DNA of 64,000 nt from a virus. The position numbers were made by a program, and so were the translations under genes. The stretch is taken from the IMG/VR virus record IMGVR_UViG_3300017917_000332, positions 1-64,000 of that record. One strand, given 5' to 3'. This document shows, piece by piece, positions 1 to 64,000 of the stretch (the stretch's first letter is position 1; the number at the start of each line of letters is the position of its first letter). The notes below the pieces were generated by a model. It ran no database searches. It was not told the origin of the DNA and saw nothing but the letters and a program-made list of their open reading frames with translations.

Positions 1-129
1 GAGTATCTGCTAGGTACTACACAAGAAGAATGGAATGATATTTTTAGAAACTTTAAACCTAGTGACTTATACTATAAATGGGTCACGACCTTTTACTGGC
101 CTAAGTTTTTTGAGAAGATAAAGAGTTAA
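1..129 (+). CDS. C-terminal end of an unidentified protein (partial)
   Basis: An open frame enters from the left edge and ends with TAA at 127-129, giving 42 residues rich in aromatic and charged residues (ending FFEKIKS). The start lies outside the window. It overlaps the 3' end of the convergent SGNH-like gene by 29 bases, as all convergent pairs here do. No family can be named from this fragment. Confidence 0.6.
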   Translation, partial: EYLLGTTQEEWNDIFRNFKPSDLYYKWVTTFYWPKFFEKIKS

Positions 130-835
130 CGACTAAGTCTGCAAGTTTTTTGTTTGTTTCAATACCCGGATGTTTTAAATCTCTAGCAACATCTACAACT
201 TCAATATCTTTAGTTTCAAACTGATAGCAGGGAATCCCTAGTGCTTGTATGTACGTAGTTACACTCAAACGCATTATCTTGTAATAATGTTCTAACACAT
301 CAGTTTCAATTACCTTGTAGTACTTGTCAATAATAGGCTTATCGTATAAGTGTTTGATGTAGTCAATCCATGGGCCTAACAAATACTTAGGATCATCAGA
401 TGGGTGAAAAAATCTATAAGGTTCAGGCCATTGAACAACTATATATGCTGGTCGTTTCTTAATGTGTTGGGCCCAAGAAAATAAGTTATGTGTTACAACA
501 TCAGGTCCTGATGCTTCAACAGATAAGTTGTAATAATCCATACCTAGGCTTTTTGAAACTAAGTAGGGATATGTATCTTCTAGCGCAAGACCTGAACCAA
601 ATGTAATACTGCAACCTGCAAATAATACAAAGTCCTTGTCTAGTGTTTCGACGTCTACTGATCTATGCCCGTAGACATTTCTCTTGTAGGTTATATCTTT
701 ATTCCTGTAAATCCAATCTTGAGGTTGAGATTTTAAATTTAATTGATAGTTGTCGTAAGAGTCACTGCCTTCTAAAGTAAAATTAGAATGAGGAGCAGTT
801 TCAGAACCAATTAAGTTGTTGTGTAATTTAATCAT
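101..835 (-). CDS. SGNH/GDSL-like hydrolase
   Basis: The 244-residue protein carries SGNH-like blocks. A FAGCSITFGSG stretch near residue 72 resembles block I, with the presumed nucleophile Ser in GCS rather than GDS. A YNLSVEASGPD stretch follows, and near the C-terminus DLKHPG resembles the catalytic Asp-x-x-His block. SGNH enzymes are esterases or acyl-hydrolases acting on acylated sugars or lipids; the substrate here is unknown. It is the last gene of a leftward operon behind three tandem radical SAM genes, overlapping the previous one by 8 bases. The family call rests on motifs only. A second SGNH-like protein lies at 9313-10131. Confidence 0.6.
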   Translation of the reverse strand: MIKLHNNLIGSETAPHSNFTLEGSDSYDNYQLNLKSQPQDWIYRNKDITYKRNVYGHRSVDVETLDKDFVLFAGCSITFGSGLALEDTYPYLVSKSLGMDYYNLSVEASGPDVVTHNLFSWAQHIKKRPAYIVVQWPEPYRFFHPSDDPKYLLGPWIDYIKHLYDKPIIDKYYKVIETDVLEHYYKIMRLSVTTYIQALGIPCYQFETKDIEVVDVARDLKHPGIETNKKLADLVVNSLSSQKT

Positions 836-2057
836 ATCTTTTTATAAAAGGAAATAAAGACTGCCAATTAGTCGATCTTGATGTGTCGTATAAATCCAAT
901 ACTCTTGTTCTTTCTTTAACAACTTCATAAAAGTCTGCAGGTTCGGTTGATAAAATTTTCATCAATGCATTACACTGGTTAATAACTGTTTCGTCCATTG
1001 TTCGATAATGCTTGTTGTTATTTAAAAAATTAGTTACTGCTTCAACACATTTTATTTTTTGATCAGGTTCTAAATACTGTACACTAAAATAAGGAGGCCC
1101 TTGAACTATCTGCATATTCATTTCATACCAACTGTCAATTTGATTTGCTTTATCTTCAAATACCTCAAATATCTTTTCAATATCAAAAATATTAAAAATA
1201 GAAGCAGTAAAGGAAATACCTATTCGTATAGTTCTCATGCTGATAAGATCGTTTAAATTTTGCGTAAACTGAGAATACCTTCCTGGGTATCTAATAAATC
1301 TAAATTTCTCGTCATCTATATGATCCCAACTGACTACAATGCTGTGTTTTGGAAACAAAGAAATCTTATCAAAGATACTTTGATCGTATGTAATCATATT
1401 AGTCATGATGTTTAGATTAACATCAAAATTTTCATGCTCAATACATTTATCTATGACCTCTAATGCCATTGGATTAATTAAAGGTTCACCCCCTTGGAGG
1501 ATGATTGAGTTAGTATTTTCTAAAGCTAATGACAGGTTATCAGCTACGTTGTTTACACTTTCTAATGTTAATTTTCCAGCACTCCATTCTTCAATTTTAA
1601 TTAACCAAGAAGGAATAGCTACATTATTATCCCTCCATTGAGTAACTTCTTTGGCATGCTGGCTGCTGGCTAATTGATTACAGGTTATACATTTAAGGTT
1701 ACAGAGGTTTCCAGTTTTAATATCTAGGTCAAAAGGAAGGTCAGTTGTCGGGTCAAAATTATCAATGCTTTTTGATATCAATTGATTACTACGTTGTCTT
1801 CTGCTAACAAAACCGTTAGCTTCAGTATCCCAACAACGTTGACAGTTCTCGTTATACTTTCCTTCTATAAGATCTTTGCGAAGACTATTCATCGGATCCG
1901 AACGCCAAACATCTTCAACTTTGTCAGACATTACATTATAAAAAGTTCCGTCTTCTTTTTTTATACCTGTACAAAGACTGCTACAGCAAGGAAGATAATT
2001 TCCGTTCCTCTCTGTTGCAATATGTACGAATGGTAGTATGCAGAATGTATTACTCAT
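828..2057 (-). CDS. Twitch-domain radical SAM protein (paralogue 1)
   Basis: A 409-residue radical SAM protein. The 4Fe-4S site is CNLKCITC (Cys119, 123, 126, the canonical CX3CX2C) and the SAM-binding motif GGEP is at 189-192. The N-terminus has the FCILPF block, a Cys pair near residue 24 and a CQRCW block near 72-76, typical of twitch/SPASM-like auxiliary Cys regions; here they sit ahead of the barrel. The C-terminus ends SLFPFIKRYD, shared with its neighbours. Radical SAM enzymes generate a 5'-deoxyadenosyl radical; the substrate is unknown. It overlaps the upstream paralogue by 8 bases and belongs to a three-gene tandem array. Confidence 0.85.
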   Translation of the reverse strand: MSNTFCILPFVHIATERNGNYLPCCSSLCTGIKKEDGTFYNVMSDKVEDVWRSDPMNSLRKDLIEGKYNENCQRCWDTEANGFVSRRQRSNQLISKSIDNFDPTTDLPFDLDIKTGNLCNLKCITCNQLASSQHAKEVTQWRDNNVAIPSWLIKIEEWSAGKLTLESVNNVADNLSLALENTNSIILQGGEPLINPMALEVIDKCIEHENFDVNLNIMTNMITYDQSIFDKISLFPKHSIVVSWDHIDDEKFRFIRYPGRYSQFTQNLNDLISMRTIRIGISFTASIFNIFDIEKIFEVFEDKANQIDSWYEMNMQIVQGPPYFSVQYLEPDQKIKCVEAVTNFLNNNKHYRTMDETVINQCNALMKILSTEPADFYEVVKERTRVLDLYDTSRSTNWQSLFPFIKRYD

Positions 2058-3270
2058 CTTTTAAGTACGGAAACAGTGAGTAGGTATTAGTATTTCTAAT
2101 CTTGTCGTATCCTTCTATTAAACGCTGTCGTTCTGATACAACAAAATCATAATCTTCCGGGTCGCTTAATATTTCTTCAATCTTTGTCATCATAGCCATT
2201 AGATCGTAATCTTTAAAAATAAAATGGTCTTTATTTTTTTCAAGGTAGTCCTTGTGATCTTTTAAAACTTTTTCTTTTTGCTTTTTAGTAAGGTATGTTG
2301 TACTAAAATAGTCAGGCTGGAAAACATTTCGATAAATTACTCTGCCAGTAATTTTTCCCTGTCTAGTTAATTTTTCAAAATGATCTAATATATTAGGTAT
2401 ATCAAAAATATTAAAAATTGAAACGGTCATTGATATGTCTGTTTTGATATTTGGTGCTTCAGTTGTTAGTCTATCAAAGTTGTTTAAAAACTTTTCGTAG
2501 TTTGCAGGATATCTGATATAACTAAATTTTTCAGCAACAATGTGATCCCAACTAATTCCCAGTGTAATATTATTAAAGAACTTTAGTTTCTTAAGTAACT
2601 TATCTGACAAGCTAGTTAAGTTTGTAGTAATCTGCATATTAATATCAAACTGCTGATGTTCTATACAATAGTCTAGTATGCTGTCAAACAGAGGGTGTAT
2701 TAAAGGTTCGCCACCTTCGATTTCTAAGTAAGACGAGTTTTTTAATATAGAAGATATTTGGTCTGTTAGTTTTGTTTTTTCAAAGTCAATTTGATGGCCT
2801 TTGAAAGAATCAATAATTTTAAACCATTTTGGTTTTTCAATACCTTCTTTTTCAAATACTTCTAATTCTTTTTCTATCTGGTTACTATGATAATGGTTAC
2901 AAGTAATACACTTTAGATTGCAGGTATTATCAACCTTAATGCTTAATTGATGCGGCAACTCGTCGACATGACCGCTCTCTTGTATTCTATTCTCATACTG
3001 AGACAACCAAGCTCTGTTAGAACGTTGCCTTCTGCTTTCAACACCCCTTTCTTCGTGGTACCAGCAAGTTTTACAGTTCTTGTGTTTCTCACCGTTTATA
3101 AGAGCACGGCGAACTTCTTTATGAAAGTCCGAGTTCCACGATTCTTCAATTGAGTGTTTCTTAATATTGCAAGGAGAATACGAAACACTTGCAGGACAAA
3201 CCATGTAGTCTCCCGATCTTTCAATTGTAGAATTTATAAAAGGCAATATGCAGATAGTATCTTTATTCAT
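2050..3270 (-). CDS. Twitch-domain radical SAM protein (paralogue 2)
   Basis: A 406-residue paralogue of its neighbours. It has the ICILPF N-terminal block, CKTCW near 66-70, the radical SAM triad CNLKCITC (Cys117, 121, 124), GGEP at 186-189 and the SLFPYL end. The N-terminal Cys pair seen as CC in paralogues 1 and 3 is a single Cys here (YMVCPAS), so the auxiliary metal site, if there is one, may differ. The gene starts by a 4-base overlap with the previous gene and ends overlapping the next. Substrate unknown; probably cotranscribed from the late promoter at 4574-4581. Confidence 0.85.
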   Translation of the reverse strand: MNKDTICILPFINSTIERSGDYMVCPASVSYSPCNIKKHSIEESWNSDFHKEVRRALINGEKHKNCKTCWYHEERGVESRRQRSNRAWLSQYENRIQESGHVDELPHQLSIKVDNTCNLKCITCNHYHSNQIEKELEVFEKEGIEKPKWFKIIDSFKGHQIDFEKTKLTDQISSILKNSSYLEIEGGEPLIHPLFDSILDYCIEHQQFDINMQITTNLTSLSDKLLKKLKFFNNITLGISWDHIVAEKFSYIRYPANYEKFLNNFDRLTTEAPNIKTDISMTVSIFNIFDIPNILDHFEKLTRQGKITGRVIYRNVFQPDYFSTTYLTKKQKEKVLKDHKDYLEKNKDHFIFKDYDLMAMMTKIEEILSDPEDYDFVVSERQRLIEGYDKIRNTNTYSLFPYLKDE

Positions 3271-4568
3271 TCGTATCTCCTTAGGTACGGGAATAAAGAC
3301 ATATGATCAGTGTTACGCAGTGAATCGTACAAGTCTAACACTCTTGTTCTCTCTTTAACAACTTGGTCAAAGTCTAGCTGTTTAGGGCCCATGAAGCCTC
3401 TAATAGTTCTAATACTTTCTACCATCTCTGGATTATCTTTAAAAACCTTGTAGTGCTGATGTTTATCCAAATACTGATTAAATTTTGTTGCGGCAAGATC
3501 TTTTTGATCCTCGTCTAGGTATTTTAGATTAAAATAGTTAGGGTAATATATCATGCCCATATTAATAGTAAACTTACCAGCAACACGATTGCTAACTTCT
3601 TCCCAGTTTTCAAATATTTCCTCAACATCAAAAATATTAAAAATTCCCCAGGTAGTACTGAGTTTCTTTTCAATATGTTCAAACTCAAATATTTTGTCAA
3701 AGTTTCTTCTAAAATGGTTGTAGTCTGCAGGGTGACGAATAAAGTAAAACTTATCAGGATCTACATGATCGTAGCTGACATTTAACATTGGGTGTTTAAA
3801 CTTGTCCAAATGTCTAAGCGTCTTGTCATTGATTGTAGAAAGGTTGGTGATAATCTGAAGCATCATATGTTCAGCATAACCTGCTTCTACACATCTTTCT
3901 AACAGTCGTATAGTTGCAGGGTTAACTAACGGCTCGCCACCAACTATACTAAGATGTTTTGCTTGTTTAAGACTTGGCTCTAAGTTACTGATCAATTGTT
4001 CAACATCTAGATTTTTGGGATTAAAGTTATCCATGTTTATGTCAAACTTTTTAACTCTAGCGTCCCACATTTTAATTAACCCGGGAGTGTCTAAGTTTTG
4101 AGATTTCATCTTTAGAGACTCTTCGTGGTGCAGACTGCTACTTCCAGGGTAGCACATGATACATTTTAAATTGCACAGAGTACCGATCTTTAAATCAATA
4201 TTTGTTGGCGGCTCCGATAACACGTAGTCATTATTCAGTGCTTCTTGTATGTAAGGTTCGTAGTCTGGATATAAGTCCTTACATTCCACTAAGCTCTTTT
4301 GACGTCTACTAAATGCTCCCCGATCTTCAAACTCCCAGCAGTATTGACAAGTTGGATTCTTAACACCGTTTAGTAAATCTTTTCTAAGTGTTTTATAAAA
4401 GTCACTGTTCCACACTTGGTCAACAGAATGAGTCCTCATGTTATAAGGCTGTCCATTTTCATCATTAATGACTACTTCTTCAGAATAACAACAAACCCTA
4501 TAGTTGCCGTCGTTGGTTGATCCTATATGAGTAAATGGCAAGATACAAAATGTGGGATACTTTTTCAT
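3267..4568 (-). CDS. Twitch-domain radical SAM protein (paralogue 3)
   Basis: A 433-residue protein with FCILPF, a CC pair at 26-27, CQYCW near 74-78, the radical SAM triad CNLKCIMC (Cys132, 136, 139), GGEP at 210-213 and a C-terminal SLFPYLRRYE. The reading frame extends upstream to a GTG at 4595. I chose the ATG at 4568 because it precedes the conserved TFCILPF block and sits five bases after a late-promoter box. It is the first gene of the leftward operon 4568-101. Function beyond radical SAM chemistry is unknown. Confidence 0.85.
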   Translation of the reverse strand: MKKYPTFCILPFTHIGSTNDGNYRVCCYSEEVVINDENGQPYNMRTHSVDQVWNSDFYKTLRKDLLNGVKNPTCQYCWEFEDRGAFSRRQKSLVECKDLYPDYEPYIQEALNNDYVLSEPPTNIDLKIGTLCNLKCIMCYPGSSSLHHEESLKMKSQNLDTPGLIKMWDARVKKFDINMDNFNPKNLDVEQLISNLEPSLKQAKHLSIVGGEPLVNPATIRLLERCVEAGYAEHMMLQIITNLSTINDKTLRHLDKFKHPMLNVSYDHVDPDKFYFIRHPADYNHFRRNFDKIFEFEHIEKKLSTTWGIFNIFDVEEIFENWEEVSNRVAGKFTINMGMIYYPNYFNLKYLDEDQKDLAATKFNQYLDKHQHYKVFKDNPEMVESIRTIRGFMGPKQLDFDQVVKERTRVLDLYDSLRNTDHMSLFPYLRRYE

Positions 4569-4573
4569 TACAC

Positions 4574-4581
4574 TATTTAAG
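4574..4581 (-). promoter_or_regulatory. T4-type late promoter box CTTAAATA
   Basis: On the minus strand CTTAAATA lies 5 bases before the ATG at 4568. It matches the TATAAATA late consensus except at the first two positions. Transcription 5-7 bases downstream would begin at or next to the ATG. Confidence 0.55.
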
Positions 4582-4594
4582 CATAATAGTAGCA

Positions 4595-4602
4595 CATAAA
4601 TA
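4595..4602 (+). promoter_or_regulatory. T4-type late promoter box CATAAATA
   Basis: CATAAATA is followed by GAAAC and the ATG at 4608. No Shine-Dalgarno sequence fits in the five-base gap, so a leaderless transcript is expected. It is divergent from the box at 4574-4581. Confidence 0.65.
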
Positions 4603-4607
4603 GAAAC

Positions 4608-5786
4608 ATGAACACAGTAAACCTAGTAGTCAACCAATTTAATTTTGACGAAGAAATATTACTAAAAGCAGTTAAAGACAAGAGCGGAACCTATTTGGGT
4701 AAGACTGTTAGTCTATGCCACCACTGTCACCAGCATGTACCAGCTTACATATATCACGATCAAAAACATTTATGGATGGCCAAGGCTTGTAAGTTACACG
4801 GTGTTAGCCATCATATGATTGAAAGGGACTACGAGTTCTACAGTAATTTAAAGTACACCAAAAACACTTTTGGATTCACTCATAAAAATGTAATGACTGA
4901 AGTTACTGATAAATGTAATGCTAACTGTCCCCATTGTTATCATATTCCTGACAACTCAAAGCCGGATGTTAGTTACCAAGAACTAATTGCTAAAATAAAC
5001 AAGTGGTATAAAAAAGGCAGTGACACAAATATTATATTTGCAGGTGCCGAACCTTTGCTACGAAAAGACATTATTGAGTTAGTTGAGACTATAAACATCG
5101 AATTTCCGCAATCTAATATTGCGTCATTGACTAACGGCATTAGACTTGCTGACCGTCAGTTAGTTAAAGATTTAAAGTCTGCTGGACTAAAAAGTGTTCT
5201 TATAGGGCTGAATCATCCTAGTTATCTAAACACTCCTGTAATTAGACAGAAACAATTAGACTCTATTATTAACTGCCAAGAAGAAGGTATGAACATGTAT
5301 TACGTAGGATACACTATGAGCAGTACCTTAGAGCTGTTTGATATCCTAGATGAGATTATGAGTAACCCTTGGTATCCTCCTCAATTTAGAATACGCTACG
5401 GTAGTGACATTGGAAGATATCCCGAACAAGAAAGATTATACGTTAGCGATATCTATAAATTAATCAAACACTGGTGTGATAAGAATAACAAACACTTTGA
5501 GGATATGGAAGGTGATAATAACATTTATCACACTATGGTAAAAGTTGAAGGAAAGCCAATTCGTGTTATCCAATGGTGTGACGAGACTGATATACACATG
5601 GAAGAACTAAGAACCGGACCTTACTGCGATTTTGTTAGCGATGGTTTAACAAACTTCTTGCACCAAGTTATTAGACGCGATGTAGAAAAAAATAAAGGAA
5701 TAGTACTTCCTGATTTGCCCCCTACTAGATACCTAATGGAAAATCAGTTTGATTATTCTGAGTTAGATTTTAAAACTTTAAGATAA
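4608..5786 (+). CDS. Radical SAM protein with Tes/MJ0619-like N-terminal Cys knuckle
   Basis: A 392-residue protein. The N-terminus reads SLCHHCHQHVPAY with Cys37 and Cys40, followed by a KACKLHG block (Cys61, His64). This matches the layout seen ahead of the barrel in the archaeal Tes/MJ0619-like radical SAM family (SLCPxC...CPEHG). The radical SAM triad is CNANCPHC (Cys103, 107, 110) followed by Tyr. The usual GGEP is AGAEP at 145-149. Known relatives methylate pterins or couple lipid chains; which of these, if either, applies here is not shown. The gene is a single-gene unit, divergent from the twitch triplet, and its end overlaps the convergent gene by 34 bases. Confidence 0.75.
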   Translation: MNTVNLVVNQFNFDEEILLKAVKDKSGTYLGKTVSLCHHCHQHVPAYIYHDQKHLWMAKACKLHGVSHHMIERDYEFYSNLKYTKNTFGFTHKNVMTEVTDKCNANCPHCYHIPDNSKPDVSYQELIAKINKWYKKGSDTNIIFAGAEPLLRKDIIELVETINIEFPQSNIASLTNGIRLADRQLVKDLKSAGLKSVLIGLNHPSYLNTPVIRQKQLDSIINCQEEGMNMYYVGYTMSSTLELFDILDEIMSNPWYPPQFRIRYGSDIGRYPEQERLYVSDIYKLIKHWCDKNNKHFEDMEGDNNIYHTMVKVEGKPIRVIQWCDETDIHMEELRTGPYCDFVSDGLTNFLHQVIRRDVEKNKGIVLPDLPPTRYLMENQFDYSELDFKTLR

Positions 5787-6367
5787 ATTTCTTTAAGAGT
5801 GTTGTTAGGCCATTGGATGTAATCTAAACACGCTCTTTCGTACAACAGAGCAACATCCAACTTACCATCTACTGCTAACTTCTCAACAACTTCTAAACGA
5901 TCTGCATTTAGTATTGGTTTGTAGAAATCAACATCAACGAGGCTTTCCTTATAGTTGCAGGATGTATAAAACGAATAAGCTCTTAGTGTTCCTTTGCTGT
6001 CTGTATAAAAACATTTAGGGTAAAAGTTAGGTTTATATATTTTATACTTGTGCAAATCTTTAACTATATTTTCAAGTTGCATTTGCCAGTTGTCTGGTAA
6101 GAAGTCTTCGCAACTATTTCCGTACCAGTCAAAGTATATCTTCTTGCGACCAATATCAACATTTACATGTTCGGGCATCCAAGAAACGTTGTAGCCTTTT
6201 AAGTCAAACAACATTCTACACTCACGCATGAAACTAGACTCAACTAGTTCTTTAGGGTATTTTGGATCAACAGGATTAAAATCAAGACATGCCTGTGTTT
6301 GGTCTTCATTAACTAATAGCGTAAAAAGACCTTGGTGTAGTCCGTTTGATTTAAAATTATTTTCCAC
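5753..6367 (-). CDS. Kinase-fold-like phage protein, paralogue A
   Basis: A 204-residue protein with a GTG start at 6367, chosen because a late box lies 4 bases upstream and no ATG lies nearby. It shares a layout with the protein at 14201-14893: an IYFDWYG strand, then LPDNWQMQLENIVKDLHKY, then a short basic stretch and TDSKGTLRAYSFYTS. The pattern resembles the catalytic-loop and DFG regions of aminoglycoside-phosphotransferase-like kinases but lacks the catalytic HxD and DFG residues. It may be a pseudokinase; this is a weak inference and its function is unknown. Confidence 0.5.
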   Translation of the reverse strand: MENNFKSNGLHQGLFTLLVNEDQTQACLDFNPVDPKYPKELVESSFMRECRMLFDLKGYNVSWMPEHVNVDIGRKKIYFDWYGNSCEDFLPDNWQMQLENIVKDLHKYKIYKPNFYPKCFYTDSKGTLRAYSFYTSCNYKESLVDVDFYKPILNADRLEVVEKLAVDGKLDVALLYERACLDYIQWPNNTLKEIYLKVLKSNSE

Positions 6368-6371
6368 CTAG

Positions 6372-6379
6372 TATTTACT
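6372..6379 (-). promoter_or_regulatory. T4-type late promoter box AGTAAATA
   Basis: On the minus strand AGTAAATA is followed by CTAG and the GTG start at 6367, a 4-base gap with no room for a ribosome binding site. Confidence 0.55.
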
Positions 6380-6382
6380 ACT

Positions 6383-6390
6383 CATAAATA
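6383..6390 (+). promoter_or_regulatory. T4-type late promoter box CATAAATA
   Basis: CATAAATA is followed by TCTG and the ATG at 6395. It lies back-to-back with the minus-strand box at 6372-6379, separated by three bases. Confidence 0.65.
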
Positions 6391-6394
6391 TCTG

Positions 6395-6922
6395 ATGAAA
6401 TTAATTAGAAACTGTAGTGATATAATTGATTGGGACTACGAAATATCGTTGTTGACTGACGGCAACAGGTTAGTTTACAATGATCAATCCTTTAACAAAG
6501 ATCTACCCCAATTCGCTAAAATGGATAAAGTTTGGCAAGACGCTGGGTATCAATATAACACTGACAGTATTGAGTGGATAAATTATTTTCCAAGGAAAGA
6601 ACTTATTGATAAGTTTTCCGAGCTAGTCGAAGCTAAACCGTGGATGGTTTGGTTCAGTAGAATAAAGCCTGGCAAGATGGCACCATGGCACGAGGATGTA
6701 CATTCAAAAATCAACGAAGTATTGTCTTTAGGAACACCTGTTAGATTCACCTGTTATGTACAGAACCCTCATGTAGGTCATGTTAGTATTGTAGAAAAAC
6801 ATTGTGTGTACATGCCTAATAAAGGGGACATCTATCAATGGCCTTCGCACGATGCGTGGCATTGCGGAATGAACGGCGGACTAGTTGACAAATATATGTT
6901 TAACTTTTGGGGTTACAGATGA
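6395..6922 (+). CDS. 2-oxoglutarate/Fe(II) oxygenase-like protein
   Basis: A 175-residue protein with the Asp/Asn beta-hydroxylase-like layout. A metal-binding HxD (His99-Glu-Asp101 in APWHEDVH) lies on one strand. A distal His156 (DAWHCGMN) is followed by a C-terminal YMFNFWGYR strand whose Arg could bind 2-oxoglutarate. It is directly upstream of the halogenase, with an ATGA stop/start overlap, so the two are almost certainly cotranslated and may act in one pathway. The fold assignment is from motifs; the substrate is unknown. Confidence 0.65.
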   Translation: MKLIRNCSDIIDWDYEISLLTDGNRLVYNDQSFNKDLPQFAKMDKVWQDAGYQYNTDSIEWINYFPRKELIDKFSELVEAKPWMVWFSRIKPGKMAPWHEDVHSKINEVLSLGTPVRFTCYVQNPHVGHVSIVEKHCVYMPNKGDIYQWPSHDAWHCGMNGGLVDKYMFNFWGYR

Positions 6923-8511
6923 ATATAGTTATTGTAGGCGGCGGTTCAGCAGGTTGGATGACTGCTGGTTGGTTATCAAAAAAGAATCCGGGAAATAACA
7001 TTACTGTCATTGAAAGTAGCAATATACCTAAAATAGGTGTAGGTGAAAGCGTTACACCTCACGTTGCATCCTTCTTTTTAGAAATGGGTATTCCTGCAAA
7101 CCATTGGATGAACGCAACCGGATCTATCTATAAATTAGCTAACAAGTTTGTAAACTGGAAGACTGGCCAAGGTGAATACGAGTACTTCAGTTTTAACTAT
7201 ACCGTAGACAGTAACTTCTACTATAAAGATATAAGCCATCCGATATCTAAAGCAGACTGGCTAATATCTAATGACACGCAAAATAAAACTACAGACATCA
7301 TCTTAGAACTTATAAAGAACAAAGACCTTGATAAGTTTGACAAATATTTTAACAGTCAATACCACTACATGGAGAAAAACGTTTCTCCCTTCCTAGATGG
7401 AAAGTATTTACTTAACCCAATATACAGTTGGAGTCAACACATTAACGCCGACCTTGCGGCTGAATATATAAGAGATCACATTGCAATTCCAAACGGAGTT
7501 ACACTAATTAATCAAAAGATTACTAGCGTACAGACAACTGAAGGTTATATAAACTCTGTGACATTAGAAGATGGTAGGGTAGTAACTGCTGACTTGTTTG
7601 TTGATGCTTCAGGCTTCCATAAACTACTAACTAACGCTGTGGGCTGGAAGGAAAAAGTCTATACAGACAATCCTATAGATAGAGCATGGGTGTGTCAGCT
7701 AGACTATGAAAACCACGAATCTGAAATGGTTAACTATACACAAAGTATTGCCCAAAATCATGGTTGGTTATTTAAGATTGGATTGTATCATCGCATGGGG
7801 TCTGGATACTGTTATAGTTCTAGTCACTTGTCTGACGAACAAGCACTAGCTGATTATAAGTCTATGGTAAAGAATCTAAAGAGAGAACCAAGGCTAATAA
7901 AATGGACCCCGTCAAGATTAGAAAAGATGGCTGATAAAAATCTAGTAGCTGTAGGATTAAGTTGCGGATTTGTAGAGCCTATGGAAGCTAATGCTTTGTT
8001 TATTATTATCAACAGCATCGGTCAGCTTTCTTCTGCTATTAGACAGCAACAAGAAAAACAAGTTTGGGATTTTACTGAATTAAACGAAAAGCTGTCATAT
8101 GCTATTGACGATATTGCAGACTTTATTAAAGTTCACTATACACTAAGCAACAGAACACAAACAGATTTTTGGAACGACATGCGAGAATTACATAGAAAAG
8201 AAAACCATGTTGATCTTATCTACTCTAAGTATGTTCATCCTAACAATGTTATGACAAATGCTGTATCCGGATATTCATTATTTCCAGATTACATGTGGGC
8301 ACAATTAGCAACAGCATGGGACATAGACACTACAGGATGGTACAAGACTCCAGATCCGTTGACTGTAGAATTAGGCAAGATGCACTTTCAACACCAAGAA
8401 AGAAAGCACAATCTTGTATCTAGTAATATGGAAAACAACTTTAGATGGCTACAGTCTAATATCTTTAATGGACTTAGTTCTGCCGAATGGCAACAAAAGT
8501 ATATTAGTTAA
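6919..8511 (+). CDS. Flavin-dependent tryptophan-halogenase family protein
   Basis: A 530-residue flavoprotein. The FAD-binding GGGSAG is at 7-12, PKIGVGESVTP at 37-47, and the region around the catalytic lysine is IYKLANKFVNW, with Lys72 in the place of the PrnA Lys79. The conserved GFVEPMEAN block is near 351-358. The WxWxIP signature of characterised tryptophan halogenases is replaced by WLFKIG (283-288), so substrate or activity may differ. FADH2-dependent halogenases form hypohalous acid that chlorinates or brominates a nucleophilic substrate. The ATG start overlaps the TGA of the oxygenase. The frame opens 12 bases earlier at a TTG, which I reject. Homologues occur in cyanophages. Confidence 0.85.
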   Translation: MNIVIVGGGSAGWMTAGWLSKKNPGNNITVIESSNIPKIGVGESVTPHVASFFLEMGIPANHWMNATGSIYKLANKFVNWKTGQGEYEYFSFNYTVDSNFYYKDISHPISKADWLISNDTQNKTTDIILELIKNKDLDKFDKYFNSQYHYMEKNVSPFLDGKYLLNPIYSWSQHINADLAAEYIRDHIAIPNGVTLINQKITSVQTTEGYINSVTLEDGRVVTADLFVDASGFHKLLTNAVGWKEKVYTDNPIDRAWVCQLDYENHESEMVNYTQSIAQNHGWLFKIGLYHRMGSGYCYSSSHLSDEQALADYKSMVKNLKREPRLIKWTPSRLEKMADKNLVAVGLSCGFVEPMEANALFIIINSIGQLSSAIRQQQEKQVWDFTELNEKLSYAIDDIADFIKVHYTLSNRTQTDFWNDMRELHRKENHVDLIYSKYVHPNNVMTNAVSGYSLFPDYMWAQLATAWDIDTTGWYKTPDPLTVELGKMHFQHQERKHNLVSSNMENNFRWLQSNIFNGLSSAEWQQKYIS

Positions 8512-9311
8512 TAAAGATCAATATGATCTATTCCTAACTTTTTGCGAAACTCTTCTGTAAACTTACCATCAATTCTAAGACTATAGCTTTGCTCTATAAT
8601 CTTTTCGCCGCCGTGCCAATCAACATCATTCCACCATGCGGCTCTACAGTTAATATAGGTCTTGTCTTTTGTTTCAGGATCCCATAAATAAAATGCTTTT
8701 TTAGTATTAGGACGGATATGTATAAACTCGTTGCGATGCGGCTTAACTACATTAACACCGTTCTTAGCATCTAAATCTCTATGCTCAAAAGGAATACCAT
8801 CGTGGTCGCAGTGGAAAAATATAACCCTACCAATGTGTTCAAAGATGCCATTAGTAATAGTTGACTCGACCCATTTAACTACATTAGGAAAGTATGCGGC
8901 TTCCTCTGTTAGCTTTCTAGGTGCTGTTCGATCGTCCCAGCTACCTTCTTCCCATAGGAAGTAGTATATGTAAGGATCATAGGCGCCTAACGCCATCTTT
9001 AAGTAACGAGTAAATTTGTTTCTTGTTTGATGATCTTTAATATTACAATATAAATCCCAACCACCTCTTTTAATAGGATCGTCATCTGGTAATGCAAGGT
9101 ACTCCGATAATGCTTGGTATATTGGTTTCCAGTGAGGTTTGTAGCTCATGTCATCAAAAGTAAAACCTGGAGCCATCCATGTGCCTTCTTTAGCAAAGTG
9201 TCTAGCTTCTGCAAAGCCTCTAATAATCTCAGGCTGAAGTGCTTCAAACTCCTTCATATCCAAGTACTGCTCTAAATTAAAATAAGGATTTCCGTTTATA
9301 CCTTTGATCAT
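8508..9311 (-). CDS. 2-oxoglutarate oxygenase-like protein, Asp/Asn hydroxylase type
   Basis: A 267-residue protein. HCDHDGIPFEHRDL contains the likely metal HxD (His177, Asp179), followed by an HIRPN strand. VDWHGG gives the distal His233 and SLRIDG the candidate 2-oxoglutarate-binding Arg246. It is a clear paralogue of the protein at 10621-11409 (same MIKGxxGxPYxxL or MKGVFGKPYVCL start and the same C-terminal RI-G strand). It follows an SGNH-like gene with a one-base gap. Function in the island is unknown. Confidence 0.65.
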   Translation of the reverse strand: MIKGINGNPYFNLEQYLDMKEFEALQPEIIRGFAEARHFAKEGTWMAPGFTFDDMSYKPHWKPIYQALSEYLALPDDDPIKRGGWDLYCNIKDHQTRNKFTRYLKMALGAYDPYIYYFLWEEGSWDDRTAPRKLTEEAAYFPNVVKWVESTITNGIFEHIGRVIFFHCDHDGIPFEHRDLDAKNGVNVVKPHRNEFIHIRPNTKKAFYLWDPETKDKTYINCRAAWWNDVDWHGGEKIIEQSYSLRIDGKFTEEFRKKLGIDHIDLY

Positions 9312-9312
9312 C

Positions 9313-10131
9313 TCAAAACCTCGGTGGCCATTTAAACCAATTTAACTCTTCAGGTGTGTTACTATTAATTACCTTTACTGTCCAATTGTCGACCCAGTCT
9401 TGGCATTCTTTAGATATCTTAACATCAGGGAATACTGTTTTAACATATTCTAAAAATACATTAGGCGTAGGATGAGGATCTTCATATTTTAATTTGACTG
9501 GAAGATCTGTTCCGTAGTTAATTAAAAGAAAATCATATAGACATGGTCTTGTTAAATTTTTAAAAACATCGATGTATGTATTCATAACATCTGTGTCGAA
9601 CGGAGGATTATTTAAAGTTTTAAAATCACCAACTTCAATTGCTTTAACAAAATCAATTAAATCTTGCCTAGACTGGTCTAATTGAAGAAAGTCGCCTTTG
9701 TTGTATGCGGCTATTCCAACAATCTCATCGGTGCTTAAAAATTTCCAGTTACAGCCCCAATCGTTTAGTACATGGATTGCCGCCGCAATACAGCCAAGCT
9801 CTTTAATTAGGCTTCCTTTTTCGCAGAAATACTTTTCAATCCAGTCGTTATCATATGCTCTATTTGTATGTACTCCTCCGCCAGCGAGCCATTTATCTTT
9901 TACATACCTATCTTCTCTTCCAAGGAATGTCCACATTATAACAACATTATCATCTTTAGATATGTTATGTTTATAACCTGCTTCCATTAACTGTAAAAAA
10001 ATACCAACATTACCTAAACCTGAGAACCCCCAGTTGTGATGGTCAAACTCATAGCCTAATATGTCAGCCCAAGTTGGCCAACGGTAATTAGTCATTGAAC
10101 AGCCAAATGTAAACAGTCTTTTCTTAATCAT
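9313..10131 (-). CDS. SGNH-like hydrolase, second copy
   Basis: A 272-residue protein. FTFGCSMTNY at the N-terminus resembles the nucleophile block with GCS in place of GDS, GFSGLGNVGI resembles the Gly/Asn blocks, and EDPHPTP near residue 222 resembles the Asp-x-His block. It shares the GCS substitution with the protein at 101-835, though overall similarity is low. It is first in a two-gene leftward unit with an oxygenase. A possible late box (TTAAATA) lies 24 bases upstream. Esterase or acyl-hydrolase activity is inferred only. Confidence 0.55.
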   Translation of the reverse strand: MIKKRLFTFGCSMTNYRWPTWADILGYEFDHHNWGFSGLGNVGIFLQLMEAGYKHNISKDDNVVIMWTFLGREDRYVKDKWLAGGGVHTNRAYDNDWIEKYFCEKGSLIKELGCIAAAIHVLNDWGCNWKFLSTDEIVGIAAYNKGDFLQLDQSRQDLIDFVKAIEVGDFKTLNNPPFDTDVMNTYIDVFKNLTRPCLYDFLLINYGTDLPVKLKYEDPHPTPNVFLEYVKTVFPDVKISKECQDWVDNWTVKVINSNTPEELNWFKWPPRF

Positions 10132-10155
10132 GTTAAAATATAACTCAGGATTTTT

Positions 10156-10162
10156 TATTTAA
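10156..10162 (-). promoter_or_regulatory. Possible late promoter box TTAAATA
   Basis: On the minus strand TTAAATA lies 24 bases before the ATG at 10131, the longer spacing class. It shares a base with the plus-strand box, so the two form the near-palindrome TATTTAATAAATA. Confidence 0.4.
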
Positions 10163-10168
10163 TAAATA
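10161..10168 (+). promoter_or_regulatory. T4-type late promoter box AATAAATA
   Basis: AATAAATA is followed by CCTGCA and the ATG at 10175, a 6-base gap consistent with a leaderless late mRNA. Confidence 0.6.
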
Positions 10169-10174
10169 CCTGCA

Positions 10175-10624
10175 ATGAACAAAACAAACATGAATCAGAT
10201 TGAAGAAGATATTAAAAATTGGGTGAAACACATATCAACTCCAACAGATGCTCTAAACGGGTTTAGTGTTTGTCCGTATGCAAAGGGAGCAGAATACAGT
10301 ATTGTTTTAACAGACGGTAGTGATATTAATCCGCCACCTTGGGATTTTGAATTATTAATCTATGTGCTTCCTGAATTTTGGTCTGAAAATGATCTTGTAA
10401 GTCTAGCAACAGAATATAATAAAATCTATACAGACCTAGTTTTCCTTCCAGACCACAAAGATAGGGATACATTTATTAATGGTGTTCAAACTAATAACGG
10501 GAAACATAACCTATTATTATGCCAATGGAGAGATAGTTTAAACGATGCAAGAGAAAAGCTATCTAAAACATTATACTATTCATTCTGGGATAAACAGTAC
10601 CTAGAAGAAATTCTAAAAACTTAG
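10175..10624 (+). CDS. Hypothetical protein, weakly DUF1415-like
   Basis: A 149-residue soluble protein. Its N-terminal part, IKNWVKHI then GFSVCPYAKGA, resembles the start of DUF1415 proteins (a Trp-containing helix, then NLCPFA), but the rest is not clearly that family. The start at 10175 is preferred over the ATG at 10190 because of the late box six bases upstream. It forms a single-gene unit between two leftward operons, and its stop overlaps the convergent stop by 4 bases. Function unknown. Confidence 0.6.
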   Translation: MNKTNMNQIEEDIKNWVKHISTPTDALNGFSVCPYAKGAEYSIVLTDGSDINPPPWDFELLIYVLPEFWSENDLVSLATEYNKIYTDLVFLPDHKDRDTFINGVQTNNGKHNLLLCQWRDSLNDAREKLSKTLYYSFWDKQYLEEILKT

Positions 10625-11409
10625 TTCCTAGAACTAAGTTCTTTCACTAGCCAGTCTTCAAATACACCTTCTATACGAATAGTCCAACTAATTGGTTTAA
10701 CAGGTTCAGCATCACCGTGAAAGTCGTGATTGTTCCAATAATAACTTATTCCACCTGAAATCTTGTAGTTAGCGCCATTTACCTCGTCTTGGACATATAG
10801 ATGTCTTAACTTTAGAGGATCAAACCACATAAAATGTTCTTGGTGATCGTAGTCATCTCGATTAAAGAACAGATCCTTATGCATAGGTACTGATTTACCA
10901 GAAGTCTTTAATAATAAGAATACTGGTCCCATTTTTTTAAAGGGTAGTGTTTCTGCCCAAGATCTCAAAGAAGCAAAGTTGTTAGAAGCCTCTGTCCAAA
11001 AGAAGTTAAAGTTATTTTCTTTTAAAGCATCACAGGGCTCATAATCCCAGAACTGCGGTTTTTCGTAGTCTCGAAGTACTAGGTATGTAAAGTATTCCTG
11101 CACTTTATATTCATAGGCTAACCAGTACTCAAACGCAATCTTGTCTGTTTCTAGTAGCTCTAGCCCCTTGGCTTTTTTTTCAGTATCAGTATCGTTAATC
11201 CAACAGTTATAAGCTGTAGCAAAATCTTTAGGAGAATCTTTTGCAGTATCTATTGTAGTAATATCATTAGCTACCTTAACATAGTTTGCTCTTATGTGAG
11301 CATGAGATTTTGCTATTCCGTAATTTACATCACTAACTAGGCTTAAAAGTTTTTCAGCATTGGAATAATGATCTAAACACACATAAGGCTTGCCAAATAC
11401 ACCTTTCAT
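10621..11409 (-). CDS. 2-oxoglutarate oxygenase-like protein, paralogue of 8508-9311
   Basis: A 262-residue protein. SVPMHKDLF holds the metal HxD (His177, Asp179), HDFHGD the distal His231, and WTIRIEG the candidate 2-oxoglutarate Arg245. The frame opens earlier, but the ATG at 11409 overlaps the upstream TGA as TGATG and aligns with the MKGxxGxPY start of its paralogue. Spacing of the motifs is close to that of the 267-residue paralogue. It sits in an operon with a second hydroxylase. Substrate unknown. Confidence 0.65.
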   Translation of the reverse strand: MKGVFGKPYVCLDHYSNAEKLLSLVSDVNYGIAKSHAHIRANYVKVANDITTIDTAKDSPKDFATAYNCWINDTDTEKKAKGLELLETDKIAFEYWLAYEYKVQEYFTYLVLRDYEKPQFWDYEPCDALKENNFNFFWTEASNNFASLRSWAETLPFKKMGPVFLLLKTSGKSVPMHKDLFFNRDDYDHQEHFMWFDPLKLRHLYVQDEVNGANYKISGGISYYWNNHDFHGDAEPVKPISWTIRIEGVFEDWLVKELSSRN

Positions 11410-11969
11410 CACAAATTCCAATACTCTTCTTTAATATCTAAAATCATAGTAACACGCCACTGGTCACTTTTGTTCCAACCGCCGTGCTTTTTCATACCGT
11501 CAAACGAAACAATATCGCCAGTGTCCCATCCTTTAGTTTCGCCTTCTACGTGGAAGCCTACAACATTTGGATCTGTACTAGGCATACTGATACCAATCAT
11601 AGTACCATATGCTCTAACCTTACCAACAACTTCTTCACTTAAATCCCAGTAATCGTCGGTGTGATCTGGAATATAACTCTTTGGCTGGATAAAGTTAACA
11701 CAGACGTTTAGTACCCCAGGGATACTTTTTAAAACCTTCATAGTCTTTGGCCAGTTCTGTGCATATTGGTCATTTATTCTAGTGGCATCAATCAGTGGTA
11801 GTCCCCACCAACCTAAATGATCACCTTCGCCATATCTTTCACTAAACTTAATACCGTCTTTAGTTGGCTCAAAATTTTCCTTCCATGTGCCGTATTCTTC
11901 AATAAGTGTATCTTTTAGTTCAACTAGTTTAGCATAGTGTTGGCATTTTTTAGAATCAATCCAGTTCAT
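11409..11969 (-). CDS. Aspartyl/asparaginyl beta-hydroxylase-like oxygenase
   Basis: A 186-residue protein. YIPDHTDD gives the metal-binding HxD (His103, Asp105), GDIVSFDGMKKHGGWN the distal His162, and QWRVTMILDI the 2-oxoglutarate Arg172. This is the best match here to the Asp/Asn beta-hydroxylase (AspH) domain, which hydroxylates side chains using Fe(II), O2 and 2-oxoglutarate. A good Shine-Dalgarno CAGGAG lies upstream, unlike most starts in the island. It is followed by a paralogous oxygenase in TGATG overlap. Confidence 0.8.
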   Translation of the reverse strand: MNWIDSKKCQHYAKLVELKDTLIEEYGTWKENFEPTKDGIKFSERYGEGDHLGWWGLPLIDATRINDQYAQNWPKTMKVLKSIPGVLNVCVNFIQPKSYIPDHTDDYWDLSEEVVGKVRAYGTMIGISMPSTDPNVVGFHVEGETKGWDTGDIVSFDGMKKHGGWNKSDQWRVTMILDIKEEYWNL

Positions 11970-11986
11970 ATTTTTCTCCTGATAAA

Positions 11987-13123
11987 TTATTTAAGTATTT
12001 TAGATAAGGTGTCTTTAATAAATGTCATTTCTTCTTGAGAAATGTCATAAAAACATAAATGCCAAAACTTGTCCCAGTTGTGATATAGACCAGAGTCATT
12101 TAGTGTTTGTTGAAAATTAGTAAAATCATTAGGATACGCTTGTATCATACTACCTTTAGCTGTAGCTGTTATACCCTTGTCTAGAAATATAGTTTCTAAG
12201 CTCTTGACATAAGGTATAACTGTGTTGTCTATGTAAGATAATAAGTTATTATTGTTAATAAAATCAATTGTTGCTACTGCGGCAACTGCACCTATAGTGT
12301 TAGTACTCCTAGTGTTACCTATTGCCAACCAACTGTTACTTACAACTTCTGTAATTTTAGAATCAAGAACAGTCAAACAGAGATTGTCGTGTCCTGAGGT
12401 CAATGCTTTTCCTAAAACTATTATGTTAGGCTTTAGTCCTAAAGAATGACTGTGTACCCAACAACCCATTCGTCCTATACCCGTTAGCACTTCGTCAACG
12501 CATAATAAAAGATTGTGTTTAGTAATTGTAGTTTGTAAAGAATTCCACCAATCGGCTGGGTTATCAGATAGGCCTTTTCCCCAAGGTACTGTATCTACTA
12601 ACACGCCTGCTATATTGTCTGCACCAATTTGGTTAACAGTTAATTCTAAATCATCAAAAAATTCTACAAATGTTACTGACGGCCAGTCTTTGCTAAAAGG
12701 TTGCCCGTGAACCATTTGCCATCCTGTAATCGAGCCACTGTGGTAACTATTTTTTCTAACAAGAATAACATTTCTTTTCTGTCCTTGTTCAGCCCAGTAG
12801 TTCCACATTATTTTTATAGCATTATCTACGGCATCGCTACCTGACAGTGCAGATATAAAAGAGCTATATCTACTATCAGTAATAGCATCAATAGACTCTT
12901 CTAAGTCGTTCCAAACTTTATGTTTCAGTCTCCAGAAACTTGTATTAGCATTATCTAAATGTAACTTTATTCTATCAGTAATAAACTTGTTACCGTAGCC
13001 TAATACGTTAGTGCCTGCAGATGCATGTAGATCAAATTTATTATTGATGTAATGACCAGATGCATTTAACAACACATCTGAGTTGTATCCTTGGTTTATT
13101 GTAAAAATATCTAAACGTTTCAT
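11987..13123 (-). CDS. Class III PLP-dependent aminotransferase
   Basis: A 378-residue enzyme. LSGSDAVDNAIK (94-104) is the phosphate-binding region, CVDEVLTGIGRMG (208-220) holds the cofactor-contacting Asp210, and VLGKALTSG contains the PLP lysine Lys239. GNTRSTNTIG corresponds to the threonine/phosphate loop. It is somewhat shorter than typical class III enzymes (420-460 residues). Such enzymes transaminate omega-amino acids, glutamate semialdehyde or similar amines. The start overlaps the end of the amidinotransferase gene by 4 bases, which suggests a shared pathway on an amine or guanidino compound. Confidence 0.85.
   Translation of the reverse strand: MKRLDIFTINQGYNSDVLLNASGHYINNKFDLHASAGTNVLGYGNKFITDRIKLHLDNANTSFWRLKHKVWNDLEESIDAITDSRYSSFISALSGSDAVDNAIKIMWNYWAEQGQKRNVILVRKNSYHSGSITGWQMVHGQPFSKDWPSVTFVEFFDDLELTVNQIGADNIAGVLVDTVPWGKGLSDNPADWWNSLQTTITKHNLLLCVDEVLTGIGRMGCWVHSHSLGLKPNIIVLGKALTSGHDNLCLTVLDSKITEVVSNSWLAIGNTRSTNTIGAVAAVATIDFINNNNLLSYIDNTVIPYVKSLETIFLDKGITATAKGSMIQAYPNDFTNFQQTLNDSGLYHNWDKFWHLCFYDISQEEMTFIKDTLSKILK
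11988..11994 (-). promoter_or_regulatory. Possible late promoter box TTAAATA
   Basis: On the minus strand TTAAATA lies 18 bases before the ATG at 11969, followed by a CAGGAG ribosome binding site. It overlaps the last codons of the aminotransferase gene. Confidence 0.4.
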
Positions 13124-14157
13124 ACAATACTTCTTTTCTGACCTTCTCTCTCAAGGTCAAGAGTACAACAGTGAACTCCGCTTTCCCAGAATAGACCGTG
13201 TCGTAGTCTAGTAGAGTAGCATTCTATACCCTGTGACTCAAGATACTTTTCTAGCTTAGGTTGAGGATTGCTTAACAAAATCTTATTATGATCAAGTACT
13301 AGAACGTTTGTATCAAAACAAACATCTTGTGCATAACCTCGCCACTCACCAAACCACTTTTGCATCCAAGCTTCTGTAAACTTGCCGCCGCTAGCTTTCA
13401 TATCACTAACATACCGAGACAAGTCTGGAAACGAAACATAATCTTTTATTTCAATGACCCTTTTGTTTTGTAAGCAAACAGGTACCCAATCTTTAGTTAA
13501 GCAAACTACGGTTTCATCGTCGGTCATAAACCAACATTGATCAATGTGTCCCCAACCGTTAGAACTAGTACCGACATTATCTACTATGTTAGTTCCCCTA
13601 GGAAGATTTCTTCTCAACCATTCTTGTCCTAATTTAGTTCCCGGACCTTCATGATTTAAGATTAAACAGTCTCCGGTCTTAGATGCTGTAGCTGTATGCA
13701 ACAGCAATTTTTCTTTGTATCGTTCTTGGTATATTTCTACACCTTTAGTAAACCAAACTTCGTCATTTTGAAGTTTAGGAATATCAGGTATTGGCTGTTG
13801 TATCCAGTTATATCCCTGTTTAAACAATTCCGTAAAGATGTTATAATAAAAATACTGATCGTAATAACGTTCTTTCATGCTAGTAAATGTGCTGTATATA
13901 CAGTCGCCATATACTAGATATTGATCCCTTGGAACCATTGGAGGCATTACATTCTCAGCAGAGCTAGATACCGTTGGACGGTACACTTCGATGCCAAAAG
14001 ATTTTAAAAGAGTTGCTAAACTGTCAAAGTCTTCTTTGGTTTCTTCTAGTATTTTCGCAAGATATCCGTCAACTTGGTTGTTGTCGGTCTTGAAATCAGT
14101 TGTAGTATCTCCTACTACAACTTTGGTTAATCTATCCCATTCGGTCCAAACTGTCAT
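13120..14157 (-). CDS. Glycine amidinotransferase-like protein
   Basis: A 345-residue protein of the guanidino-group-modifying superfamily. GDCLILNHEGPG (162-173) corresponds to the Asp block, GWGHIDQCWF holds His204 and Asp206, and ESGVHCCTLDLER the catalytic Cys330 (HCxT). These form the Asp/His/Cys set that carries an amidino-Cys intermediate. Family members move the amidino group of arginine to an amine, for example glycine or inosamine. It leads a two-gene unit with the class III aminotransferase. A direct product cannot be named. Confidence 0.8.
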   Translation of the reverse strand: MTVWTEWDRLTKVVVGDTTTDFKTDNNQVDGYLAKILEETKEDFDSLATLLKSFGIEVYRPTVSSSAENVMPPMVPRDQYLVYGDCIYSTFTSMKERYYDQYFYYNIFTELFKQGYNWIQQPIPDIPKLQNDEVWFTKGVEIYQERYKEKLLLHTATASKTGDCLILNHEGPGTKLGQEWLRRNLPRGTNIVDNVGTSSNGWGHIDQCWFMTDDETVVCLTKDWVPVCLQNKRVIEIKDYVSFPDLSRYVSDMKASGGKFTEAWMQKWFGEWRGYAQDVCFDTNVLVLDHNKILLSNPQPKLEKYLESQGIECYSTRLRHGLFWESGVHCCTLDLEREGQKRSIV

Positions 14158-14179
14158 AATAAAATTATTCTTTACACAC

Positions 14180-14186
14180 TACTTAC
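14180..14186 (-). promoter_or_regulatory. Possible late promoter box GTAAGTA
   Basis: On the minus strand GTAAGTA lies 22 bases before the ATG at 14157. It is a weaker match to the late consensus, in the longer spacing class. Confidence 0.35.
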
Positions 14187-14188
14187 CT

Positions 14189-14196
14189 GATAAGTA
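14189..14196 (+). promoter_or_regulatory. T4-type late promoter box GATAAGTA
   Basis: GATAAGTA is followed by CAGC and the ATG at 14201, a 4-base gap. It is a one-base variant of GATAAATA. Confidence 0.5.
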
Positions 14197-14200
14197 CAGC

Positions 14201-14893
14201 ATGTTTCAAGAATACGAATACTACTATAACAATGTTCCAGGAATTGGACTTTGTAGAAATAATCTAATCTATACTAGTTTAATAAACAAAGATAAGACAG
14301 TGTTTGTCCAATGGTACCACAACGACAGCGAGTATCACAGGGGACAAAACCAAGTAGTCGATCCATCTAAGATGGAAGAAAAATGGTTAAGAGAAGTTAA
14401 TTACCTTACACAGATGCGAAATGCATATCCGGATTTGATTCCTAAAATTATTAAGATTGATCTGGACGCCAAGAAGATTTACTTAGAGATCGAAGGTCCC
14501 GACTTTTGGGAACAAGCAGGATGTGACACAAATAACTACGATAAAGTTCTTCCTGATTGGCAAGATCAAATGTTGAACATCATTCAATCACATCGTGAAT
14601 TAGGATTCCACAAATACAGTATGCACCCTAGCAGTTACTTTGTAGTTGGAGGTAAACTAAAAAGTATCAACTACTTCTTTACTTACAAGGATCATGAACC
14701 AAACATATCAATAGCAGACGTAGAAAGTCACATCTACTCAACTAGACAAGATGAGATGCGTAAGCACTTATCAACACTAGGTATAGATTGGAACAAACCT
14801 CAGCCGTGGAGTGTATTTGATACACTATGTTGGGAAAGTTTTAGAACTAACTATCCAGCAGAATTTATTGAGAAGGTCAAATGTATAAAATAA
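14201..14893 (+). CDS. Kinase-fold-like phage protein, paralogue B
   Basis: A 230-residue protein. The frame is open further upstream, over the amidinotransferase gene on the other strand, but MFQEYEYYY at 14201 is the start because a late box lies 4 bases ahead. It shares with 5753-6367 the order IYLEIEG, LPDWQDQMLNIIQSHRELGFHKY, then GGKLKSINYFFTY. This resembles aminoglycoside-phosphotransferase-type kinases, with catalytic residues replaced (HKYSMHPSS where HxDxxPxN is expected). It may be a pseudokinase or a substrate-binding relative. It overlaps the next gene by 13 bases. Confidence 0.5.
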   Translation: MFQEYEYYYNNVPGIGLCRNNLIYTSLINKDKTVFVQWYHNDSEYHRGQNQVVDPSKMEEKWLREVNYLTQMRNAYPDLIPKIIKIDLDAKKIYLEIEGPDFWEQAGCDTNNYDKVLPDWQDQMLNIIQSHRELGFHKYSMHPSSYFVVGGKLKSINYFFTYKDHEPNISIADVESHIYSTRQDEMRKHLSTLGIDWNKPQPWSVFDTLCWESFRTNYPAEFIEKVKCIK

Positions 14894-15435
14894 TTCCGTG
14901 GAGTCAAGATCTCGACTTGACAGAGTTTTACAAAACAGCAGAAGAAAAAGGCTTTGTAAATAATGCTAGCCAAAAGATGCTCGTTGATAGTTTAGCAAAA
15001 GAGAAAGAATGGTGCGTGTGGATTCTTTACTACAACAATAACGCCATAGGCAGTGTAGGCGCACATTCTTTTCCTGAAATAGGTAATAACTGTTACAGAA
15101 TAGCGGTAAGGACCTGTGTCTTTTCTGATAAGCTACCGCACAACGGTCTTAGAACTGCAAATCAAATTGTAACACACCAACACGCAACTTCACAATTCTT
15201 AATACCTGCTTGCATAGATTGGGCACCAAAAGGTAGTAGATTGTTTATCACCAGCAACGAGAGCAGTGTTGGAACGCAAAGACTAGTACATAGAATCTTT
15301 GCACCAGCAATGGTTAAAACAGGACAGATGGCAAGAGTCTGTGAGATGCACTATAGAGGCACAGATCAAACAGTGTGGGAACTATTTCCAGATGTCTTTA
15401 TGGAGAATTTGAAGAAACACCCGCGTTGGCAATAA
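14881..15435 (+). CDS. GNAT-like protein
   Basis: A 184-residue protein. The beta-strand pattern WILYYNNNAIGSVGAH, then RIAVRTCVFSD, then SRLFITSN resembles the central part of a GCN5-type N-acetyltransferase, but the usual Q/R-x-x-G-x-G/A acetyl-CoA loop is not clear. It overlaps the kinase-like gene upstream, suggesting translational coupling, and its last 38 bases overlap the convergent radical SAM gene. The family assignment is tentative. Confidence 0.45.
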   Translation: MYKIIPWSQDLDLTEFYKTAEEKGFVNNASQKMLVDSLAKEKEWCVWILYYNNNAIGSVGAHSFPEIGNNCYRIAVRTCVFSDKLPHNGLRTANQIVTHQHATSQFLIPACIDWAPKGSRLFITSNESSVGTQRLVHRIFAPAMVKTGQMARVCEMHYRGTDQTVWELFPDVFMENLKKHPRWQ

Positions 15436-16507
15436 GTTTGTCTTCTAGGTCGTATTCTATACACGGGTCAAATATCCTTGCCGCACTTTCAGAGCAGATA
15501 AGACCGCAGGCCGCTAGCCTACCATCATCATAACCGTTGTCCCATCCTGCCTTTATCTTAGAAAAGAACTCACTGTTTACAACATCATACCAACTATTCT
15601 TGAGAATATTAACTTTATCACCACCGTAGTTTTCCCATAAGGTAGTCCAACTATCACCTAGTTCTTTAGTTTTATATAAATGAAAACAAGTTCCTGTGTA
15701 GACACAGGGGAAAACATATCCTTCTGCACTAATATAGATACTGCTCTTCCTTTGGGCTTCGCAGGTTATTGGACTGTTGTTAGATATGGCCAGAGCATCG
15801 TGTATTTTAAAAACTCGATGTTTGCTGAGAATTAGTGGATGTACTAATTGTTTATTCGTTGGTTGTTCAATTTTAATTTGAAGTTTCTTATTGATGCTTT
15901 GCATTTCAAAAAGCGCATCTAATAAGAACTTATGACTCTTACGAACAATAAATCTATCAAATCCTTGGCTCAATGCAAACTGTCTTGCTTCTTCAACTTG
16001 ATGTTCATTATGTTTAAAAGCAATCCACTGCCATTCAGCTTCGCCGCCTGCATCAATAAACGCTTTAGAATTTTCAACAACCTTATTCCATCGCACATTT
16101 ACTCTATAGATATGGTTAGTGTCTTCTAATCCGTCAATAGCAAATCTAACCCACGAGCCTTTTCCAAGGATAGTAGCAAGTTCTGCCCACCATTCTGGAT
16201 TACGCATACCACCGTTAGTACTAACTTTAATGTTAATATGGGGTGCTCTTTGCTTAATAGCCTTACAAACTTCTAAGAAATTTGGTGCGGCACAGGGATC
16301 ACCAACCATTCCGCTAAAGAATATAGTGTCTAAATTAGCTAAAACTTCACCAGGAATAGTTTCTGAATAGAACTCAACTGGCAAATAGCTTTGGTTGAAC
16401 CAACTATAATCGCCTGGTTTAAGTTCTCTAGTGCAACTTGGACAGGCCGCATTACATAATGCACTATGTTCAATGTCTAGTTCTTTGATCTGCTTGTAAA
16501 AATCCAT
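15398..16507 (-). CDS. Radical SAM/SPASM-type protein (CNAACPSC)
   Basis: A 369-residue protein with the triad CNAACPSC (Cys18, 22, 25) very near the N-terminus. The GGEP-equivalent is FFSGMVGDP. The C-terminal region has CEAQRKSSIYISAEGYVFPCVY and CGLICSE, a SPASM-like auxiliary Fe-S pattern. SPASM enzymes usually modify peptides, but this alone is not proof. The frame extends to an ATG at 16534, but the late box lies inside that extension and ends 5 bases before the ATG at 16507, so I chose 16507. Related to 23624-24730 and 25318-26310. Confidence 0.8.
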   Translation of the reverse strand: MDFYKQIKELDIEHSALCNAACPSCTRELKPGDYSWFNQSYLPVEFYSETIPGEVLANLDTIFFSGMVGDPCAAPNFLEVCKAIKQRAPHINIKVSTNGGMRNPEWWAELATILGKGSWVRFAIDGLEDTNHIYRVNVRWNKVVENSKAFIDAGGEAEWQWIAFKHNEHQVEEARQFALSQGFDRFIVRKSHKFLLDALFEMQSINKKLQIKIEQPTNKQLVHPLILSKHRVFKIHDALAISNNSPITCEAQRKSSIYISAEGYVFPCVYTGTCFHLYKTKELGDSWTTLWENYGGDKVNILKNSWYDVVNSEFFSKIKAGWDNGYDDGRLAACGLICSESAARIFDPCIEYDLEDKLIANAGVSSNSP

Positions 16508-16512
16508 GAATA

Positions 16513-16520
16513 TATTTATG
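16513..16520 (-). promoter_or_regulatory. T4-type late promoter box CATAAATA
   Basis: On the minus strand CATAAATA is followed by TATTC and the ATG at 16507. It decides the start of the radical SAM gene. Confidence 0.65.
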
Positions 16521-16535
16521 GGGTGTGCTACCATG

Positions 16536-16543
16536 AATAAATA
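16536..16543 (+). promoter_or_regulatory. T4-type late promoter box AATAAATA
   Basis: AATAAATA is followed by TTTCC and the ATG at 16549, divergent from the box at 16513-16520. Confidence 0.65.
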
Positions 16544-16548
16544 TTTCC

Positions 16549-17166
16549 ATGGAACGCCAAATTAAACTTGACCTCACTGCTGATATTAACGAACTTAGAG
16601 AGTTCTATAATACCATTAAGACAGACTTTGCTGACAGAAAATGGATAGCAACTGAGCAAGCAAAGTATATTAAACGAGAAGCATACAATAACCCAAACAT
16701 TGATCTTTCAAAGATGCCAGGCGGTTGGGCATTAACAACATATCTCAAAGACGACAGCCAAATATGCGCACCTTGGAATGTTTTAACTAACGATTTTACC
16801 GACGGAAAGAAAAGAACCAACATGGTATTTGGTATTGCAGAACGTCTATTAGATAAAATACCTATGGCATATAGACTAGGAATCAGTGTTACCCCAGGCG
16901 GCAACTATATTGAATCACACGAAGATGACGCATGGCATATACATTTTCCAATTTATAGTCCGCCTAAAAGTTTCTTTACCTGGGACAATGAGAATAGAGA
17001 ACCAGTAGACTGGGAACATTACGAAGCTGACGGAACTTCATGGGCGTTAAACACTCAACTAATGCACAGTGTTAAGAATTTAGATACAGAAGATAGAGTA
17101 CACATGTTCTTTAGCGTCAAGCAAGAAGACATGCCAGCATTGTTACAAATTACAGGACAGATATGA
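16549..17166 (+). CDS. 2-oxoglutarate oxygenase-like protein, Asp/Asn hydroxylase type
   Basis: A 205-residue protein. NYIESHEDDAWH gives the metal HxD (His124, Asp126), followed by an HFPIY strand. NTQLMHSVKN gives the distal His173 and DRVHMFFSV the candidate 2-oxoglutarate Arg183. It is first in a four-gene rightward operon with an SDR, a twitch radical SAM and a CNYKC radical SAM, and overlaps the SDR by 4 bases. Such operon context suggests sequential modification of one substrate; this is inference. Confidence 0.7.
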   Translation: MERQIKLDLTADINELREFYNTIKTDFADRKWIATEQAKYIKREAYNNPNIDLSKMPGGWALTTYLKDDSQICAPWNVLTNDFTDGKKRTNMVFGIAERLLDKIPMAYRLGISVTPGGNYIESHEDDAWHIHFPIYSPPKSFFTWDNENREPVDWEHYEADGTSWALNTQLMHSVKNLDTEDRVHMFFSVKQEDMPALLQITGQI

Positions 17167-17762
17167 AGATACTAATAACAGGCCATACTACTGGCCTAGG
17201 AGAATTTCTTGCCGATCATTTCTCTAAAGATGGACACGTTATAATAGGTGTTAGTAGATCTACCGGGTTTGACCTAACTAAAGATGTTAGTAAAGTAGAG
17301 AGTCTAGCAAAAGACTGTGACCTAGTAGTTTTAAATTCAAATGCCGGCCAAATGGAACTACTAGAGCTGTTGGCATTAGAGAAAAAGTTAATAGTTATGG
17401 GAAGTATTGCAGGTCAATACGATCAACTTATTCAAAGTGAATACAGTAGCACCAAGAAAAAACTTGCCGAACGTTGTAAAAATCTAAGTTTAGATCCAAA
17501 AGTTAAACTACTTCACCTCACAATATCTATGTTAGAAGATGCTATAAGTACTGACAAAGGAATTACTTTTCTAGAAGTTTACCAAACTATTAACAGTTGG
17601 TTAGGTAATCCGTGTTATAATAACATAGATTACGAATTTAAACTAACGCCATTCACTTTAGAGCAAATTAAAACTAAGTTTGGCGCAACACAAGAAAGCA
17701 TCGATAGAATTACACAAAATGTCTGTGACCGAACAAAAGCACAAGTTTTACCAAATACTTGA
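17163..17762 (+). CDS. Short-chain dehydrogenase/reductase-like protein
   Basis: A 199-residue Rossmann-type protein. TGHTTGLG (6-13) is the NAD(P)-binding TGxxxGxG, NSNAG (58-62) corresponds to NNAG, and YSSTK (94-98) carries the catalytic Tyr and Lys, with Ser81 in GSIAG as the likely catalytic serine. It is shorter than the usual 250 residues; the C-terminal substrate lobe is reduced. It overlaps the next gene by 44 bases. Probably a reductase or dehydrogenase within the operon. Confidence 0.75.
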   Translation: MKILITGHTTGLGEFLADHFSKDGHVIIGVSRSTGFDLTKDVSKVESLAKDCDLVVLNSNAGQMELLELLALEKKLIVMGSIAGQYDQLIQSEYSSTKKKLAERCKNLSLDPKVKLLHLTISMLEDAISTDKGITFLEVYQTINSWLGNPCYNNIDYEFKLTPFTLEQIKTKFGATQESIDRITQNVCDRTKAQVLPNT

Positions 17763-19110
17763 AGAGAAAACTGGTAGCAAAACATTCTGTATCCTTCCTT
17801 GGATACACTTTGCAACACGACCAAACGGCGATATGCGACTCTGCTGTTCTGCCAACGCTAGTGGTGCCGGTCACGATCACACTATTGGACTAGTAAAAAA
17901 CGAATCGGGTGTCCCTGCAAACTTTGGTAATAGTAAACCTTTAGAAGCCTGGAACAATCAATACATGCGAGATGTCCGTCTAACTATGTTAGAGGGAAAA
18001 ATTCCAGCTAGTTGTAGCAAGTGTATCGGTGAAGAAGACAAAGGGGTAATTAGTAAACGCCTTTGGGAAACCTATACTTGGATGGAAGATGGTATTGACA
18101 TTGAAGAACTAGTTAAACAGACTAAAGAAGACGGCACTGTTCCTGACAAATTAACATACTTGGACCTTAGACTAGGGCACACTTGCAACCTTAAATGCGT
18201 AATGTGTAGTCCGCACGACAGTAGTCGATGGGTTCAAGATCACGAAAAGCTCTTAAAGAAGACTACTATCCCTATTATAGCAGAGCAAATGGACTGGGAT
18301 AGCAAAACGTTTAATAATACATGGTACGAAAACCCAGATTTCTGGGAACAAATTAATGCTCAGATTCCAAATCTAAAACAAGTTTATTTTGCAGGTGGCG
18401 AACCTTTGATGATCAAAGAACATAAAAAGTTCTTACAAGAAATTATTAGACAAGGTTATGCTGACAAGATCCTTATAAGATACAACAGTAATGCGTTATT
18501 ACTAGATGACGAAACTATCGACTTGTGGAAATCTTTTTCTAAAGTTAAATTTGCTGTTAGTTTAGATGCGGCTGACCAACGCAACTGGTATATTAGATAT
18601 CCTAGTGACTGGGACACTATTGTAAAGAATCTTCATAAGTTAGATAACACACCTAGCAACATACAAGTAAGTATTGCTACCGCTATACAGATTCTAAACA
18701 TTAAACACCTTCCAGACTTTGCTCGTTGGAAGATAACACAGAACTTTAAGAAGATTAACTTTGAAAATGTTACAGGCGGTATCGAAGCCGGCGGTGGCAT
18801 TTTTAATATGCACCTTTTGTACTTGCCAACATTCCTAAGTATTCGTTGTTTGCCTCAAGCAGATAAAGCAGAGGTTAGGAAGATATTTGGAGAATTTGCA
18901 AACTGGTTGCAGGTTAACTACAGACAAGATAAAGATTTTTGGAAAGATAATCCCTACGGTTGGAAACGTTGGCAGGCTATACTAGACTTTATGGACTCTG
19001 AAGATCACACTAACCAGTTGCCTGCGTTTAAAGAATACATAGAAAATCTAGACAGCATTCGAGGTACAGATTTTAAATCTATCTTTCCAGAACTAGCGCA
19101 TCTATTATGA
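17719..19110 (+). CDS. Twitch-domain radical SAM protein
   Basis: A 463-residue protein with the TFCILPWIHFATRPNGD block at 22-38, a CC pair at 42-43, CSKC near 99, the radical SAM triad CNLKCVMC (Cys156, 160, 163), a GGEP motif in FAGGEPL, and the end SIFPELAHLL. The frame opens at 17680, but MSVTEQK at 17719 is the likely start because it precedes the conserved block at a normal distance. Related to the tandem triplet at 828-4568. It ends overlapping the next radical SAM gene by 4 bases, so two radical SAM enzymes are likely coexpressed. Confidence 0.85.
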   Translation: MSVTEQKHKFYQILEEKTGSKTFCILPWIHFATRPNGDMRLCCSANASGAGHDHTIGLVKNESGVPANFGNSKPLEAWNNQYMRDVRLTMLEGKIPASCSKCIGEEDKGVISKRLWETYTWMEDGIDIEELVKQTKEDGTVPDKLTYLDLRLGHTCNLKCVMCSPHDSSRWVQDHEKLLKKTTIPIIAEQMDWDSKTFNNTWYENPDFWEQINAQIPNLKQVYFAGGEPLMIKEHKKFLQEIIRQGYADKILIRYNSNALLLDDETIDLWKSFSKVKFAVSLDAADQRNWYIRYPSDWDTIVKNLHKLDNTPSNIQVSIATAIQILNIKHLPDFARWKITQNFKKINFENVTGGIEAGGGIFNMHLLYLPTFLSIRCLPQADKAEVRKIFGEFANWLQVNYRQDKDFWKDNPYGWKRWQAILDFMDSEDHTNQLPAFKEYIENLDSIRGTDFKSIFPELAHLL

Positions 19111-20123
19111 ACGTTGTAAAAGTTCTTCAAAAATGGCCTAACGACACGTTACGCATCGAAATGATGATCGGTAACACTTGTAATTACAAGTGTTGGTACT
19201 GCTTTCCCGGTAGTAACGAAGGCACACATCGCTGGCCAGACTTTGAAAGATTTAAAACCAATACACATCATTTGCTGAAGTATTACCAAGAACAGCTAGG
19301 AAAAAATAAGTTTGAAATACATTTCATCGGCGGCGAACCAACGCTGTGGCCTGAACTCGGCGAGTATGTAAAGTATCTCAAAGAGAATTTTAATGTGGTA
19401 ACTTCTATGAGTACTAACGGATCAAGAACGATTCGTTGGTGGAAAGAATACGGAAAGTACTTTGATAAAGTAGTTATAAGCTGTCATTACGAAGCAATTG
19501 ATGTACAGCATGTATGCGATGTTGGAGATATTTTATACGATCAAAAAGTTATTGTCGGCGGATTAGTATTAATGGATCCTAACAACTGGGACAAGTGTTG
19601 GGAAGTCATGAAAGGTGTCTGTAAAAGTAAAAGGAGTTGGGGTGTTGACCTTCAAGAACTTTACGTACAAGGCCAAAAGATTGAATATACCCCTGAACAA
19701 ATAAAACTCTTAAGAAAGCATCGCTTTAGACAAATAAACATTTTTCACTTTTTTAAAAATAACAAACACACTCTACAAAGAGTGAAAGTTGAATTTGAAA
19801 ACGGTAAAACTCAACGAGTAAAAAGCAACGAGATTATTCTAAACAAGTGGAATAAGTTTAAAGGTTGGGACTGTAATCTTGGCATTGACAGTATTTTTAT
19901 CAGTAAAGAAGGATACGTTACAGGTGCCTGCGGTGAAAAACTTTACAACCTTGACTTTAAATATAATATTATGGATCAAGACTTTCCACAAAAGTTCAAT
20001 CCATCAATTACCACAACTACCTGTTATCAAGAAAATTGCTGGTGTCAACCAGAGTCTAACTTAACTAAGAGTCAAGAAAATCCTGTTTACACTAAAAAGA
20101 TTATTCCGATACTACCTGTTTAG
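19107..20123 (+). CDS. Radical SAM protein (CNYKCWYC)
   Basis: A 338-residue protein with the triad CNYKCWYC (Cys25, 29, 32) and GGEP at 75-78. It has a C-terminal Cys region with DCNLGIDSIFISKEGYVTGAC and CYQENCWCQ, resembling an auxiliary cluster domain. It is similar to 20101-20994 and 26289-27281 in layout (xxxRWPxxDxIxxEW-N start, WxCNxGxxS near the C-terminus). Its 3' end overlaps the convergent gene by 23 bases. The substrate is unknown. Confidence 0.85.
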   Translation: MNVVKVLQKWPNDTLRIEMMIGNTCNYKCWYCFPGSNEGTHRWPDFERFKTNTHHLLKYYQEQLGKNKFEIHFIGGEPTLWPELGEYVKYLKENFNVVTSMSTNGSRTIRWWKEYGKYFDKVVISCHYEAIDVQHVCDVGDILYDQKVIVGGLVLMDPNNWDKCWEVMKGVCKSKRSWGVDLQELYVQGQKIEYTPEQIKLLRKHRFRQINIFHFFKNNKHTLQRVKVEFENGKTQRVKSNEIILNKWNKFKGWDCNLGIDSIFISKEGYVTGACGEKLYNLDFKYNIMDQDFPQKFNPSITTTTCYQENCWCQPESNLTKSQENPVYTKKIIPILPV

Positions 20124-20994
20124 TAATAGGAATATCTGCGGCACACGTACACCAGTCTCTAGTACATATAACTGGATCGCTAGGAGCAACAAAGCTATCT
20201 TCATAAATGTTGCCTAGGCTACCACCAACTCTACAAGTTGCTCGATGTACTTCCCCATCCCAATTGATCATGAGGCTTTCGAGACCGGCGTTACATGTCC
20301 AGTCTTTATACTTGTTTAGATGTAACTTAATCACATCGTTAGCATGTATTACTTGTTCGTTATCAATTACACAGTTACCTTGAACTGTAGCATCTTGTTC
20401 TTTAATCCATGCTAGGTCATCTGGGTGATAACGCATGTCGTCAAACAGATTATGATCGCCTTCTGTCCATCGAATTCGTCTTACGGTACACGGAATACTG
20501 TCATGTATCAATAGTCCCCTAACAAACTTAACTTGATGCATGTAGTCATGATGCGACATAATCTGACCAATGAGTTTTTTATTAGATTTTTCTGCTAACT
20601 GTTGTAATGTTTTAACTACTCTTCGCCACTCGAATTCAAAATGTATGCTAAACACATACTGTTCTACTGGTAATGATTGATAAAACTCAAACGGTAAAGT
20701 GCCGTTAGTTGTTACACTGATCCAACTAACACCTTTATACTTTGCATACTTTACTAGTTCGTAAAACTTAGGGTGTACACAGGGTTCGCCGCCTGTGAAA
20801 CTTAGGCGAACGGGTTTATTTAAAGACACTAGTTTATCTATAGCAGACTTTAACACTTCTATATCAGTGTGCGGACTAGAATTGTCATGTATCGAACTTG
20901 GACAATAGCTACAATCGTAATTGCAACGTTTGCCTAAGTTCCATTCAACCTTAATGCTATCTTGATGAGGCCAACGACTAGTTACCTTAAACAT
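20101..20994 (-). CDS. Radical SAM protein (CNYDCSYC)
   Basis: A 297-residue protein with the triad CNYDCSYC (Cys24, 28, 31) and FTGGEPCVHP near 86. The C-terminus has WTCNAGLESLMINWDGEVHRATC and CTRDWCTC, a compact auxiliary Cys set. It is a paralogue of the gene it converges with (19107-20123). It follows a twitch radical SAM gene, overlapping it by 8 bases. Probably part of a QueC-like / twitch rSAM / rSAM leftward operon. Confidence 0.85.
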   Translation of the reverse strand: MFKVTSRWPHQDSIKVEWNLGKRCNYDCSYCPSSIHDNSSPHTDIEVLKSAIDKLVSLNKPVRLSFTGGEPCVHPKFYELVKYAKYKGVSWISVTTNGTLPFEFYQSLPVEQYVFSIHFEFEWRRVVKTLQQLAEKSNKKLIGQIMSHHDYMHQVKFVRGLLIHDSIPCTVRRIRWTEGDHNLFDDMRYHPDDLAWIKEQDATVQGNCVIDNEQVIHANDVIKLHLNKYKDWTCNAGLESLMINWDGEVHRATCRVGGSLGNIYEDSFVAPSDPVICTRDWCTCAADIPITKQVVSE

Positions 20995-22327
20995 AAGGTT
21001 TAAACTCCGGAACTGCTTGAAGAAGATCTTGATTTCTAGTTTTATCTAATCTTCGATTAAATTCTAAAAAGTCATTCCATAGATGACTTTGATCTTTAGC
21101 ACGTAGATAGTTAATGTTATCTTTTATCTGTTGCTGTGTGATTTTTTCTAGTATAGGATACTTCTCGACGTTGCTAAAAGTAAACACACGACTTGCTATT
21201 GCTTCGAGCCTAGATATTGCTAGTTCTTTTAGATCTTGTGGCAAGACTTGTGCTGACAATACATTAGGATAACTAACTCTATGGCTATAAAAGACAATGT
21301 TTAAGTGATTGATGAAATAATCAATACATTCCGCTGCCTGTAATATATTACCCGCTTGGGCTGTGAATGCCCCGACAACTCTACTAACATTTGGTATCGT
21401 TTGTATTTCTCTAATGTTAGCCTCCACTTGAGAAAAGTTACCGTTACCACGAATGTAATTATAAACATCGTGAATGCCGTCAATGCTAACATTAACGGCA
21501 ACTGACTTAAAATAAGGCCAATAGTCATGAATTGTTCTTCCTTTGCTTATACCTAGTGTTGTTCCATTGGTTGCATACTTGATTTCAATACTCTTTCCAT
21601 AAGGTTTAAGCATATCTAAAATCTTATAGTGATGAGGATCCATTAACGGCTCACCGCCCGCAAATTCTACACGCCTAAAATGTGGAAGTAACTTTTCAAA
21701 ACTAGCCCACCATTTATCTGTATCATCAAATGGTCCAATATATTGTCCAGGCTTCTGAACTAATTTTCCAATAGTTGGCACTAGATAGTTGTTTTCTTTT
21801 TCGTAAAAGGGTTTTACTTCGTCCCAGTCTTGCCAGCTAGTGCTGTCTAAAGGATTGCACATTCTGCATTTTAGATTGCAGAGGTTATTAATTTTAATTT
21901 CCATTGTAGGAAATTCAAAAGGCAATGTATAGTTGTCAGTTAACTGATCAAGTGCTGTTGGATATAAGTTTATTCTAGCTTCGGGTATGACGCCGTTGAT
22001 GTGTCGTTGTCTTAGACTTTCAACGCCCTGATCTTCTAGATCAAAACAAGGCTTACATACATCAGGACGCCCTCCGTTTAAGACTTGTCGTCTAACTTCT
22101 TGCATCTTAGAATTGTTCCATACCTCTTCTAAGCTATTTTCTTGTATCCAGCCAATAGGTTGACTGCGGCAACATATTTTAATTGCACCGTCTTCTCGTG
22201 TTGCCAGTCCTGTAAAAGGATGCATACAGAATGTCTTACTTTGATTGTTCAATTGCCCACTCTCGTTCTTTACACCAAAAACATTTCCCGCACGTTGGCA
22301 CAAACTGTCCCGGTGTGTAGGTCTCAT
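20987..22327 (-). CDS. Twitch-domain radical SAM protein
   Basis: A radical SAM protein of up to 446 residues with KTFCMHPFTGLATREDG, a CC pair at 52-53, CKPC near 91, the triad CNLKCRMC (Cys150, 154, 157), a GGEP motif and a C-terminal LLQAVPEFKPYV. The only ATG before the conserved block is at 22327, which overlaps the QueC-like gene by 92 bases. A TTG at 22252, just before LNNQSKTFC, would give a more typical length and a shorter overlap, so the start is uncertain. Confidence 0.8.
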   Translation of the reverse strand: MRPTHRDSLCQRAGNVFGVKNESGQLNNQSKTFCMHPFTGLATREDGAIKICCRSQPIGWIQENSLEEVWNNSKMQEVRRQVLNGGRPDVCKPCFDLEDQGVESLRQRHINGVIPEARINLYPTALDQLTDNYTLPFEFPTMEIKINNLCNLKCRMCNPLDSTSWQDWDEVKPFYEKENNYLVPTIGKLVQKPGQYIGPFDDTDKWWASFEKLLPHFRRVEFAGGEPLMDPHHYKILDMLKPYGKSIEIKYATNGTTLGISKGRTIHDYWPYFKSVAVNVSIDGIHDVYNYIRGNGNFSQVEANIREIQTIPNVSRVVGAFTAQAGNILQAAECIDYFINHLNIVFYSHRVSYPNVLSAQVLPQDLKELAISRLEAIASRVFTFSNVEKYPILEKITQQQIKDNINYLRAKDQSHLWNDFLEFNRRLDKTRNQDLLQAVPEFKPYV

Positions 22328-22952
22328 AAGTTATGTTTGGAAATTCGCCTTCACAACTTCTGGTTAAGTTTAACAACTTTTCAAGACCTAATTCTTTATA
22401 TTTTAACACAATCCAACTCTTATCTACAAACCTAAAAGGATGACAAGCTAACTTGCCCAAATGAATCATTTTTTCTAAATGCCTGTTATCATTAGTTGGA
22501 TCGATATTTCTTGCTTCTGGACCGCCTTCGACATTTTTAGGATTTCGAGTAACTCCGTTAAAGTATGCATCGACGTCGTAGGTAATGCATACGTATTCTG
22601 CAAAAGATCTTAATTCTAAAGTATCACCGCTAACAGTTTTACCATACTCATCTGTTATCATTGTACCATAGGCGTGTTCCATTTCTGGAGGTATAAAATT
22701 AGTATGTAACTCAAAGTTTATATGAACAAACTCTTGTCTTAACCAATTATAAACATTTTTAAAATCTTGTTGTTGCCAAGGTTTAGTTTTCCAGCACCGT
22801 ATGTTATTAATAATGTGTACGGTAAACGGCTCAACACTATTATCTTTAACTGTTTGGCATACCATATAAGCCAACAAGGCACTGTCAGCACCGCCGCTAA
22901 CGGCAATAGCAACGCTTCTCCAATCTTTGCTAAACGGTATTTCAACTTTCAT
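22236..22952 (-). CDS. QueC-like PP-loop ATP pyrophosphatase
   Basis: A 238-residue protein with the PP-loop SGGADS (19-24) that binds ATP pyrophosphate. At the C-terminus CGKCFWC (Cys221, 224, 227) with an earlier SCEGE block resembles the zinc site of QueC, the 7-cyano-7-deazaguanine synthase. QueC relatives occur in deazaguanine pathways and in other amide or nitrile chemistry, so this may not make preQ0. The GTG at 22970 is also open, but the ATG at 22952 follows a late box by 5 bases. It leads the leftward operon to 20101. Confidence 0.7.
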   Translation of the reverse strand: MKVEIPFSKDWRSVAIAVSGGADSALLAYMVCQTVKDNSVEPFTVHIINNIRCWKTKPWQQQDFKNVYNWLRQEFVHINFELHTNFIPPEMEHAYGTMITDEYGKTVSGDTLELRSFAEYVCITYDVDAYFNGVTRNPKNVEGGPEARNIDPTNDNRHLEKMIHLGKLACHPFRFVDKSWIVLKYKELGLEKLLNLTRSCEGEFPNITYETYTPGQFVPTCGKCFWCKEREWAIEQSK

Positions 22953-22957
22953 AAGTA
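22950..22957 (+). promoter_or_regulatory. Late promoter box CATAAGTA
   Basis: CATAAGTA is followed by TAATT and the ATG at 22963. Its first three bases are the complement of the start codon of the divergent gene. Confidence 0.5.
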
Positions 22958-22965
22958 TAATTATG
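22958..22965 (-). promoter_or_regulatory. Possible late promoter box CATAATTA
   Basis: On the minus strand CATAATTA is followed by TACTT and the ATG at 22952. It overlaps the start codon of the divergent gene at 22963, so the two boxes are interlocked. Confidence 0.4.
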
Positions 22966-23640
22966 CTCACAAAACTTCCACAGAAATTTTCTATAGACCC
23001 AATAGTTGATCAAGTTAACAACTTATCTTTTGAAAAAAGATTGGATCTTAATCGTCCAACTGGTAAGTTTTTTAACGACCCTTGGGAAACATTGTCAGAA
23101 TTTCAAAACACTCCAATTGGCGAAGTTTTAAATACAGTTGGATCAATTGGGCAAGCAAGACTTTTAAAGTTAGAATCTGCTGAAAGTTATACTGCTCATG
23201 CTGACCCCGACGATAGAATACATCTTGCTATTGTTACTAATCCGTATAGTTTTTTAGTTGACATAACCGATAATCATCTACATCATTTGCCAGCTGACGG
23301 TCAGCTTTGGTATATGGATACTGGGAAGATTCATGTTGCGGCAAACTGGGGAGCCACTACACGAATACACTTAAACATTAGGGTATTATTACCTAAACTA
23401 GATAGATCTAAAGAAGTTCTACAGATTAAAGTGCTTAGTGGCGGTTTTGATTGGAAACAAGCATCTTACTTGCCAATTATGAAACTAGTTAATAAAGATG
23501 TAAAGTCTGGAAACATTACTGGATTTGAGTCAAGCAACGAAAAAGAACTTTTCTTAAACATAAACGACAAGTCTGAGATTATTAAGATGCTAGAGAATAT
23601 AAAGCAACACGGTATAGATATAATTACCAATACTTTATAG
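22963..23640 (+). CDS. Aspartyl/asparaginyl beta-hydroxylase-like oxygenase
   Basis: A 225-residue protein. YTAHADPDDRIH gives the metal HxD (His79, Asp81), TGKIHVAANWG the distal His124, and TTRIHLNIRV the 2-oxoglutarate Arg134. The arrangement fits the AspH domain well. The frame opens at 22927, but MLTKLPQKF at 22963 is chosen for its late box and because it avoids overlapping the divergent gene. It is a single-gene unit, and its 3' end overlaps the convergent SPASM gene by 17 bases. Confidence 0.75.
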   Translation: MLTKLPQKFSIDPIVDQVNNLSFEKRLDLNRPTGKFFNDPWETLSEFQNTPIGEVLNTVGSIGQARLLKLESAESYTAHADPDDRIHLAIVTNPYSFLVDITDNHLHHLPADGQLWYMDTGKIHVAANWGATTRIHLNIRVLLPKLDRSKEVLQIKVLSGGFDWKQASYLPIMKLVNKDVKSGNITGFESSNEKELFLNINDKSEIIKMLENIKQHGIDIITNTL

Positions 23641-24730
23641 GATCTTCTTTCTTAACAGTTCCCTCAACTAATTGTTTAAGATTAGTTGAACAACTCTTAA
23701 CACATACTAATTTCTTATCAGTTGTAAAGTGCTTGGGCAAGGTTTCATTCCAATTTGAGTCTAACAATACTTGTATAATGTTAGAACCATGCAATGATGG
23801 AATACCAATATCTTGTTTGATATCTTCTCCGGATATGCGCAATCTTTCTCTGATAATAAAGTCTGCGCCAGTAGTTGGTAAATGCTCTGCTGTCATTAAA
23901 CTACCAACGAAACAACATGGCCATACTTCTCCAAGCGCATTTACAAATAAATCTTTTCCTGTTGCACACTTGGCATCGATAATAGAATCATCAATCATCT
24001 TTTTGTAGACTTCTTTATCAACTAGTCTAACAAAATTTGGTTGCATTACTTTTTCGCCAAACTCAGGAAGTGTTGGACTTTGAATGTAGTATTCAATGTT
24101 TCCTTGCTTATCTTTAACGGGATAATTTTCTAATCCGTAAAATCTTTGTGTTGGTTTTAAAGCAACTTCGTCAAAGCCTAGACCTAATAGAAAGTCTTTT
24201 AGCTCGTGGACTCTAGCTTCATTATGCTTAAAAATAATAGTATCGGACTTTGCTCGGCCACCGGCTGCAATATATGTCTTTGCATTTTCAATAACCTTAG
24301 ACCAACTAGTGTTTCTTCTGTAGATTTCGTGTTCACCTTCAAACCCGTCAATGGCAAAAATAACATGACCTCTATTGCCAAGGACCTTAGCAAGACTTGT
24401 CCACCAGTCTTTGTTTCTTAGACTGCCGTTAGTGTGTATGTCAAGTCTACAGGTTTCTTTTGTGTTCTCTACAAGGTACTGAAAAATTTCTAAACAATCT
24501 CTAGCAAGTAGGGGATCTCCGTTATTGCCGCAGGCATAAAAGTGATCCAACTGCATTAGAAACTCTCTAGGAAACCACTGTTTAAATTCTTCTAACGAAA
24601 TTTCTACGTTTCTAATATGACTTCTTTCTGCACCACCAAATACGTTTCTTGGACACATAGGACACGCGGCTTGGCACTTATCAGTCAGCTCGATATGTAC
24701 TGATTTAATGTTATAAGGATATACTTGCAT
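23624..24730 (-). CDS. Radical SAM/SPASM-type protein (CQAACPMC)
   Basis: A 368-residue protein with the triad CQAACPMC (Cys19, 23, 26) followed by PRNVFGG. A C-terminal SPASM-like region has CATGKDLFVNALGEVWPCC and a late CVKSCS. I chose the ATG at 24730, which aligns with the start of its paralogue at 25318-26310; an ATG four codons earlier (24742) is also possible. It overlaps the methyltransferase gene upstream. It is last of a four-gene leftward operon (27281-23624) with three radical SAM proteins and one methyltransferase. Confidence 0.85.
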   Translation of the reverse strand: MQVYPYNIKSVHIELTDKCQAACPMCPRNVFGGAERSHIRNVEISLEEFKQWFPREFLMQLDHFYACGNNGDPLLARDCLEIFQYLVENTKETCRLDIHTNGSLRNKDWWTSLAKVLGNRGHVIFAIDGFEGEHEIYRRNTSWSKVIENAKTYIAAGGRAKSDTIIFKHNEARVHELKDFLLGLGFDEVALKPTQRFYGLENYPVKDKQGNIEYYIQSPTLPEFGEKVMQPNFVRLVDKEVYKKMIDDSIIDAKCATGKDLFVNALGEVWPCCFVGSLMTAEHLPTTGADFIIRERLRISGEDIKQDIGIPSLHGSNIIQVLLDSNWNETLPKHFTTDKKLVCVKSCSTNLKQLVEGTVKKEDPIKYW

Positions 24731-25331
24731 CGCGTTTTCCAATAATCATAAATCTTTTATATAAGGGTAACTCTAGTTCGCCGGCCCAGATAACATTTAA
24801 ACGACTTTGATCTTTAAACTGTTCTAAAGATTCAGCTATCCTTACGTGTTCTGGTATTTGATAGTTGTTAGACTGCAACACAATCAAACTATCTAAAGGT
24901 AATTTAGATAGCCACTTATCGTATTGCTCTTGTGTAATGTGTTCAAAGCTAGTGTTGATAATAATGTCAGCGCGACTATTGTATTCGCACATATCAGCAG
25001 TTACAGCACGAAACCGTCCTGTTTGTAGTTCTAGCTGATTCATTGTGTTGGCAATCTCTTCGCAGGTTGGGTCTATGTCAATACTGGTTATTCTTTCAAT
25101 AAACATAGTGCTTTGAAACATCAAACTTGCTAGAGTGCCTACCCAACCTCCGTGAATGTCTATAGTTGGCCAATCTTTATGATGATATCGTTGCTTCTGT
25201 AGCTCATCAATAAGCCATTCTTTACTACGTATCTGTCCCTTCCAGAATGCGTCCATAGTACGCATAGGATCTTTGCTGTTTCTAATAGCTAACATCCAGT
25301 AATGGATGTGATCGAGGTCAAGCTCTATCAA
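24711..25331 (-). CDS. Class I SAM-dependent methyltransferase-like protein
   Basis: A 206-residue protein. IDIHGGWVGTLASLMF matches motif I of Rossmann methyltransferases, ITSIDIDPTCEEIA carries the acidic residue that binds SAM ribose, RAVTADMCEY the adenine-contact Asp, and ADIIINTSFEHI the motif IV region (NTSFEH in place of N/D-PPY). It is embedded between two SPASM-type radical SAM genes and overlaps both, so it probably acts on the same substrate. Target unknown. Confidence 0.7.
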   Translation of the reverse strand: MIELDLDHIHYWMLAIRNSKDPMRTMDAFWKGQIRSKEWLIDELQKQRYHHKDWPTIDIHGGWVGTLASLMFQSTMFIERITSIDIDPTCEEIANTMNQLELQTGRFRAVTADMCEYNSRADIIINTSFEHITQEQYDKWLSKLPLDSLIVLQSNNYQIPEHVRIAESLEQFKDQSRLNVIWAGELELPLYKRFMIIGKRDASISL

Positions 25332-26310
25332 ACTGTGCTCCTAGCTTATCAAATTTACCGCACTGTTTAGCACACTCTAACAAAGGCTCTTTGTCCCAAG
25401 TGTCTGATATCTTTCCAAAATATCCACTATCAAACATTTCTTTTAGAGACATTTTGTTAAGATTAGGAATAGTTCTAATACGATCCATATAGTCTACTCG
25501 AGAATCTTGCCTAGGCAAAATCCATTGGAAATCTAACCAACAGCAGGGACTTACGTTTCCGTTTGCCGCAACATAAAGTTGATTAGTTTGTTTTGCTTTA
25601 CAACTAATTGATGAAGGCTTAATCTCAATAATAGATTCTTGAACCTGCTGTATCATTCCAGAACTTCTTTCTGTAGGATAAATGATATGAGTAGTATAAC
25701 CTTCATCGTCGAGAACATGTAATTTGTTCCCTGTAAACCGTGAAGTATGTTTTGTAGTAAAGTGTTTGAATCCGTATTGCTCGCTAAGAGCTTTGCAGTC
25801 CTCTACTTGATGTTCGTTATGTTTAAAAACTAGCATGTGCCATTCAGCATTGCCACCTGCTTCGATAAATGCCTTAGCATTTTCAATAATCTTGTGCCAG
25901 TCCGTTGATATACGATATAAATGATGTGTGTCAGCTAGTCCATCTATGCCAAAAGTAGTTCTTACATCAAGTTTAGCAAGCTCTTTCCACCATTCGGTAG
26001 TCCTAGCACTTCCGTTAGTATGCATACTCAAAGCAATATTAGGGTTATGCTCTTTGAGATACTGATAAATTTCTAAAGTATCTTGGGCAATAATAGGATC
26101 GCCTAGGTTACCACACATGATTAAACTTCCTAGTTGCTTAACAAAGTCAACTGGGAACCATTCTTTAAACTGTTCAAGTGTAATCTCCTCAAGGTCAATT
26201 AACGGATTCATTATACCGCCATTGACTCTTCTAGGACACATAGGACACCTAGCTTGGCATTTAGATGTTACTTCAAGGTGTATAGATTTTATATCTTCGT
26301 AATTGTACAT
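25318..26310 (-). CDS. Radical SAM/SPASM-type protein (CQARCPMC)
   Basis: A 330-residue protein with the triad CQARCPMC (Cys18, 22, 25), then PRRVNGG. MCGNLGDP near residue 66 stands where GGEP is expected, and a C-terminal SPASM-like set has CKAKQTNQLYVAANGNVSPCC and CAKQCGK. It is a close paralogue of 23624-24730 and more distantly of 15398-16507. It overlaps its neighbours by 14 and 22 bases. Confidence 0.85.
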   Translation of the reverse strand: MYNYEDIKSIHLEVTSKCQARCPMCPRRVNGGIMNPLIDLEEITLEQFKEWFPVDFVKQLGSLIMCGNLGDPIIAQDTLEIYQYLKEHNPNIALSMHTNGSARTTEWWKELAKLDVRTTFGIDGLADTHHLYRISTDWHKIIENAKAFIEAGGNAEWHMLVFKHNEHQVEDCKALSEQYGFKHFTTKHTSRFTGNKLHVLDDEGYTTHIIYPTERSSGMIQQVQESIIEIKPSSISCKAKQTNQLYVAANGNVSPCCWLDFQWILPRQDSRVDYMDRIRTIPNLNKMSLKEMFDSGYFGKISDTWDKEPLLECAKQCGKFDKLGAQFDRA

Positions 26311-27281
26311 GTCTTTGGTATTTTCGAATCTGCTGAACTAACGCAACTAGGTGTAATACACTGTTGCGGTTGTTTAAACAATTCAAATCCTGTTGTTAGT
26401 GTGCCTAGTGGTTGATCGTGGCAACTGTAGCTACGTTTAACCTCGGCTCCCCTGATTATAACACTTTGATATCCAGCATTACAAGTCCAGTTGGTAAATT
26501 TATTAAATCCAAATGCATTAAATCTTTCAGCTTGATCAAACAAGTATTCTGTGTTGTCTTTGTCATACAGAGCAATTTGATAAACTTCTTCACCTTGAGA
26601 CTGTTGAGGGAAACCATTTTTCATTAAATGAATCATGTCTTCAGTATATCCATCAACTACTTGACTAGCAGTTGGATCGCTTTGTGGCTTTAGAGTAACG
26701 TTAATTCCTCTACTGTGCAGTCTAGACATCCTGTCGTAAAGCTCGTAGAACTTTTCTGGAACCATAACTTGATTAACAGTAACGTAGACGTTTTCGTCAA
26801 TAAGTTTTAAACACTTGTCTCCAAATTCAGATTCTTTAGCAAATTCTGCATGATAGCTGGCTGTAATACTTCTGCGCTGTAAAGCAGATGTTATACTTGC
26901 CCAGGTCTTCCACCAATTGATGCTGGGACTAAGATTAGTAGTCATGTGTATGCTTTGATATGGGCTGACTAAATCTTGTTCTAAATGTCTAGTTAGGTCT
27001 AGCAGTCTTTTATAAGCAGTAGGTTCCCCGCCACTAAAACTCCAATGAAATTCAGTAAATCCATTTTGGCGAGCTTGCCGTTTGATTTCATCAATAGTCT
27101 GAACATATAATTCAAATGATTGGTAATCGAGCTCATCGGACCTAGCATAGGGCCAGCAGTAAGAACATTTATAATTACAGAAGCGACCAAGTATCCAACT
27201 AACAGAAAACAATGGCCTATTGAGCATTGTCCTTTGTCCAAAACGGACAATATCCTTAAATGGTATAGTATCGAAGTTCAT
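26289..27281 (-). CDS. Radical SAM protein (CNYKCSYC)
   Basis: A 330-residue protein with the triad CNYKCSYC (Cys35, 39, 42), a SGGEPTAY motif, and a C-terminal WTCNAGYQSVIIRGAEVKRSYSC plus a late Cys pair. It is a paralogue of 19107-20123 and 20101-20994. The frame allows a GTG at 27287, but the ATG at 27281 has the late box 6 bases upstream. It is first in the leftward operon. Its start codon abuts the -35 box of the rightward promoter for the tRNA-like gene. Confidence 0.85.
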   Translation of the reverse strand: MNFDTIPFKDIVRFGQRTMLNRPLFSVSWILGRFCNYKCSYCWPYARSDELDYQSFELYVQTIDEIKRQARQNGFTEFHWSFSGGEPTAYKRLLDLTRHLEQDLVSPYQSIHMTTNLSPSINWWKTWASITSALQRRSITASYHAEFAKESEFGDKCLKLIDENVYVTVNQVMVPEKFYELYDRMSRLHSRGINVTLKPQSDPTASQVVDGYTEDMIHLMKNGFPQQSQGEEVYQIALYDKDNTEYLFDQAERFNAFGFNKFTNWTCNAGYQSVIIRGAEVKRSYSCHDQPLGTLTTGFELFKQPQQCITPSCVSSADSKIPKTCTITKI

Positions 27282-27309
27282 TGACACTATTTACAAACGA
27301 ATATATAAT
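27281..27309 (+). promoter_or_regulatory. Consensus sigma70 promoter for the tRNA-like gene
   Basis: TTGACA (27281-27286), a 17-base spacer and TATAAT (27304-27309) are a perfect match. Seven bases after the -10 box is the first base of the tRNA-like gene (27316), so the transcript should start at the acceptor stem with no leader. Confidence 0.85.
27288..27295 (-). promoter_or_regulatory. T4-type late promoter box TGTAAATA
   Basis: On the minus strand TGTAAATA is followed by GTGTCA and the ATG at 27281. It lies inside the spacer of the opposing sigma70 promoter. Confidence 0.55.
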
Positions 27310-27315
27310 TACAAT

Positions 27316-27424
27316 GTAGACGTGAGTGTAACTGGTAAACCTCCTCCAAAGGCTTCGGCCGGCGGAGGGTCCGGGGCTAGCCAATATGGCGCCTTTGTAG
27401 GTTCGAATCCTACCGTCTACACCA
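27316..27424 (+). tRNA. tRNA-like RNA with CCA but no recognisable anticodon loop
   Basis: The 109 bases have a perfect 7-bp acceptor stem (GTAGACG/CGTCTAC), discriminator A, encoded CCA, and a perfect T arm (GTAGG, loop TTCGAAT, CCTAC; 27397-27413). A D-like arm (27324-27343) pairs GAG/CTC and GT/AC around a loop with GG. The middle is abnormal: 27344-27367 forms CTCC/GGAG, then an internal loop and GGC-TTCG-GCC, a UUCG tetraloop where the anticodon loop should be. A second hairpin (27375-27393) follows. The central part is GC-rich, unlike its surroundings. It could be a tRNA-like regulatory RNA, a tRNA with an insert, or a decayed tRNA; no anticodon is assigned. Confidence 0.7.
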
Positions 27425-27451
27425 AATAACTTAGGCACAGTAGAGGCAGAC

Positions 27452-27781
27452 ATGAGAAGAACGTTAGCAGTTTTGTTAGCAGTAGTTTCAACAGCTAGTT
27501 GGGCACAACTTGAAAAAAGTCCGTACGACACTTTCGATGCTACTAAAAAGATGTCAGAAACTGTAACTATTACATGGAAGACTGTGCCAAACGTACAAGA
27601 AGTTTGTAATAAAGAATCTAAAAGTAGAGGTAAAGGAACATTTGGTTATGCAGTCGACGCTTGTGCATTTTGGGACAAGAGTTTAAGCGGTACAGTCTGT
27701 ACTATTGTAACTAAACCAAGACCTAACTATTGGGACGTAGGACACGAAATGCGGCATTGTTTCCAAGGTAATTGGCACTAG
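27452..27781 (+). CDS. Exported small protein with HExxH-like motif
   Basis: A 109-residue protein with a clear Sec signal peptide (MRRTLAVLLAVVSTASWA, likely cleavage after SWA). The mature part ends with GHEMRHCFQGNWH, a zinc-protease-like HExxH motif with an extra Cys and His. Four Cys residues in all could form disulfides in the periplasm. It may be a small zincin or only metal-binding. It starts the rightward sigma70 block after the tRNA-like gene and is followed after one base by the next gene. Confidence 0.65.
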   Translation: MRRTLAVLLAVVSTASWAQLEKSPYDTFDATKKMSETVTITWKTVPNVQEVCNKESKSRGKGTFGYAVDACAFWDKSLSGTVCTIVTKPRPNYWDVGHEMRHCFQGNWH

Positions 27782-27782
27782 A

Positions 27783-28340
27783 ATGAAAAAAGTTTCAAAA
27801 AGCCCAGAACGTCATACCTTTCAAAAAGAAGGGTACATAGAACGCCAGAAAGAAAAAGGCGAGCCTCTTAACGAGAGCTATCTCGAGATGTTTGATAAAA
27901 TCCTTGAACAAGATAAACATAAGTTCGACGATCCAGAATCTCACAAAGATAACTTAGAGTACGACTTACTTACTACTGATTGGATTTTAGAAAAAGTTCG
28001 TGCTAGCGAAGCCTATGCCCAAAATTTATATGCGGCTATGTGCAACAACGACTTTATACGCAGAGAAATGTGGCCCATTCTTAAAGAAGAAAAATGGAGT
28101 TGCTCTTGGAGGTATGCCGGTGGTATAATTGCAGATATGCGCCAAGAAGGTGACTACATTGATTGGTACTGTTCAGGCATGGGCGGACTCAATCGAGAGT
28201 ACGAAGGTGACGAAACTAACGAAGAATGGCAAAAGCGTACAGGGTATGTTCCCGAAAGTGTAGTGACTGACGAGATTGAAAAAGATTTAAATCAACTAGG
28301 ATGGATTGTGGTTAAATATGACGATGCAGAGAACATTTAA
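27783..28340 (+). CDS. Conserved phage-type hypothetical protein
   Basis: A 185-residue acidic soluble protein with a basic N-terminus. The central region RREMWPILKEEKWSCSWRYAGGIIADMR is followed by GDYIDWYCSGMGG, a pattern typical of small accessory phage proteins. No function can be assigned. Its last 23 bases overlap the AbrB-like gene. Confidence 0.7.
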   Translation: MKKVSKSPERHTFQKEGYIERQKEKGEPLNESYLEMFDKILEQDKHKFDDPESHKDNLEYDLLTTDWILEKVRASEAYAQNLYAAMCNNDFIRREMWPILKEEKWSCSWRYAGGIIADMRQEGDYIDWYCSGMGGLNREYEGDETNEEWQKRTGYVPESVVTDEIEKDLNQLGWIVVKYDDAENI

Positions 28341-28491
28341 AGCAGAAGAAATTTTTGAAGAAATTCCCGGGGATCCCGATAACGTCATGATGAAAATTCC
28401 TGACGAAATTTGTGAAGCCCAGGGATGGAAAGAGGGAGACACATTGAATATTCAAGTAGAAGACGGTAAGATTATCGTCACAAAGGTATAA
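28318..28491 (+). CDS. AbrB/SpoVT-like small DNA-binding protein
   Basis: A 57-residue protein whose C-terminal half (MMKIPDEICEAQGWKEGDTLNIQVEDGKIIVTKV in outline: IP-x-E-I, GWKEGD, a variable strand, then DGKIIV) matches the swapped-hairpin AbrB/MazE domain. Such proteins are transition-state regulators or antitoxins. No toxin-like partner sits beside it. Start at 28318 or 28324; both overlap the upstream gene. The stop overlaps the IF-1 start by one base. Confidence 0.7.
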   Translation: MTMQRTFKAEEIFEEIPGDPDNVMMKIPDEICEAQGWKEGDTLNIQVEDGKIIVTKV

Positions 28492-28709
28492 TGGCAAAAG
28501 ACGATATCATTGAACTAACTGGTGTTGTTGAGGAAGTATTGCCAGGCAACATGTTTAGAGTTAAGGTAGAAAACATGCAGGCTATTTTACTCTGTTACAT
28601 GGGTGGAAAATTAAAACAACATAAGATCCGAATAATCTTAGGTGATAAGGTCAAAGTGGAAGTAAGCCCATACGATCTTACGAAGGGTAGAGTAACTTAT
28701 AGGTTATAA
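28491..28709 (+). CDS. infA: Translation initiation factor IF-1
   Basis: A 72-residue OB-fold protein, the normal IF-1 length. MAKDDIIELTGVVEEVLPGNMFRVKVEN and the end GDKVKVEVSPYDLTKGRVTYRL (in outline) follow bacterial IF-1 closely, including the PYDLxKGR signature. IF-1 binds the 30S A site with IF-2 and IF-3 and tunes start-site selection. The MR/RNYIRI region is KLKQHKIRII here, with IRI kept. It overlaps the AbrB-like gene by one base (TAATG). A phage copy may bias host ribosomes towards phage mRNAs, which fits the predicted leaderless late messages; that link is inference. Confidence 0.9.
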   Translation: MAKDDIIELTGVVEEVLPGNMFRVKVENMQAILLCYMGGKLKQHKIRIILGDKVKVEVSPYDLTKGRVTYRL

Positions 28710-28711
28710 TC

Positions 28712-29386
28712 ATGAACAGCGTTTTGGAAACTGTATGCGGTATTTGTAACAGGGTTCGCCTAAAAACAAAAACTGGCACAAACTTCCAGACACTGTTAAA
28801 AGAGATACGCCGAGAGTTTCGAAAAACTGACATTGACCTAAAGATTAAAAGTCAGTCAAAAAAGTTCTTAACCCAAGAAGAATTCTACGTTAATGCCTAT
28901 TATGACTCCGAAGACGATTTAGAAAAAGAAACGCCAATTGAAGTTATAATATATCACAACTTTAATAAAGAAGTAGTTTGGGACGAGAAACAAATTACTG
29001 ATCTTCTTGTACAGGTTTTTGATGCAGTTGTACATGAAATAAAACATCAAAGACAAAGTCGCAAACGACAACATATCCAATATTGGGATCACCACGATGC
29101 TGGATATCACTACAGAGAATACCTTCAAGATCCTGACGAAATTGATGCGTATGCATTTAGTATAGCAATCGAACTCTGTAGAACTTTGGGCAAACACAGA
29201 GCAATTCGTTATATGCCAAAGTTCACTGCCCTTGCTAGGCTTAAGATCAACGACCAATATGCTAGTCCAAACTTAAATGCTTATGTAAGCCATTTTGAAA
29301 AACCAATCAGCCCGTTACTACGTCTGTTAGCCAAAAAGATCTATGTGCGTCTGAAAAAGATTGACACCGATTACATTTTCCAGTAA
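28712..29386 (+). CDS. Putative zinc metallopeptidase-like phage protein
   Basis: A 224-residue protein with VVHEIKHQRQSR (HExxH-like: His, Glu, His) about residue 107 and a downstream DPDEIDAYAF whose Glu could be the third ligand, as in gluzincins. Between them lies a His-rich HIQYWDHHDAGYHYREY. The N-terminus has a CGIC motif. Similar small phage zincins are of unknown role. Protease activity is inferred from the motif only. Confidence 0.6.
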   Translation: MNSVLETVCGICNRVRLKTKTGTNFQTLLKEIRREFRKTDIDLKIKSQSKKFLTQEEFYVNAYYDSEDDLEKETPIEVIIYHNFNKEVVWDEKQITDLLVQVFDAVVHEIKHQRQSRKRQHIQYWDHHDAGYHYREYLQDPDEIDAYAFSIAIELCRTLGKHRAIRYMPKFTALARLKINDQYASPNLNAYVSHFEKPISPLLRLLAKKIYVRLKKIDTDYIFQ

Positions 29387-29389
29387 AAT
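29361..29389 (+). promoter_or_regulatory. Sigma70 promoter
   Basis: TTGACA (29361-29366), a 17-base spacer and TAAAAT (29384-29389). It overlaps the last codons and stop of the upstream gene and would drive the gene at 29424. Confidence 0.65.
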
Positions 29390-29423
29390 ACAAACATCTT
29401 AAAACTTCCGGCACAATCCCAAA

Positions 29424-30119
29424 ATGGAAAAAGAATTTTCGGTACAGCAGGTTCTTGCCCTAGCCTGCGCCGCACAGCGATACAACAAAGACTATCTAAA
29501 AGAAACTGTTCCGGTTTATAGCAACGACATGAAAATCATGAGCTATAAATGGGCTAACAAAATGCTGGTGTTGCTAACTCTAATGCCAGAGAATCATCGA
29601 AAGGCTACCCCTGACGAGCCAAATCCACCAATCCTAAAACCAAATCAAGAAGATGTAACCTTAGCAGATGAAATTACAAAATACTTTCGACGTTTGATGT
29701 TTGCGGCAGTACAAGGTGAAAACGAATTTCAAACCAAAGTCAACAGTCTACTAGAAAGCGATATTGTAAAACCTAGCGAAATTGGATTCATTGCCTGTTT
29801 GCCTAGCGTGTATAAAAGAGACTACTCTCAAAATCAAATTAAAAAACGTGTAAAAACAGTTGACAGCGAATACCTTGCCGAAGTAGGAGAAAACATTCTT
29901 GACAAGGACTGCGAAATACTAGAGTGCAATCGCTCAAAGAACTATGATGCTTGGAACGTTTGTGCTATAATTGATAATAAAATGGTCAGTTGGTTTAGTA
30001 AAGTTGATATGAAACTTGGGCCCGCTGTTGTAGTAAAAGCCAAAGTTAAAGATCATAGTAAGCATTGGAAACACGAAAACCCTGTAACTAGATTAAACTA
30101 TGTAAAGGCAGTGCAATGA
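29424..30119 (+). CDS. Hypothetical phage protein
   Basis: A 231-residue soluble protein with an N-terminal helical region (QQVLALACAAQRYNKDYLKE) and a C-terminal beta-rich part (NVCAIIDNKMVSWFSK...AVVVKAKVKDHSKH) that could be an OB-like or nucleic-acid-binding strand set. That is only a shape resemblance. It has its own sigma70 promoter and overlaps the next gene by 4 bases, heading a run of overlapping genes to 32212. Confidence 0.7.
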   Translation: MEKEFSVQQVLALACAAQRYNKDYLKETVPVYSNDMKIMSYKWANKMLVLLTLMPENHRKATPDEPNPPILKPNQEDVTLADEITKYFRRLMFAAVQGENEFQTKVNSLLESDIVKPSEIGFIACLPSVYKRDYSQNQIKKRVKTVDSEYLAEVGENILDKDCEILECNRSKNYDAWNVCAIIDNKMVSWFSKVDMKLGPAVVVKAKVKDHSKHWKHENPVTRLNYVKAVQ

Positions 30120-30553
30120 ACGAAGATCAAGAGTTTATGGACTACGAAAAATTTGCCGAACGGTTAGAGAAGTCTTATCCAAAAATGTATAGTGGCAAAT
30201 ACGGTGGCTTTGCTGTAGGCAAAGGTTGGTGGCCAATCATTGAGAGCTTGAGTGAAAATATCCAGCAACACATTGAATGGGCAAACAGAACAGAAGAAGT
30301 TTGTCCACAGGTAGTTGTAGAACAAGTTAAAGAAAAGTTTGGCGGCTTGCGTTTCTACTATCAAGGCGGTGACGAGCAAATCCACGGAATGGTTCGTATG
30401 GCCGAAGCGTGGGCAGGAATGGCCTGTGAAGAGTGCGGAGGCATTGGCAAGCGTAGAGGTGGTGGTTGGGTCCGTACATTATGTGATGTACATGAAGCAG
30501 AATATCAAGCACGTCAAGAAAAATACGCAAAAGAGAATGGATTAGAGCTATGA
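30116..30553 (+). CDS. Conserved phage protein with CxxC pair
   Basis: A 145-residue protein. The middle VKEKFGGLRFYYQGGDEQIHGMVRMAEAWAG (in outline) followed by CEECG, GGW and TLCDVH is a pattern I recognise from many tailed-phage hypothetical proteins. The Cys/His set could bind zinc. Function unknown. It overlaps both neighbours by 4 bases. Confidence 0.75.
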   Translation: MNEDQEFMDYEKFAERLEKSYPKMYSGKYGGFAVGKGWWPIIESLSENIQQHIEWANRTEEVCPQVVVEQVKEKFGGLRFYYQGGDEQIHGMVRMAEAWAGMACEECGGIGKRRGGGWVRTLCDVHEAEYQARQEKYAKENGLEL

Positions 30554-30801
30554 CTAAGAAAGAACTGAAGATTGAATTTGCACCAGGTTGTTTTGACAAC
30601 TTTGAAGGGACTCAAGAAGAACTTGACGAAATGGTTGCTGAAATTCAAAATATGTTTGCAAATAAATCTTCTGAAGAAATTGCGGCTATGAGTCGTCCTT
30701 TGACCGAAGAAGACTTTGACGATTTGCCAGAAGATGTTAAACTTCAACTGCTGGACCTTGATCCTGAAGACCTAACACAACCAAAAAGGAAATTACAATG
30801 A
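30550..30801 (+). CDS. Small acidic conserved phage protein
   Basis: An 83-residue acidic protein beginning KIEFAPGCFDNFEGTQEEL, a start seen in small proteins of T4-like phages. The rest is helical and rich in Glu/Asp. No enzymatic motif. Function unknown. Confidence 0.7.
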   Translation: MTKKELKIEFAPGCFDNFEGTQEELDEMVAEIQNMFANKSSEEIAAMSRPLTEEDFDDLPEDVKLQLLDLDPEDLTQPKRKLQ

Positions 30802-31361
30802 TTACCTTGAAAGATTTTTTAGAAGCTGTTGACTATAAAATTACAGGTGGCAGTGAGTTCCAATGGGAATGCTTTGGCCCAAACGCTCGGTATCTTGATG
30901 CTAACGACGGTGATGGTTCAGACAGCAATTACAGCATCAATGCTATTTTTGACAGCGTTGACCAAACTGTATATGTCATTGAAGCATGGGATTACCTAAC
31001 TGATAGAGAGTATCGTTGGTTCAACCCTGACTACAAGTTTAGCTACGATGACGAAGCTTCTGGTAGAGACATTGATCCTAACGAGTCGCTTGACGGTCGA
31101 CGTTATATCGATCTCGAAGTTCCGGAAGATATTTTGGAAAAGATTCACGCTATTGTTGCCGGAGAAGAATACGACAGCCGTGTAAAAGTTCCAGTTGACT
31201 TCACCGACGAAGAACTGTTAAAATATATGAAACTAGCGCATGATCGTGATATCACCTTTAACCAATTAGTTGAAGAAGCATTACGCCATGCTATATCTGA
31301 ACACCAAGCTGGGCGTCTAACTAGAGAGGACGCACAGCGTTTTATACGAGAACGAGAATGA
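30798..31361 (+). CDS. Phage protein with C-terminal ribbon-helix-helix-like segment
   Basis: A 187-residue protein. The N-terminal two-thirds are acidic and aromatic (GSEFQWECFGPNARYLD). The C-terminal VDFTDEELLKYMKLAHDRDITFNQLVEEAL (in outline) resembles a ribbon-helix-helix strand and helices, which could bind DNA or dimerise. Function unknown. Confidence 0.65.
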   Translation: MITLKDFLEAVDYKITGGSEFQWECFGPNARYLDANDGDGSDSNYSINAIFDSVDQTVYVIEAWDYLTDREYRWFNPDYKFSYDDEASGRDIDPNESLDGRRYIDLEVPEDILEKIHAIVAGEEYDSRVKVPVDFTDEELLKYMKLAHDRDITFNQLVEEALRHAISEHQAGRLTREDAQRFIRERE

Positions 31362-32212
31362 AAATTACACTAGTATCAGATCTCCATCTCGAGTTTTCTG
31401 ATTGCTTTGATATTAAAAATGAAAACAACGCAGATGTGTTGATCCTTGGCGGCGACATTATGATTGCCGAGGACCTACACGACCATCCGCACGTTCCTAG
31501 TATTTACGAATACGGCTCATTTGCCGACTTGGGTCGTAAGCAAAAGCGTGTGCAAACATTCCGTGATTTCCTAACACGGATGAGCAATCTGTTTCCGCAT
31601 GTTATCTATGTTGCTGGTAATCACGAGTTCTATCACGGCAAGTGGGTCAAGGGTATTCAGTATCTGCGTGAAACTTGCGCACAGTATCCTAATGTTCACT
31701 TCCTCGAACGTGACACTGTTAAAATAGACGATGTGACCTTTGTGGGCGGTACACTGTGGACTGACATGAACAAAGGTGATCCCTTAACACTTCATGCTGT
31801 TCGAGATATGATGAATGACTATAGGATTATCCGCAACGATGATAAGGGCTATACAACTCTTAAGCCTGCAGATACAGTTATTCGTCACCGTGAAACACTA
31901 AACTACATTCGTAGTGTTGTAGCAGAACGACATGATGAAAAGTTTGTTGTTGTCGGACATCACAGTCCTAGCCATCAAAGTATTCATCCGCAATATGCAC
32001 ACGACAGTTTAATGAACGGCGCATATCACAGCGACCTGAGTGAGTTCATTTTGGATCACCCACAGATCAAACTGTGGACACATGGACATACTCATCATTG
32101 CTTTGACTATGTAATTGGCGAAACAAGAATTGTCTGTAACCCACGTGGTTACGAAAACGATGGTTACAGCGAAGACACTGGCTGGAACCCAAACTTAATT
32201 TTGGAGGTTTAA
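31358..32212 (+). CDS. Calcineurin-like metallophosphoesterase
   Basis: A 284-residue protein with all blocks of the binuclear metallophosphoesterase fold in order: SDLH near the N-terminus, GGD (31-33), AGNHEF, VGHHSP and THGHTHH. These bind two metals and hydrolyse phosphoesters; family members act on nucleotides, nucleic acids or phosphoproteins. Found widely in phages; the substrate here is unknown. It overlaps the upstream gene by 4 bases (ATGA). Confidence 0.85.
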   Translation: MKITLVSDLHLEFSDCFDIKNENNADVLILGGDIMIAEDLHDHPHVPSIYEYGSFADLGRKQKRVQTFRDFLTRMSNLFPHVIYVAGNHEFYHGKWVKGIQYLRETCAQYPNVHFLERDTVKIDDVTFVGGTLWTDMNKGDPLTLHAVRDMMNDYRIIRNDDKGYTTLKPADTVIRHRETLNYIRSVVAERHDEKFVVVGHHSPSHQSIHPQYAHDSLMNGAYHSDLSEFILDHPQIKLWTHGHTHHCFDYVIGETRIVCNPRGYENDGYSEDTGWNPNLILEV

Positions 32213-32395
32213 ATGGAACAAGAAAATAAGACACCAACTATTAGCGAGATGCTAAGAATTACTGCTGGGAATAATCAAGCACTGTTGATTAAGATTGCAG
32301 ATCGAATTGATGAAATGCAAGCAGAGATTGACAGGCTTGCCCAGCGTGTAATTGAACTAGAAGGTTCGCAAAATGACAATCCAAAGTCTGAATGA
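32213..32395 (+). CDS. Small coiled-coil protein
   Basis: A 60-residue protein; the second half (IADRIDEMQAEIDRLAQRVIELE) has heptad spacing typical of a coiled coil. It begins immediately after the phosphoesterase stop, with a GGAGG ribosome binding site in the end of that gene. No function can be assigned. Confidence 0.6.
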   Translation: MEQENKTPTISEMLRITAGNNQALLIKIADRIDEMQAEIDRLAQRVIELEGSQNDNPKSE

Positions 32396-32699
32396 GAAAG
32401 AATTTAAGCTATTTAAAAAATGGCTAAAGAGTCACTTGGCCTTTGGGCCAGTGACTGTAACTTTTACCAAAAAAGATGGTACCGAACGGGTTATGGAATG
32501 TACAACCAAACCAGAACTTGTTCCAGTTGACATAGTTGAAGAAAAGCATTATACTAACACAAATGATCCTGTAGACTTTCCTAAGCCAAAACGTGAAAAG
32601 AAAGTTAATGAAGATGTATGTCCAGTGTTTGATCTCGAAGCACAACATTGGAAAAGTTTTCGCTGGGATTCTGTAAAATCTGTTTCAATTAAACTCTGA
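32373..32699 (+). CDS. WYL_2/Sm-like SH3-barrel phage protein
   Basis: A 108-residue protein. FGPVTVTFTKKDGTERVMECTT and the C-terminal DVCPVFDLEAQHWKSFRWDSV match the small phage SH3 beta-barrel family known as WYL_2 (DUF2693), in which the FRWDSV-type strand is conserved. Role unknown; possibly nucleic-acid binding. The start overlaps the coiled-coil gene by 23 bases. Confidence 0.75.
   Translation: MTIQSLNEKEFKLFKKWLKSHLAFGPVTVTFTKKDGTERVMECTTKPELVPVDIVEEKHYTNTNDPVDFPKPKREKKVNEDVCPVFDLEAQHWKSFRWDSVKSVSIKL
32527..32555 (+). promoter_or_regulatory. Possible internal sigma70 promoter
   Basis: TTGACA (32527-32532), a 17-base spacer and TATACT (32550-32555), lying inside the WYL_2-like gene and about 150 bases upstream of the gene at 32708. 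Confidence 0.4.
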
Positions 32700-32707
32700 A
32701 AGTTATT

Positions 32708-33157
32708 ATGAAAATTGGTCTTAGTTATAGTAGATGCATCCGAGATATTGTAGATGGTGCAGTAGACATCAATGACGTTTTGGTAATTATTGCTCGTACA
32801 GACTTTGATCCTAGAGATGACAAACAATGGGCAGGTATCTGGAAGGGCTACGGTGGCGGCTCTGAAGGAAACTCAATGCGAGGCTTTTTTAGTGGTAGCC
32901 ACCCAGAATGGGATGGCTATGATGATGACATGGAGCAAAAATTCCGCGAAGTTAGTATTCAACTTTGGGATGAAGGTAAGTTTCATCAGCCTCGTAAGTT
33001 TGGTGCTCACCCACGTAGACTTCCACATATTTGGCTAGAAACTATTCTTCCAAGTGAAGAATTAGACCAAAATCCTGGTATCAAAGCCGCTTGGAATAAA
33101 TTTCAAACCTTGGCTAGCTTGTCTAGCGTAGACTTGAATAAAGACCATCAAGTATGA
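32708..33157 (+). CDS. Conserved phage-type hypothetical protein
   Basis: A 149-residue protein beginning MKIGLSYSRCIRDIVDG, with a central Gly/Asp-rich stretch and RKFGAHPRRLPHIWLETILPSEEL near the C-terminus. It resembles small uncharacterised proteins of large phages. No catalytic motif is evident. Overlaps the next gene by 4 bases. Confidence 0.7.
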   Translation: MKIGLSYSRCIRDIVDGAVDINDVLVIIARTDFDPRDDKQWAGIWKGYGGGSEGNSMRGFFSGSHPEWDGYDDDMEQKFREVSIQLWDEGKFHQPRKFGAHPRRLPHIWLETILPSEELDQNPGIKAAWNKFQTLASLSSVDLNKDHQV

Positions 33158-33684
33158 AACTCCTTGCCTTACTAGCACTAGCAGTTTCGTTGCCGGTACT
33201 AGCACAAGAATCTTGTGTAGTCAAGCAAACTAGCCAAATGGTTAACCAACGTAAAGTGGGTGCCGTAACTGATCTAGTTAAAAATAAAAGTCCAAACAAA
33301 TGCCAGGTCCGTTTTAAGATAAATGTCGACGGAGATTGGCATACTATAAATTGGACTCAAGAAGGACTTTGGCAGGAAGAGATTCTTTGCGCCGACGCAA
33401 TTCGTCATGGTACTAACGACCTTTTGGTAAGATTGCCTGGAGTTTATAAAACTGAAACTATCACCGTCTGCACTGACAAACCAAAAGTTTTGGCTAAAGG
33501 GTACGAAGGTTTAGAAACTGAATTCGGCATTGATCGTTCCAAATTCAAAGGCTACTTCCGAGCAGGCCACGCTGTTAAATGTAGATTCTTTAATGGGTTC
33601 TACGACAGTGGTAAAGAGATTTCGGCTAGCGGAGTCATTTGCCTAAACAATAATGAACTTTGGACAGTGATTGACAAGTTCTGA
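33154..33684 (+). CDS. Exported Cys-rich hypothetical protein
   Basis: A 176-residue protein with a Sec signal peptide (MKLLALLALAVSLPVLA, then QES). The mature part has Cys residues spaced for disulfides and DWHTINWTQEG, consistent with a periplasmic protein. It lies two bases ahead of a sigma70 promoter. Function unknown; perhaps envelope remodelling or exclusion of other phages. Confidence 0.65.
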   Translation: MKLLALLALAVSLPVLAQESCVVKQTSQMVNQRKVGAVTDLVKNKSPNKCQVRFKINVDGDWHTINWTQEGLWQEEILCADAIRHGTNDLLVRLPGVYKTETITVCTDKPKVLAKGYEGLETEFGIDRSKFKGYFRAGHAVKCRFFNGFYDSGKEISASGVICLNNNELWTVIDKF

Positions 33685-33685
33685 C

Positions 33686-33714
33686 TTGACAACTATCTCT
33701 GTTGGCTTTACAAT
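33686..33714 (+). promoter_or_regulatory. Sigma70 promoter for the small membrane-protein cluster
   Basis: TTGACA (33686-33691), a 17-base spacer and TACAAT (33709-33714), in the 62-base gap before the gene at 33747, which has a GAGAGG ribosome binding site. Confidence 0.75.
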
Positions 33715-33746
33715 ACAAAGTATCGTAATTCGATAGAGAGGCATTT

Positions 33747-33875
33747 ATGAAGGCATTTATTTTAGGCACAATCTTTGGTTTGGTACTAGCTACTGTTGGT
33801 TTCAGCGGTATTGCTCGTATGCTTGACAAAGGCATTGACACAGTTAAAACACAGTCACAGGAGATGGCAAAATGA
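33747..33875 (+). CDS. Small single-pass membrane protein
   Basis: A 42-residue protein with a hydrophobic N-terminal segment (FILGTIFGLVLATVGFSGI) and a polar tail ending QSQEMAK, so probably an inner-membrane anchor. Its TGA overlaps the next ATG (ATGA). Function unknown; part of the lipoprotein/membrane cluster. Confidence 0.6.
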   Translation: MKAFILGTIFGLVLATVGFSGIARMLDKGIDTVKTQSQEMAK

Positions 33876-33994
33876 AAATGGTACTTGCAATTTTGGTTTC
33901 CATTATGCTTACCGCTTGTGGTACAATCGGTGGTGCAGTTTCCGGCGCTGGCTCCGATTTGACTAAAGCCGGGGAATGGATTCGTTCAAAATGA
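33872..33994 (+). CDS. Entericidin-like small lipoprotein
   Basis: A 40-residue protein. The signal peptide ends in the lipobox LTAC (Cys16), followed by GTIGGAVSGAGSDLTKAGEW. This resembles entericidins (lipobox, then a Gly-rich stretch, then an amphipathic helix), the small outer-membrane lipoproteins linked to bacteriolysis. ATGA overlaps on both sides show it is translated with its neighbours. The entericidin label is by resemblance. Confidence 0.6.
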   Translation: MKMVLAILVSIMLTACGTIGGAVSGAGSDLTKAGEWIRSK

Positions 33995-34545
33995 GAAAAC
34001 TAATTCTACTGCCAATCTTAGCCGCACTTACAGCCTGTGGAACAACTGATCCCTACGGTAAAAGAGCAGAGCAAGAACAAAGACGTCAAGCCCGTGCTAT
34101 CGAACAGTCTATCGACAAAGCACCTAAATGGATGTTCGAGCTTCCTGTAAGTTCTAGTGCAGTATTTGAAAACGGTACTGCTGTTAGTGGCGACTGGATG
34201 ATGGCCGATGCCAAAGCCAAGGCGACTGCTTATGGTAAGATCTGTATGATGGCGGGCGGCACAGCAAGCCAACAGACTAAAATTTATCGTACCGACAGTG
34301 AAGTAACTTCAACTGAACTCAGCGAACAAGCTATCAAAACTGGTTGCAAGAGTGTAGACCTTACAGGTGTTGAAGTTAAAGACAAGAAAGTTGTCCAAGA
34401 AGGTAACCGTTACCGAGTATATGTTCTTGTAGTATTGCCAACTGGTGACGCTAATATTCTTCGCAAGGCTTCCGATGCTCGTAAGCAAAGAGATCTTGCT
34501 GAAAAACGTGCTCCAGAAGCATTTAAAGAAATGGAACGTCAATGA
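33991..34545 (+). CDS. LPP20-like lipoprotein
   Basis: A 184-residue protein with lipobox LTAC in MRKLILLPILAALTACG. After a charged linker it has APKWMFELP and a long helix with repeated Ala (MADAKAKATAYGKI), as in LPP20-family lipoproteins. The frame opens 15 bases earlier; the ATG at 33991 overlaps the previous stop as ATGA. Probably anchored in the outer membrane; role unknown. Confidence 0.65.
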   Translation: MRKLILLPILAALTACGTTDPYGKRAEQEQRRQARAIEQSIDKAPKWMFELPVSSSAVFENGTAVSGDWMMADAKAKATAYGKICMMAGGTASQQTKIYRTDSEVTSTELSEQAIKTGCKSVDLTGVEVKDKKVVQEGNRYRVYVLVVLPTGDANILRKASDARKQRDLAEKRAPEAFKEMERQ

Positions 34546-34718
34546 TTAGAGTAATTCTTCTTTTTATAATTCTAGCGGCACTAGTTTGGGGCGCCATCAT
34601 TGGTGTTCAAAAACTTTCAGGTAAACAAGCCTTGGACTTGACTAAGGCTGGCGTTTACGCTATAATTAGTTCATCAGTTGCAGTTGCTCTGATGTTTGTA
34701 TTAGTTGAACTTTTTTAA
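34542..34718 (+). CDS. Small two-helix membrane protein
   Basis: A 58-residue protein with two hydrophobic segments (VILLFIILAALVWGAIIGV and YAIISSSVAVALMFVLVEL) separated by a short polar loop. The size and topology would suit a holin-like or exclusion protein, but nothing specific supports that. ATGA overlap with the lipoprotein upstream. Confidence 0.6.
   Translation: MIRVILLFIILAALVWGAIIGVQKLSGKQALDLTKAGVYAIISSSVAVALMFVLVELF
34638..34666 (+). promoter_or_regulatory. Sigma70 promoter inside the small membrane-protein gene
   Basis: TTGACT (34638-34643), a 17-base spacer and TATAAT (34661-34666). It lies within a coding sequence and would serve the genes at 34726 and 34814. Confidence 0.55.
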
Positions 34719-34725
34719 GGTTTAT

Positions 34726-34812
34726 ATGATTAATGATTTTTGGTTGCGGCCCCTGTACTTTGTACTTGGATTCGTTGTTTGTTTTTTTCTAATGGTTAAA
34801 GGATTTATTTAA
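34726..34812 (+). CDS. Very small membrane protein
   Basis: A 28-residue open frame, MINDFWLRP followed by one hydrophobic helix. It fits tightly between two genes (7 and 1 bases) and is preceded by AAGG. It may be a real microprotein, but such short frames can arise by chance. Confidence 0.4.
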   Translation: MINDFWLRPLYFVLGFVVCFFLMVKGFI

Positions 34813-34813
34813 A

Positions 34814-35608
34814 ATGAAACGTATTTTTACTCTCTCCATTCTTGCCGCCGCAGTTCTTGCTACTGGCTGTACTCGTATTGAAACAGGTGAAGTCGGAGTC
34901 CGTGTTGGCTTTGACAAGCAGGTTAAATCGGGTGAACTTATGCCTGGTTCGTTCAATCAGGTTTTGATTGGCGATGTGTTGACTTTCCCAGTTAAGGATG
35001 TAAACGTTGTCATCGATAACATGACTCCTGTTGCCAAAGATAACTCAACCATGAAAGATTTGGATATGGTTGTTGTCTACAACATTAATCCTCAACAAGT
35101 ATCGGAACTCTATTCAACTAAGAACCGTGCCTTCCACGCAGAAGCCAAAGGCGATGTTTATCTAATGTATAACTACATCGTCCAAAACGCCCGTAATGCT
35201 ATGTACAAGGCCGCCCGTAAGTACGAAGCACTAGACATGGCTGATAACCGTGAAGCAATGGAAACTCAGGTCCGAGAAGAAATTCAAAAGAACCTTGCTG
35301 AAGAAAAGCTGGACGGTACTATTACTATCAGCCAAGTGTTGATTCGTAACGTAACTCCTGCTGACTCAGTCGTTGAATCTGCTAACGCACTAGTCCGTGC
35401 CAAGAATGAACTCAAGCAGAAAGAAGTAGAAGTTAAGACTGCTGAAGCAGAAGCACGTCGAATGGCCGCTCTTGCTAACAACTCTGCCAGTTCAATCGCA
35501 TTTATGAACGCACAGGCCGCACTTAATATCTCCGAAGGTATTAAGAATGGTAAGGTACAGACTATTGTTGTTCCATCTAACATGACATCTTTGATGTTGC
35601 CTAAGTAA
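34814..35608 (+). CDS. SPFH/prohibitin-like lipoprotein
   Basis: A 264-residue protein. The lipobox LATGC near residue 19 is followed by the Band-7 start GEVGVRVGFDKQV, then a coiled-coil rich in Ala/Glu (NALVRAKNELKQKEVEVKTAEAEARR, in outline) and a C-terminal VQTIVVPSNMTSLMLP. SPFH proteins form ring-like scaffolds on membranes and some restrain proteases. Phage SPFH proteins are known but their role is unclear. ClpP genes follow shortly downstream. Confidence 0.8.
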   Translation: MKRIFTLSILAAAVLATGCTRIETGEVGVRVGFDKQVKSGELMPGSFNQVLIGDVLTFPVKDVNVVIDNMTPVAKDNSTMKDLDMVVVYNINPQQVSELYSTKNRAFHAEAKGDVYLMYNYIVQNARNAMYKAARKYEALDMADNREAMETQVREEIQKNLAEEKLDGTITISQVLIRNVTPADSVVESANALVRAKNELKQKEVEVKTAEAEARRMAALANNSASSIAFMNAQAALNISEGIKNGKVQTIVVPSNMTSLMLPK

Positions 35609-35609
35609 T

Positions 35610-35795
35610 ATGTTGTGGACTTTAATACTGTTTGCACATGCCGGTATTATGAGTGATAAGGACTCCATGGCACTGACCACAGTGCCTGGATTCCAAAGTC
35701 AAGCTCAATGTCAAGCCGCAGGCGAAGCATCTAAGAAGATGGCATCAGCAACTACCAAAGTAATCAAATATCACTGTGTAGAGGTTACAAAATGA
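35610..35795 (+). CDS. Small protein with hydrophobic N-terminus
   Basis: A 61-residue protein starting LWTLILFAHAG, a possible signal peptide, with two Cys residues that could form a disulfide in the periplasm (QCQAAG, KYHCVEV). Overlaps the next gene by 4 bases. Function unknown. Confidence 0.55.
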   Translation: MLWTLILFAHAGIMSDKDSMALTTVPGFQSQAQCQAAGEASKKMASATTKVIKYHCVEVTK

Positions 35796-36136
35796 GTTTT
35801 CTAAGTTTTCTAGGGTTTGGCAAAATGGTTGAAGATGGTGCAAAAGTTCTAGAGTTTCCAAAACCAAAAGTCGTTGCACCTATGCCGCCTGTCGCTCCTC
35901 CCAAGAAGTCCGAACCTAAAGAGCATTATCGTGTAGGTTATGTTGCCGAAACCGGCATGACTACACTAACCATTCTATCAAACGATGGATGGGGTAGCAT
36001 TACACTAAGTATGAATCGCGAAGCCTGTGAAGCAATGATTAGACTTCTTCGTGCAACATACGATGACAGCTTTACTCCGGAAGACGATCCAGATGGTGGA
36101 TTACCTGTAGAAGAAAGTGAAGCAAAAGTAGCTTAA
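35792..36136 (+). CDS. Hypothetical protein with Pro-rich linker
   Basis: A 114-residue protein with an N-terminal [10 protein letters not shown] segment, a Pro/Lys-rich linker ([17 protein letters not shown]) and a C-terminal beta/alpha part ([19 protein letters not shown]...[11 protein letters not shown]). The SFLGFGK start resembles the FFKKLFGIG start of the protein at 48105-48341. Function unknown. Confidence 0.6.
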
Positions 36137-36155
36137 TATTAAAAATGGAGTAATA

Positions 36156-36776
36156 ATGACAAGACTAATTCCAACCGTTATCGAAACTGAAGCACGTGGC
36201 GAACGTGCTTATGACATTTACAGTCGCTTGCTTAAAGACCGTATTGTTATGCTTGATAGTGATGTTAACGAGCATACTGCCAGTGTTATTGTCGCACAGC
36301 TTCTATTCTTAGAAAGCCAAGGAAACGAAGACATCCAGTTCTTTATTAATAGTCCAGGTGGTCTGGTTACAGCTGGCTTGGCTATCTATGACACAATGCA
36401 GTTTATTAAACCTGATGTATCAACTATTGTTTTGGGACAGGCCGCAAGTATGGGGTCGTTCCTAGCACAGGCGGGTGCGCCGGGTAAACGTTTTGTCTTG
36501 CCCGAAAGCCGTACAATGGTACACCGTGTTAGTTCGGGTACACCAGGTACACGTGGATCTGTCCACGTACAAGAACTTCAATTTGAAGACGCAAAACGTA
36601 CCTATGAAGAAAGCCAGCGTATTAACAAGCGTTTAACTGAGCTATATGTTAAGCATAATACAGCGGGCAAAACCTACGATCAGCTTTACGAAACTATGAA
36701 ATTTGACACGTTCCTAAGTGCAGATCAGGCTGTAGAATACGGTTTAGCCGATAAAGTTATCACCAAACGCCCTTGA
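36156..36776 (+). CDS. clpP: ClpP serine protease
   Basis: A 206-residue protein of the usual mature ClpP length. Catalytic residues are Ser98 (GQAASMGS), His123 ([10 protein letters not shown]) and Asp184 (KFDTFLSA). ClpP forms a 14-mer chamber that degrades unfolded proteins fed by ClpX or ClpA. The GG-type substrate strand differs from host ClpP (HRVSSG for HQP-GG). It has an AATGGAG ribosome binding site. A second, more divergent ClpP follows, so a mixed ring is possible. Confidence 0.9.
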
Positions 36777-36800
36777 TAAATCCTGTATCTGTGTTAGAAT
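36773..36800 (+). promoter_or_regulatory. Sigma70-like promoter for the second ClpP gene
   Basis: TTGATA (36773-36778), a 16-base spacer and TAGAAT (36795-36800). The final base is shared with a perfect late box. Confidence 0.5.
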
Positions 36801-36807
36801 ATAAATA
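36800..36807 (+). promoter_or_regulatory. Perfect T4-type late box TATAAATA
   Basis: TATAAATA, 30 bases ahead of the GTG at 36838, directly joined to a sigma70-type -10 box. This gene may be read both early and late. Confidence 0.55.
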
Positions 36808-36837
36808 TACGCAGATAATGATCAAAAAGGGCTCGCC

Positions 36838-37410
36838 GTGAAAAAATTAGAGGAATTTACCGCTGACGAACGAATTAATGTTAAACTACTCGATAATCAT
36901 GTACATTTCTTAGTAGGTGAAATTGAAGAAGAAAACGTTAATAATTGTATTCGTTGGATTACATACGAGAACCTAGACTTTAAAGAAAAAACTCTTACAC
37001 TGTATATCAACTCAACGGGCGGTGACTTATACCAAGCATTGGCCCTAATTGATATCATGAAGTCTAGTAATCACCCAATTAGAGTAGTTGGAATTGGTGC
37101 TGTAATGAGTGCGGCATTTTTGATATTTGCTAGCGGTACTAAAGGTGAGCGGGCGGCCGCTTCGAACACTAGTTTTATGTGTCATCAGTTCAGTTCTGGA
37201 ATAGAAGCCAAATATCACGACATCAAAGCCGAAATGAAAGAAAACGAATCATTAAACACCAAAATGGTTAACATTCTCAAAGAGGCTACAGGACTGCCAA
37301 CAGCCAAAGTTAAAGCCAAATTGCTACCGGCTTCGGACGTTTATCTTAGCGCAGACGAAGTAGTTGATTTGGGTGTAGCTGATTATATTTTGGGCTTAGA
37401 AGAAGAATAA
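36838..37410 (+). CDS. Divergent ClpP-like protease
   Basis: A 190-residue ClpP-family protein with a GTG start preceded by AAGGGC. Likely catalytic residues are Ser91 (GAVMSAAF), His116 (MCHQFSSG) and Asp167 (ASDVYLSADE). It lacks the N-terminal axial-loop residues of ClpP1 and differs strongly in the handle region. It is a paralogue or partner of the ClpP 60 bases upstream, as in bacteria with ClpP1/ClpP2 or cyanobacterial ClpP/ClpR pairs. Here both keep a full triad. Confidence 0.8.
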   Translation: MKKLEEFTADERINVKLLDNHVHFLVGEIEEENVNNCIRWITYENLDFKEKTLTLYINSTGGDLYQALALIDIMKSSNHPIRVVGIGAVMSAAFLIFASGTKGERAAASNTSFMCHQFSSGIEAKYHDIKAEMKENESLNTKMVNILKEATGLPTAKVKAKLLPASDVYLSADEVVDLGVADYILGLEEE

Positions 37411-37413
37411 TCC

Positions 37414-37442
37414 TTGACATTTGTTAGTGTTGGTTGTATAAT
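37414..37442 (+). promoter_or_regulatory. Perfect consensus sigma70 promoter
   Basis: TTGACA (37414-37419), a 17-base spacer and TATAAT (37437-37442), followed by AAGGAC and the DNA ligase ATG at 37471. Confidence 0.85.
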
Positions 37443-37470
37443 AGACTTATATAATTAACTAAGGACCAAA

Positions 37471-38790
37471 ATGACAACTCCATGGGAAGTTATCAAACAG
37501 TTAGAAGCAGATTCTAGCCGTCTAAACAAAGAAGCAATTATCTTTGACCAAGCAAGAGAAGGCAACGAAGAATTCTTCCAAGGGTGCAGACTAGCACTTG
37601 ATACCCTAATTACTTTTGGTCTTAAACAAATTCCGGAGAAAACAAATGAAGATGGCCCTGGCTTACCTTGGGATGGTTTTAATAGCGTTGTTCAACGTCT
37701 ATGTAATCGTGACATCACAGGTAACAATGCCCGTTCCGCTGTTGATGCGATGATGAACACTGCCACTAAGGCACAGTGGAATGATTGGTATCGTCGTATC
37801 CTTATCAAAGATCTACGTTGCGGTACTAGCGAAAAGACCGTTAACAAAGTTGTAGAAAAAGAATGGCCCGAATATGCAGTTCCTGTTTTTAGTTGCCAGC
37901 TTGCTCATGATAGTTCTAATCATGAGGGAAAGGTTTCAGGCAAGAAATATATCGAAGTCAAGCTCGATGGCGTTCGAGTTCTTACTATTGTTCGTACAGA
38001 TGGTCGCGTTGATCAATTTAGTCGCAATGGTAAAGAGCTGGTAAACTTTGAACATATCACTAAACAGATCAGTGAAGTTGTAAAAAAAGATCCACCTAAG
38101 TATGACCTTGTGTTAGATGGCGAGGTTATGTCTAGCTCATTCCAGGATCTTATGAAGCAGGTACATCGTAAGTCAGATGTCGAAGCTAATGACGCTGTCC
38201 TACATCTGTTCGACATGTGTCCACTAGACAAGTTTCAAGAAGGTCGTTGGGATAAGGATCAAGAAACTCGTAGTCTTTATGTCTACGAATGGCATAAGAA
38301 ACACAAAGCTGATCTGCCTAATGTTCGTGTCGTTGGACACGAACTTGTAGACCTTGCTACCGACGAAGGCAAAAAACGTTTCAAAGAAATTAATCAGTTT
38401 GCCATCGACGGTGGCTTCGAAGGTATTATGATCAAGGATCCGAAGGCTCCTTATGAATGTAAGCGTACTGCTAGCTGGCTCAAACTCAAACCATTTATCG
38501 AAGTAAGTTTGACTGTTGTTGCTGTTGAAGAAGGAACTGGTCGTAACGTAGGTAAACTTGGTGCATTAGTCTGTGAGGGTGTAGATGACGGAAAAGCAAT
38601 TCGTGTTAACGTGGGGTCTGGGTTTTCTGATTCCGATCGTGATTCTTTTTGGAATAGTCGTGAAACCATTGTTGGGCAAGTTGTGGAAGTCCGTGCTGAC
38701 GCTATCACACAAAACCAGGATGGAAGTTACTCTTTACGCTTTCCGCGCTTCCTACATTTTAGAGGGTTTGACAATGGCGAGAAAATATGA
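37471..38790 (+). CDS. ATP-dependent DNA ligase
   Basis: A 439-residue ligase. The nucleotidyltransferase motifs run in order: motif I EVKLDGVR with the adenylated Lys164, FSRNGKEL (III), LDGEVM (IIIa), FEGIMIKDP (IV) and SWLKLKP (V), then an OB domain. The N-terminal half is a DNA-binding domain as in T4 gp30. It seals nicks in replicating or repaired phage DNA. It has its own perfect sigma70 promoter, fitting an early or middle replication role. Confidence 0.9.
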   Translation: MTTPWEVIKQLEADSSRLNKEAIIFDQAREGNEEFFQGCRLALDTLITFGLKQIPEKTNEDGPGLPWDGFNSVVQRLCNRDITGNNARSAVDAMMNTATKAQWNDWYRRILIKDLRCGTSEKTVNKVVEKEWPEYAVPVFSCQLAHDSSNHEGKVSGKKYIEVKLDGVRVLTIVRTDGRVDQFSRNGKELVNFEHITKQISEVVKKDPPKYDLVLDGEVMSSSFQDLMKQVHRKSDVEANDAVLHLFDMCPLDKFQEGRWDKDQETRSLYVYEWHKKHKADLPNVRVVGHELVDLATDEGKKRFKEINQFAIDGGFEGIMIKDPKAPYECKRTASWLKLKPFIEVSLTVVAVEEGTGRNVGKLGALVCEGVDDGKAIRVNVGSGFSDSDRDSFWNSRETIVGQVVEVRADAITQNQDGSYSLRFPRFLHFRGFDNGEKI

Positions 38791-39022
38791 TATCAGACGA
38801 AGTATGCATAAGGACATGTTATACGGTTCGTTACTCGAACTAAGTAAAAATTCAAGAGTTTGGCACGAAAGCTCTGTAAGTCCTGAGTACAGTCACTTGA
38901 CCGAGGAAGGCAAAGATGCTATTATACATGTAGTTGAAGAACTGTTCCGAGGGCTCCAAACTATACATAAACAAGAAGTCAACGAAGAAGCCAAACGTCA
39001 AACTCTAGAGTCTTTAAAATGA
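38774..39022 (+). CDS. Small helical hypothetical protein
   Basis: An 82-residue protein starting MARKYDIRRSMHKDMLYGSLLEL, with a mostly helical, charged sequence. The frame is open much further upstream inside the ligase, but the ATG at 38774 is the best start. It overlaps the ligase end by 17 bases and the next gene by 4. Function unknown. Confidence 0.6.
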   Translation: MARKYDIRRSMHKDMLYGSLLELSKNSRVWHESSVSPEYSHLTEEGKDAIIHVVEELFRGLQTIHKQEVNEEAKRQTLESLK

Positions 39023-39258
39023 TTGAGTTTACTAATCATATGAAAAAGAATGACATAAAAGCTATTCGTCAGGGCGATGATAACTTCATGCTGTCTGACG
39101 GATTGGTTATGTACCCTAGGGCAATGATTCATATCTTGCCCGAGTGTCCTGCAAACATACGACATTATATCCAATGGGCTGTTGCAGAAGGATACCTAAA
39201 GACAGTTGCACATGTTCAAGGAAAAGAATTAACTTGGGAAAAATTAACAAATGACTAA
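39019..39258 (+). CDS. Small hypothetical phage protein
   Basis: A 79-residue protein with strands around IKAIRQGDDNFMLSDGLVMYPRA and a C-terminal helix (IRHYIQWAVAEGYLKTVAHV). Small proteins with the LPECP/GYLKTVAH pattern occur in large phages. Function unknown. ATGA overlap upstream and an 8-base overlap with the MazG-like gene. Confidence 0.6.
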   Translation: MIEFTNHMKKNDIKAIRQGDDNFMLSDGLVMYPRAMIHILPECPANIRHYIQWAVAEGYLKTVAHVQGKELTWEKLTND

Positions 39259-39622
39259 TCCGTTTCGTGATCAAGAAAAATTTATGCGGGCTTGCGATCA
39301 AACCGTAGGCGAATACAACGAAGCACAGTATAAACTATACCTCGACCTTATGGAAGAGGAATGGAAAGAACTAAGAGTAGCACTAGACAGCGGTGATCGT
39401 GTAGAGCAGTTAGACGCCTTACTTGACTTTATTGTTGTTACGACAGGTGCTATTCACAGTGCCGGTTTCAACGGCGAAGGCGGTTGGAAAGAAGTTATGA
39501 GTACTAACTTTGCTAAGATTGATAAAGAAACTGGCAAGGTTCGTAAGCGTGAAGATGGCAAGGTTTTAAAACCTATAGGCTGGGTTCCTCCAGACCTCAA
39601 ACCTTTTATTAACAAGGAGTAA
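39251..39622 (+). CDS. MazG-like nucleotide pyrophosphohydrolase
   Basis: A 123-residue protein. MEEEWKELRVALDSGDRVEQLDALLDFIVV (in outline) has the EExxE and ExxD metal-binding helices of the all-alpha MazG-like NTP pyrophosphatase fold. Phage MazG proteins hydrolyse NTPs or (p)ppGpp-related compounds and may prolong host metabolism. A long basic C-terminal tail follows. It is in the ligase operon. Confidence 0.7.
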   Translation: MTNPFRDQEKFMRACDQTVGEYNEAQYKLYLDLMEEEWKELRVALDSGDRVEQLDALLDFIVVTTGAIHSAGFNGEGGWKEVMSTNFAKIDKETGKVRKREDGKVLKPIGWVPPDLKPFINKE

Positions 39623-39625
39623 TAT

Positions 39626-40318
39626 ATGTTTGGTACAAGTTATTCAGGCGGTATGTCAACATATCGCTCAGCAACACAGATTAATAGTGCAATGGCACGT
39701 GTCTATGGACACATGGGCCTAGCAGTTATTACATCTATGATTGTTAGTTTTCTAGTAGGAAACAGTGCCGCACTAATGGCATTTTTCTTTACTGGCATTA
39801 TGAAGTGGATTGTAATTTTTGCACCGCTAGTAGCTATCCTAGCTGTTAGCTTTGCAATGGATAAGTTTAGCAAAAGTGCGCTAACCATTTTCCTACACGG
39901 CTTTGCCGCACTAATGGGATTGAGCTTTGCTACAATCTTTGTAGTCTATAACCTAGGTAGCATTGTATCAGCGTTTATGGCTGCGGCTGTATTGTTTGGT
40001 GTCATGAGTTTCTACGGTTATTTTACTAAAAAGAACTTAGACTCTTTTGGATCATTTTTGCTTGTAGGGCTAATTGCAATCATTATCGCTAGCATCATTA
40101 ATATCTTTATTGGTAGCACAGTATTCCAGATGGTAATTAGTGCTATTGCAGTACTTGTGTTCTTAGGTCTAACTGCCTACGATACGCAAAAGATTCGTGA
40201 AATGGTCAGCTACGATAACGATGGCAAGGCAGAAATTATGGGCGCACTAAGCCTATACCTAGACTTTATTAACCTGTTCCTATCATTGCTACAACTATTT
40301 GGCGGACGTAAGGATTAA
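39626..40318 (+). CDS. Bax-inhibitor-1/YccA-family membrane protein
   Basis: A 230-residue integral membrane protein with about seven hydrophobic segments, the C-terminal TAYDTQKIREM loop and the last helix SLYLDFINLFLSLLQLFG characteristic of the BI-1/YccA (TMBIM) family. E. coli YccA modulates FtsH, a quality-control protease of the inner membrane, so a phage copy could protect membrane proteins; this is inference. Good AAGGAG ribosome binding site. Confidence 0.85.
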   Translation: MFGTSYSGGMSTYRSATQINSAMARVYGHMGLAVITSMIVSFLVGNSAALMAFFFTGIMKWIVIFAPLVAILAVSFAMDKFSKSALTIFLHGFAALMGLSFATIFVVYNLGSIVSAFMAAAVLFGVMSFYGYFTKKNLDSFGSFLLVGLIAIIIASIINIFIGSTVFQMVISAIAVLVFLGLTAYDTQKIREMVSYDNDGKAEIMGALSLYLDFINLFLSLLQLFGGRKD

Positions 40319-40320
40319 AA

Positions 40321-41160
40321 ATGCGTAACCACTACTGGACATGTTCAAAATTTGCCGACTGGCTTCGCGGTACTACCAAACTAAAAATGGGTACTGCGGA
40401 GCAGTGGGATGAATGGGAAAGTCGTGCAAAACGTGACTACCCTGTCCGGTGGTGGCTTGCAGAAGAAGGCCTTGATTACCTTCAAAAGATCGTTTTCTTT
40501 ATTCCGGATAAGTTATATGCTATTAAGTACTATATCAACAATCGTTGGGTCACTAGCACTCATTGCCTTACTGCACACCCTCGAGACATCAAGCGTGGGC
40601 AATGGCAAGATGTTGGCAACAGGTTTCTTCCTTGTCTTTTTAACGAGCTTGTTGATTTTGTGGAAGTAGAATTAGCATGGTGGCATATTGCATGGGCAGA
40701 CAAAGATGAAAAGAACAAATATAAAGCACCGTTCTGGGCGACAGGTTGGTTCCGTTGGAGAACTTGGCGCTGTCCACAAGCTGGACTTGACAACTTGGAG
40801 TGGCAACGCAATCTACGTTGGAAAGCTGATGAAGTCGGAGATGATAGCCCAGACATTGGCAAGCCAACTCCGCAAGCCATTAAAGCACAAGAAATCTTAG
40901 ACTTGTACAAGTGGTGGACTGAAACATATCGTAATCGTCCAGATCCGCATGATGCTAGTGGGTGGAGTGCTTACTGTGAAGCAAGTCGAGAAGCTAATGG
41001 TGGCAAACTCAGCTGGAATGGACATAAAGACAATCCAGAACTTAAAAAGATGAGCAACAAGGCACACAAACTACTTCGTAAGATTGAGGCGGCTTATGAG
41101 AAAGAAGATGAAGAAATGATGATTCGTCTTATCAAGGTTCGCCACGGGCTATGGACATAG
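40321..41160 (+). CDS. Conserved phage hypothetical protein, Trp-rich
   Basis: A 279-residue protein rich in Trp. RNHYWTCSKFADWLRGTTK at the start and EWDEWE-like repeats are typical of a widespread phage protein of unknown function. The middle AIKYYINNRWVTSTHCLTA and the C-terminal DPHDASGW are further recognisable blocks. It overlaps the next gene by 10 bases. Confidence 0.75.
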   Translation: MRNHYWTCSKFADWLRGTTKLKMGTAEQWDEWESRAKRDYPVRWWLAEEGLDYLQKIVFFIPDKLYAIKYYINNRWVTSTHCLTAHPRDIKRGQWQDVGNRFLPCLFNELVDFVEVELAWWHIAWADKDEKNKYKAPFWATGWFRWRTWRCPQAGLDNLEWQRNLRWKADEVGDDSPDIGKPTPQAIKAQEILDLYKWWTETYRNRPDPHDASGWSAYCEASREANGGKLSWNGHKDNPELKKMSNKAHKLLRKIEAAYEKEDEEMMIRLIKVRHGLWT

Positions 41161-41384
41161 AAGTACGAGAAGGCAATTATAGATGGCTAGCAGAGGTTTG
41201 GAGTGATGATGATTCCGAACCTCTTGTTGCAGAAGGCTTTAAAGAACCCTATCCTGAAGAAACATACCAGGAAATAAATCAATGGTGCATCGATAATTTA
41301 GGGTATCATGCAAGAACTTCGTACCATGTCTTTGAATTCAAAAAGCGTTCGGACTTAGACTGGTTTTTACTCCGTTGGTCATAA
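41151..41384 (+). CDS. Small acidic hypothetical protein
   Basis: A 77-residue acidic protein (MDIEVREGNYRWLAEVWSDDD) without recognised motifs. It sits between the Trp-rich phage protein and the thirteenth radical SAM gene. Function unknown. Confidence 0.6.
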   Translation: MDIEVREGNYRWLAEVWSDDDSEPLVAEGFKEPYPEETYQEINQWCIDNLGYHARTSYHVFEFKKRSDLDWFLLRWS

Positions 41385-41392
41385 TTAGTAAT

Positions 41393-42763
41393 ATGAACGA
41401 AAAAACCATATGGCTTAAAGAAGCCAAAACTGTATTAGATAGAACTGGCCCAGGTATGTGCCTTGCAAAATGGTTGCAGGTAACACTACACTTGCAAAAT
41501 GGCCATACTCACAGTTGCCACCATCCCAACACCCACAAAATACCTTTAGAAGAAATACAAGCAGATCCCAGTGCTTTACATAATACTTCGTTTAAAAAAG
41601 AACAACGCAAACTAATGATGACTGGACAGCGTCCAGACGAGTGCCATTACTGCTGGAATATTGAAGACAATGTGCCGGCAGGCGCAGATGTTTTTAGTGA
41701 TAGAATCTACAAGAGCACTGAAGATTGGGCAGGTGAAAAGCATTACTTTGATGTAATGATTAAAGGTTGGGAACAGAATATTAATCCAACATACCTTGAA
41801 GTTAGTTTTAGTCACGCATGTAATTTTAAGTGTGCCTATTGTAGTCCTCACATTAGCAGTAAGTGGATGGAAGAAATTGAACAGCACGGCGAGTATCCAA
41901 CTAGTTTCAAATACAACAGTCTAGAACATACCAAGTACCAAAACAAAATGCCAATTCCATTAAAGGAAGACAATCCGTATGTAGAAGCATTTTGGAAATG
42001 GTGGCCTAGTGTTTATCCAAACCTGCATACATTCCGTATCACCGGCGGCGAACCATTAATGAGTAAAGATACTTTTAAAGTTCTTGACTATATCATTGAA
42101 AATCCTAATCCTAAACTAGAACTTGCCATCAACAGTAATTGCGTACTTCCAGATAAACTATTTGACAAGTTTCTTGAAAAGATTAAAGTTATTCAAGAAA
42201 ATAACCTAGTAAAAAAATTCACTCTGTTTACTAGTGCAGAAGCATATGGTAATAAAGCAGAATATATTCGTAACGGAATGAATTATGAAACTTGGTTATC
42301 TAACTGTCATAAATTTTTAGAAACTATCCCTAACGCACATTTTAGTATAATGAGTACGTATAATGCTTTATCGATTACTTCTTATACAGAATTTCTAAAA
42401 GATGTTTTAATTTTAAAATTGAAACATTATAATACATCAAGAGGTATTACATTAGATATTCCATATCTAGATAATCCAAAATGGATGAGTGTGAGAATAT
42501 TACCAACCGAGTACGTTCCAATGTTGCTCAAACAAGTTCAATTTATGAAAGATAATAACTGCGAGGGCAAAGGATTCCAAAGTTGGGAAATTGAAAAGTT
42601 GGATAGAATCCAATATCTAATGAAAGAAGATCCAGAACAAAATTGGCTTAAGGATTTTTGGATATTCTTTGACGAACACGATCGTAGAAGGAATACTAGC
42701 TTTTTGGACACATTCCCAGAGCTAGCCAAATTTTATAACGACTGTAAAAAATTGAGCAGTTGA
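41393..42763 (+). CDS. Twitch-domain radical SAM protein in the early block
   Basis: A 456-residue protein with the triad CNFKCAYC (Cys143, 147, 150) and TGGEPL motif. Its N-terminus differs from the late-region group: MCLAKWLQVTLHLQNGHTHSC replaces FCILPF, and CHYCW near 84-88 is kept. The C-terminus RRNTSFLDTFPEL matches the group's ending. The ATG at 41393 was chosen over an upstream TTG. It is the only radical SAM protein in the sigma70-driven block, so probably expressed earlier than the others. Confidence 0.85.
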   Translation: MNEKTIWLKEAKTVLDRTGPGMCLAKWLQVTLHLQNGHTHSCHHPNTHKIPLEEIQADPSALHNTSFKKEQRKLMMTGQRPDECHYCWNIEDNVPAGADVFSDRIYKSTEDWAGEKHYFDVMIKGWEQNINPTYLEVSFSHACNFKCAYCSPHISSKWMEEIEQHGEYPTSFKYNSLEHTKYQNKMPIPLKEDNPYVEAFWKWWPSVYPNLHTFRITGGEPLMSKDTFKVLDYIIENPNPKLELAINSNCVLPDKLFDKFLEKIKVIQENNLVKKFTLFTSAEAYGNKAEYIRNGMNYETWLSNCHKFLETIPNAHFSIMSTYNALSITSYTEFLKDVLILKLKHYNTSRGITLDIPYLDNPKWMSVRILPTEYVPMLLKQVQFMKDNNCEGKGFQSWEIEKLDRIQYLMKEDPEQNWLKDFWIFFDEHDRRRNTSFLDTFPELAKFYNDCKKLSS

Positions 42764-42788
42764 CAATCCAATCAGTTGGTGCTATAAT
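42760..42788 (+). promoter_or_regulatory. Perfect consensus sigma70 promoter
   Basis: TTGACA (42760-42765), a 17-base spacer and TATAAT (42783-42788). The -35 box overlaps the stop codon of the radical SAM gene. An AGGAG ribosome binding site precedes the ATG at 42821. Confidence 0.85.
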
Positions 42789-42820
42789 ATACATATTGTT
42801 AAACATTAGGAGTGATTCAA

Positions 42821-44023
42821 ATGGCAAAGACCGCAACTAAAACTCGTGTTACCAAAAAGCAAGTTATTGCCCATCGTACTCGTGCTACGAAGGATACTAG
42901 CCCTGTTTGGGACGGTTGCGAATCTTGGACTGGTGATGAGTTTCATCGTCACTTTCGTCGTGCTATGGACTACTACCGTCTTGAGTCCGATATTAAAAGT
43001 TACAAGCCGTTTGTAATTAAATGGATGGAAACTCAAAAAGCCGCTAAGGGAGATATTGCGGCTGTTAAAAAAGTCAAAGACAATCGTATTAGCACCACTA
43101 TGGGTGCTATTGCTCACTGCCTATTGCGTGGTATGCAACCTCAACGTGCTGATTTTAACAACGGCAAGGACACTGCGGCTTGGCTTCGCAATGAAATTGT
43201 TCAAGTAATCAATGCAGGCAAGGATGACGTTGATCCAGAAATTGCAGCCGCTGAAAAAGAAGCCGCAAAGACAGATGTGTATGTTCCCAGCATCCAAGAA
43301 CGTGTTCGTGATGCGGCTTATGCTATGACTGAAGAACTGGAAGATGCTTATCACAGTTTTCAAACTGATCCAGAGAACTTTGATCCCAAAGCGTTCAAGG
43401 TGTTGAGCCTGTTGCGTGGCAAAGGTGTTAAAGCCGCACATGCTCGTATTATCAAGGACTTTTATGCCCGCGATTTGGCAGAGCTAAACGAATTGGCTAG
43501 TGGCAAAGCCGACGATCAACTTCGTGAAGGTTACAGCCATCGTAGCCGCAAACAGATTAAGAACTTTATTGCGTTCTTGCAAGAAATTGAATCAGCTTGC
43601 AAAATGCTTATGGAAGAAGCCAAAGTTAACAAGAAGCCACGTGCTAAAAAGGCTGTTCCTGCAGAAAAGATTGTTGCTAAACTCAAGTACCTCAAAGTAT
43701 TTGAACAGCTCAAACTAGTTAGTATCAATCCTGTAGATATCCTTCGTGCTAAGGAACTGTGGATCTACAACACTAAAACACGCAAACTAGGCAAGTATGT
43801 TGCTGGCGAGTTTAGCGAATTAGGTGTTAAAGGCACTACAATTACTGGGTTTGATGAGAACGCTAGTATCCAGAAAACTCTGCGTAAACCGGAAGAAAAA
43901 CTCAAAGAATTTAAGAGTGCAGGCAAGGTTGCACTACGCAAATTCCTAGAAGATATCAACGCTGTTGATACTAAAATGAATGGTCGTATCAACGAAGACA
44001 CTATCTTGCTCAAAGTAGCGTAA
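42821..44023 (+). CDS. Highly expressed basic phage protein of unknown function
   Basis: A 400-residue basic, mostly helical protein starting MAKTATKTRVTKKQVIAHRTRATKD. A central linker is rich in Lys/Ala (EEAKVNKKPRAKKAVPAEK), and the C-terminal part has repeated KxLR/KLK helices. The strong consensus promoter, AGGAG site and dedicated terminator suggest heavy early expression. The charge pattern would suit nucleic-acid binding. I do not recognise the family. Confidence 0.75.
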   Translation: MAKTATKTRVTKKQVIAHRTRATKDTSPVWDGCESWTGDEFHRHFRRAMDYYRLESDIKSYKPFVIKWMETQKAAKGDIAAVKKVKDNRISTTMGAIAHCLLRGMQPQRADFNNGKDTAAWLRNEIVQVINAGKDDVDPEIAAAEKEAAKTDVYVPSIQERVRDAAYAMTEELEDAYHSFQTDPENFDPKAFKVLSLLRGKGVKAAHARIIKDFYARDLAELNELASGKADDQLREGYSHRSRKQIKNFIAFLQEIESACKMLMEEAKVNKKPRAKKAVPAEKIVAKLKYLKVFEQLKLVSINPVDILRAKELWIYNTKTRKLGKYVAGEFSELGVKGTTITGFDENASIQKTLRKPEEKLKEFKSAGKVALRKFLEDINAVDTKMNGRINEDTILLKVA

Positions 44024-44027
44024 CAAA

Positions 44028-44053
44028 ATAGGGCCCTAAGGCCCTATTTTTTT
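44028..44053 (+). terminator. Intrinsic terminator
   Basis: ATAGGGCC, loop CTAA, GGCCCTAT, then seven T residues: an 8-bp GC-rich hairpin with U tract. It closes the early block just after the stop at 44023. Confidence 0.9.
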
Positions 44054-44077
44054 GGCTTTAGGATACTCGTTATCTAA

Positions 44078-44085
44078 GATAAATA
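44078..44085 (+). promoter_or_regulatory. T4-type late box GATAAATA
   Basis: GATAAATA, 18 bases before the ATG at 44104, leaving room for a short leader with a GAGAGA purine stretch. It begins the structural region. Confidence 0.6.
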
Positions 44086-44103
44086 CTGGACGAGAGACCT
44101 ATT

Positions 44104-45594
44104 ATGAGCCAAATTTTTACAATCGAAAACGACAAAATCGTAATCAAAAAGCTGTTATTAGAAGAGCTTCAAGGGAACATTGTTCACCATGGTGAACTAA
44201 GCCTAAGTGGCCCTGTTGAAGTTACTGGCGAGTTAACAGTTGATACACTCAAAGTTAAAAACCTTATTACCGAGTCTTCAATAAAGAATGCTACGTTTGG
44301 CGAATGGGCAGTCATTGAAGAAGCAGACCTTTTAGGTAAAGGTTTAAGTTGGACTTGGGGTAAAGGTCATGTAAGTTTAGGTTATAGACCCGGGGGTCGT
44401 TTAGGCGTTAACGGTGATGTAGATCTCGATGCAGGTAAATCATATCAAATTAACGGTGTTACTGTCCTTTCGGAAACAGAGCTTGCTCCGCAAGTTACTA
44501 AGAGTAGATTAAAGGAACTTGGCCCTCTAAAAGGCCTAAGAGTAACCGGAGACGCACTCGTTGGTGAATTTGCATATTTCAATAGCAATACACAACGCTT
44601 AGGTATCGGAACAGACGAGCCTAATGGTAATCTTAGTGTTGCCCAGGGTGACTTAGAAGCAATTATCAGTTTTAATAAAGATGGTATAGTAGAAATTGGT
44701 TCCTATACTAACACTGATGTGTCGATTGTAACTGATAACACCTCAAGGGTAACATTTAAGAAAACAGGCGAAACAGTATTTGGTAACGAAGTAACAAAAA
44801 ACGCAGATGTAAGAATTTACGGTACACTAACTGTTGACACTGTAGTTACTGACAATAGAATTGATCGTTATCAACCTTTAGAGTTTAAAACATCTAGAGA
44901 GCGCGGTATATACGGACAGGGTTTAATTTGGACTGGCACTGGCAATATGCGTCAATTAATTATGATGGCTAATCCAGACAGACTGTGGACTACAGAAAAT
45001 CTTGACCTTGCCGCTGACCGCAGTTACTATATTAACGGAGAGCCTGTATTATCTTCAGTAGGTTTAGGTAGTTCCGTTACACAGTCAAATCTATCAAAAT
45101 TAGGTACGCTAGAAAGCCTAACAGTAGCTGGCGAAGCTACTTTTATGGAACGTGTTAATGCTAGCCGTACAGTTATTAACGCAAAAGTTATTGAGTTTAA
45201 TGATGGTTCTGACTTTGTTATTTCAAATTCAAAACTCCATGCTAGCGACAAGATGAGTTTCTCTGTAAGAGGAGACGAAGTCTACTACGCAGACTTAAAC
45301 GAAATCGCAGTCGGTAACAAACAAAATCCTAATAGACCAGTAAAGGTATTTGGCCAATTAACTGTCGGTGTTAACAATCCAGATCCAGATATTAGTCTTG
45401 CAGTCAAGGGAAATATCAGCTTTGCTGATAAAAAGTTCTTAACAGGGTCATCTGCGCCTGCACAAGGTTCATTCTCTAAAGGAGATGTTTGCTGGAACAA
45501 TAATCCTGCACCAGACAACTACATTGGTTGGGTTTGTGTTGAAACAGGTTCACCGGGTCGTTGGCTACCATTTGGTTCTATCGCTAGACAATAA
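44104..45594 (+). CDS. Fibre-type structural protein
   Basis: A 496-residue beta-rich protein. Repeated units of the form GELTVDTLKV, LTVDTVVTDNRI, LTVAGEATF and QLTVGVNNP with Ile/Val periodicity fit trimeric tail-fibre or whisker shafts. Two longer units are duplicated: DLDAGKSYQINGVTVLSETEL and DLAADRSYYINGEPVLSSVGL, each followed by a VTxSxLxxLGxLxxLxVxGxA stretch. The C-terminus (GDVCWNNNPAPDNYIGWVCVETG) is a typical fibre end. Presumably a distal tail or fibre component, late expressed. Confidence 0.75.
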   Translation: MSQIFTIENDKIVIKKLLLEELQGNIVHHGELSLSGPVEVTGELTVDTLKVKNLITESSIKNATFGEWAVIEEADLLGKGLSWTWGKGHVSLGYRPGGRLGVNGDVDLDAGKSYQINGVTVLSETELAPQVTKSRLKELGPLKGLRVTGDALVGEFAYFNSNTQRLGIGTDEPNGNLSVAQGDLEAIISFNKDGIVEIGSYTNTDVSIVTDNTSRVTFKKTGETVFGNEVTKNADVRIYGTLTVDTVVTDNRIDRYQPLEFKTSRERGIYGQGLIWTGTGNMRQLIMMANPDRLWTTENLDLAADRSYYINGEPVLSSVGLGSSVTQSNLSKLGTLESLTVAGEATFMERVNASRTVINAKVIEFNDGSDFVISNSKLHASDKMSFSVRGDEVYYADLNEIAVGNKQNPNRPVKVFGQLTVGVNNPDPDISLAVKGNISFADKKFLTGSSAPAQGSFSKGDVCWNNNPAPDNYIGWVCVETGSPGRWLPFGSIARQ

Positions 45595-45623
45595 TCTGTA
45601 CTTTTTATAGATTTTGCGACGCC

Positions 45624-45631
45624 TATAAATA
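45624..45631 (+). promoter_or_regulatory. Perfect T4-type late promoter TATAAATA
   Basis: TATAAATA, 23 bases before the ATG at 45655, with AAGG between them as a possible ribosome binding site. Confidence 0.75.
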
Positions 45632-45654
45632 TTTGTCACAAGGCAAATACTATT

Positions 45655-45984
45655 ATGGGCAAAATTACAGAACAACTACATAAACAAATCAAAGGCTGGA
45701 GAGTTTATTCGGTTATAGCACCGGCAATATTCACAGCCGCATCAGCGTGGCTATACCTTCATTATGGTACACCGTTCGAAACTATTTTTTACACAGGCTT
45801 AATCGTTTTATCAGTTACTTGTATCAGTTGGTGGCATTGGAGTCTATCAACTATGGTTACTATGTTAGCCATTATGAAAGACACAGACGACCACTTTGAA
45901 GGCGTCCAACAAGAACTAAAACGACTAAGAGAAAATATGAAACCGGACTTACGTGTAGTCAAATCTATTGACATTAACAAATAA
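45655..45984 (+). CDS. Two-helix membrane protein
   Basis: A 109-residue protein with two membrane helices (VYSVIAPAIFTAASAWLYL and FYTGLIVLSVTCISWWHWSL) and a charged C-terminal helix (QQELKRLRENMKP). Similar small late proteins occur next to fibre genes in marine T4-like phages. A role in lysis or virion assembly is possible but not shown. Confidence 0.6.
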   Translation: MGKITEQLHKQIKGWRVYSVIAPAIFTAASAWLYLHYGTPFETIFYTGLIVLSVTCISWWHWSLSTMVTMLAIMKDTDDHFEGVQQELKRLRENMKPDLRVVKSIDINK

Positions 45985-45995
45985 ATTAGTATAAT
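45968..45995 (+). promoter_or_regulatory. Sigma70 promoter for the QueD-like gene
   Basis: TTGACA (45968-45973), a 16-base spacer and TATAAT (45990-45995). The -35 box lies in the last codons of the upstream gene. AAGGAGAG precedes the ATG at 46080. Confidence 0.75.
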
Positions 45996-46079
45996 TATAG
46001 TATGCGGTCTTAGACGCTCAACCCGCATTATAAATTCTGCGTGTCATCAAACTTGCTACTTTTATAAAGGAGAGAAGAG

Positions 46080-46607
46080 ATGGCAAAATATCTTTCAACA
46101 AAAACTTACGGTAACGATAGAGGTCTATCTTGCTGTTTTAGACAATGGCGCAGTACCCATAGCCATTGCTCACTACTACACGGATACTCAATTGGTATAA
46201 AATTAATTTTTGAATCCGAAACACTAGACGATCGTAATTGGGTTATGGACTTTGGCGGTTTAAAAGAGTTCAAAGAGTGGGCCGAATATATGTTCGACCA
46301 TACTACTGTAATTGCACAAGACGATCCAATGTTAGATAGATTTAAAGAAATGTCTGGATGGAGTAGCAATCCAGAACATGACGGTAATCCAGACCGTGTT
46401 CAAACTGAACCATATCGACGTAATGGTGTTTGCGACCTACGTATTGTAGAAGGTGTAGGTTGCGAACTATTTGCTAAAATGTGCTACGAAAAAATGGATT
46501 GGTTATTGAAGAACGGCAACCATCGATACCCTATCAACTCTACAGTACGCATTAAGAGTGCAGAAGTGTTTGAACATGCGGGGAACTCAGCAATCTACGA
46601 AGTATGA
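46080..46607 (+). CDS. 6-pyruvoyl-tetrahydropterin synthase / QueD-like protein
   Basis: A 175-residue protein of the PTPS/QueD fold. THSHCSLLHGYS (26-37) has the catalytic-type Cys30 and zinc His27 or His29 plus His34, but the usual LHGH is LHGY, so one zinc ligand (position 36) is Tyr. DFGGLK and FDHTTV are the conserved downstream blocks. QueD converts dihydroneopterin triphosphate to carboxytetrahydropterin in 7-deazaguanine synthesis. A QueC-like protein is at 22236-22952; no folE or queE is recognised in this window. Activity may be altered. Confidence 0.75.
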   Translation: MAKYLSTKTYGNDRGLSCCFRQWRSTHSHCSLLHGYSIGIKLIFESETLDDRNWVMDFGGLKEFKEWAEYMFDHTTVIAQDDPMLDRFKEMSGWSSNPEHDGNPDRVQTEPYRRNGVCDLRIVEGVGCELFAKMCYEKMDWLLKNGNHRYPINSTVRIKSAEVFEHAGNSAIYEV

Positions 46608-46795
46608 ACAGTTTTGAAAAAATCTGGGCCAGGGCTACTGGCCACTTAATGGGCAATACTGATGAGGATCGTCCAGATGTACCGATTCTAACTTTGCGAG
46701 AAGCAAGAATCGCTTTGTTTTTAAAAACTTTTTGGGTTGTAATCCACGTAGTCACTTGTTGTTTTATTATCGCTAACACTATTAGACATTGGTAA
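46604..46795 (+). CDS. Small single-pass membrane protein
   Basis: A 63-residue protein with a polar N-terminal half and one C-terminal membrane helix (ALFLKTFWVVIHVVTCCFIIANTI), ending RHW. Start overlaps the QueD-like stop as ATGA, so it is cotranslated. Small tail-anchored proteins like this are seen in cyanophage-type genomes. Function unknown. Confidence 0.6.
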   Translation: MNSFEKIWARATGHLMGNTDEDRPDVPILTLREARIALFLKTFWVVIHVVTCCFIIANTIRHW

Positions 46796-46803
46796 AGCAA
46801 ACA

Positions 46804-46832
46804 TTGACTTTCTAAGGACATAATGCTATAAT
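46804..46832 (+). promoter_or_regulatory. Sigma70 promoter for the UVDE gene
   Basis: TTGACT (46804-46809), a 17-base spacer and TATAAT (46827-46832). The -10 box lies in the loop of a long inverted repeat. Confidence 0.75.
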
Positions 46833-46849
46833 GTATTATGTCCTTTTTT
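46814..46849 (+). terminator. Inverted repeat with T-run around the promoter -10 box
   Basis: AAGGACATAAT (46814-46824) and ATTATGTCCTT (46835-46845) form a perfect 11-bp stem with a 10-base loop containing TATAAT, ending in six T residues. It may terminate the upstream operon, or serve as an operator over the promoter, or both. Confidence 0.6.
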
Positions 46850-46862
46850 ATTACTCACACAC

Positions 46863-47879
46863 ATGACTAAACGTATTGGTTTTGCCTGCAAATGGATTGA
46901 CCGCCCAGACCAAGTAGATGGTATCAAAGCCAAAGACGACTGCAAACAGTACAACACTGGTACTACTACAGTGGCTTGGCTCAAACGTCAAACTCGAGAC
47001 GTTGCAGAAGAAAAACTATGGGATTTGATGAAAGGCAACATTGAGTCCATTCGTAAACTTGTAACTAAAGTGGGAGAACAAGATGTTAACCTTAGAATGG
47101 TTCGCCTTTCAAGCGATATTCTGCCTGTCTACACTGAGCCTAGTTGGCGGTATTTTTGGCAGCTTCCTGACGTACGACAATATGCAGAGAGGCATTTTGC
47201 AGAGGTCGGTCGCATTGCCCGTGATCGGAATGTGCGCCTTAGTTTCCATCCTGGGCAGTTTACCGTTCTGGCTAGCGACAATCCTGATATTGTAAATAGA
47301 AGTACTGAGGAGTTTGAATATCATGTGGATATGGCCCGCTGGATGGGATACGGCAAATCATTTCAAGACTTTAAAATCAACGTCCACATTGCGGGTCGAG
47401 CCGGTCCAGCCGGTATCATCAGTGTGCTTTCACGACTCACTCCAGAAGCAAGAAACTGTATTACTATCGAGAACGAAGAAAATGCGTGGGGGCTCAACTC
47501 AACACTCGAACTCGCAAAACATTGCGCCCTTGTACTCGATATACACCATCACTGGTGCCGTGAAGGAGAGTACATTCAACCCACCGACGATAGAGTTCTA
47601 CGTGTAATCGATTCATGGCGTGGTGTTCGTCCAGTTATTCACTACAGCATTAGTCGCGAAGATGTTCTTGTAGACCACTGTAATAAAACACTACCAGACT
47701 ACAAAACACTACTAGGATTTGGATACAAAAAAGCTAAACTTCGAGCACACAGCAACTTCTACTGGAACAACGCTGTCAACGATTGGGCCGCTAGTTTCTG
47801 GGAACACTGCGATATTATGTGCGAGAGCAAAGCTAAGAATCTAGCCAGCTTTGAGTTTCACCAACATGCCATTAGATAA
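46863..47879 (+). CDS. UV-damage endonuclease (UvdE/UVDE family)
   Basis: A 338-residue TIM-barrel protein with RIGFACKW at the N-terminus, RLSFHPGQFTVLAS, INVHIAGR, ITIENEENAW, VLDIHHHWC, IHYSISR and DIMCESKAKN, all standard UVDE blocks that bind three metal ions. The enzyme nicks DNA 5' to UV photoproducts and other lesions. The leader is short and lacks a clear Shine-Dalgarno sequence. Phage repair of sunlight damage is a plausible role. Confidence 0.9.
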   Translation: MTKRIGFACKWIDRPDQVDGIKAKDDCKQYNTGTTTVAWLKRQTRDVAEEKLWDLMKGNIESIRKLVTKVGEQDVNLRMVRLSSDILPVYTEPSWRYFWQLPDVRQYAERHFAEVGRIARDRNVRLSFHPGQFTVLASDNPDIVNRSTEEFEYHVDMARWMGYGKSFQDFKINVHIAGRAGPAGIISVLSRLTPEARNCITIENEENAWGLNSTLELAKHCALVLDIHHHWCREGEYIQPTDDRVLRVIDSWRGVRPVIHYSISREDVLVDHCNKTLPDYKTLLGFGYKKAKLRAHSNFYWNNAVNDWAASFWEHCDIMCESKAKNLASFEFHQHAIR

Positions 47880-48108
47880 GACAGTGTGGTCTTACGACAG
47901 TAATCAAGCATGGAAAGATCACTGTATTGGCTGGAAAAAACAGCTATCAATCATTCCGAGATATTGTTTTTACAGTAACAAACTTATCTGGTTACAAATG
48001 GCATATAAGGGAACAGCGATGTGGACAGGTCCCGGTGAACCTGTCTTTGAACATCGCTGGGTTAATAAAAACCAATACCTTTTAGAAAAAGTAAAAGGTA
48101 CTATTTAG
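47866..48108 (+). CDS. Small hypothetical protein
   Basis: An 80-residue protein (MPLDKTVWSYDSNQAWKDHC) rich in Trp and Lys, starting inside the UVDE end (14-base overlap). It includes WTGPGEPVFEHRWVNKNQYLL. No family recognised. Its stop overlaps the convergent stop by 4 bases. Confidence 0.6.
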   Translation: MPLDKTVWSYDSNQAWKDHCIGWKKQLSIIPRYCFYSNKLIWLQMAYKGTAMWTGPGEPVFEHRWVNKNQYLLEKVKGTI

Positions 48109-48341
48109 GCCTTAGGTGCTTTTGGTGCCTTTGGCTTTCTTGGTGCTTTTGGTTTTGCACCGCCCTGCTTCTTAGGCTTTTGACCGCCTTGTTTTTTAGC
48201 AGGTGCTGGCTTTGCTTGAGGTTCTGGTGCTTTTTCTACAACAGGTGCAGGTTCTTGTACAACAGGTGCCTCAACCTTATAAGGTGCTTCTGGTGCTGGT
48301 TGGCTACCAATACCAAAAAGCTTCTTAAAAAAGTTAATCAT
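48105..48341 (-). CDS. Pro/Ala/Lys-rich low-complexity protein
   Basis: A 78-residue protein with an amphipathic start (MINFFKKLFGIG) followed by a low-complexity tail of Pro, Ala, Lys and Gly (EAPVVQEPAPVVEKAPEP, then KPKAPRKPKAPKAPKA). The tail is histone-H1-like in composition and may bind nucleic acid or the cell surface. It has an AAGGAG ribosome binding site and a late box upstream on the minus strand. Function unknown. Confidence 0.65.
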   Translation of the reverse strand: MINFFKKLFGIGSQPAPEAPYKVEAPVVQEPAPVVEKAPEPQAKPAPAKKQGGQKPKKQGGAKPKAPRKPKAPKAPKA

Positions 48342-48360
48342 AGTTAATCTCCTTGTTGAT

Positions 48361-48368
48361 TATTTATG
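48361..48368 (-). promoter_or_regulatory. T4-type late box CATAAATA
   Basis: On the minus strand CATAAATA lies 19 bases before the ATG at 48341, followed by AAGGAG: a leadered late start. Confidence 0.6.
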
Positions 48369-48392
48369 ATTAAATATGCTACTATATTAAAA

Positions 48393-49319
48393 ATGATGGA
48401 AAATACTCCTGTTATTACTGTTACCTGTGCTAGAGATTTGCCAATGCTAGAATTGCAGGCTCAAAGCATACACAATTTTTTATCTAAAGATTGTCCAGTA
48501 TTCATTATAGTAAACGAAGATGATACAGATTTTTGGCAGTTAGAATTTGATAAAAACATAAAACATTATTATCAACATCATAAACTAACTATTATCTATA
48601 AAAGCGAATTTCAAAGCAATTGGTCACAGTGGATACCGAGTATTGCCAACCCCTGGTCTGTGGGTTGGGAAACTCAACAGATACTAAAGTTAGCAATCTC
48701 TGAGAAAATACACTCGCCTCGGTATCTTGTTTTAGACAGTCAGAACTTTTTAATTAAACATTGGGATCCGAGTGTATATCCTCAAATGGGGTCTAAGGTT
48801 CCAGCAAGACCCGGCAATTTTGTTATGCCTGTAGAAATCTGGAACCAGTACTCAGAAAGTCTCGATATTAGTCTAGCACCTCCTACAGACAGCACAATGT
48901 CTATGTGTACTCCAATATTTTTTAAAACTAAGCTAGTTAAAACATTAATTGAACACGCAGGTGGCATTGTTAAGTTTACAAACTGGTTTAAAAATGCCAG
49001 CAAAATTAAAAGCGAATTTATACTTTACTTAATTTGGGCTGAAAAACAAAACGGGTTTGAAAGACACCATTATATGATTGATATATCTAAAGACTGGGCT
49101 AATCCGTACCTACGAGACTGTAGAACAGAAGAAGAATTTAACAACTTCGTATCGTTTGTTGGAGTACACGATTCACACGCATGGATCAGCATAAATCACA
49201 GAGCGTGGGGTAACATGACCCAAGAACAATACAAAAACCTCAGCACGGTTCTTTCTCACTACAATCTAACTCCAAAGTTTGAGCAATACCGTAGCGAATA
49301 CGTAGACATTAAAATTTAA
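48393..49319 (+). CDS. DUF6492-like putative glycosyltransferase
   Basis: A 308-residue protein. ITVTCARDLPMLELQAQSI at the start, FIIVNEDD, YLVLDSQNFLIKHWDP (in place of a DSD-type metal motif) and a WISINHRAW-like C-terminus resemble the DUF6492 group of GT-A-like proteins. Possible glycosylation of DNA, fibres or surface polymer. The frame opens at 48366; starts at 48393 or 48396 place MENTPVI at the conserved beginning. A weak late-like CTATATTA lies three bases before 48393. Confidence 0.65.
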   Translation: MMENTPVITVTCARDLPMLELQAQSIHNFLSKDCPVFIIVNEDDTDFWQLEFDKNIKHYYQHHKLTIIYKSEFQSNWSQWIPSIANPWSVGWETQQILKLAISEKIHSPRYLVLDSQNFLIKHWDPSVYPQMGSKVPARPGNFVMPVEIWNQYSESLDISLAPPTDSTMSMCTPIFFKTKLVKTLIEHAGGIVKFTNWFKNASKIKSEFILYLIWAEKQNGFERHHYMIDISKDWANPYLRDCRTEEEFNNFVSFVGVHDSHAWISINHRAWGNMTQEQYKNLSTVLSHYNLTPKFEQYRSEYVDIKI

Positions 49320-49326
49320 ATAAATA
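49319..49326 (+). promoter_or_regulatory. T4-type late promoter box AATAAATA
   Basis: AATAAATA is followed by TAGG and the ATG at 49331. The box includes the end of the previous stop codon. Confidence 0.6.
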
Positions 49327-49330
49327 TAGG

Positions 49331-49888
49331 ATGTACAATTTTATCAAGTGGACTTTAAACGAAGGCAAAACTCCAAAAACCTTAGAATTACTGCCTTTGC
49401 CATATAAAAAAGACGAATTAGATCCTGCTATCAGCGAGGACACAATCAACTACCACTATGGTAAATTAGCCAAAGCATACGTTACACGTTTTAATGACGG
49501 CGAGGGCGATGCTGAATTTAACGAAGCTGGTGCATTTTTACACAACATACTATTTCAACAATATCAAGCACCTAGTAGAAATAATATTCCAGACGGAACT
49601 GCGGCTGAATTTATAGAAAAACACTGGAAAACATTTGATCGTTTTCAACAGGAATTTAACAAAGTTGCAATGTCTATACAGGGTAGCGGGTGGGTTTATT
49701 TGGCTAGAGATGGCGAAATAAAGACCGTTACAAACCATCAAATCAAGCAAGATATCGTATTGTTAATTGATTGGTGGGAACATGCTTGGGCATTAGATTA
49801 TCAACACGATAAGAAAAAATACTTAGAAAACCAGTGGAAGATTATTAACTGGAATGTAATTAGTGCTAGAGTTGGCCTAGTTGTTTAA
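49331..49888 (+). CDS. Fe/Mn superoxide dismutase
   Basis: A 185-residue enzyme with all four metal ligands: His42 (YHYGKL), His71 (AGAFLHN), Asp147 and His151 (DWWEHAW). LPLPYKKDELDPAIS is the classical N-terminus and GSGWVYL the core strand. FQQY replaces FYW after the second ligand, so the active-site packing differs. It converts superoxide to H2O2 and O2 in the cytoplasm. It has a leaderless-type late start. Late SOD expression could protect Fe-S and flavin enzymes during infection. Confidence 0.85.
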   Translation: MYNFIKWTLNEGKTPKTLELLPLPYKKDELDPAISEDTINYHYGKLAKAYVTRFNDGEGDAEFNEAGAFLHNILFQQYQAPSRNNIPDGTAAEFIEKHWKTFDRFQQEFNKVAMSIQGSGWVYLARDGEIKTVTNHQIKQDIVLLIDWWEHAWALDYQHDKKKYLENQWKIINWNVISARVGLVV

Positions 49889-50153
49889 GACTGCTAACTG
49901 GCATATCCCATATCTTACGAGCTTCAACACCCTTTTCCTGTGCAAACTTTTTAACATCACAGTCACCACAAACGTGGTAGTAATTATTGTTTAAACGCTT
50001 AGGATCCATGTTTCCCTTGTCTCGTTTAAATATTCCTTGGCAACAATCACAACGAAAGATCAACACAGTTTTCTTTCGTGTATAGGCATGCATAGTACCG
50101 TACTTACTCTTACGGTAGTGCGCTTGTTGTGCGTATTCTTGTCCCAAGTACAT
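49866..50153 (-). CDS. Small zinc-finger protein
   Basis: A 95-residue basic protein with CDCC (near 35-38) and CGDC (near 62-65) separated by a loop rich in Lys/Asn, a four-Cys zinc ribbon. The layout resembles small HNH-adjacent zinc-ribbon proteins of cyanophages, but no HNH residues are clear. The end overlaps the SOD gene by 23 bases. Possibly nucleic-acid binding. Confidence 0.65.
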   Translation of the reverse strand: MYLGQEYAQQAHYRKSKYGTMHAYTRKKTVLIFRCDCCQGIFKRDKGNMDPKRLNNNYYHVCGDCDVKKFAQEKGVEARKIWDMPVSSLKQLGQL

Positions 50154-50158
50154 ATTAC

Positions 50159-50166
50159 TATTTACA
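50159..50166 (-). promoter_or_regulatory. T4-type late promoter box TGTAAATA
   Basis: On the minus strand TGTAAATA is followed by GTAAT and the ATG at 50153, a 5-base gap. Confidence 0.6.
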
Positions 50167-50187
50167 TTAAGGTTATAAAATCCTTTT

Positions 50188-50195
50188 GCTAAATA
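50188..50195 (+). promoter_or_regulatory. Possible late box GCTAAATA
   Basis: GCTAAATA lies 18 bases before the GTG start at 50214, followed by GAGGGG as ribosome binding site. Confidence 0.45.
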
Positions 50196-50213
50196 TGATA
50201 TCGAGGGGCTATT

Positions 50214-50537
50214 GTGATCACAATTACTGATTCAGCAAAACAAAAAATCAAAGACCTTCTTTACGAAGAGGGCAATCCTAAACTATCGCTAAGAACTTTT
50301 ATACAAGGCGGTGGCTGTAGCGGCTTTAGCTACGGCTTTACGTTTGATGAAGAAATTAACGAGGACGATTTTGAGATTCCTCTAGACGAGTTTAAAGTAC
50401 TTGTAGACAGCATGAGCATGACTTATCTACAAGGTGCAGAGATTGACTTTGTAGAAGATCTACATGGCAGTCAGTTTTCAATTAAGAATCCAAACGCAAC
50501 TACTACCTGCGGTTGCGGATCAAGTTTCGGAGTATAA
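50214..50537 (+). CDS. A-type Fe-S cluster carrier (IscA/ErpA-like)
   Basis: A 107-residue protein with the three conserved cysteines: Cys35 in GGGCSGFSY and Cys99/Cys101 in TTCGCGSSF. These carry and hand on 2Fe-2S or 4Fe-4S clusters to apoproteins. GTG start with a GAGGGG ribosome binding site. Phage copies are unusual. With thirteen radical SAM proteins in the window, all needing 4Fe-4S clusters, a role in their maturation is a reasonable inference. Confidence 0.9.
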
Positions 50538-50542
50538 TATAA

Positions 50543-62272
<11,730 letters not shown>

Positions 62273-64000
62273 TGGCTAAGCAAGTAATCAACATTGGAAC
62301 AGTAGCTAATGATAAAAGCGGTGATCCGTTACGCACCGCTTTTGCCAAAGTAAACAATAACTTTACAGAACTTTATAACATAATCGAAACTGCAAGTTTA
62401 ACGGAATTAGCTCAAGACTATGCAGCCGCAATGTTTACTGGTGGTACACATAGCGGTATTGCTGTAACATATGACGACGCTAACAATAAACTAAACTTAG
62501 CAGTTGATGCGTTAGATTTATCAGCAGTATCTCAAGACATTGTTCCAGACTCAGACAATACCCACGATTTAGGATCCCCAACTAAACAATGGCGACACGT
62601 ATATACTTCGGGCGGCAGTATTTACTTAGATAATATTAAACTTACAAACGTAAACGGCAAATTTACTGCTACTAAAGTTATTAATCCAGGTGAAGAAAAC
62701 GAAGCAGAGGATCCGGAAGATTCAGATGCTACCAGCGAAATAGGTGGGGGTGGAGGACAGGGGTTACCATCTATCACTATACCAGCGACTCCCGTAGTAC
62801 TCTACAAAGGCCTACAGGCCAGTTATGGTGTTGTACATTCTAACAATAATAGTAATGAACTAAATGTCAACAAGATAGTTATACATAAGCCAGCAACTAC
62901 TACATTAACTATAGATCCAACAGGCAATCAAGACGATTTCCAAGTCAGCGGATTAGGCAGTAGTGATGTCCTAGCTATGTTTGTAGTCTACGGTGATACC
63001 AACGGGGCTAAGCCGTTAAGCGCACTACAAAACTTTACCCGAGCAGTTATTGACAATGTTATTTTAGTTGACGGTGTAACAGGAGACTTTCGCACAGTTG
63101 ACCAAATGAAGACTGCGTTCTATGGCAACTATCAGATTTTAGCCAGTGCCGCAGGTGGATTATACACTAACTTCCAATTCTTGGCAAACAATGTCAACAC
63201 CCTAACAGGAGGAGCAACTACTACTCGTGAAGGCAGTGGAGCGGTGTTTGAAATTACAGATGTTGGCAATGGTACTTACCAAACGCAGGGTACACTGAAC
63301 CCTGGCACTAACTATCGTGAAGGACACAAGATCAAAATTTTAGGCACTGACTTGGGCGGTGTGACTCCAGACAATGACTGTATCATAACTTTAGGTGCTA
63401 CTGGCGAAAATGGATCTGTGTTTTTATGGAGTGTAGAAGGCACGGCAGCAGGCGCTGGCCCTGACCCAATAATATATTCTCCAGTAAGTGGCACTAACAT
63501 CGATGTAGGCAGCGGATTAGCCATTGCCAGTGTTAATAACAATAACGGAACATTAGAAATCAGCGCATTCGGATTAGGTAACAACTATGTGGTAGGTGAT
63601 GTGATTACCCTAGCTGGCGACGAACTCGAAGGTGGTGTAACACCAGATAACGATATGACTCTTACAGTTACTAATGTAGGTAATATTCGTGGTCCAGCAT
63701 TTGGAGTCACAGTCTCTGGAACATTACCAAGGTTATGGCCCTTGAACAATGTCTCCGATGGTGGAGTGGACCAATACGACACAGCCAACTACATCAATAC
63801 CAATCTTGCTAACCAAATCAACTACAACGGTGGCAACACAGTTGTAGACGGTACACTGGCGTTTGGCGCGGGCAGTACCTACAGTTTCGTCTATGACACA
63901 GCGATATTTGGTTTATTCGTCACAGGCAACGGCGCTACATCAATCAGCACCAGCGGTAACAGCGGAGCAGACGGTGGCAGTACCACTGAAACAGGTTATG
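62273..64000 (+). CDS. Fibre-type structural protein (partial)
   Basis: The frame starts ATG at 62273, sharing TAATG with the previous stop, and stays open to the window end (576 codons). MAKQVINIGTVANDKSGDPLRTAFAKVNNNFTELY (in outline) is clearly paralogous to the start of the 3909-residue protein. THDLGSPTKQWRHVYTSGGSIYLDNIKLTN is a typical fibre block, then Gly/Asn/Thr-rich beta repeats. Ribosome binding site GGGAGAG lies in the end of the upstream gene. Confidence 0.8.

Follow-up and report, generated by a model that had tools for sequence, protein, structure and literature searches.

A 74,452-bp virus record from IMG/VR (IMGVR_UViG_3300017917_000332) carries, at positions 101-27287, an island that packs about thirty unusual modifying enzymes, all of them intact. 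The island can be read as a dedicated late tailoring pathway for a heavily modified sugar, or a unit linked to a sugar, that is placed on a surface, a reading given slightly less than even odds (probability about 0.45). Phages with the core gene set very probably make a decorated molecule, with a sugar coat as the likeliest kind, late in infection, as indicated by the packed, intact enzyme set and its recurrence in phages and predatory bacteria.

Content and layout of the island

The window is the first 64,000 nucleotides of the record, and its relevant features are listed below. The left edge of the island is the contig end, and the island may be truncated on that side. Its genes overlap or abut and form short units on alternating strands, just as originally described. 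The phage genome that carries the island is probably T4-type; the Gp23 major capsid profile PF07068 is present in the compared records G006, G009, G010, G011 and G012 and absent from the 74-kb fragment itself.

101..835, minus: g01, SGNH/GDSL-hydrolase-like (motif-only label; weak DUF6473); family F61, in 7 viral contigs
828..2057, minus: g02, twitch radical SAM; NF033640 269 bits, PF04055, PF13186 SPASM
2050..3270, minus: g03, twitch radical SAM; NF033640 281.6 bits
3267..4568, minus: g04, twitch radical SAM; NF033640 287 bits
4596..4602, plus: late-promoter motif ATAAATA, 5 nt 5' of g05 ATG
4608..5786, plus: g05, radical SAM (TrsS/Tes-like); PF04055 62 bits, CxxxCxxC in 87/87 homologues
5753..6367, minus: g06, small protein, kinase-like via resemblance to g16; family F31, in 17 viral contigs
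6384..6390, plus: late-promoter motif ATAAATA, 4 nt 5' of g07 ATG
6395..6922, plus: g07, 2OG-type oxygenase; HxD..H invariant in 121/121
6919..8511, plus: g08, PF04820 flavoprotein ("halogenase"); 298.7 bits, E 1e-88; PDB 6frl, VirX1 6qgm
8508..9311, minus: g09, 2OG-type oxygenase; HxD..H in 111/111, 72-87% identity
9313..10131, minus: g10, SGNH-like protein (ORF and motif-only label)
10162..10168, plus: late-promoter motif ATAAATA, 6 nt 5' of g11 ATG
10175..10624, plus: g11, phrog_10325 protein, no assigned function; family F51, in 9 contigs
10621..11409, minus: g12, 2OG-type oxygenase; HxD..H motif, 53% match in G001
11409..11969, minus: g13, AspH-type hydroxylase; PF05118 61 bits, above cut-off
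11987..13123, minus: g14, class-III aminotransferase; PF00202 109 bits, E 3e-31
13120..14157, minus: g15, pentein amidinotransferase; triad D163/H204/C330
14201..14893, plus: g16, protein-kinase-like fold without HRD/DFG residues; Foldseek TTK, probability 1.0, TM about 0.4
14881..15435, plus: g17, putative GNAT-like (motif-only label); family F11, in 89 viral contigs
15398..16534, minus: g18, radical SAM, SPASM-like C-terminus; PF04055 above cut-off
16513..16519, minus: late-promoter motif ATAAATA, 5 nt 5' of an ATG internal to g18
16537..16543, plus: late-promoter motif ATAAATA, 5 nt 5' of g19 ATG
16549..17166, plus: g19, AspH-type hydroxylase; PF05118 26 bits, above cut-off; 84% in G006
17163..17762, plus: g20, short SDR-like protein; weak PF00106, below cut-off; family F16, in 49 contigs
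17719..19110, plus: g21, twitch radical SAM, module A seed; NF033640 404 bits, at least 572 viral matches
19107..20123, plus: g22, radical SAM; PF04055 50.5 bits, 27/37 loci
20101..20994, minus: g23, radical SAM; 37/37 loci, 8 invariant Cys
20987..22327, minus: g24, twitch radical SAM (exact start uncertain); NF033640 319 bits, 36/37 loci
22236..22952, minus: g25, PP-loop ATPase, QueC-like, with CxxCxxC; PF01171 below cut-off
22963..23640, plus: g26, AspH-like oxygenase; PF05118 just below cut-off, HxD..H in 94/94, 31/37 loci
23624..24730, minus: g27, radical SAM; PF04055 38 bits
24711..25331, minus: g28, methyltransferase-like; weak PF13649, below cut-off; 31/37 loci; Bdellovibrionota homologues
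25318..26310, minus: g29, radical SAM, SPASM-like C-terminus; PF04055 45 bits; Bdellovibrionota homologues 35-41%
26289..27281, minus: g30, radical SAM; PF04055 44 bits; Bdellovibrionota homologues 47-60%
41375..42763, plus: 13th radical SAM, outside the island; PF04055 match 41,801-42,343; family F52, found inside the G006 island
50214..50537, plus: A-type Fe-S carrier (IscA/ErpA-like), candidate cluster supplier; PF01521 77.6 bits

The record holds 13 matches to PF04055, each of which exceeds the cut-off (E 1e-8 to 3e-18) and is free of stops. Twelve of these fall in 1-27,200 and the remaining one at 41.4 kb, which confirms the twelve radical SAM proteins predicted for 27 kb, with CxxxCxxC intact. 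NF033640 (curated cut-off 170 bits) is matched over the full length by g02, g03, g04, g21 and g24 (269-404 bits); the other seven score below cut-off. In the seven families checked on homologues CxxxCxxC is invariant, alignment gaps aside, and the families tested have 3-5 additional invariant cysteines, as in SPASM/twitch enzymes. Many peptide maturases are found among the best-scoring partial profile matches of the island proteins. Identification of the radical SAMs as QueE was dropped, the profile matches being weak and partial, as was viperin-type nucleotide chemistry, whose matches cover only part of the profile and score far under the cut-off.

The six predicted 2OG-type oxygenases (g07, g09, g12, g13, g19, g26) all have HxD..H, read by eye in the window sequence for g12, g13 and g19. 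PF05118 is above cut-off for g13 and g19, while g07, g09 and g12 are called 2OG-type from the motif and lack a Pfam match. The amidinotransferase g15 has PDB matches to HsvA, StrB, AGAT and SxtG and a catalytic triad kept among homologues (D163 in 12/13, H204 and C330 in 13/13). The aminotransferase g14 also matches a daptide aminotransferase model. The "halogenase" label of g08 holds in part. Like the cyanophage halogenase VirX1 and the tryptophan halogenases, g08 belongs to PF04820 and keeps the catalytic lysine and glutamate (K72 and E356, both conserved in the family), but it lacks the tryptophan-type hallmarks, as WxWxIP is changed to WxFx(I/V)x and the STG halide site to A(N/T)x in g08 and all family members examined. 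Halogenation by g08 is not claimed.

The SDR (g20), methyltransferase (g28) and QueC-like (g25) labels are weak, with matches that stay below Pfam cut-offs; in g25 the S and D of SGGxDS and three cysteines are kept in 67/67 homologues. The putative GNAT-like label of g17 comes from a motif. Two more small proteins, g06 and g16, were not named in the original prediction. A kinase-like fold is modelled for g16, in which MHPSSYF and INYFF, invariant in 95/95 homologues, occupy the positions of the protein-kinase catalytic motifs HRD and DFG.

Recurrence and conservation

Hundreds of IMG/VR contigs of uncultivated phages have the core gene set as well. A search for the same gene sets in viral contigs, as had been proposed, finds hundreds that carry two conserved sub-modules, A (g21-g22-g23-g24-g25-g26-g28-g29-g30) and B (g09-g16-g17-g07). 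Co-occurrence reaches 31-37 of 37 loci for most core genes of module A, against 42-50 of 52 for those of module B, g09 being the best conserved gene of module B. The neighbour sets g23-g24-g25-g26 and g17-g16-g09 are repeated across islands. Single-protein scans with g15 and g08 found only 3 and 2 viral loci, and alignments were needed as queries; the "halogenase" and the amidinotransferase are optional extras (9/52 and 8/52 loci), and the seeming uniqueness of the set rested on these two enzymes.

Across 67-121 homologues per family the catalytic residues do not vary, and pN is far below pS in island genes, which indicates purifying selection. Loss of catalytic residues and independently varying neighbours, the two outcomes named beforehand as contrary to a pathway, are thus not what is found. 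Intact genes, purifying selection and co-occurrence in hundreds of related contigs support one pathway, which looks like a tailoring pathway. Its product must matter to the phages, because strong selection maintains tens of kb of oxygen-sensitive, cofactor-hungry chemistry across hundreds of genomes.

The genes could instead form a loose store of exchangeable auxiliary or anti-defence functions without a single product, in which recombination and common late promoters keep the genes together. Islands differ in the order and strand of their genes and accessory genes turn over, as such a store would predict, and a comparable Campylobacter phage cluster has been called interchangeable (Timms et al. 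2010, PMC2853527). This is nevertheless unlikely, since the core co-occurrence with recurring neighbours is unexpected for a loose store and the poor viperin-like matches argue against anti-defence.

Among phage isolates, a search with a tail protein found only Atu_ph07 (25%) and one with g09 found zero matches, so no close isolate is known. The Thermoplasmata MAG contig L179 was not accepted as an archaeal copy, since it is 3.5 kb long, nested among viral sequences and probably mis-binned.

Late promoters and leaderless mRNAs

An exact search for TATAAATA gave 2 matches, below chance expectation, which appeared to speak against late promoters until the motif was relaxed to ATAAATA and divergent gaps were tested. 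ATAAATA occurs in 74 of 173 divergent gaps versus 26 of 1519 tandem gaps, in agreement with the predicted late expression; this supports T4-type late promoters as the putative drivers of the divergent island units. The motif stands 4-6 nt before the ATG, an unusual spacing from which leaderless late mRNAs are predicted. The true start of g18 is probably near 16507. A search limited to the PF04542 profile detected no late sigma factor, and literature searched by titles and abstracts held nothing relevant on leaderless late promoters.

Relation to known systems

One or two such enzymes per phage were assumed in the original prediction, and no parallel was known to it; neither is supported. The T4-related Campylobacter phages CP220/CPt10, one of the two nearest precedents, have 11-12 radical SAM proteins per genome, five of which cluster with a putative glycine amidinotransferase in what was termed an interchangeable and probably non-essential module (Timms et al. 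2010, PMC2853527). The other precedent is the 183-kb marine T4-like genome TARA_ERS488813_N000010, which has 12 radical SAM genes and an A-type Fe-S carrier (Nishimura et al. 2017, PMC5332604). Large sister contigs carry 9-17. Both CP220/CPt10 and the window cluster at least five radical SAMs with an amidinotransferase; however, protein identity is only 25-29%, short of orthology, and the region compared leaves g08, g14 and the oxygenases unmatched, has far fewer genes and is arranged in tandem on one strand. In CP220 two nucleotide-sugar transferases adjoin the cluster, whereas none is recognised in the window island. The TARA genome is compared by description only; in the relevant parts of that paper its radical SAMs are framed as Fe-S metabolism, with ClpP also counted among the Fe-S-related genes, and not as an island, module or pathway (PMC5332604). 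The jumbo-size Vibrio phage K566/K567 likewise has a run of NF033640-like proteins, but at 22-24% identity and without the other window families in the region compared. Titles and abstracts of the literature searched contained nothing relevant on a pathway with this enzyme set.

Nature of the product

The sugar reading draws on relatives of the island. A minimal module of g21, g29 and g30 (in some cases with g28) is found in Bdellovibrionota chromosomes beside family F20, whose structure model (pLDDT 88) matches GT-A glycosyltransferases. These operons share with the window adjacent genes of the g21, g29, g30 and g28 families (typical identity 35-52%) but consist mostly of core module A genes plus extra radical SAMs; tblastn detected no module B in Bdellovibrionota, and bacterial g21 forms a clean clade apart from viral g21. 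Glycosyltransferase, carbamoyltransferase and NDP-sugar genes lie within or adjoining sister islands. The G006 island has two F20 genes, a carbamoyltransferase and a CTP_transf+MannoseP_isomer protein, with IscU and A-type carriers at its edge. Of 11 records, 8 have NDP-sugar epimerases that exceed the cut-off; in G006, G010, G011 and G013 these lie within or adjoining the island. The amidinotransferase neighbours nucleotide-sugar transferases in CP220 and KdsA/KdsB/glycosyltransferase/2OG genes in S-SCSM2R. In the window's own island zero glycosyltransferase or NDP-sugar genes are recognised; outside it, at 48.4 kb, there is only a DUF6492 protein.

Peptides or lipids, rather than sugars, are the substrates of AspH-type hydroxylases and of most SPASM radical SAMs with a known function. 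These families, the detection of F20 in about 30 viral contigs (hence not universal) and the missing kinase residues of g16 were counted against a glycan. A rather unlikely alternative is that the radical SAM/AspH set acts post-translationally, with RiPP-like chemistry, on one or more phage structural proteins or on a small peptide. The mostly peptide-acting SPASM/twitch and AspH families agree with this, as do the peptide maturase and daptide-model matches and a conserved 60-aa ORF that many sister islands have directly 5' of g21 or of a gene of the g29 family. That ORF is present in only part of the contigs and has no variable core region, and the tightly packed window island has no conserved free short ORF resembling a precursor; nor was a leader-peptide-binding RRE domain (sought without a dedicated search), protease or exporter recognised.

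Decoration of DNA, suggested earlier, is disfavoured. Radical SAM, GNAT, PLP and amidinotransferase-type enzymes could be used to build a 7-deazaguanine- or thymidine-type base into phage DNA, and a QueD-like gene (PTPS) at 46,080 and the QueC-like g25 agree with this. Yet among 11 records, several of them fragments, a TGT/DpdA homologue (PF01702) is found in 0 and thymidylate synthase in 2, and ordinary bacteria carry the minimal module in their chromosomes alongside a gene with a glycosyltransferase fold, which makes this very unlikely.

Under the sugar-tailoring reading, module A (g21-g30) would make a common core that module B (g09/g16/g17/g07) processes. Acting on a substrate linked to a carrier or a nucleotide, twitch/SPASM radical SAMs may perform C-H chemistry (dehydrogenation, epimerisation, C-C or C-S bond formation), and 2OG/AspH oxygenases would hydroxylate the same substrate. 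The aminotransferase would add an amino group and the amidinotransferase then a guanidino group, with capping or oxidation by the GNAT, methyltransferase and PF04820 enzymes. Genes g02-g06, g08, g10-g15 and g19-g20 would stand for interchangeable decorations, with variation of the kind seen in serotype genes, and phage Fe-S carriers (IscA, plus IscU in relatives) may supply clusters. The unit would be placed on the virion, the host envelope being a less likely site.

Significance

It is tentatively proposed that T4-type aquatic phages and Bdellovibrionota share a widespread, hitherto undescribed pathway, in which a radical-SAM core makes a surface decoration of a new class, glycan or glycopeptide-like. 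Its tailoring genes would be exchangeable in the manner of serotypes, and its late mRNAs leaderless. Because the core is conserved and predatory bacteria have a small version of it in their chromosomes, the question can be tested in organisms that grow in culture. A virion decoration would give phages a new means of surface variation, and a new natural product would be a source of radical SAM chemistry.

Composition of the Island

A PF04055 search of the 74,452-base IMG/VR virus record, of which the window covers 1-64,000, found 13 radical SAM genes, every one above the cut-off and without stops. Twelve lie in 1-27,200, the number originally predicted for the island, and the thirteenth lies beyond it at 41,801-42,343. 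Thirty genes (g01-g30, left to right) fill 101-27,287; most overlap or are separated by only a few bases, and they form short units that alternate in strand. The island begins 101 bases from the contig end and therefore may be truncated. Five radical SAMs (g02, g03, g04, g21, g24) are full-length NF033640 twitch proteins. The assignments of g08 (PF04820 flavoprotein), g13 and g19 (AspH-type), g14 (class-III aminotransferase) and g15 (amidinotransferase) are firm. The aminotransferase and amidinotransferase of the original prediction stand. Its SDR, methyltransferase, GNAT and QueC labels, like SGNH, have weak profile scores; most of these families are nevertheless well conserved.

The closest relative, G006, is 331,570 bases long and carries an island of some 40 kb. 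Encoded there are a carbamoyltransferase, B12-binding-type radical SAMs, two proteins of family F20 and a cytidylyltransferase/mannose-6-phosphate-isomerase-like protein. IscU and two A-type Fe-S carriers adjoin this radical SAM island at its edge. In the window, an A-type carrier of its own follows a superoxide dismutase:

49331-49888, Fe/Mn superoxide dismutase, upstream neighbour of the A-type Fe-S carrier
50214-50537, A-type Fe-S carrier, after the superoxide dismutase

The window fragment is without a capsid region; phages of this kind probably belong to the T4 group, since Gp23 capsid proteins were detected in five large relatives. Elsewhere in the window are two consecutive genes for predicted ClpP-like proteases (36156-37410), a Bax1-I (inhibitor-of-apoptosis type) membrane protein encoded in phage DNA (39626-40318), a QueD/PTPS-like gene (46080-46607) and a single 3909-aa ORF (50543-62272) whose giant product is probably a fibre of the virion or a structural protein.

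Integrity of the Enzymes

Residue conservation was scored across 67-121 aligned members per family. Three sets of residues are invariant: in g07, g09 and g26, HxD..H; in g05, g21, g23, g24, g29 and g30, the cluster cysteines, with one alignment gap that falls in g29; and in g25, the Ser and Asp of SGGxDS together with three Cys. The g22 cluster cysteines are present in 73/76 members, the remainder being gaps, and the g15 triad is retained in 12-13 of 13. The seven radical SAM families checked carry 3-5 further invariant cysteines beyond CxxxCxxC. Against G006, pN is 0.10-0.28 and pS 0.65-0.84. Loss of catalytic residues had been named beforehand as refuting a pathway; on these data, decay of the island enzymes is excluded.

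The fold of the g16 family is kinase-like (probability 1.0, TM about 0.4), with invariant non-catalytic residues at the HRD and DFG positions. The predicted halogenase, g08, retains the catalytic Lys and Glu, but WxWxIP and STG are missing from it and all relatives examined, so the name should not be used on sequence alone.

Co-occurrence of the Genes

IMG/VR scans with alignments matched g09 in 361 contigs and g21 in at least 572. Protein clustering took in 193 sources, and families were counted in 89 largely non-redundant loci, each at least 15 kb. The best 80 matches were kept per scan, so the co-occurrence figures describe near relatives, and linkage is undercounted with the 10 kb flanks used. 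Among 37 loci found via g21 were g23 (37/37), g24 (36/37), the g18/g27/g29 family (35/37), g30 (32/37), g28 and g26 (31/37 each), g22 (27/37) and g25 (24/37). The 52 loci found via g09 contained g16 (50/52), g17 (44/52), g07 (42/52) and g05 (37/52). These two sub-modules are frequently less than 10 kb apart, and g24 was found in 33/52 g09 loci. Gene order is shuffled between islands; the runs g23-g24-g25-g26 and g17-g16-g09 recur. Independent variation of neighbours, the other refuter named in advance, was thus not borne out. Among the 52 loci, g08 (9/52), g15 (8/52), g11 (5/52) and g02-g04 (4/52) are extras and not core. Large sister contigs hold 9-17 radical SAMs.

A gene block at 27452-31361 (families F39, F23, F32, F40, F46, F62) borders the island in the window and in several relatives, which suggests a fixed island site.

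Predicted Late Promoters

The motif ATAAATAT occurs in 74/173 divergent gene gaps vs 26/1519 tandem gaps across islands and flanks. Viral loci totalling about 1.77 Mb were examined for ATG starts after ATAAATA, in ORFs of 80 aa or longer. The starts cluster at offset 4 (52 cases) and offset 5 (63), vs 0-2 for each of offsets 0-3 and 9-11 for each of offsets 6-8; the reversed-sequence control gave one start in total for offsets 4-5. T4-type late-promoter motifs stand 4-6 bases ahead of ATG in the window (genes g05, g07, g11, g18, g19 and superoxide dismutase), supporting the late expression first proposed:

4596-4602
6384-6390
10162-10168
16513-16519
16537-16543
49320-49326

In T4, late transcription starts about six bases past the motif. 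Given this spacing, late mRNAs are predicted to begin at or beside the ATG and would be leaderless. Such spacing is itself unusual; it is a trait of the phage lineage and not of the pathway, because it is also present outside the G006 island.

Cellular Relatives

A single scan of genomes with g21 gave 26 loci, nearly all in Bdellovibrionota, in which g21, g30 and g29 are grouped, often with g28. In the two Bdellovibrionota loci read, an F20-family protein lies near g21/g30/g29 among ordinary chromosomal genes. The g21 tree splits viral and Bdellovibrionota sequences cleanly, except for one short archaeal contig that is probably mis-binned. Two contigs assigned to cellular bins, L179 (Thermoplasmata MAG) and L195 (Rickettsiales MAG MED657), are radical SAM-rich or viral-like and may be mis-binned phage DNA. 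The F20 model (pLDDT 88) matches the GT-A glycosyltransferases SunS, RmlT and GalNAc-T at a modest TM of about 0.35-0.47; the modelled fold is a good assignment, and sugar transfer would be its putative activity.

The Proposed Product

Each step beyond an intact, conserved enzyme set is one that we infer, and the favoured candidate for the product is a glycan. This reading is supported by F20 accompanying the minimal module and by sugar-nucleotide epimerases in 8/11 records, in four within or adjoining the island. It draws also on other phages: the CP220 amidinotransferase stands between radical SAMs and nucleotide-sugar transferases, and that of cyanophage S-SCSM2R adjoins KdsA, KdsB, a glycosyltransferase and 2OG oxygenases. 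DNA modification is counted against by the absence of TGT/DpdA from the 11 records, this one included. The main rival is a peptide or protein substrate. No precursor ORF was found in the window, which argues against a peptide; however, a conserved 60-aa ORF (..FYIKKFMEIQQQN..), absent from the window, occurs at L103:8956-9138 and about 20 other loci, after a 2OG gene and before g21 or a g29-family gene. Its presence in part of the relatives, as a possible small partner or precursor, keeps this rival in place beside the glycan.

Relation to Known Systems

T4-like phages rich in radical SAM proteins are already known. CP220/CPt10 have 11-12, including a cluster of radical SAM and amidinotransferase genes (PMC2853527) that is divergent from the window set and functionally parallel to it; TARA_ERS488813_N000010 has 12 and an A-type carrier (PMC5332604). 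As far as the searches and literature go, several things are new: how large the set is and what it is made of, the conservation of two modules over hundreds of contigs, the version in Bdellovibrionota, the connection to a glycosyltransferase and the spacing of the promoters.

Follow-up and report, generated by a model that had tools for sequence, protein, structure and literature searches.

The tRNA-like domain of tmRNA is a tRNA mimic without a decoding anticodon, and a G-U pair at 3-70 marks alanine RNAs. Allo-tRNAs and irregular tRNAs retain an anticodon, and enzymes of the PEARL type use ordinary host tRNA. In the excerpts of the published work at hand, PEARL and other natural-product enzymes use aminoacyl-tRNA as a donor outside the ribosome, tmRNA is charged with alanine (PMC8394870), and allo-tRNAs and irregular tRNAs with odd stem lengths have been found in environmental metatranscriptomes (PMC7609411). 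The excerpts at hand also describe YrlA, a small RNA resembling tRNA that accompanies Ro60-type genes in bacteria and phages (PMC7790460, PMC8394870): its 5' and 3' ends pair in the Rsr-binding stem (PMC8394870), and competitive inhibition of an anticodon nuclease by a tRNA-like RNA has been suggested for it (PMC7790460).

Here we describe a tRNA-like RNA without an anticodon (TLR) that is encoded by large, uncultured phages. With tRNA-Leu (class II, RF00005) it shares the acceptor, the T arm, the bases A14 A15, G18 G19 and A20a, A73, CCA and the long variable arm; it differs from tRNA-Leu in having no anticodon arm, in its length of 95-119 nt and in a promoter placed directly at base 1. Compared with tmRNA, the TLR has no mRNA-like domain or tag frame, its D arm and variable arm are intact, and its 3-70 pair is A-U or G-C (44-sequence alignment), not the alanine-type G-U. 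Its ends lie on the acceptor stem, whereas those of YrlA, according to the excerpts cited above, lie on the Rsr-binding stem. With the allo-tRNAs it shares an odd tRNA shape but not the anticodon. By the features tested, the TLR is neither a tRNA, a tmRNA nor a YrlA; it would join tmRNA and Y RNA as a non-decoding tRNA mimic with the architecture of neither. No description of such an RNA was found in the literature searched, preprints and most subscription journals being outside the search.

Results

A class II tRNA-like RNA without an anticodon arm

The window analysed here is a stretch of 64,000 nucleotides that forms part of a 74,452-base IMG/VR virus record. The TLR that it encodes (Table 1) is, to judge from its sequence, a class II tRNA-like molecule with acceptor, Leu-type D arm, T arm, variable arm, A73 and CCA. 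An earlier sequence-only reading of the window had claimed a perfect acceptor stem, T arm, discriminator and CCA, all of which we located, and a hairpin closed by UUCG at the site of the anticodon arm, which is present; the family retains no anticodon. That reading had also seen a further hairpin lengthening the RNA to 109 nt: the length was right, and the hairpin turned out to be the long variable arm typical of class II tRNAs. In addition, the account needed correcting for the D arm, which is present in the window TLR and is of the Leu type.

Table 1. Position of the TLR, its promoter and neighbouring genes in the window; for the vWA proteins, positions refer to the loci named.
Feature	Position	Strand	Remarks
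Tryptophan halogenase	6907-8511		window 1-27287 island
Class III aminotransferase	11987-13123		window 1-27287 island
Protein of ~200 aa, two genes upstream	24711..25331	-	methyltransferase-like motif (by eye); frequent neighbour
Radical-SAM protein, divergent	26289..27287	-	commonest TLR neighbour; frame enters TLR -35 box
Sigma70-type promoter TTGACA-17-TATAAT	27281..27309	+	TTGACA 27281-27286, 17-nt spacer, TATAAT 27304-27309, 6 nt, then G27316; expected +1 at 27316
tRNA-like RNA without anticodon (TLR)	27316..27424	+	109 nt
Acceptor stem, 5' half GTAGACG	27316..27322	+	G27316 is base 1; 7 bp with CGTCTAC at 27414-27420
U8 and D arm	27323..27342	+	tRNA-Leu-like D loop (A14 A15, G18 G19, A20a)
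Hairpin at anticodon-arm position	27343..27368	+	CCUCC / AAA GGC UUCG GCC GGC / GGAGG
Variable arm, long, two-part	27369..27396	+	
T arm GTAGG-TTCGAAT-CCTAC	27397..27413	+	loop TTCGAAT
Acceptor 3' half CGTCTAC, A73 and CCA	27414..27424	+	A73 is 27421; encoded CCA is 27422-27424
ORF of 109 aa	27452..27781	+	signal-peptide-like start; 27 nt past CCA
DUF2828/DUF7788 vWA proteins near TLR	L346:66-1478, L354:9278-10687, L372:5330-6739		

ARAGORN reported no tRNA and no tmRNA in the window, and Rfam gave no match at gathering level for the RNA. Of the tRNA and tmRNA models that the earlier reading had proposed to run, the Rfam tRNA model (RF00005) scored the window TLR at 27.8 bits, slightly below its threshold of 29, and tmRNA gave no match; a divergent copy from locus L354 exceeded the tRNA threshold with 29.8 bits. 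tmRNA was ruled out for this 109-nt RNA, as neither ARAGORN nor Rfam supports it, and a selenocysteine tRNA has no support from either program. Folded alone, the window TLR has a z-score of -2.90, with 3 of 200 shuffles equally good. Four other homologues were unremarkable by the same single-sequence folding (z from -0.34 to -1.78), so the case for the structure rests on covariation.

The cloverleaf is conserved and its stems covary

We collected 150 distinct TLR homologues of 95-119 nt from IMG/VR viral contigs, using relatives of the neighbouring radical-SAM gene, relatives of a downstream gene and exact RNA patterns (RNA ends or D arm). The earlier reading had called for covariation across homologues from viral metagenomes. 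In an alignment of 44 sequences the covariation score was 0.366, compared with 0.119 after shuffling and at most 0.080 when the partners were slid, and 96.8% of the cloverleaf cells were paired (83.1% when shuffled). Decayed acceptor stems, the sign of a pseudogene for which that reading had proposed to look, were not seen: pairing in this stem is 100% over the 44 sequences, and five of its seven pairs show compensatory change. Compensatory changes support the acceptor stem, the replacement arm and the variable arm, and the D stem is uninformative because it never varies. The earlier proposal of a tRNA mimic whose acceptor, elbow and CCA are under selection is borne out.

A separate search used the 23 nt of the 3' end only and set no condition on the D arm or the middle of the RNA. 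A matching 5' acceptor was found at all 80 loci recovered, which represent 57 distinct RNAs; U8, A14 A15, G18 G19 and A20a are present in 57/57, and ordinary tRNA length was found in none. A divergent subgroup carries the D arm GTAAGCAAATAGGCAAAGCTC (17 stretches, some of them in phage tRNA arrays). The full CCA is absent from 2 of 143 TLRs, and the divergent copy of L356 ends in TAA. On sequence, the acceptor, elbow bases, T arm and CCA of the family are those of a tRNA.

The arm in place of the anticodon arm is variable

By folding, the replacement arm is between 12 and about 40 nt long, apart from one of 49 nt, and its apex is UUCG in 27 of 143 TLRs, the others being CUUG, GNRA-like, a pentaloop or larger loops. 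A 7-nt anticodon loop with a fixed anticodon was not found across the family. The motif AGUA...GAAC lies between CUCC and GGAG in 34 of the 150 distinct arms; we take it to be a bulged-G (loop E, sarcin-ricin-like) module resembling the sarcin-ricin stem of 23S rRNA. These 34 arms read CUCC[U/A]AGUA...GAACGGAG, as in L200, L273 and L361. The remaining arms have different internal loops, so there is no single conserved arm tip. The anticodon arm has been swapped for an arbitrary stable hairpin.

The sequence-only reading had left room for a tRNA carrying an insert. That option is disfavoured because the arms go down to 12 nt, less than the length of an ordinary anticodon arm; the idea of an otherwise normal tRNA interrupted by an intron or insert was rejected on the spread of arm lengths, the unrelated apices and the lack of any conserved anticodon loop. 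As to homologues with a normal anticodon loop, none of the 57 RNAs from the 3'-end search has normal tRNA length, with the reservation that a 5-bp stem with a 7-nt loop can be drawn for 14 of the 150 distinct arms, those with UUCG, UUUG or UUAG apices, and that the anticodons so obtained disagree. Such drawings total 17, and 133 of the 150 distinct arms cannot take this form. ARAGORN misses 246 of 283 TLR copies (redundant loci) and calls the other 37 tRNAs under conflicting names (Pro, Arg, Ser, Gly, Gln, Leu and undefined).

The promoter is aimed at base 1

A perfect sigma70 promoter aimed at the first acceptor base had been claimed for the window, where the match is exact, and the arrangement extends to the family. 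Allowing at most one mismatch, 146 of the 150 distinct upstream regions have a -10 box that stops precisely 6 nt short of base 1; in 2 more the distance is 7 nt. The -35 and -10 boxes, each with at most one mismatch, were found together upstream of 122 of the 150 TLRs, compared with 23 of 3780 positions drawn at random from these loci. Ordinary tRNAs of the TLR loci have a -10 box at 5-7 nt in 12 of 317 cases, and both boxes in 4 of 317. From the position of the promoter we infer that transcription starts at base 1; as the start would be set there by a host-type promoter, there would be no 5' leader and RNase P would be dispensable.

Downstream of the TLR, an ORF with a Shine-Dalgarno-like stretch usually starts 10-60 nt after the CCA, which makes it possible that a longer transcript is processed to give the RNA. 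No terminator was seen by eye in the short gap, and the 109-aa ORF of the window is probably on the same transcript as its TLR. The sequence TATAA[AG]TA closely follows the CCA in 31 of 71 downstream regions of GTGG-type TLRs and may serve the next gene as a late promoter of its own, perhaps of the T4 type.

The TLR borders an island rich in radical-SAM genes

The radical-SAM type next to the window TLR is also found, divergent and no more than 150 nt away, in 88 of 121 pattern-found loci (those with 1 kb upstream), and in a larger set with selection bias the gene closest upstream is a radical-SAM gene in antisense orientation in 140 of 186 cases. Among the 34 proteins compared, the adjacent radical-SAM proteins are 71-80% identical to that of the window. 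The model of this protein (pLDDT 78) has MoaA and the peptide epimerase EpeE as its nearest folds, and lies also near radical-SAM proteins of uncultured and Campylobacter phages. In L035 and L052 no TLR separates the radical-SAM gene from the phage gene that it abuts; the record of L052 has a divergent TLR elsewhere (G010:4118-4229), and none was found in that of L035 (G004).

Twelve proteins encoded in the first 27 kb of the window match Pfam Radical_SAM, eleven of them above the cut-off. Besides the halogenase and the aminotransferase, the island at 1-27287 encodes two Asp/Asn-hydroxylase-like proteins and a PP-loop-like protein, and from this gene content it looks like a viral biosynthetic cluster. 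The ~200-aa protein two genes upstream gave no match in Pfam, NCBIfam or PHROG. On the other side of the TLR, the window encodes the translation initiation factor IF-1 at 28491-28709 (TIGR00008, 95.6 bits), a gene found close to the TLR in 71 of 138 loci. A 3909-aa ORF occupies 50543-62272. The gene downstream varies among TLR groups (clusters 3, 8, 2 and 21), and a kinase-like AAA_33 gene lies near the TLR in 15 loci. L354, L355 and L356 are large phage arrays of 13, 40 and 26 tRNAs, respectively, each holding or bordered by a divergent TLR.

Distribution across viral records and databases

We searched 50 records of at least 50 kb, which had been chosen by the same features that are compared here and all of which may be fragments. 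The R1 covariance search, in which TLRs score at least 51 bits, reached this level in 38 of the 50, taken as TLR-bearing; the next best matches (43 bits or less) have ordinary tRNA length in the two that were looked at. Radical_SAM does not mark out TLR phages, as it is found on 37 of the 38 TLR-bearing records, and 9 of the 12 records with no strong TLR have it too. Of the 38, 24 encode the type adjacent to the TLR, in one case as a partial match of 52%, and so do 6 of the 12, one of these of 357 kb; the 14 TLR-bearing records where it was not found include ones of 345 kb and 199 kb. A strict pairing of the TLR with this gene was rejected on these 14 records, and from what the records encode the association is strong, not obligatory.

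TROVE, the Ro60/Rsr partner of YrlA, was found in 0/50 records (one control genome was positive). DUF2828 was found in 12 of the 50, 11 of them with a TLR, and was not found on 27 of the 38 TLR-bearing records. As to enzymes of PEARL and FemABX systems, Acetyltransf_6/FemAB-like proteins (PF13480) were found in none of the 50 records, in a search with controls, and Lant_dehydr_C (PF14028) in none of 36 records, in a search without a positive control.

Outside this set, GTDB genomes yielded no TLR when scanned for exact matches to a single degenerate D-arm pattern of the main type, a pattern that would miss divergent copies. In INPHARED, blastn with three TLR variants gave T-arm and acceptor pieces of ordinary tRNAs or no match, and tblastn with the radical-SAM protein gave no match. 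On six named phage records (five isolates and one uncultured assembly), the top R1 score was 38.2 bits, the level of an ordinary tRNA.

Leucine as the candidate amino acid

The TLRs carry the tRNA-Leu features A73, A15, A20a and a long variable arm; bacterial SerRS favours G73. The three bases each occur in 33 of 33 phage tRNA-Leu, and their combination with class II length picks out 11 Leu, 2 Ser and 2 Tyr tRNAs among 282 phage tRNAs from the same loci as the TLRs. By D-arm similarity, a weaker indicator when used alone, Leu comes first for 2 of 5 TLR variants by mean score and for 4 of 5 by best match with TLR self-hits set aside; a Gly and a His tRNA are closer to the D arm of the window's variant. 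Leucine is our best guess from these features. In the part of the source at hand, tRNA elements other than the anticodon are important for recognition by LeuRS and SerRS (PMC7373986). A search of 36 of the 38 TLR-bearing records found no class I synthetase of the PF00133 type; charging would therefore need a host enzyme.

Discussion

We propose, with a probability of roughly 0.35, that the TLR is a phage-specific, non-decoding and leaderless tRNA mimic whose dedicated task is to donate or carry aminoacyl groups for the radical-SAM island that usually flanks it. The promoter would start the RNA at base 1, and the 3' side would be trimmed to the CCA. The host LeuRS would probably charge it, using parts of the tRNA other than the anticodon, and the leucyl-TLR, unable to decode, would act in trans and outside translation. 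A more specific form of this proposal is doubtful: an RNA stripped of its anticodon would keep its amino acid from translation, and the radical-SAM enzymes of the island would receive the TLR-borne amino acid or modify it on the RNA. Neither FemAB-like proteins nor Lant_dehydr_C, the latter searched without a positive control, was found, and no known aminoacyl-tRNA-using enzyme was identified among the records.

We place this proposal slightly ahead of a decoy or shield, which we hold to be possible yet somewhat unlikely. As such, an abundant early tRNA mimic, itself immune to anticodon nucleases, would occupy proteins that grip the acceptor end or the elbow (synthetase, EF-Tu, tRNA-end toxins or exonucleases), and translation would be protected or reprogrammed during infection. 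The strong promoter and the lack of a constant partner gene fit such a role, as do the TLRs within large phage tRNA arrays (13, 26 and 40 tRNAs) and the AAA_33 kinase-like gene near some of them. YrlA offers a precedent as a proposed anticodon-nuclease inhibitor, in the excerpts at hand (PMC7790460); however, a decoy for an anticodon nuclease would be expected to retain the anticodon loop, which the TLR has lost.

It is improbable that the TLR works in cis, as a tRNA-like 5' leader that protects the 5' end of the downstream mRNA or sets its expression. The ORF with its Shine-Dalgarno-like stretch shortly after the CCA and the gap free of visible terminators speak for a leader, but the downstream gene differs among groups, some TLRs sit among tRNAs, the GTGG-type downstream regions with TATAA[AG]TA may have a late promoter of their own, and a leader would not need a conserved CCA and A73. 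Still less probable is a Y-RNA-like scaffold, in which the replacement arm would bind the DUF2828 protein, which we take to be Ro60-like, and the tRNA part a nuclease. DUF2828 coincides with the TLR on 11 of its 12 records and lies near it in L346, L372 and L354, but most TLR-bearing records showed no DUF2828, none of the 50 has TROVE, the AlphaFold model of the DUF2828 protein is poor (pLDDT 44.7, 9 similar sequences) and a PDB sequence search with it gave no Ro60 match. The layout of YrlA is also the opposite one, its ends pairing in the Rsr-binding stem in the excerpts at hand (PMC8394870). A degenerate or odd tRNA, be it a pseudogene or a genuine tRNA with a forced anticodon reading, could appeal to the 14 drawable arms and to the 37 copies called by ARAGORN, but is largely refuted by the conflicting names, the 133 arms that cannot be so drawn and the selection on the stems, and we give it very little credence.

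The TLRs of uncultured phages form a large, conserved family of complete tRNAs minus the decoding end, with expression predicted to begin at base 1, and the family is largely invisible to tRNA finders and to Rfam. From its sequence, it would separate aminoacylation from decoding in nature. If the TLR is charged, it would point to a non-ribosomal use of aminoacyl-RNA in radical-SAM-rich phage islands, or to a new manipulation of host translation. If our reading of it as a carrier is true, the TLR would carry amino acids as a non-coding RNA that is itself genetically encoded.
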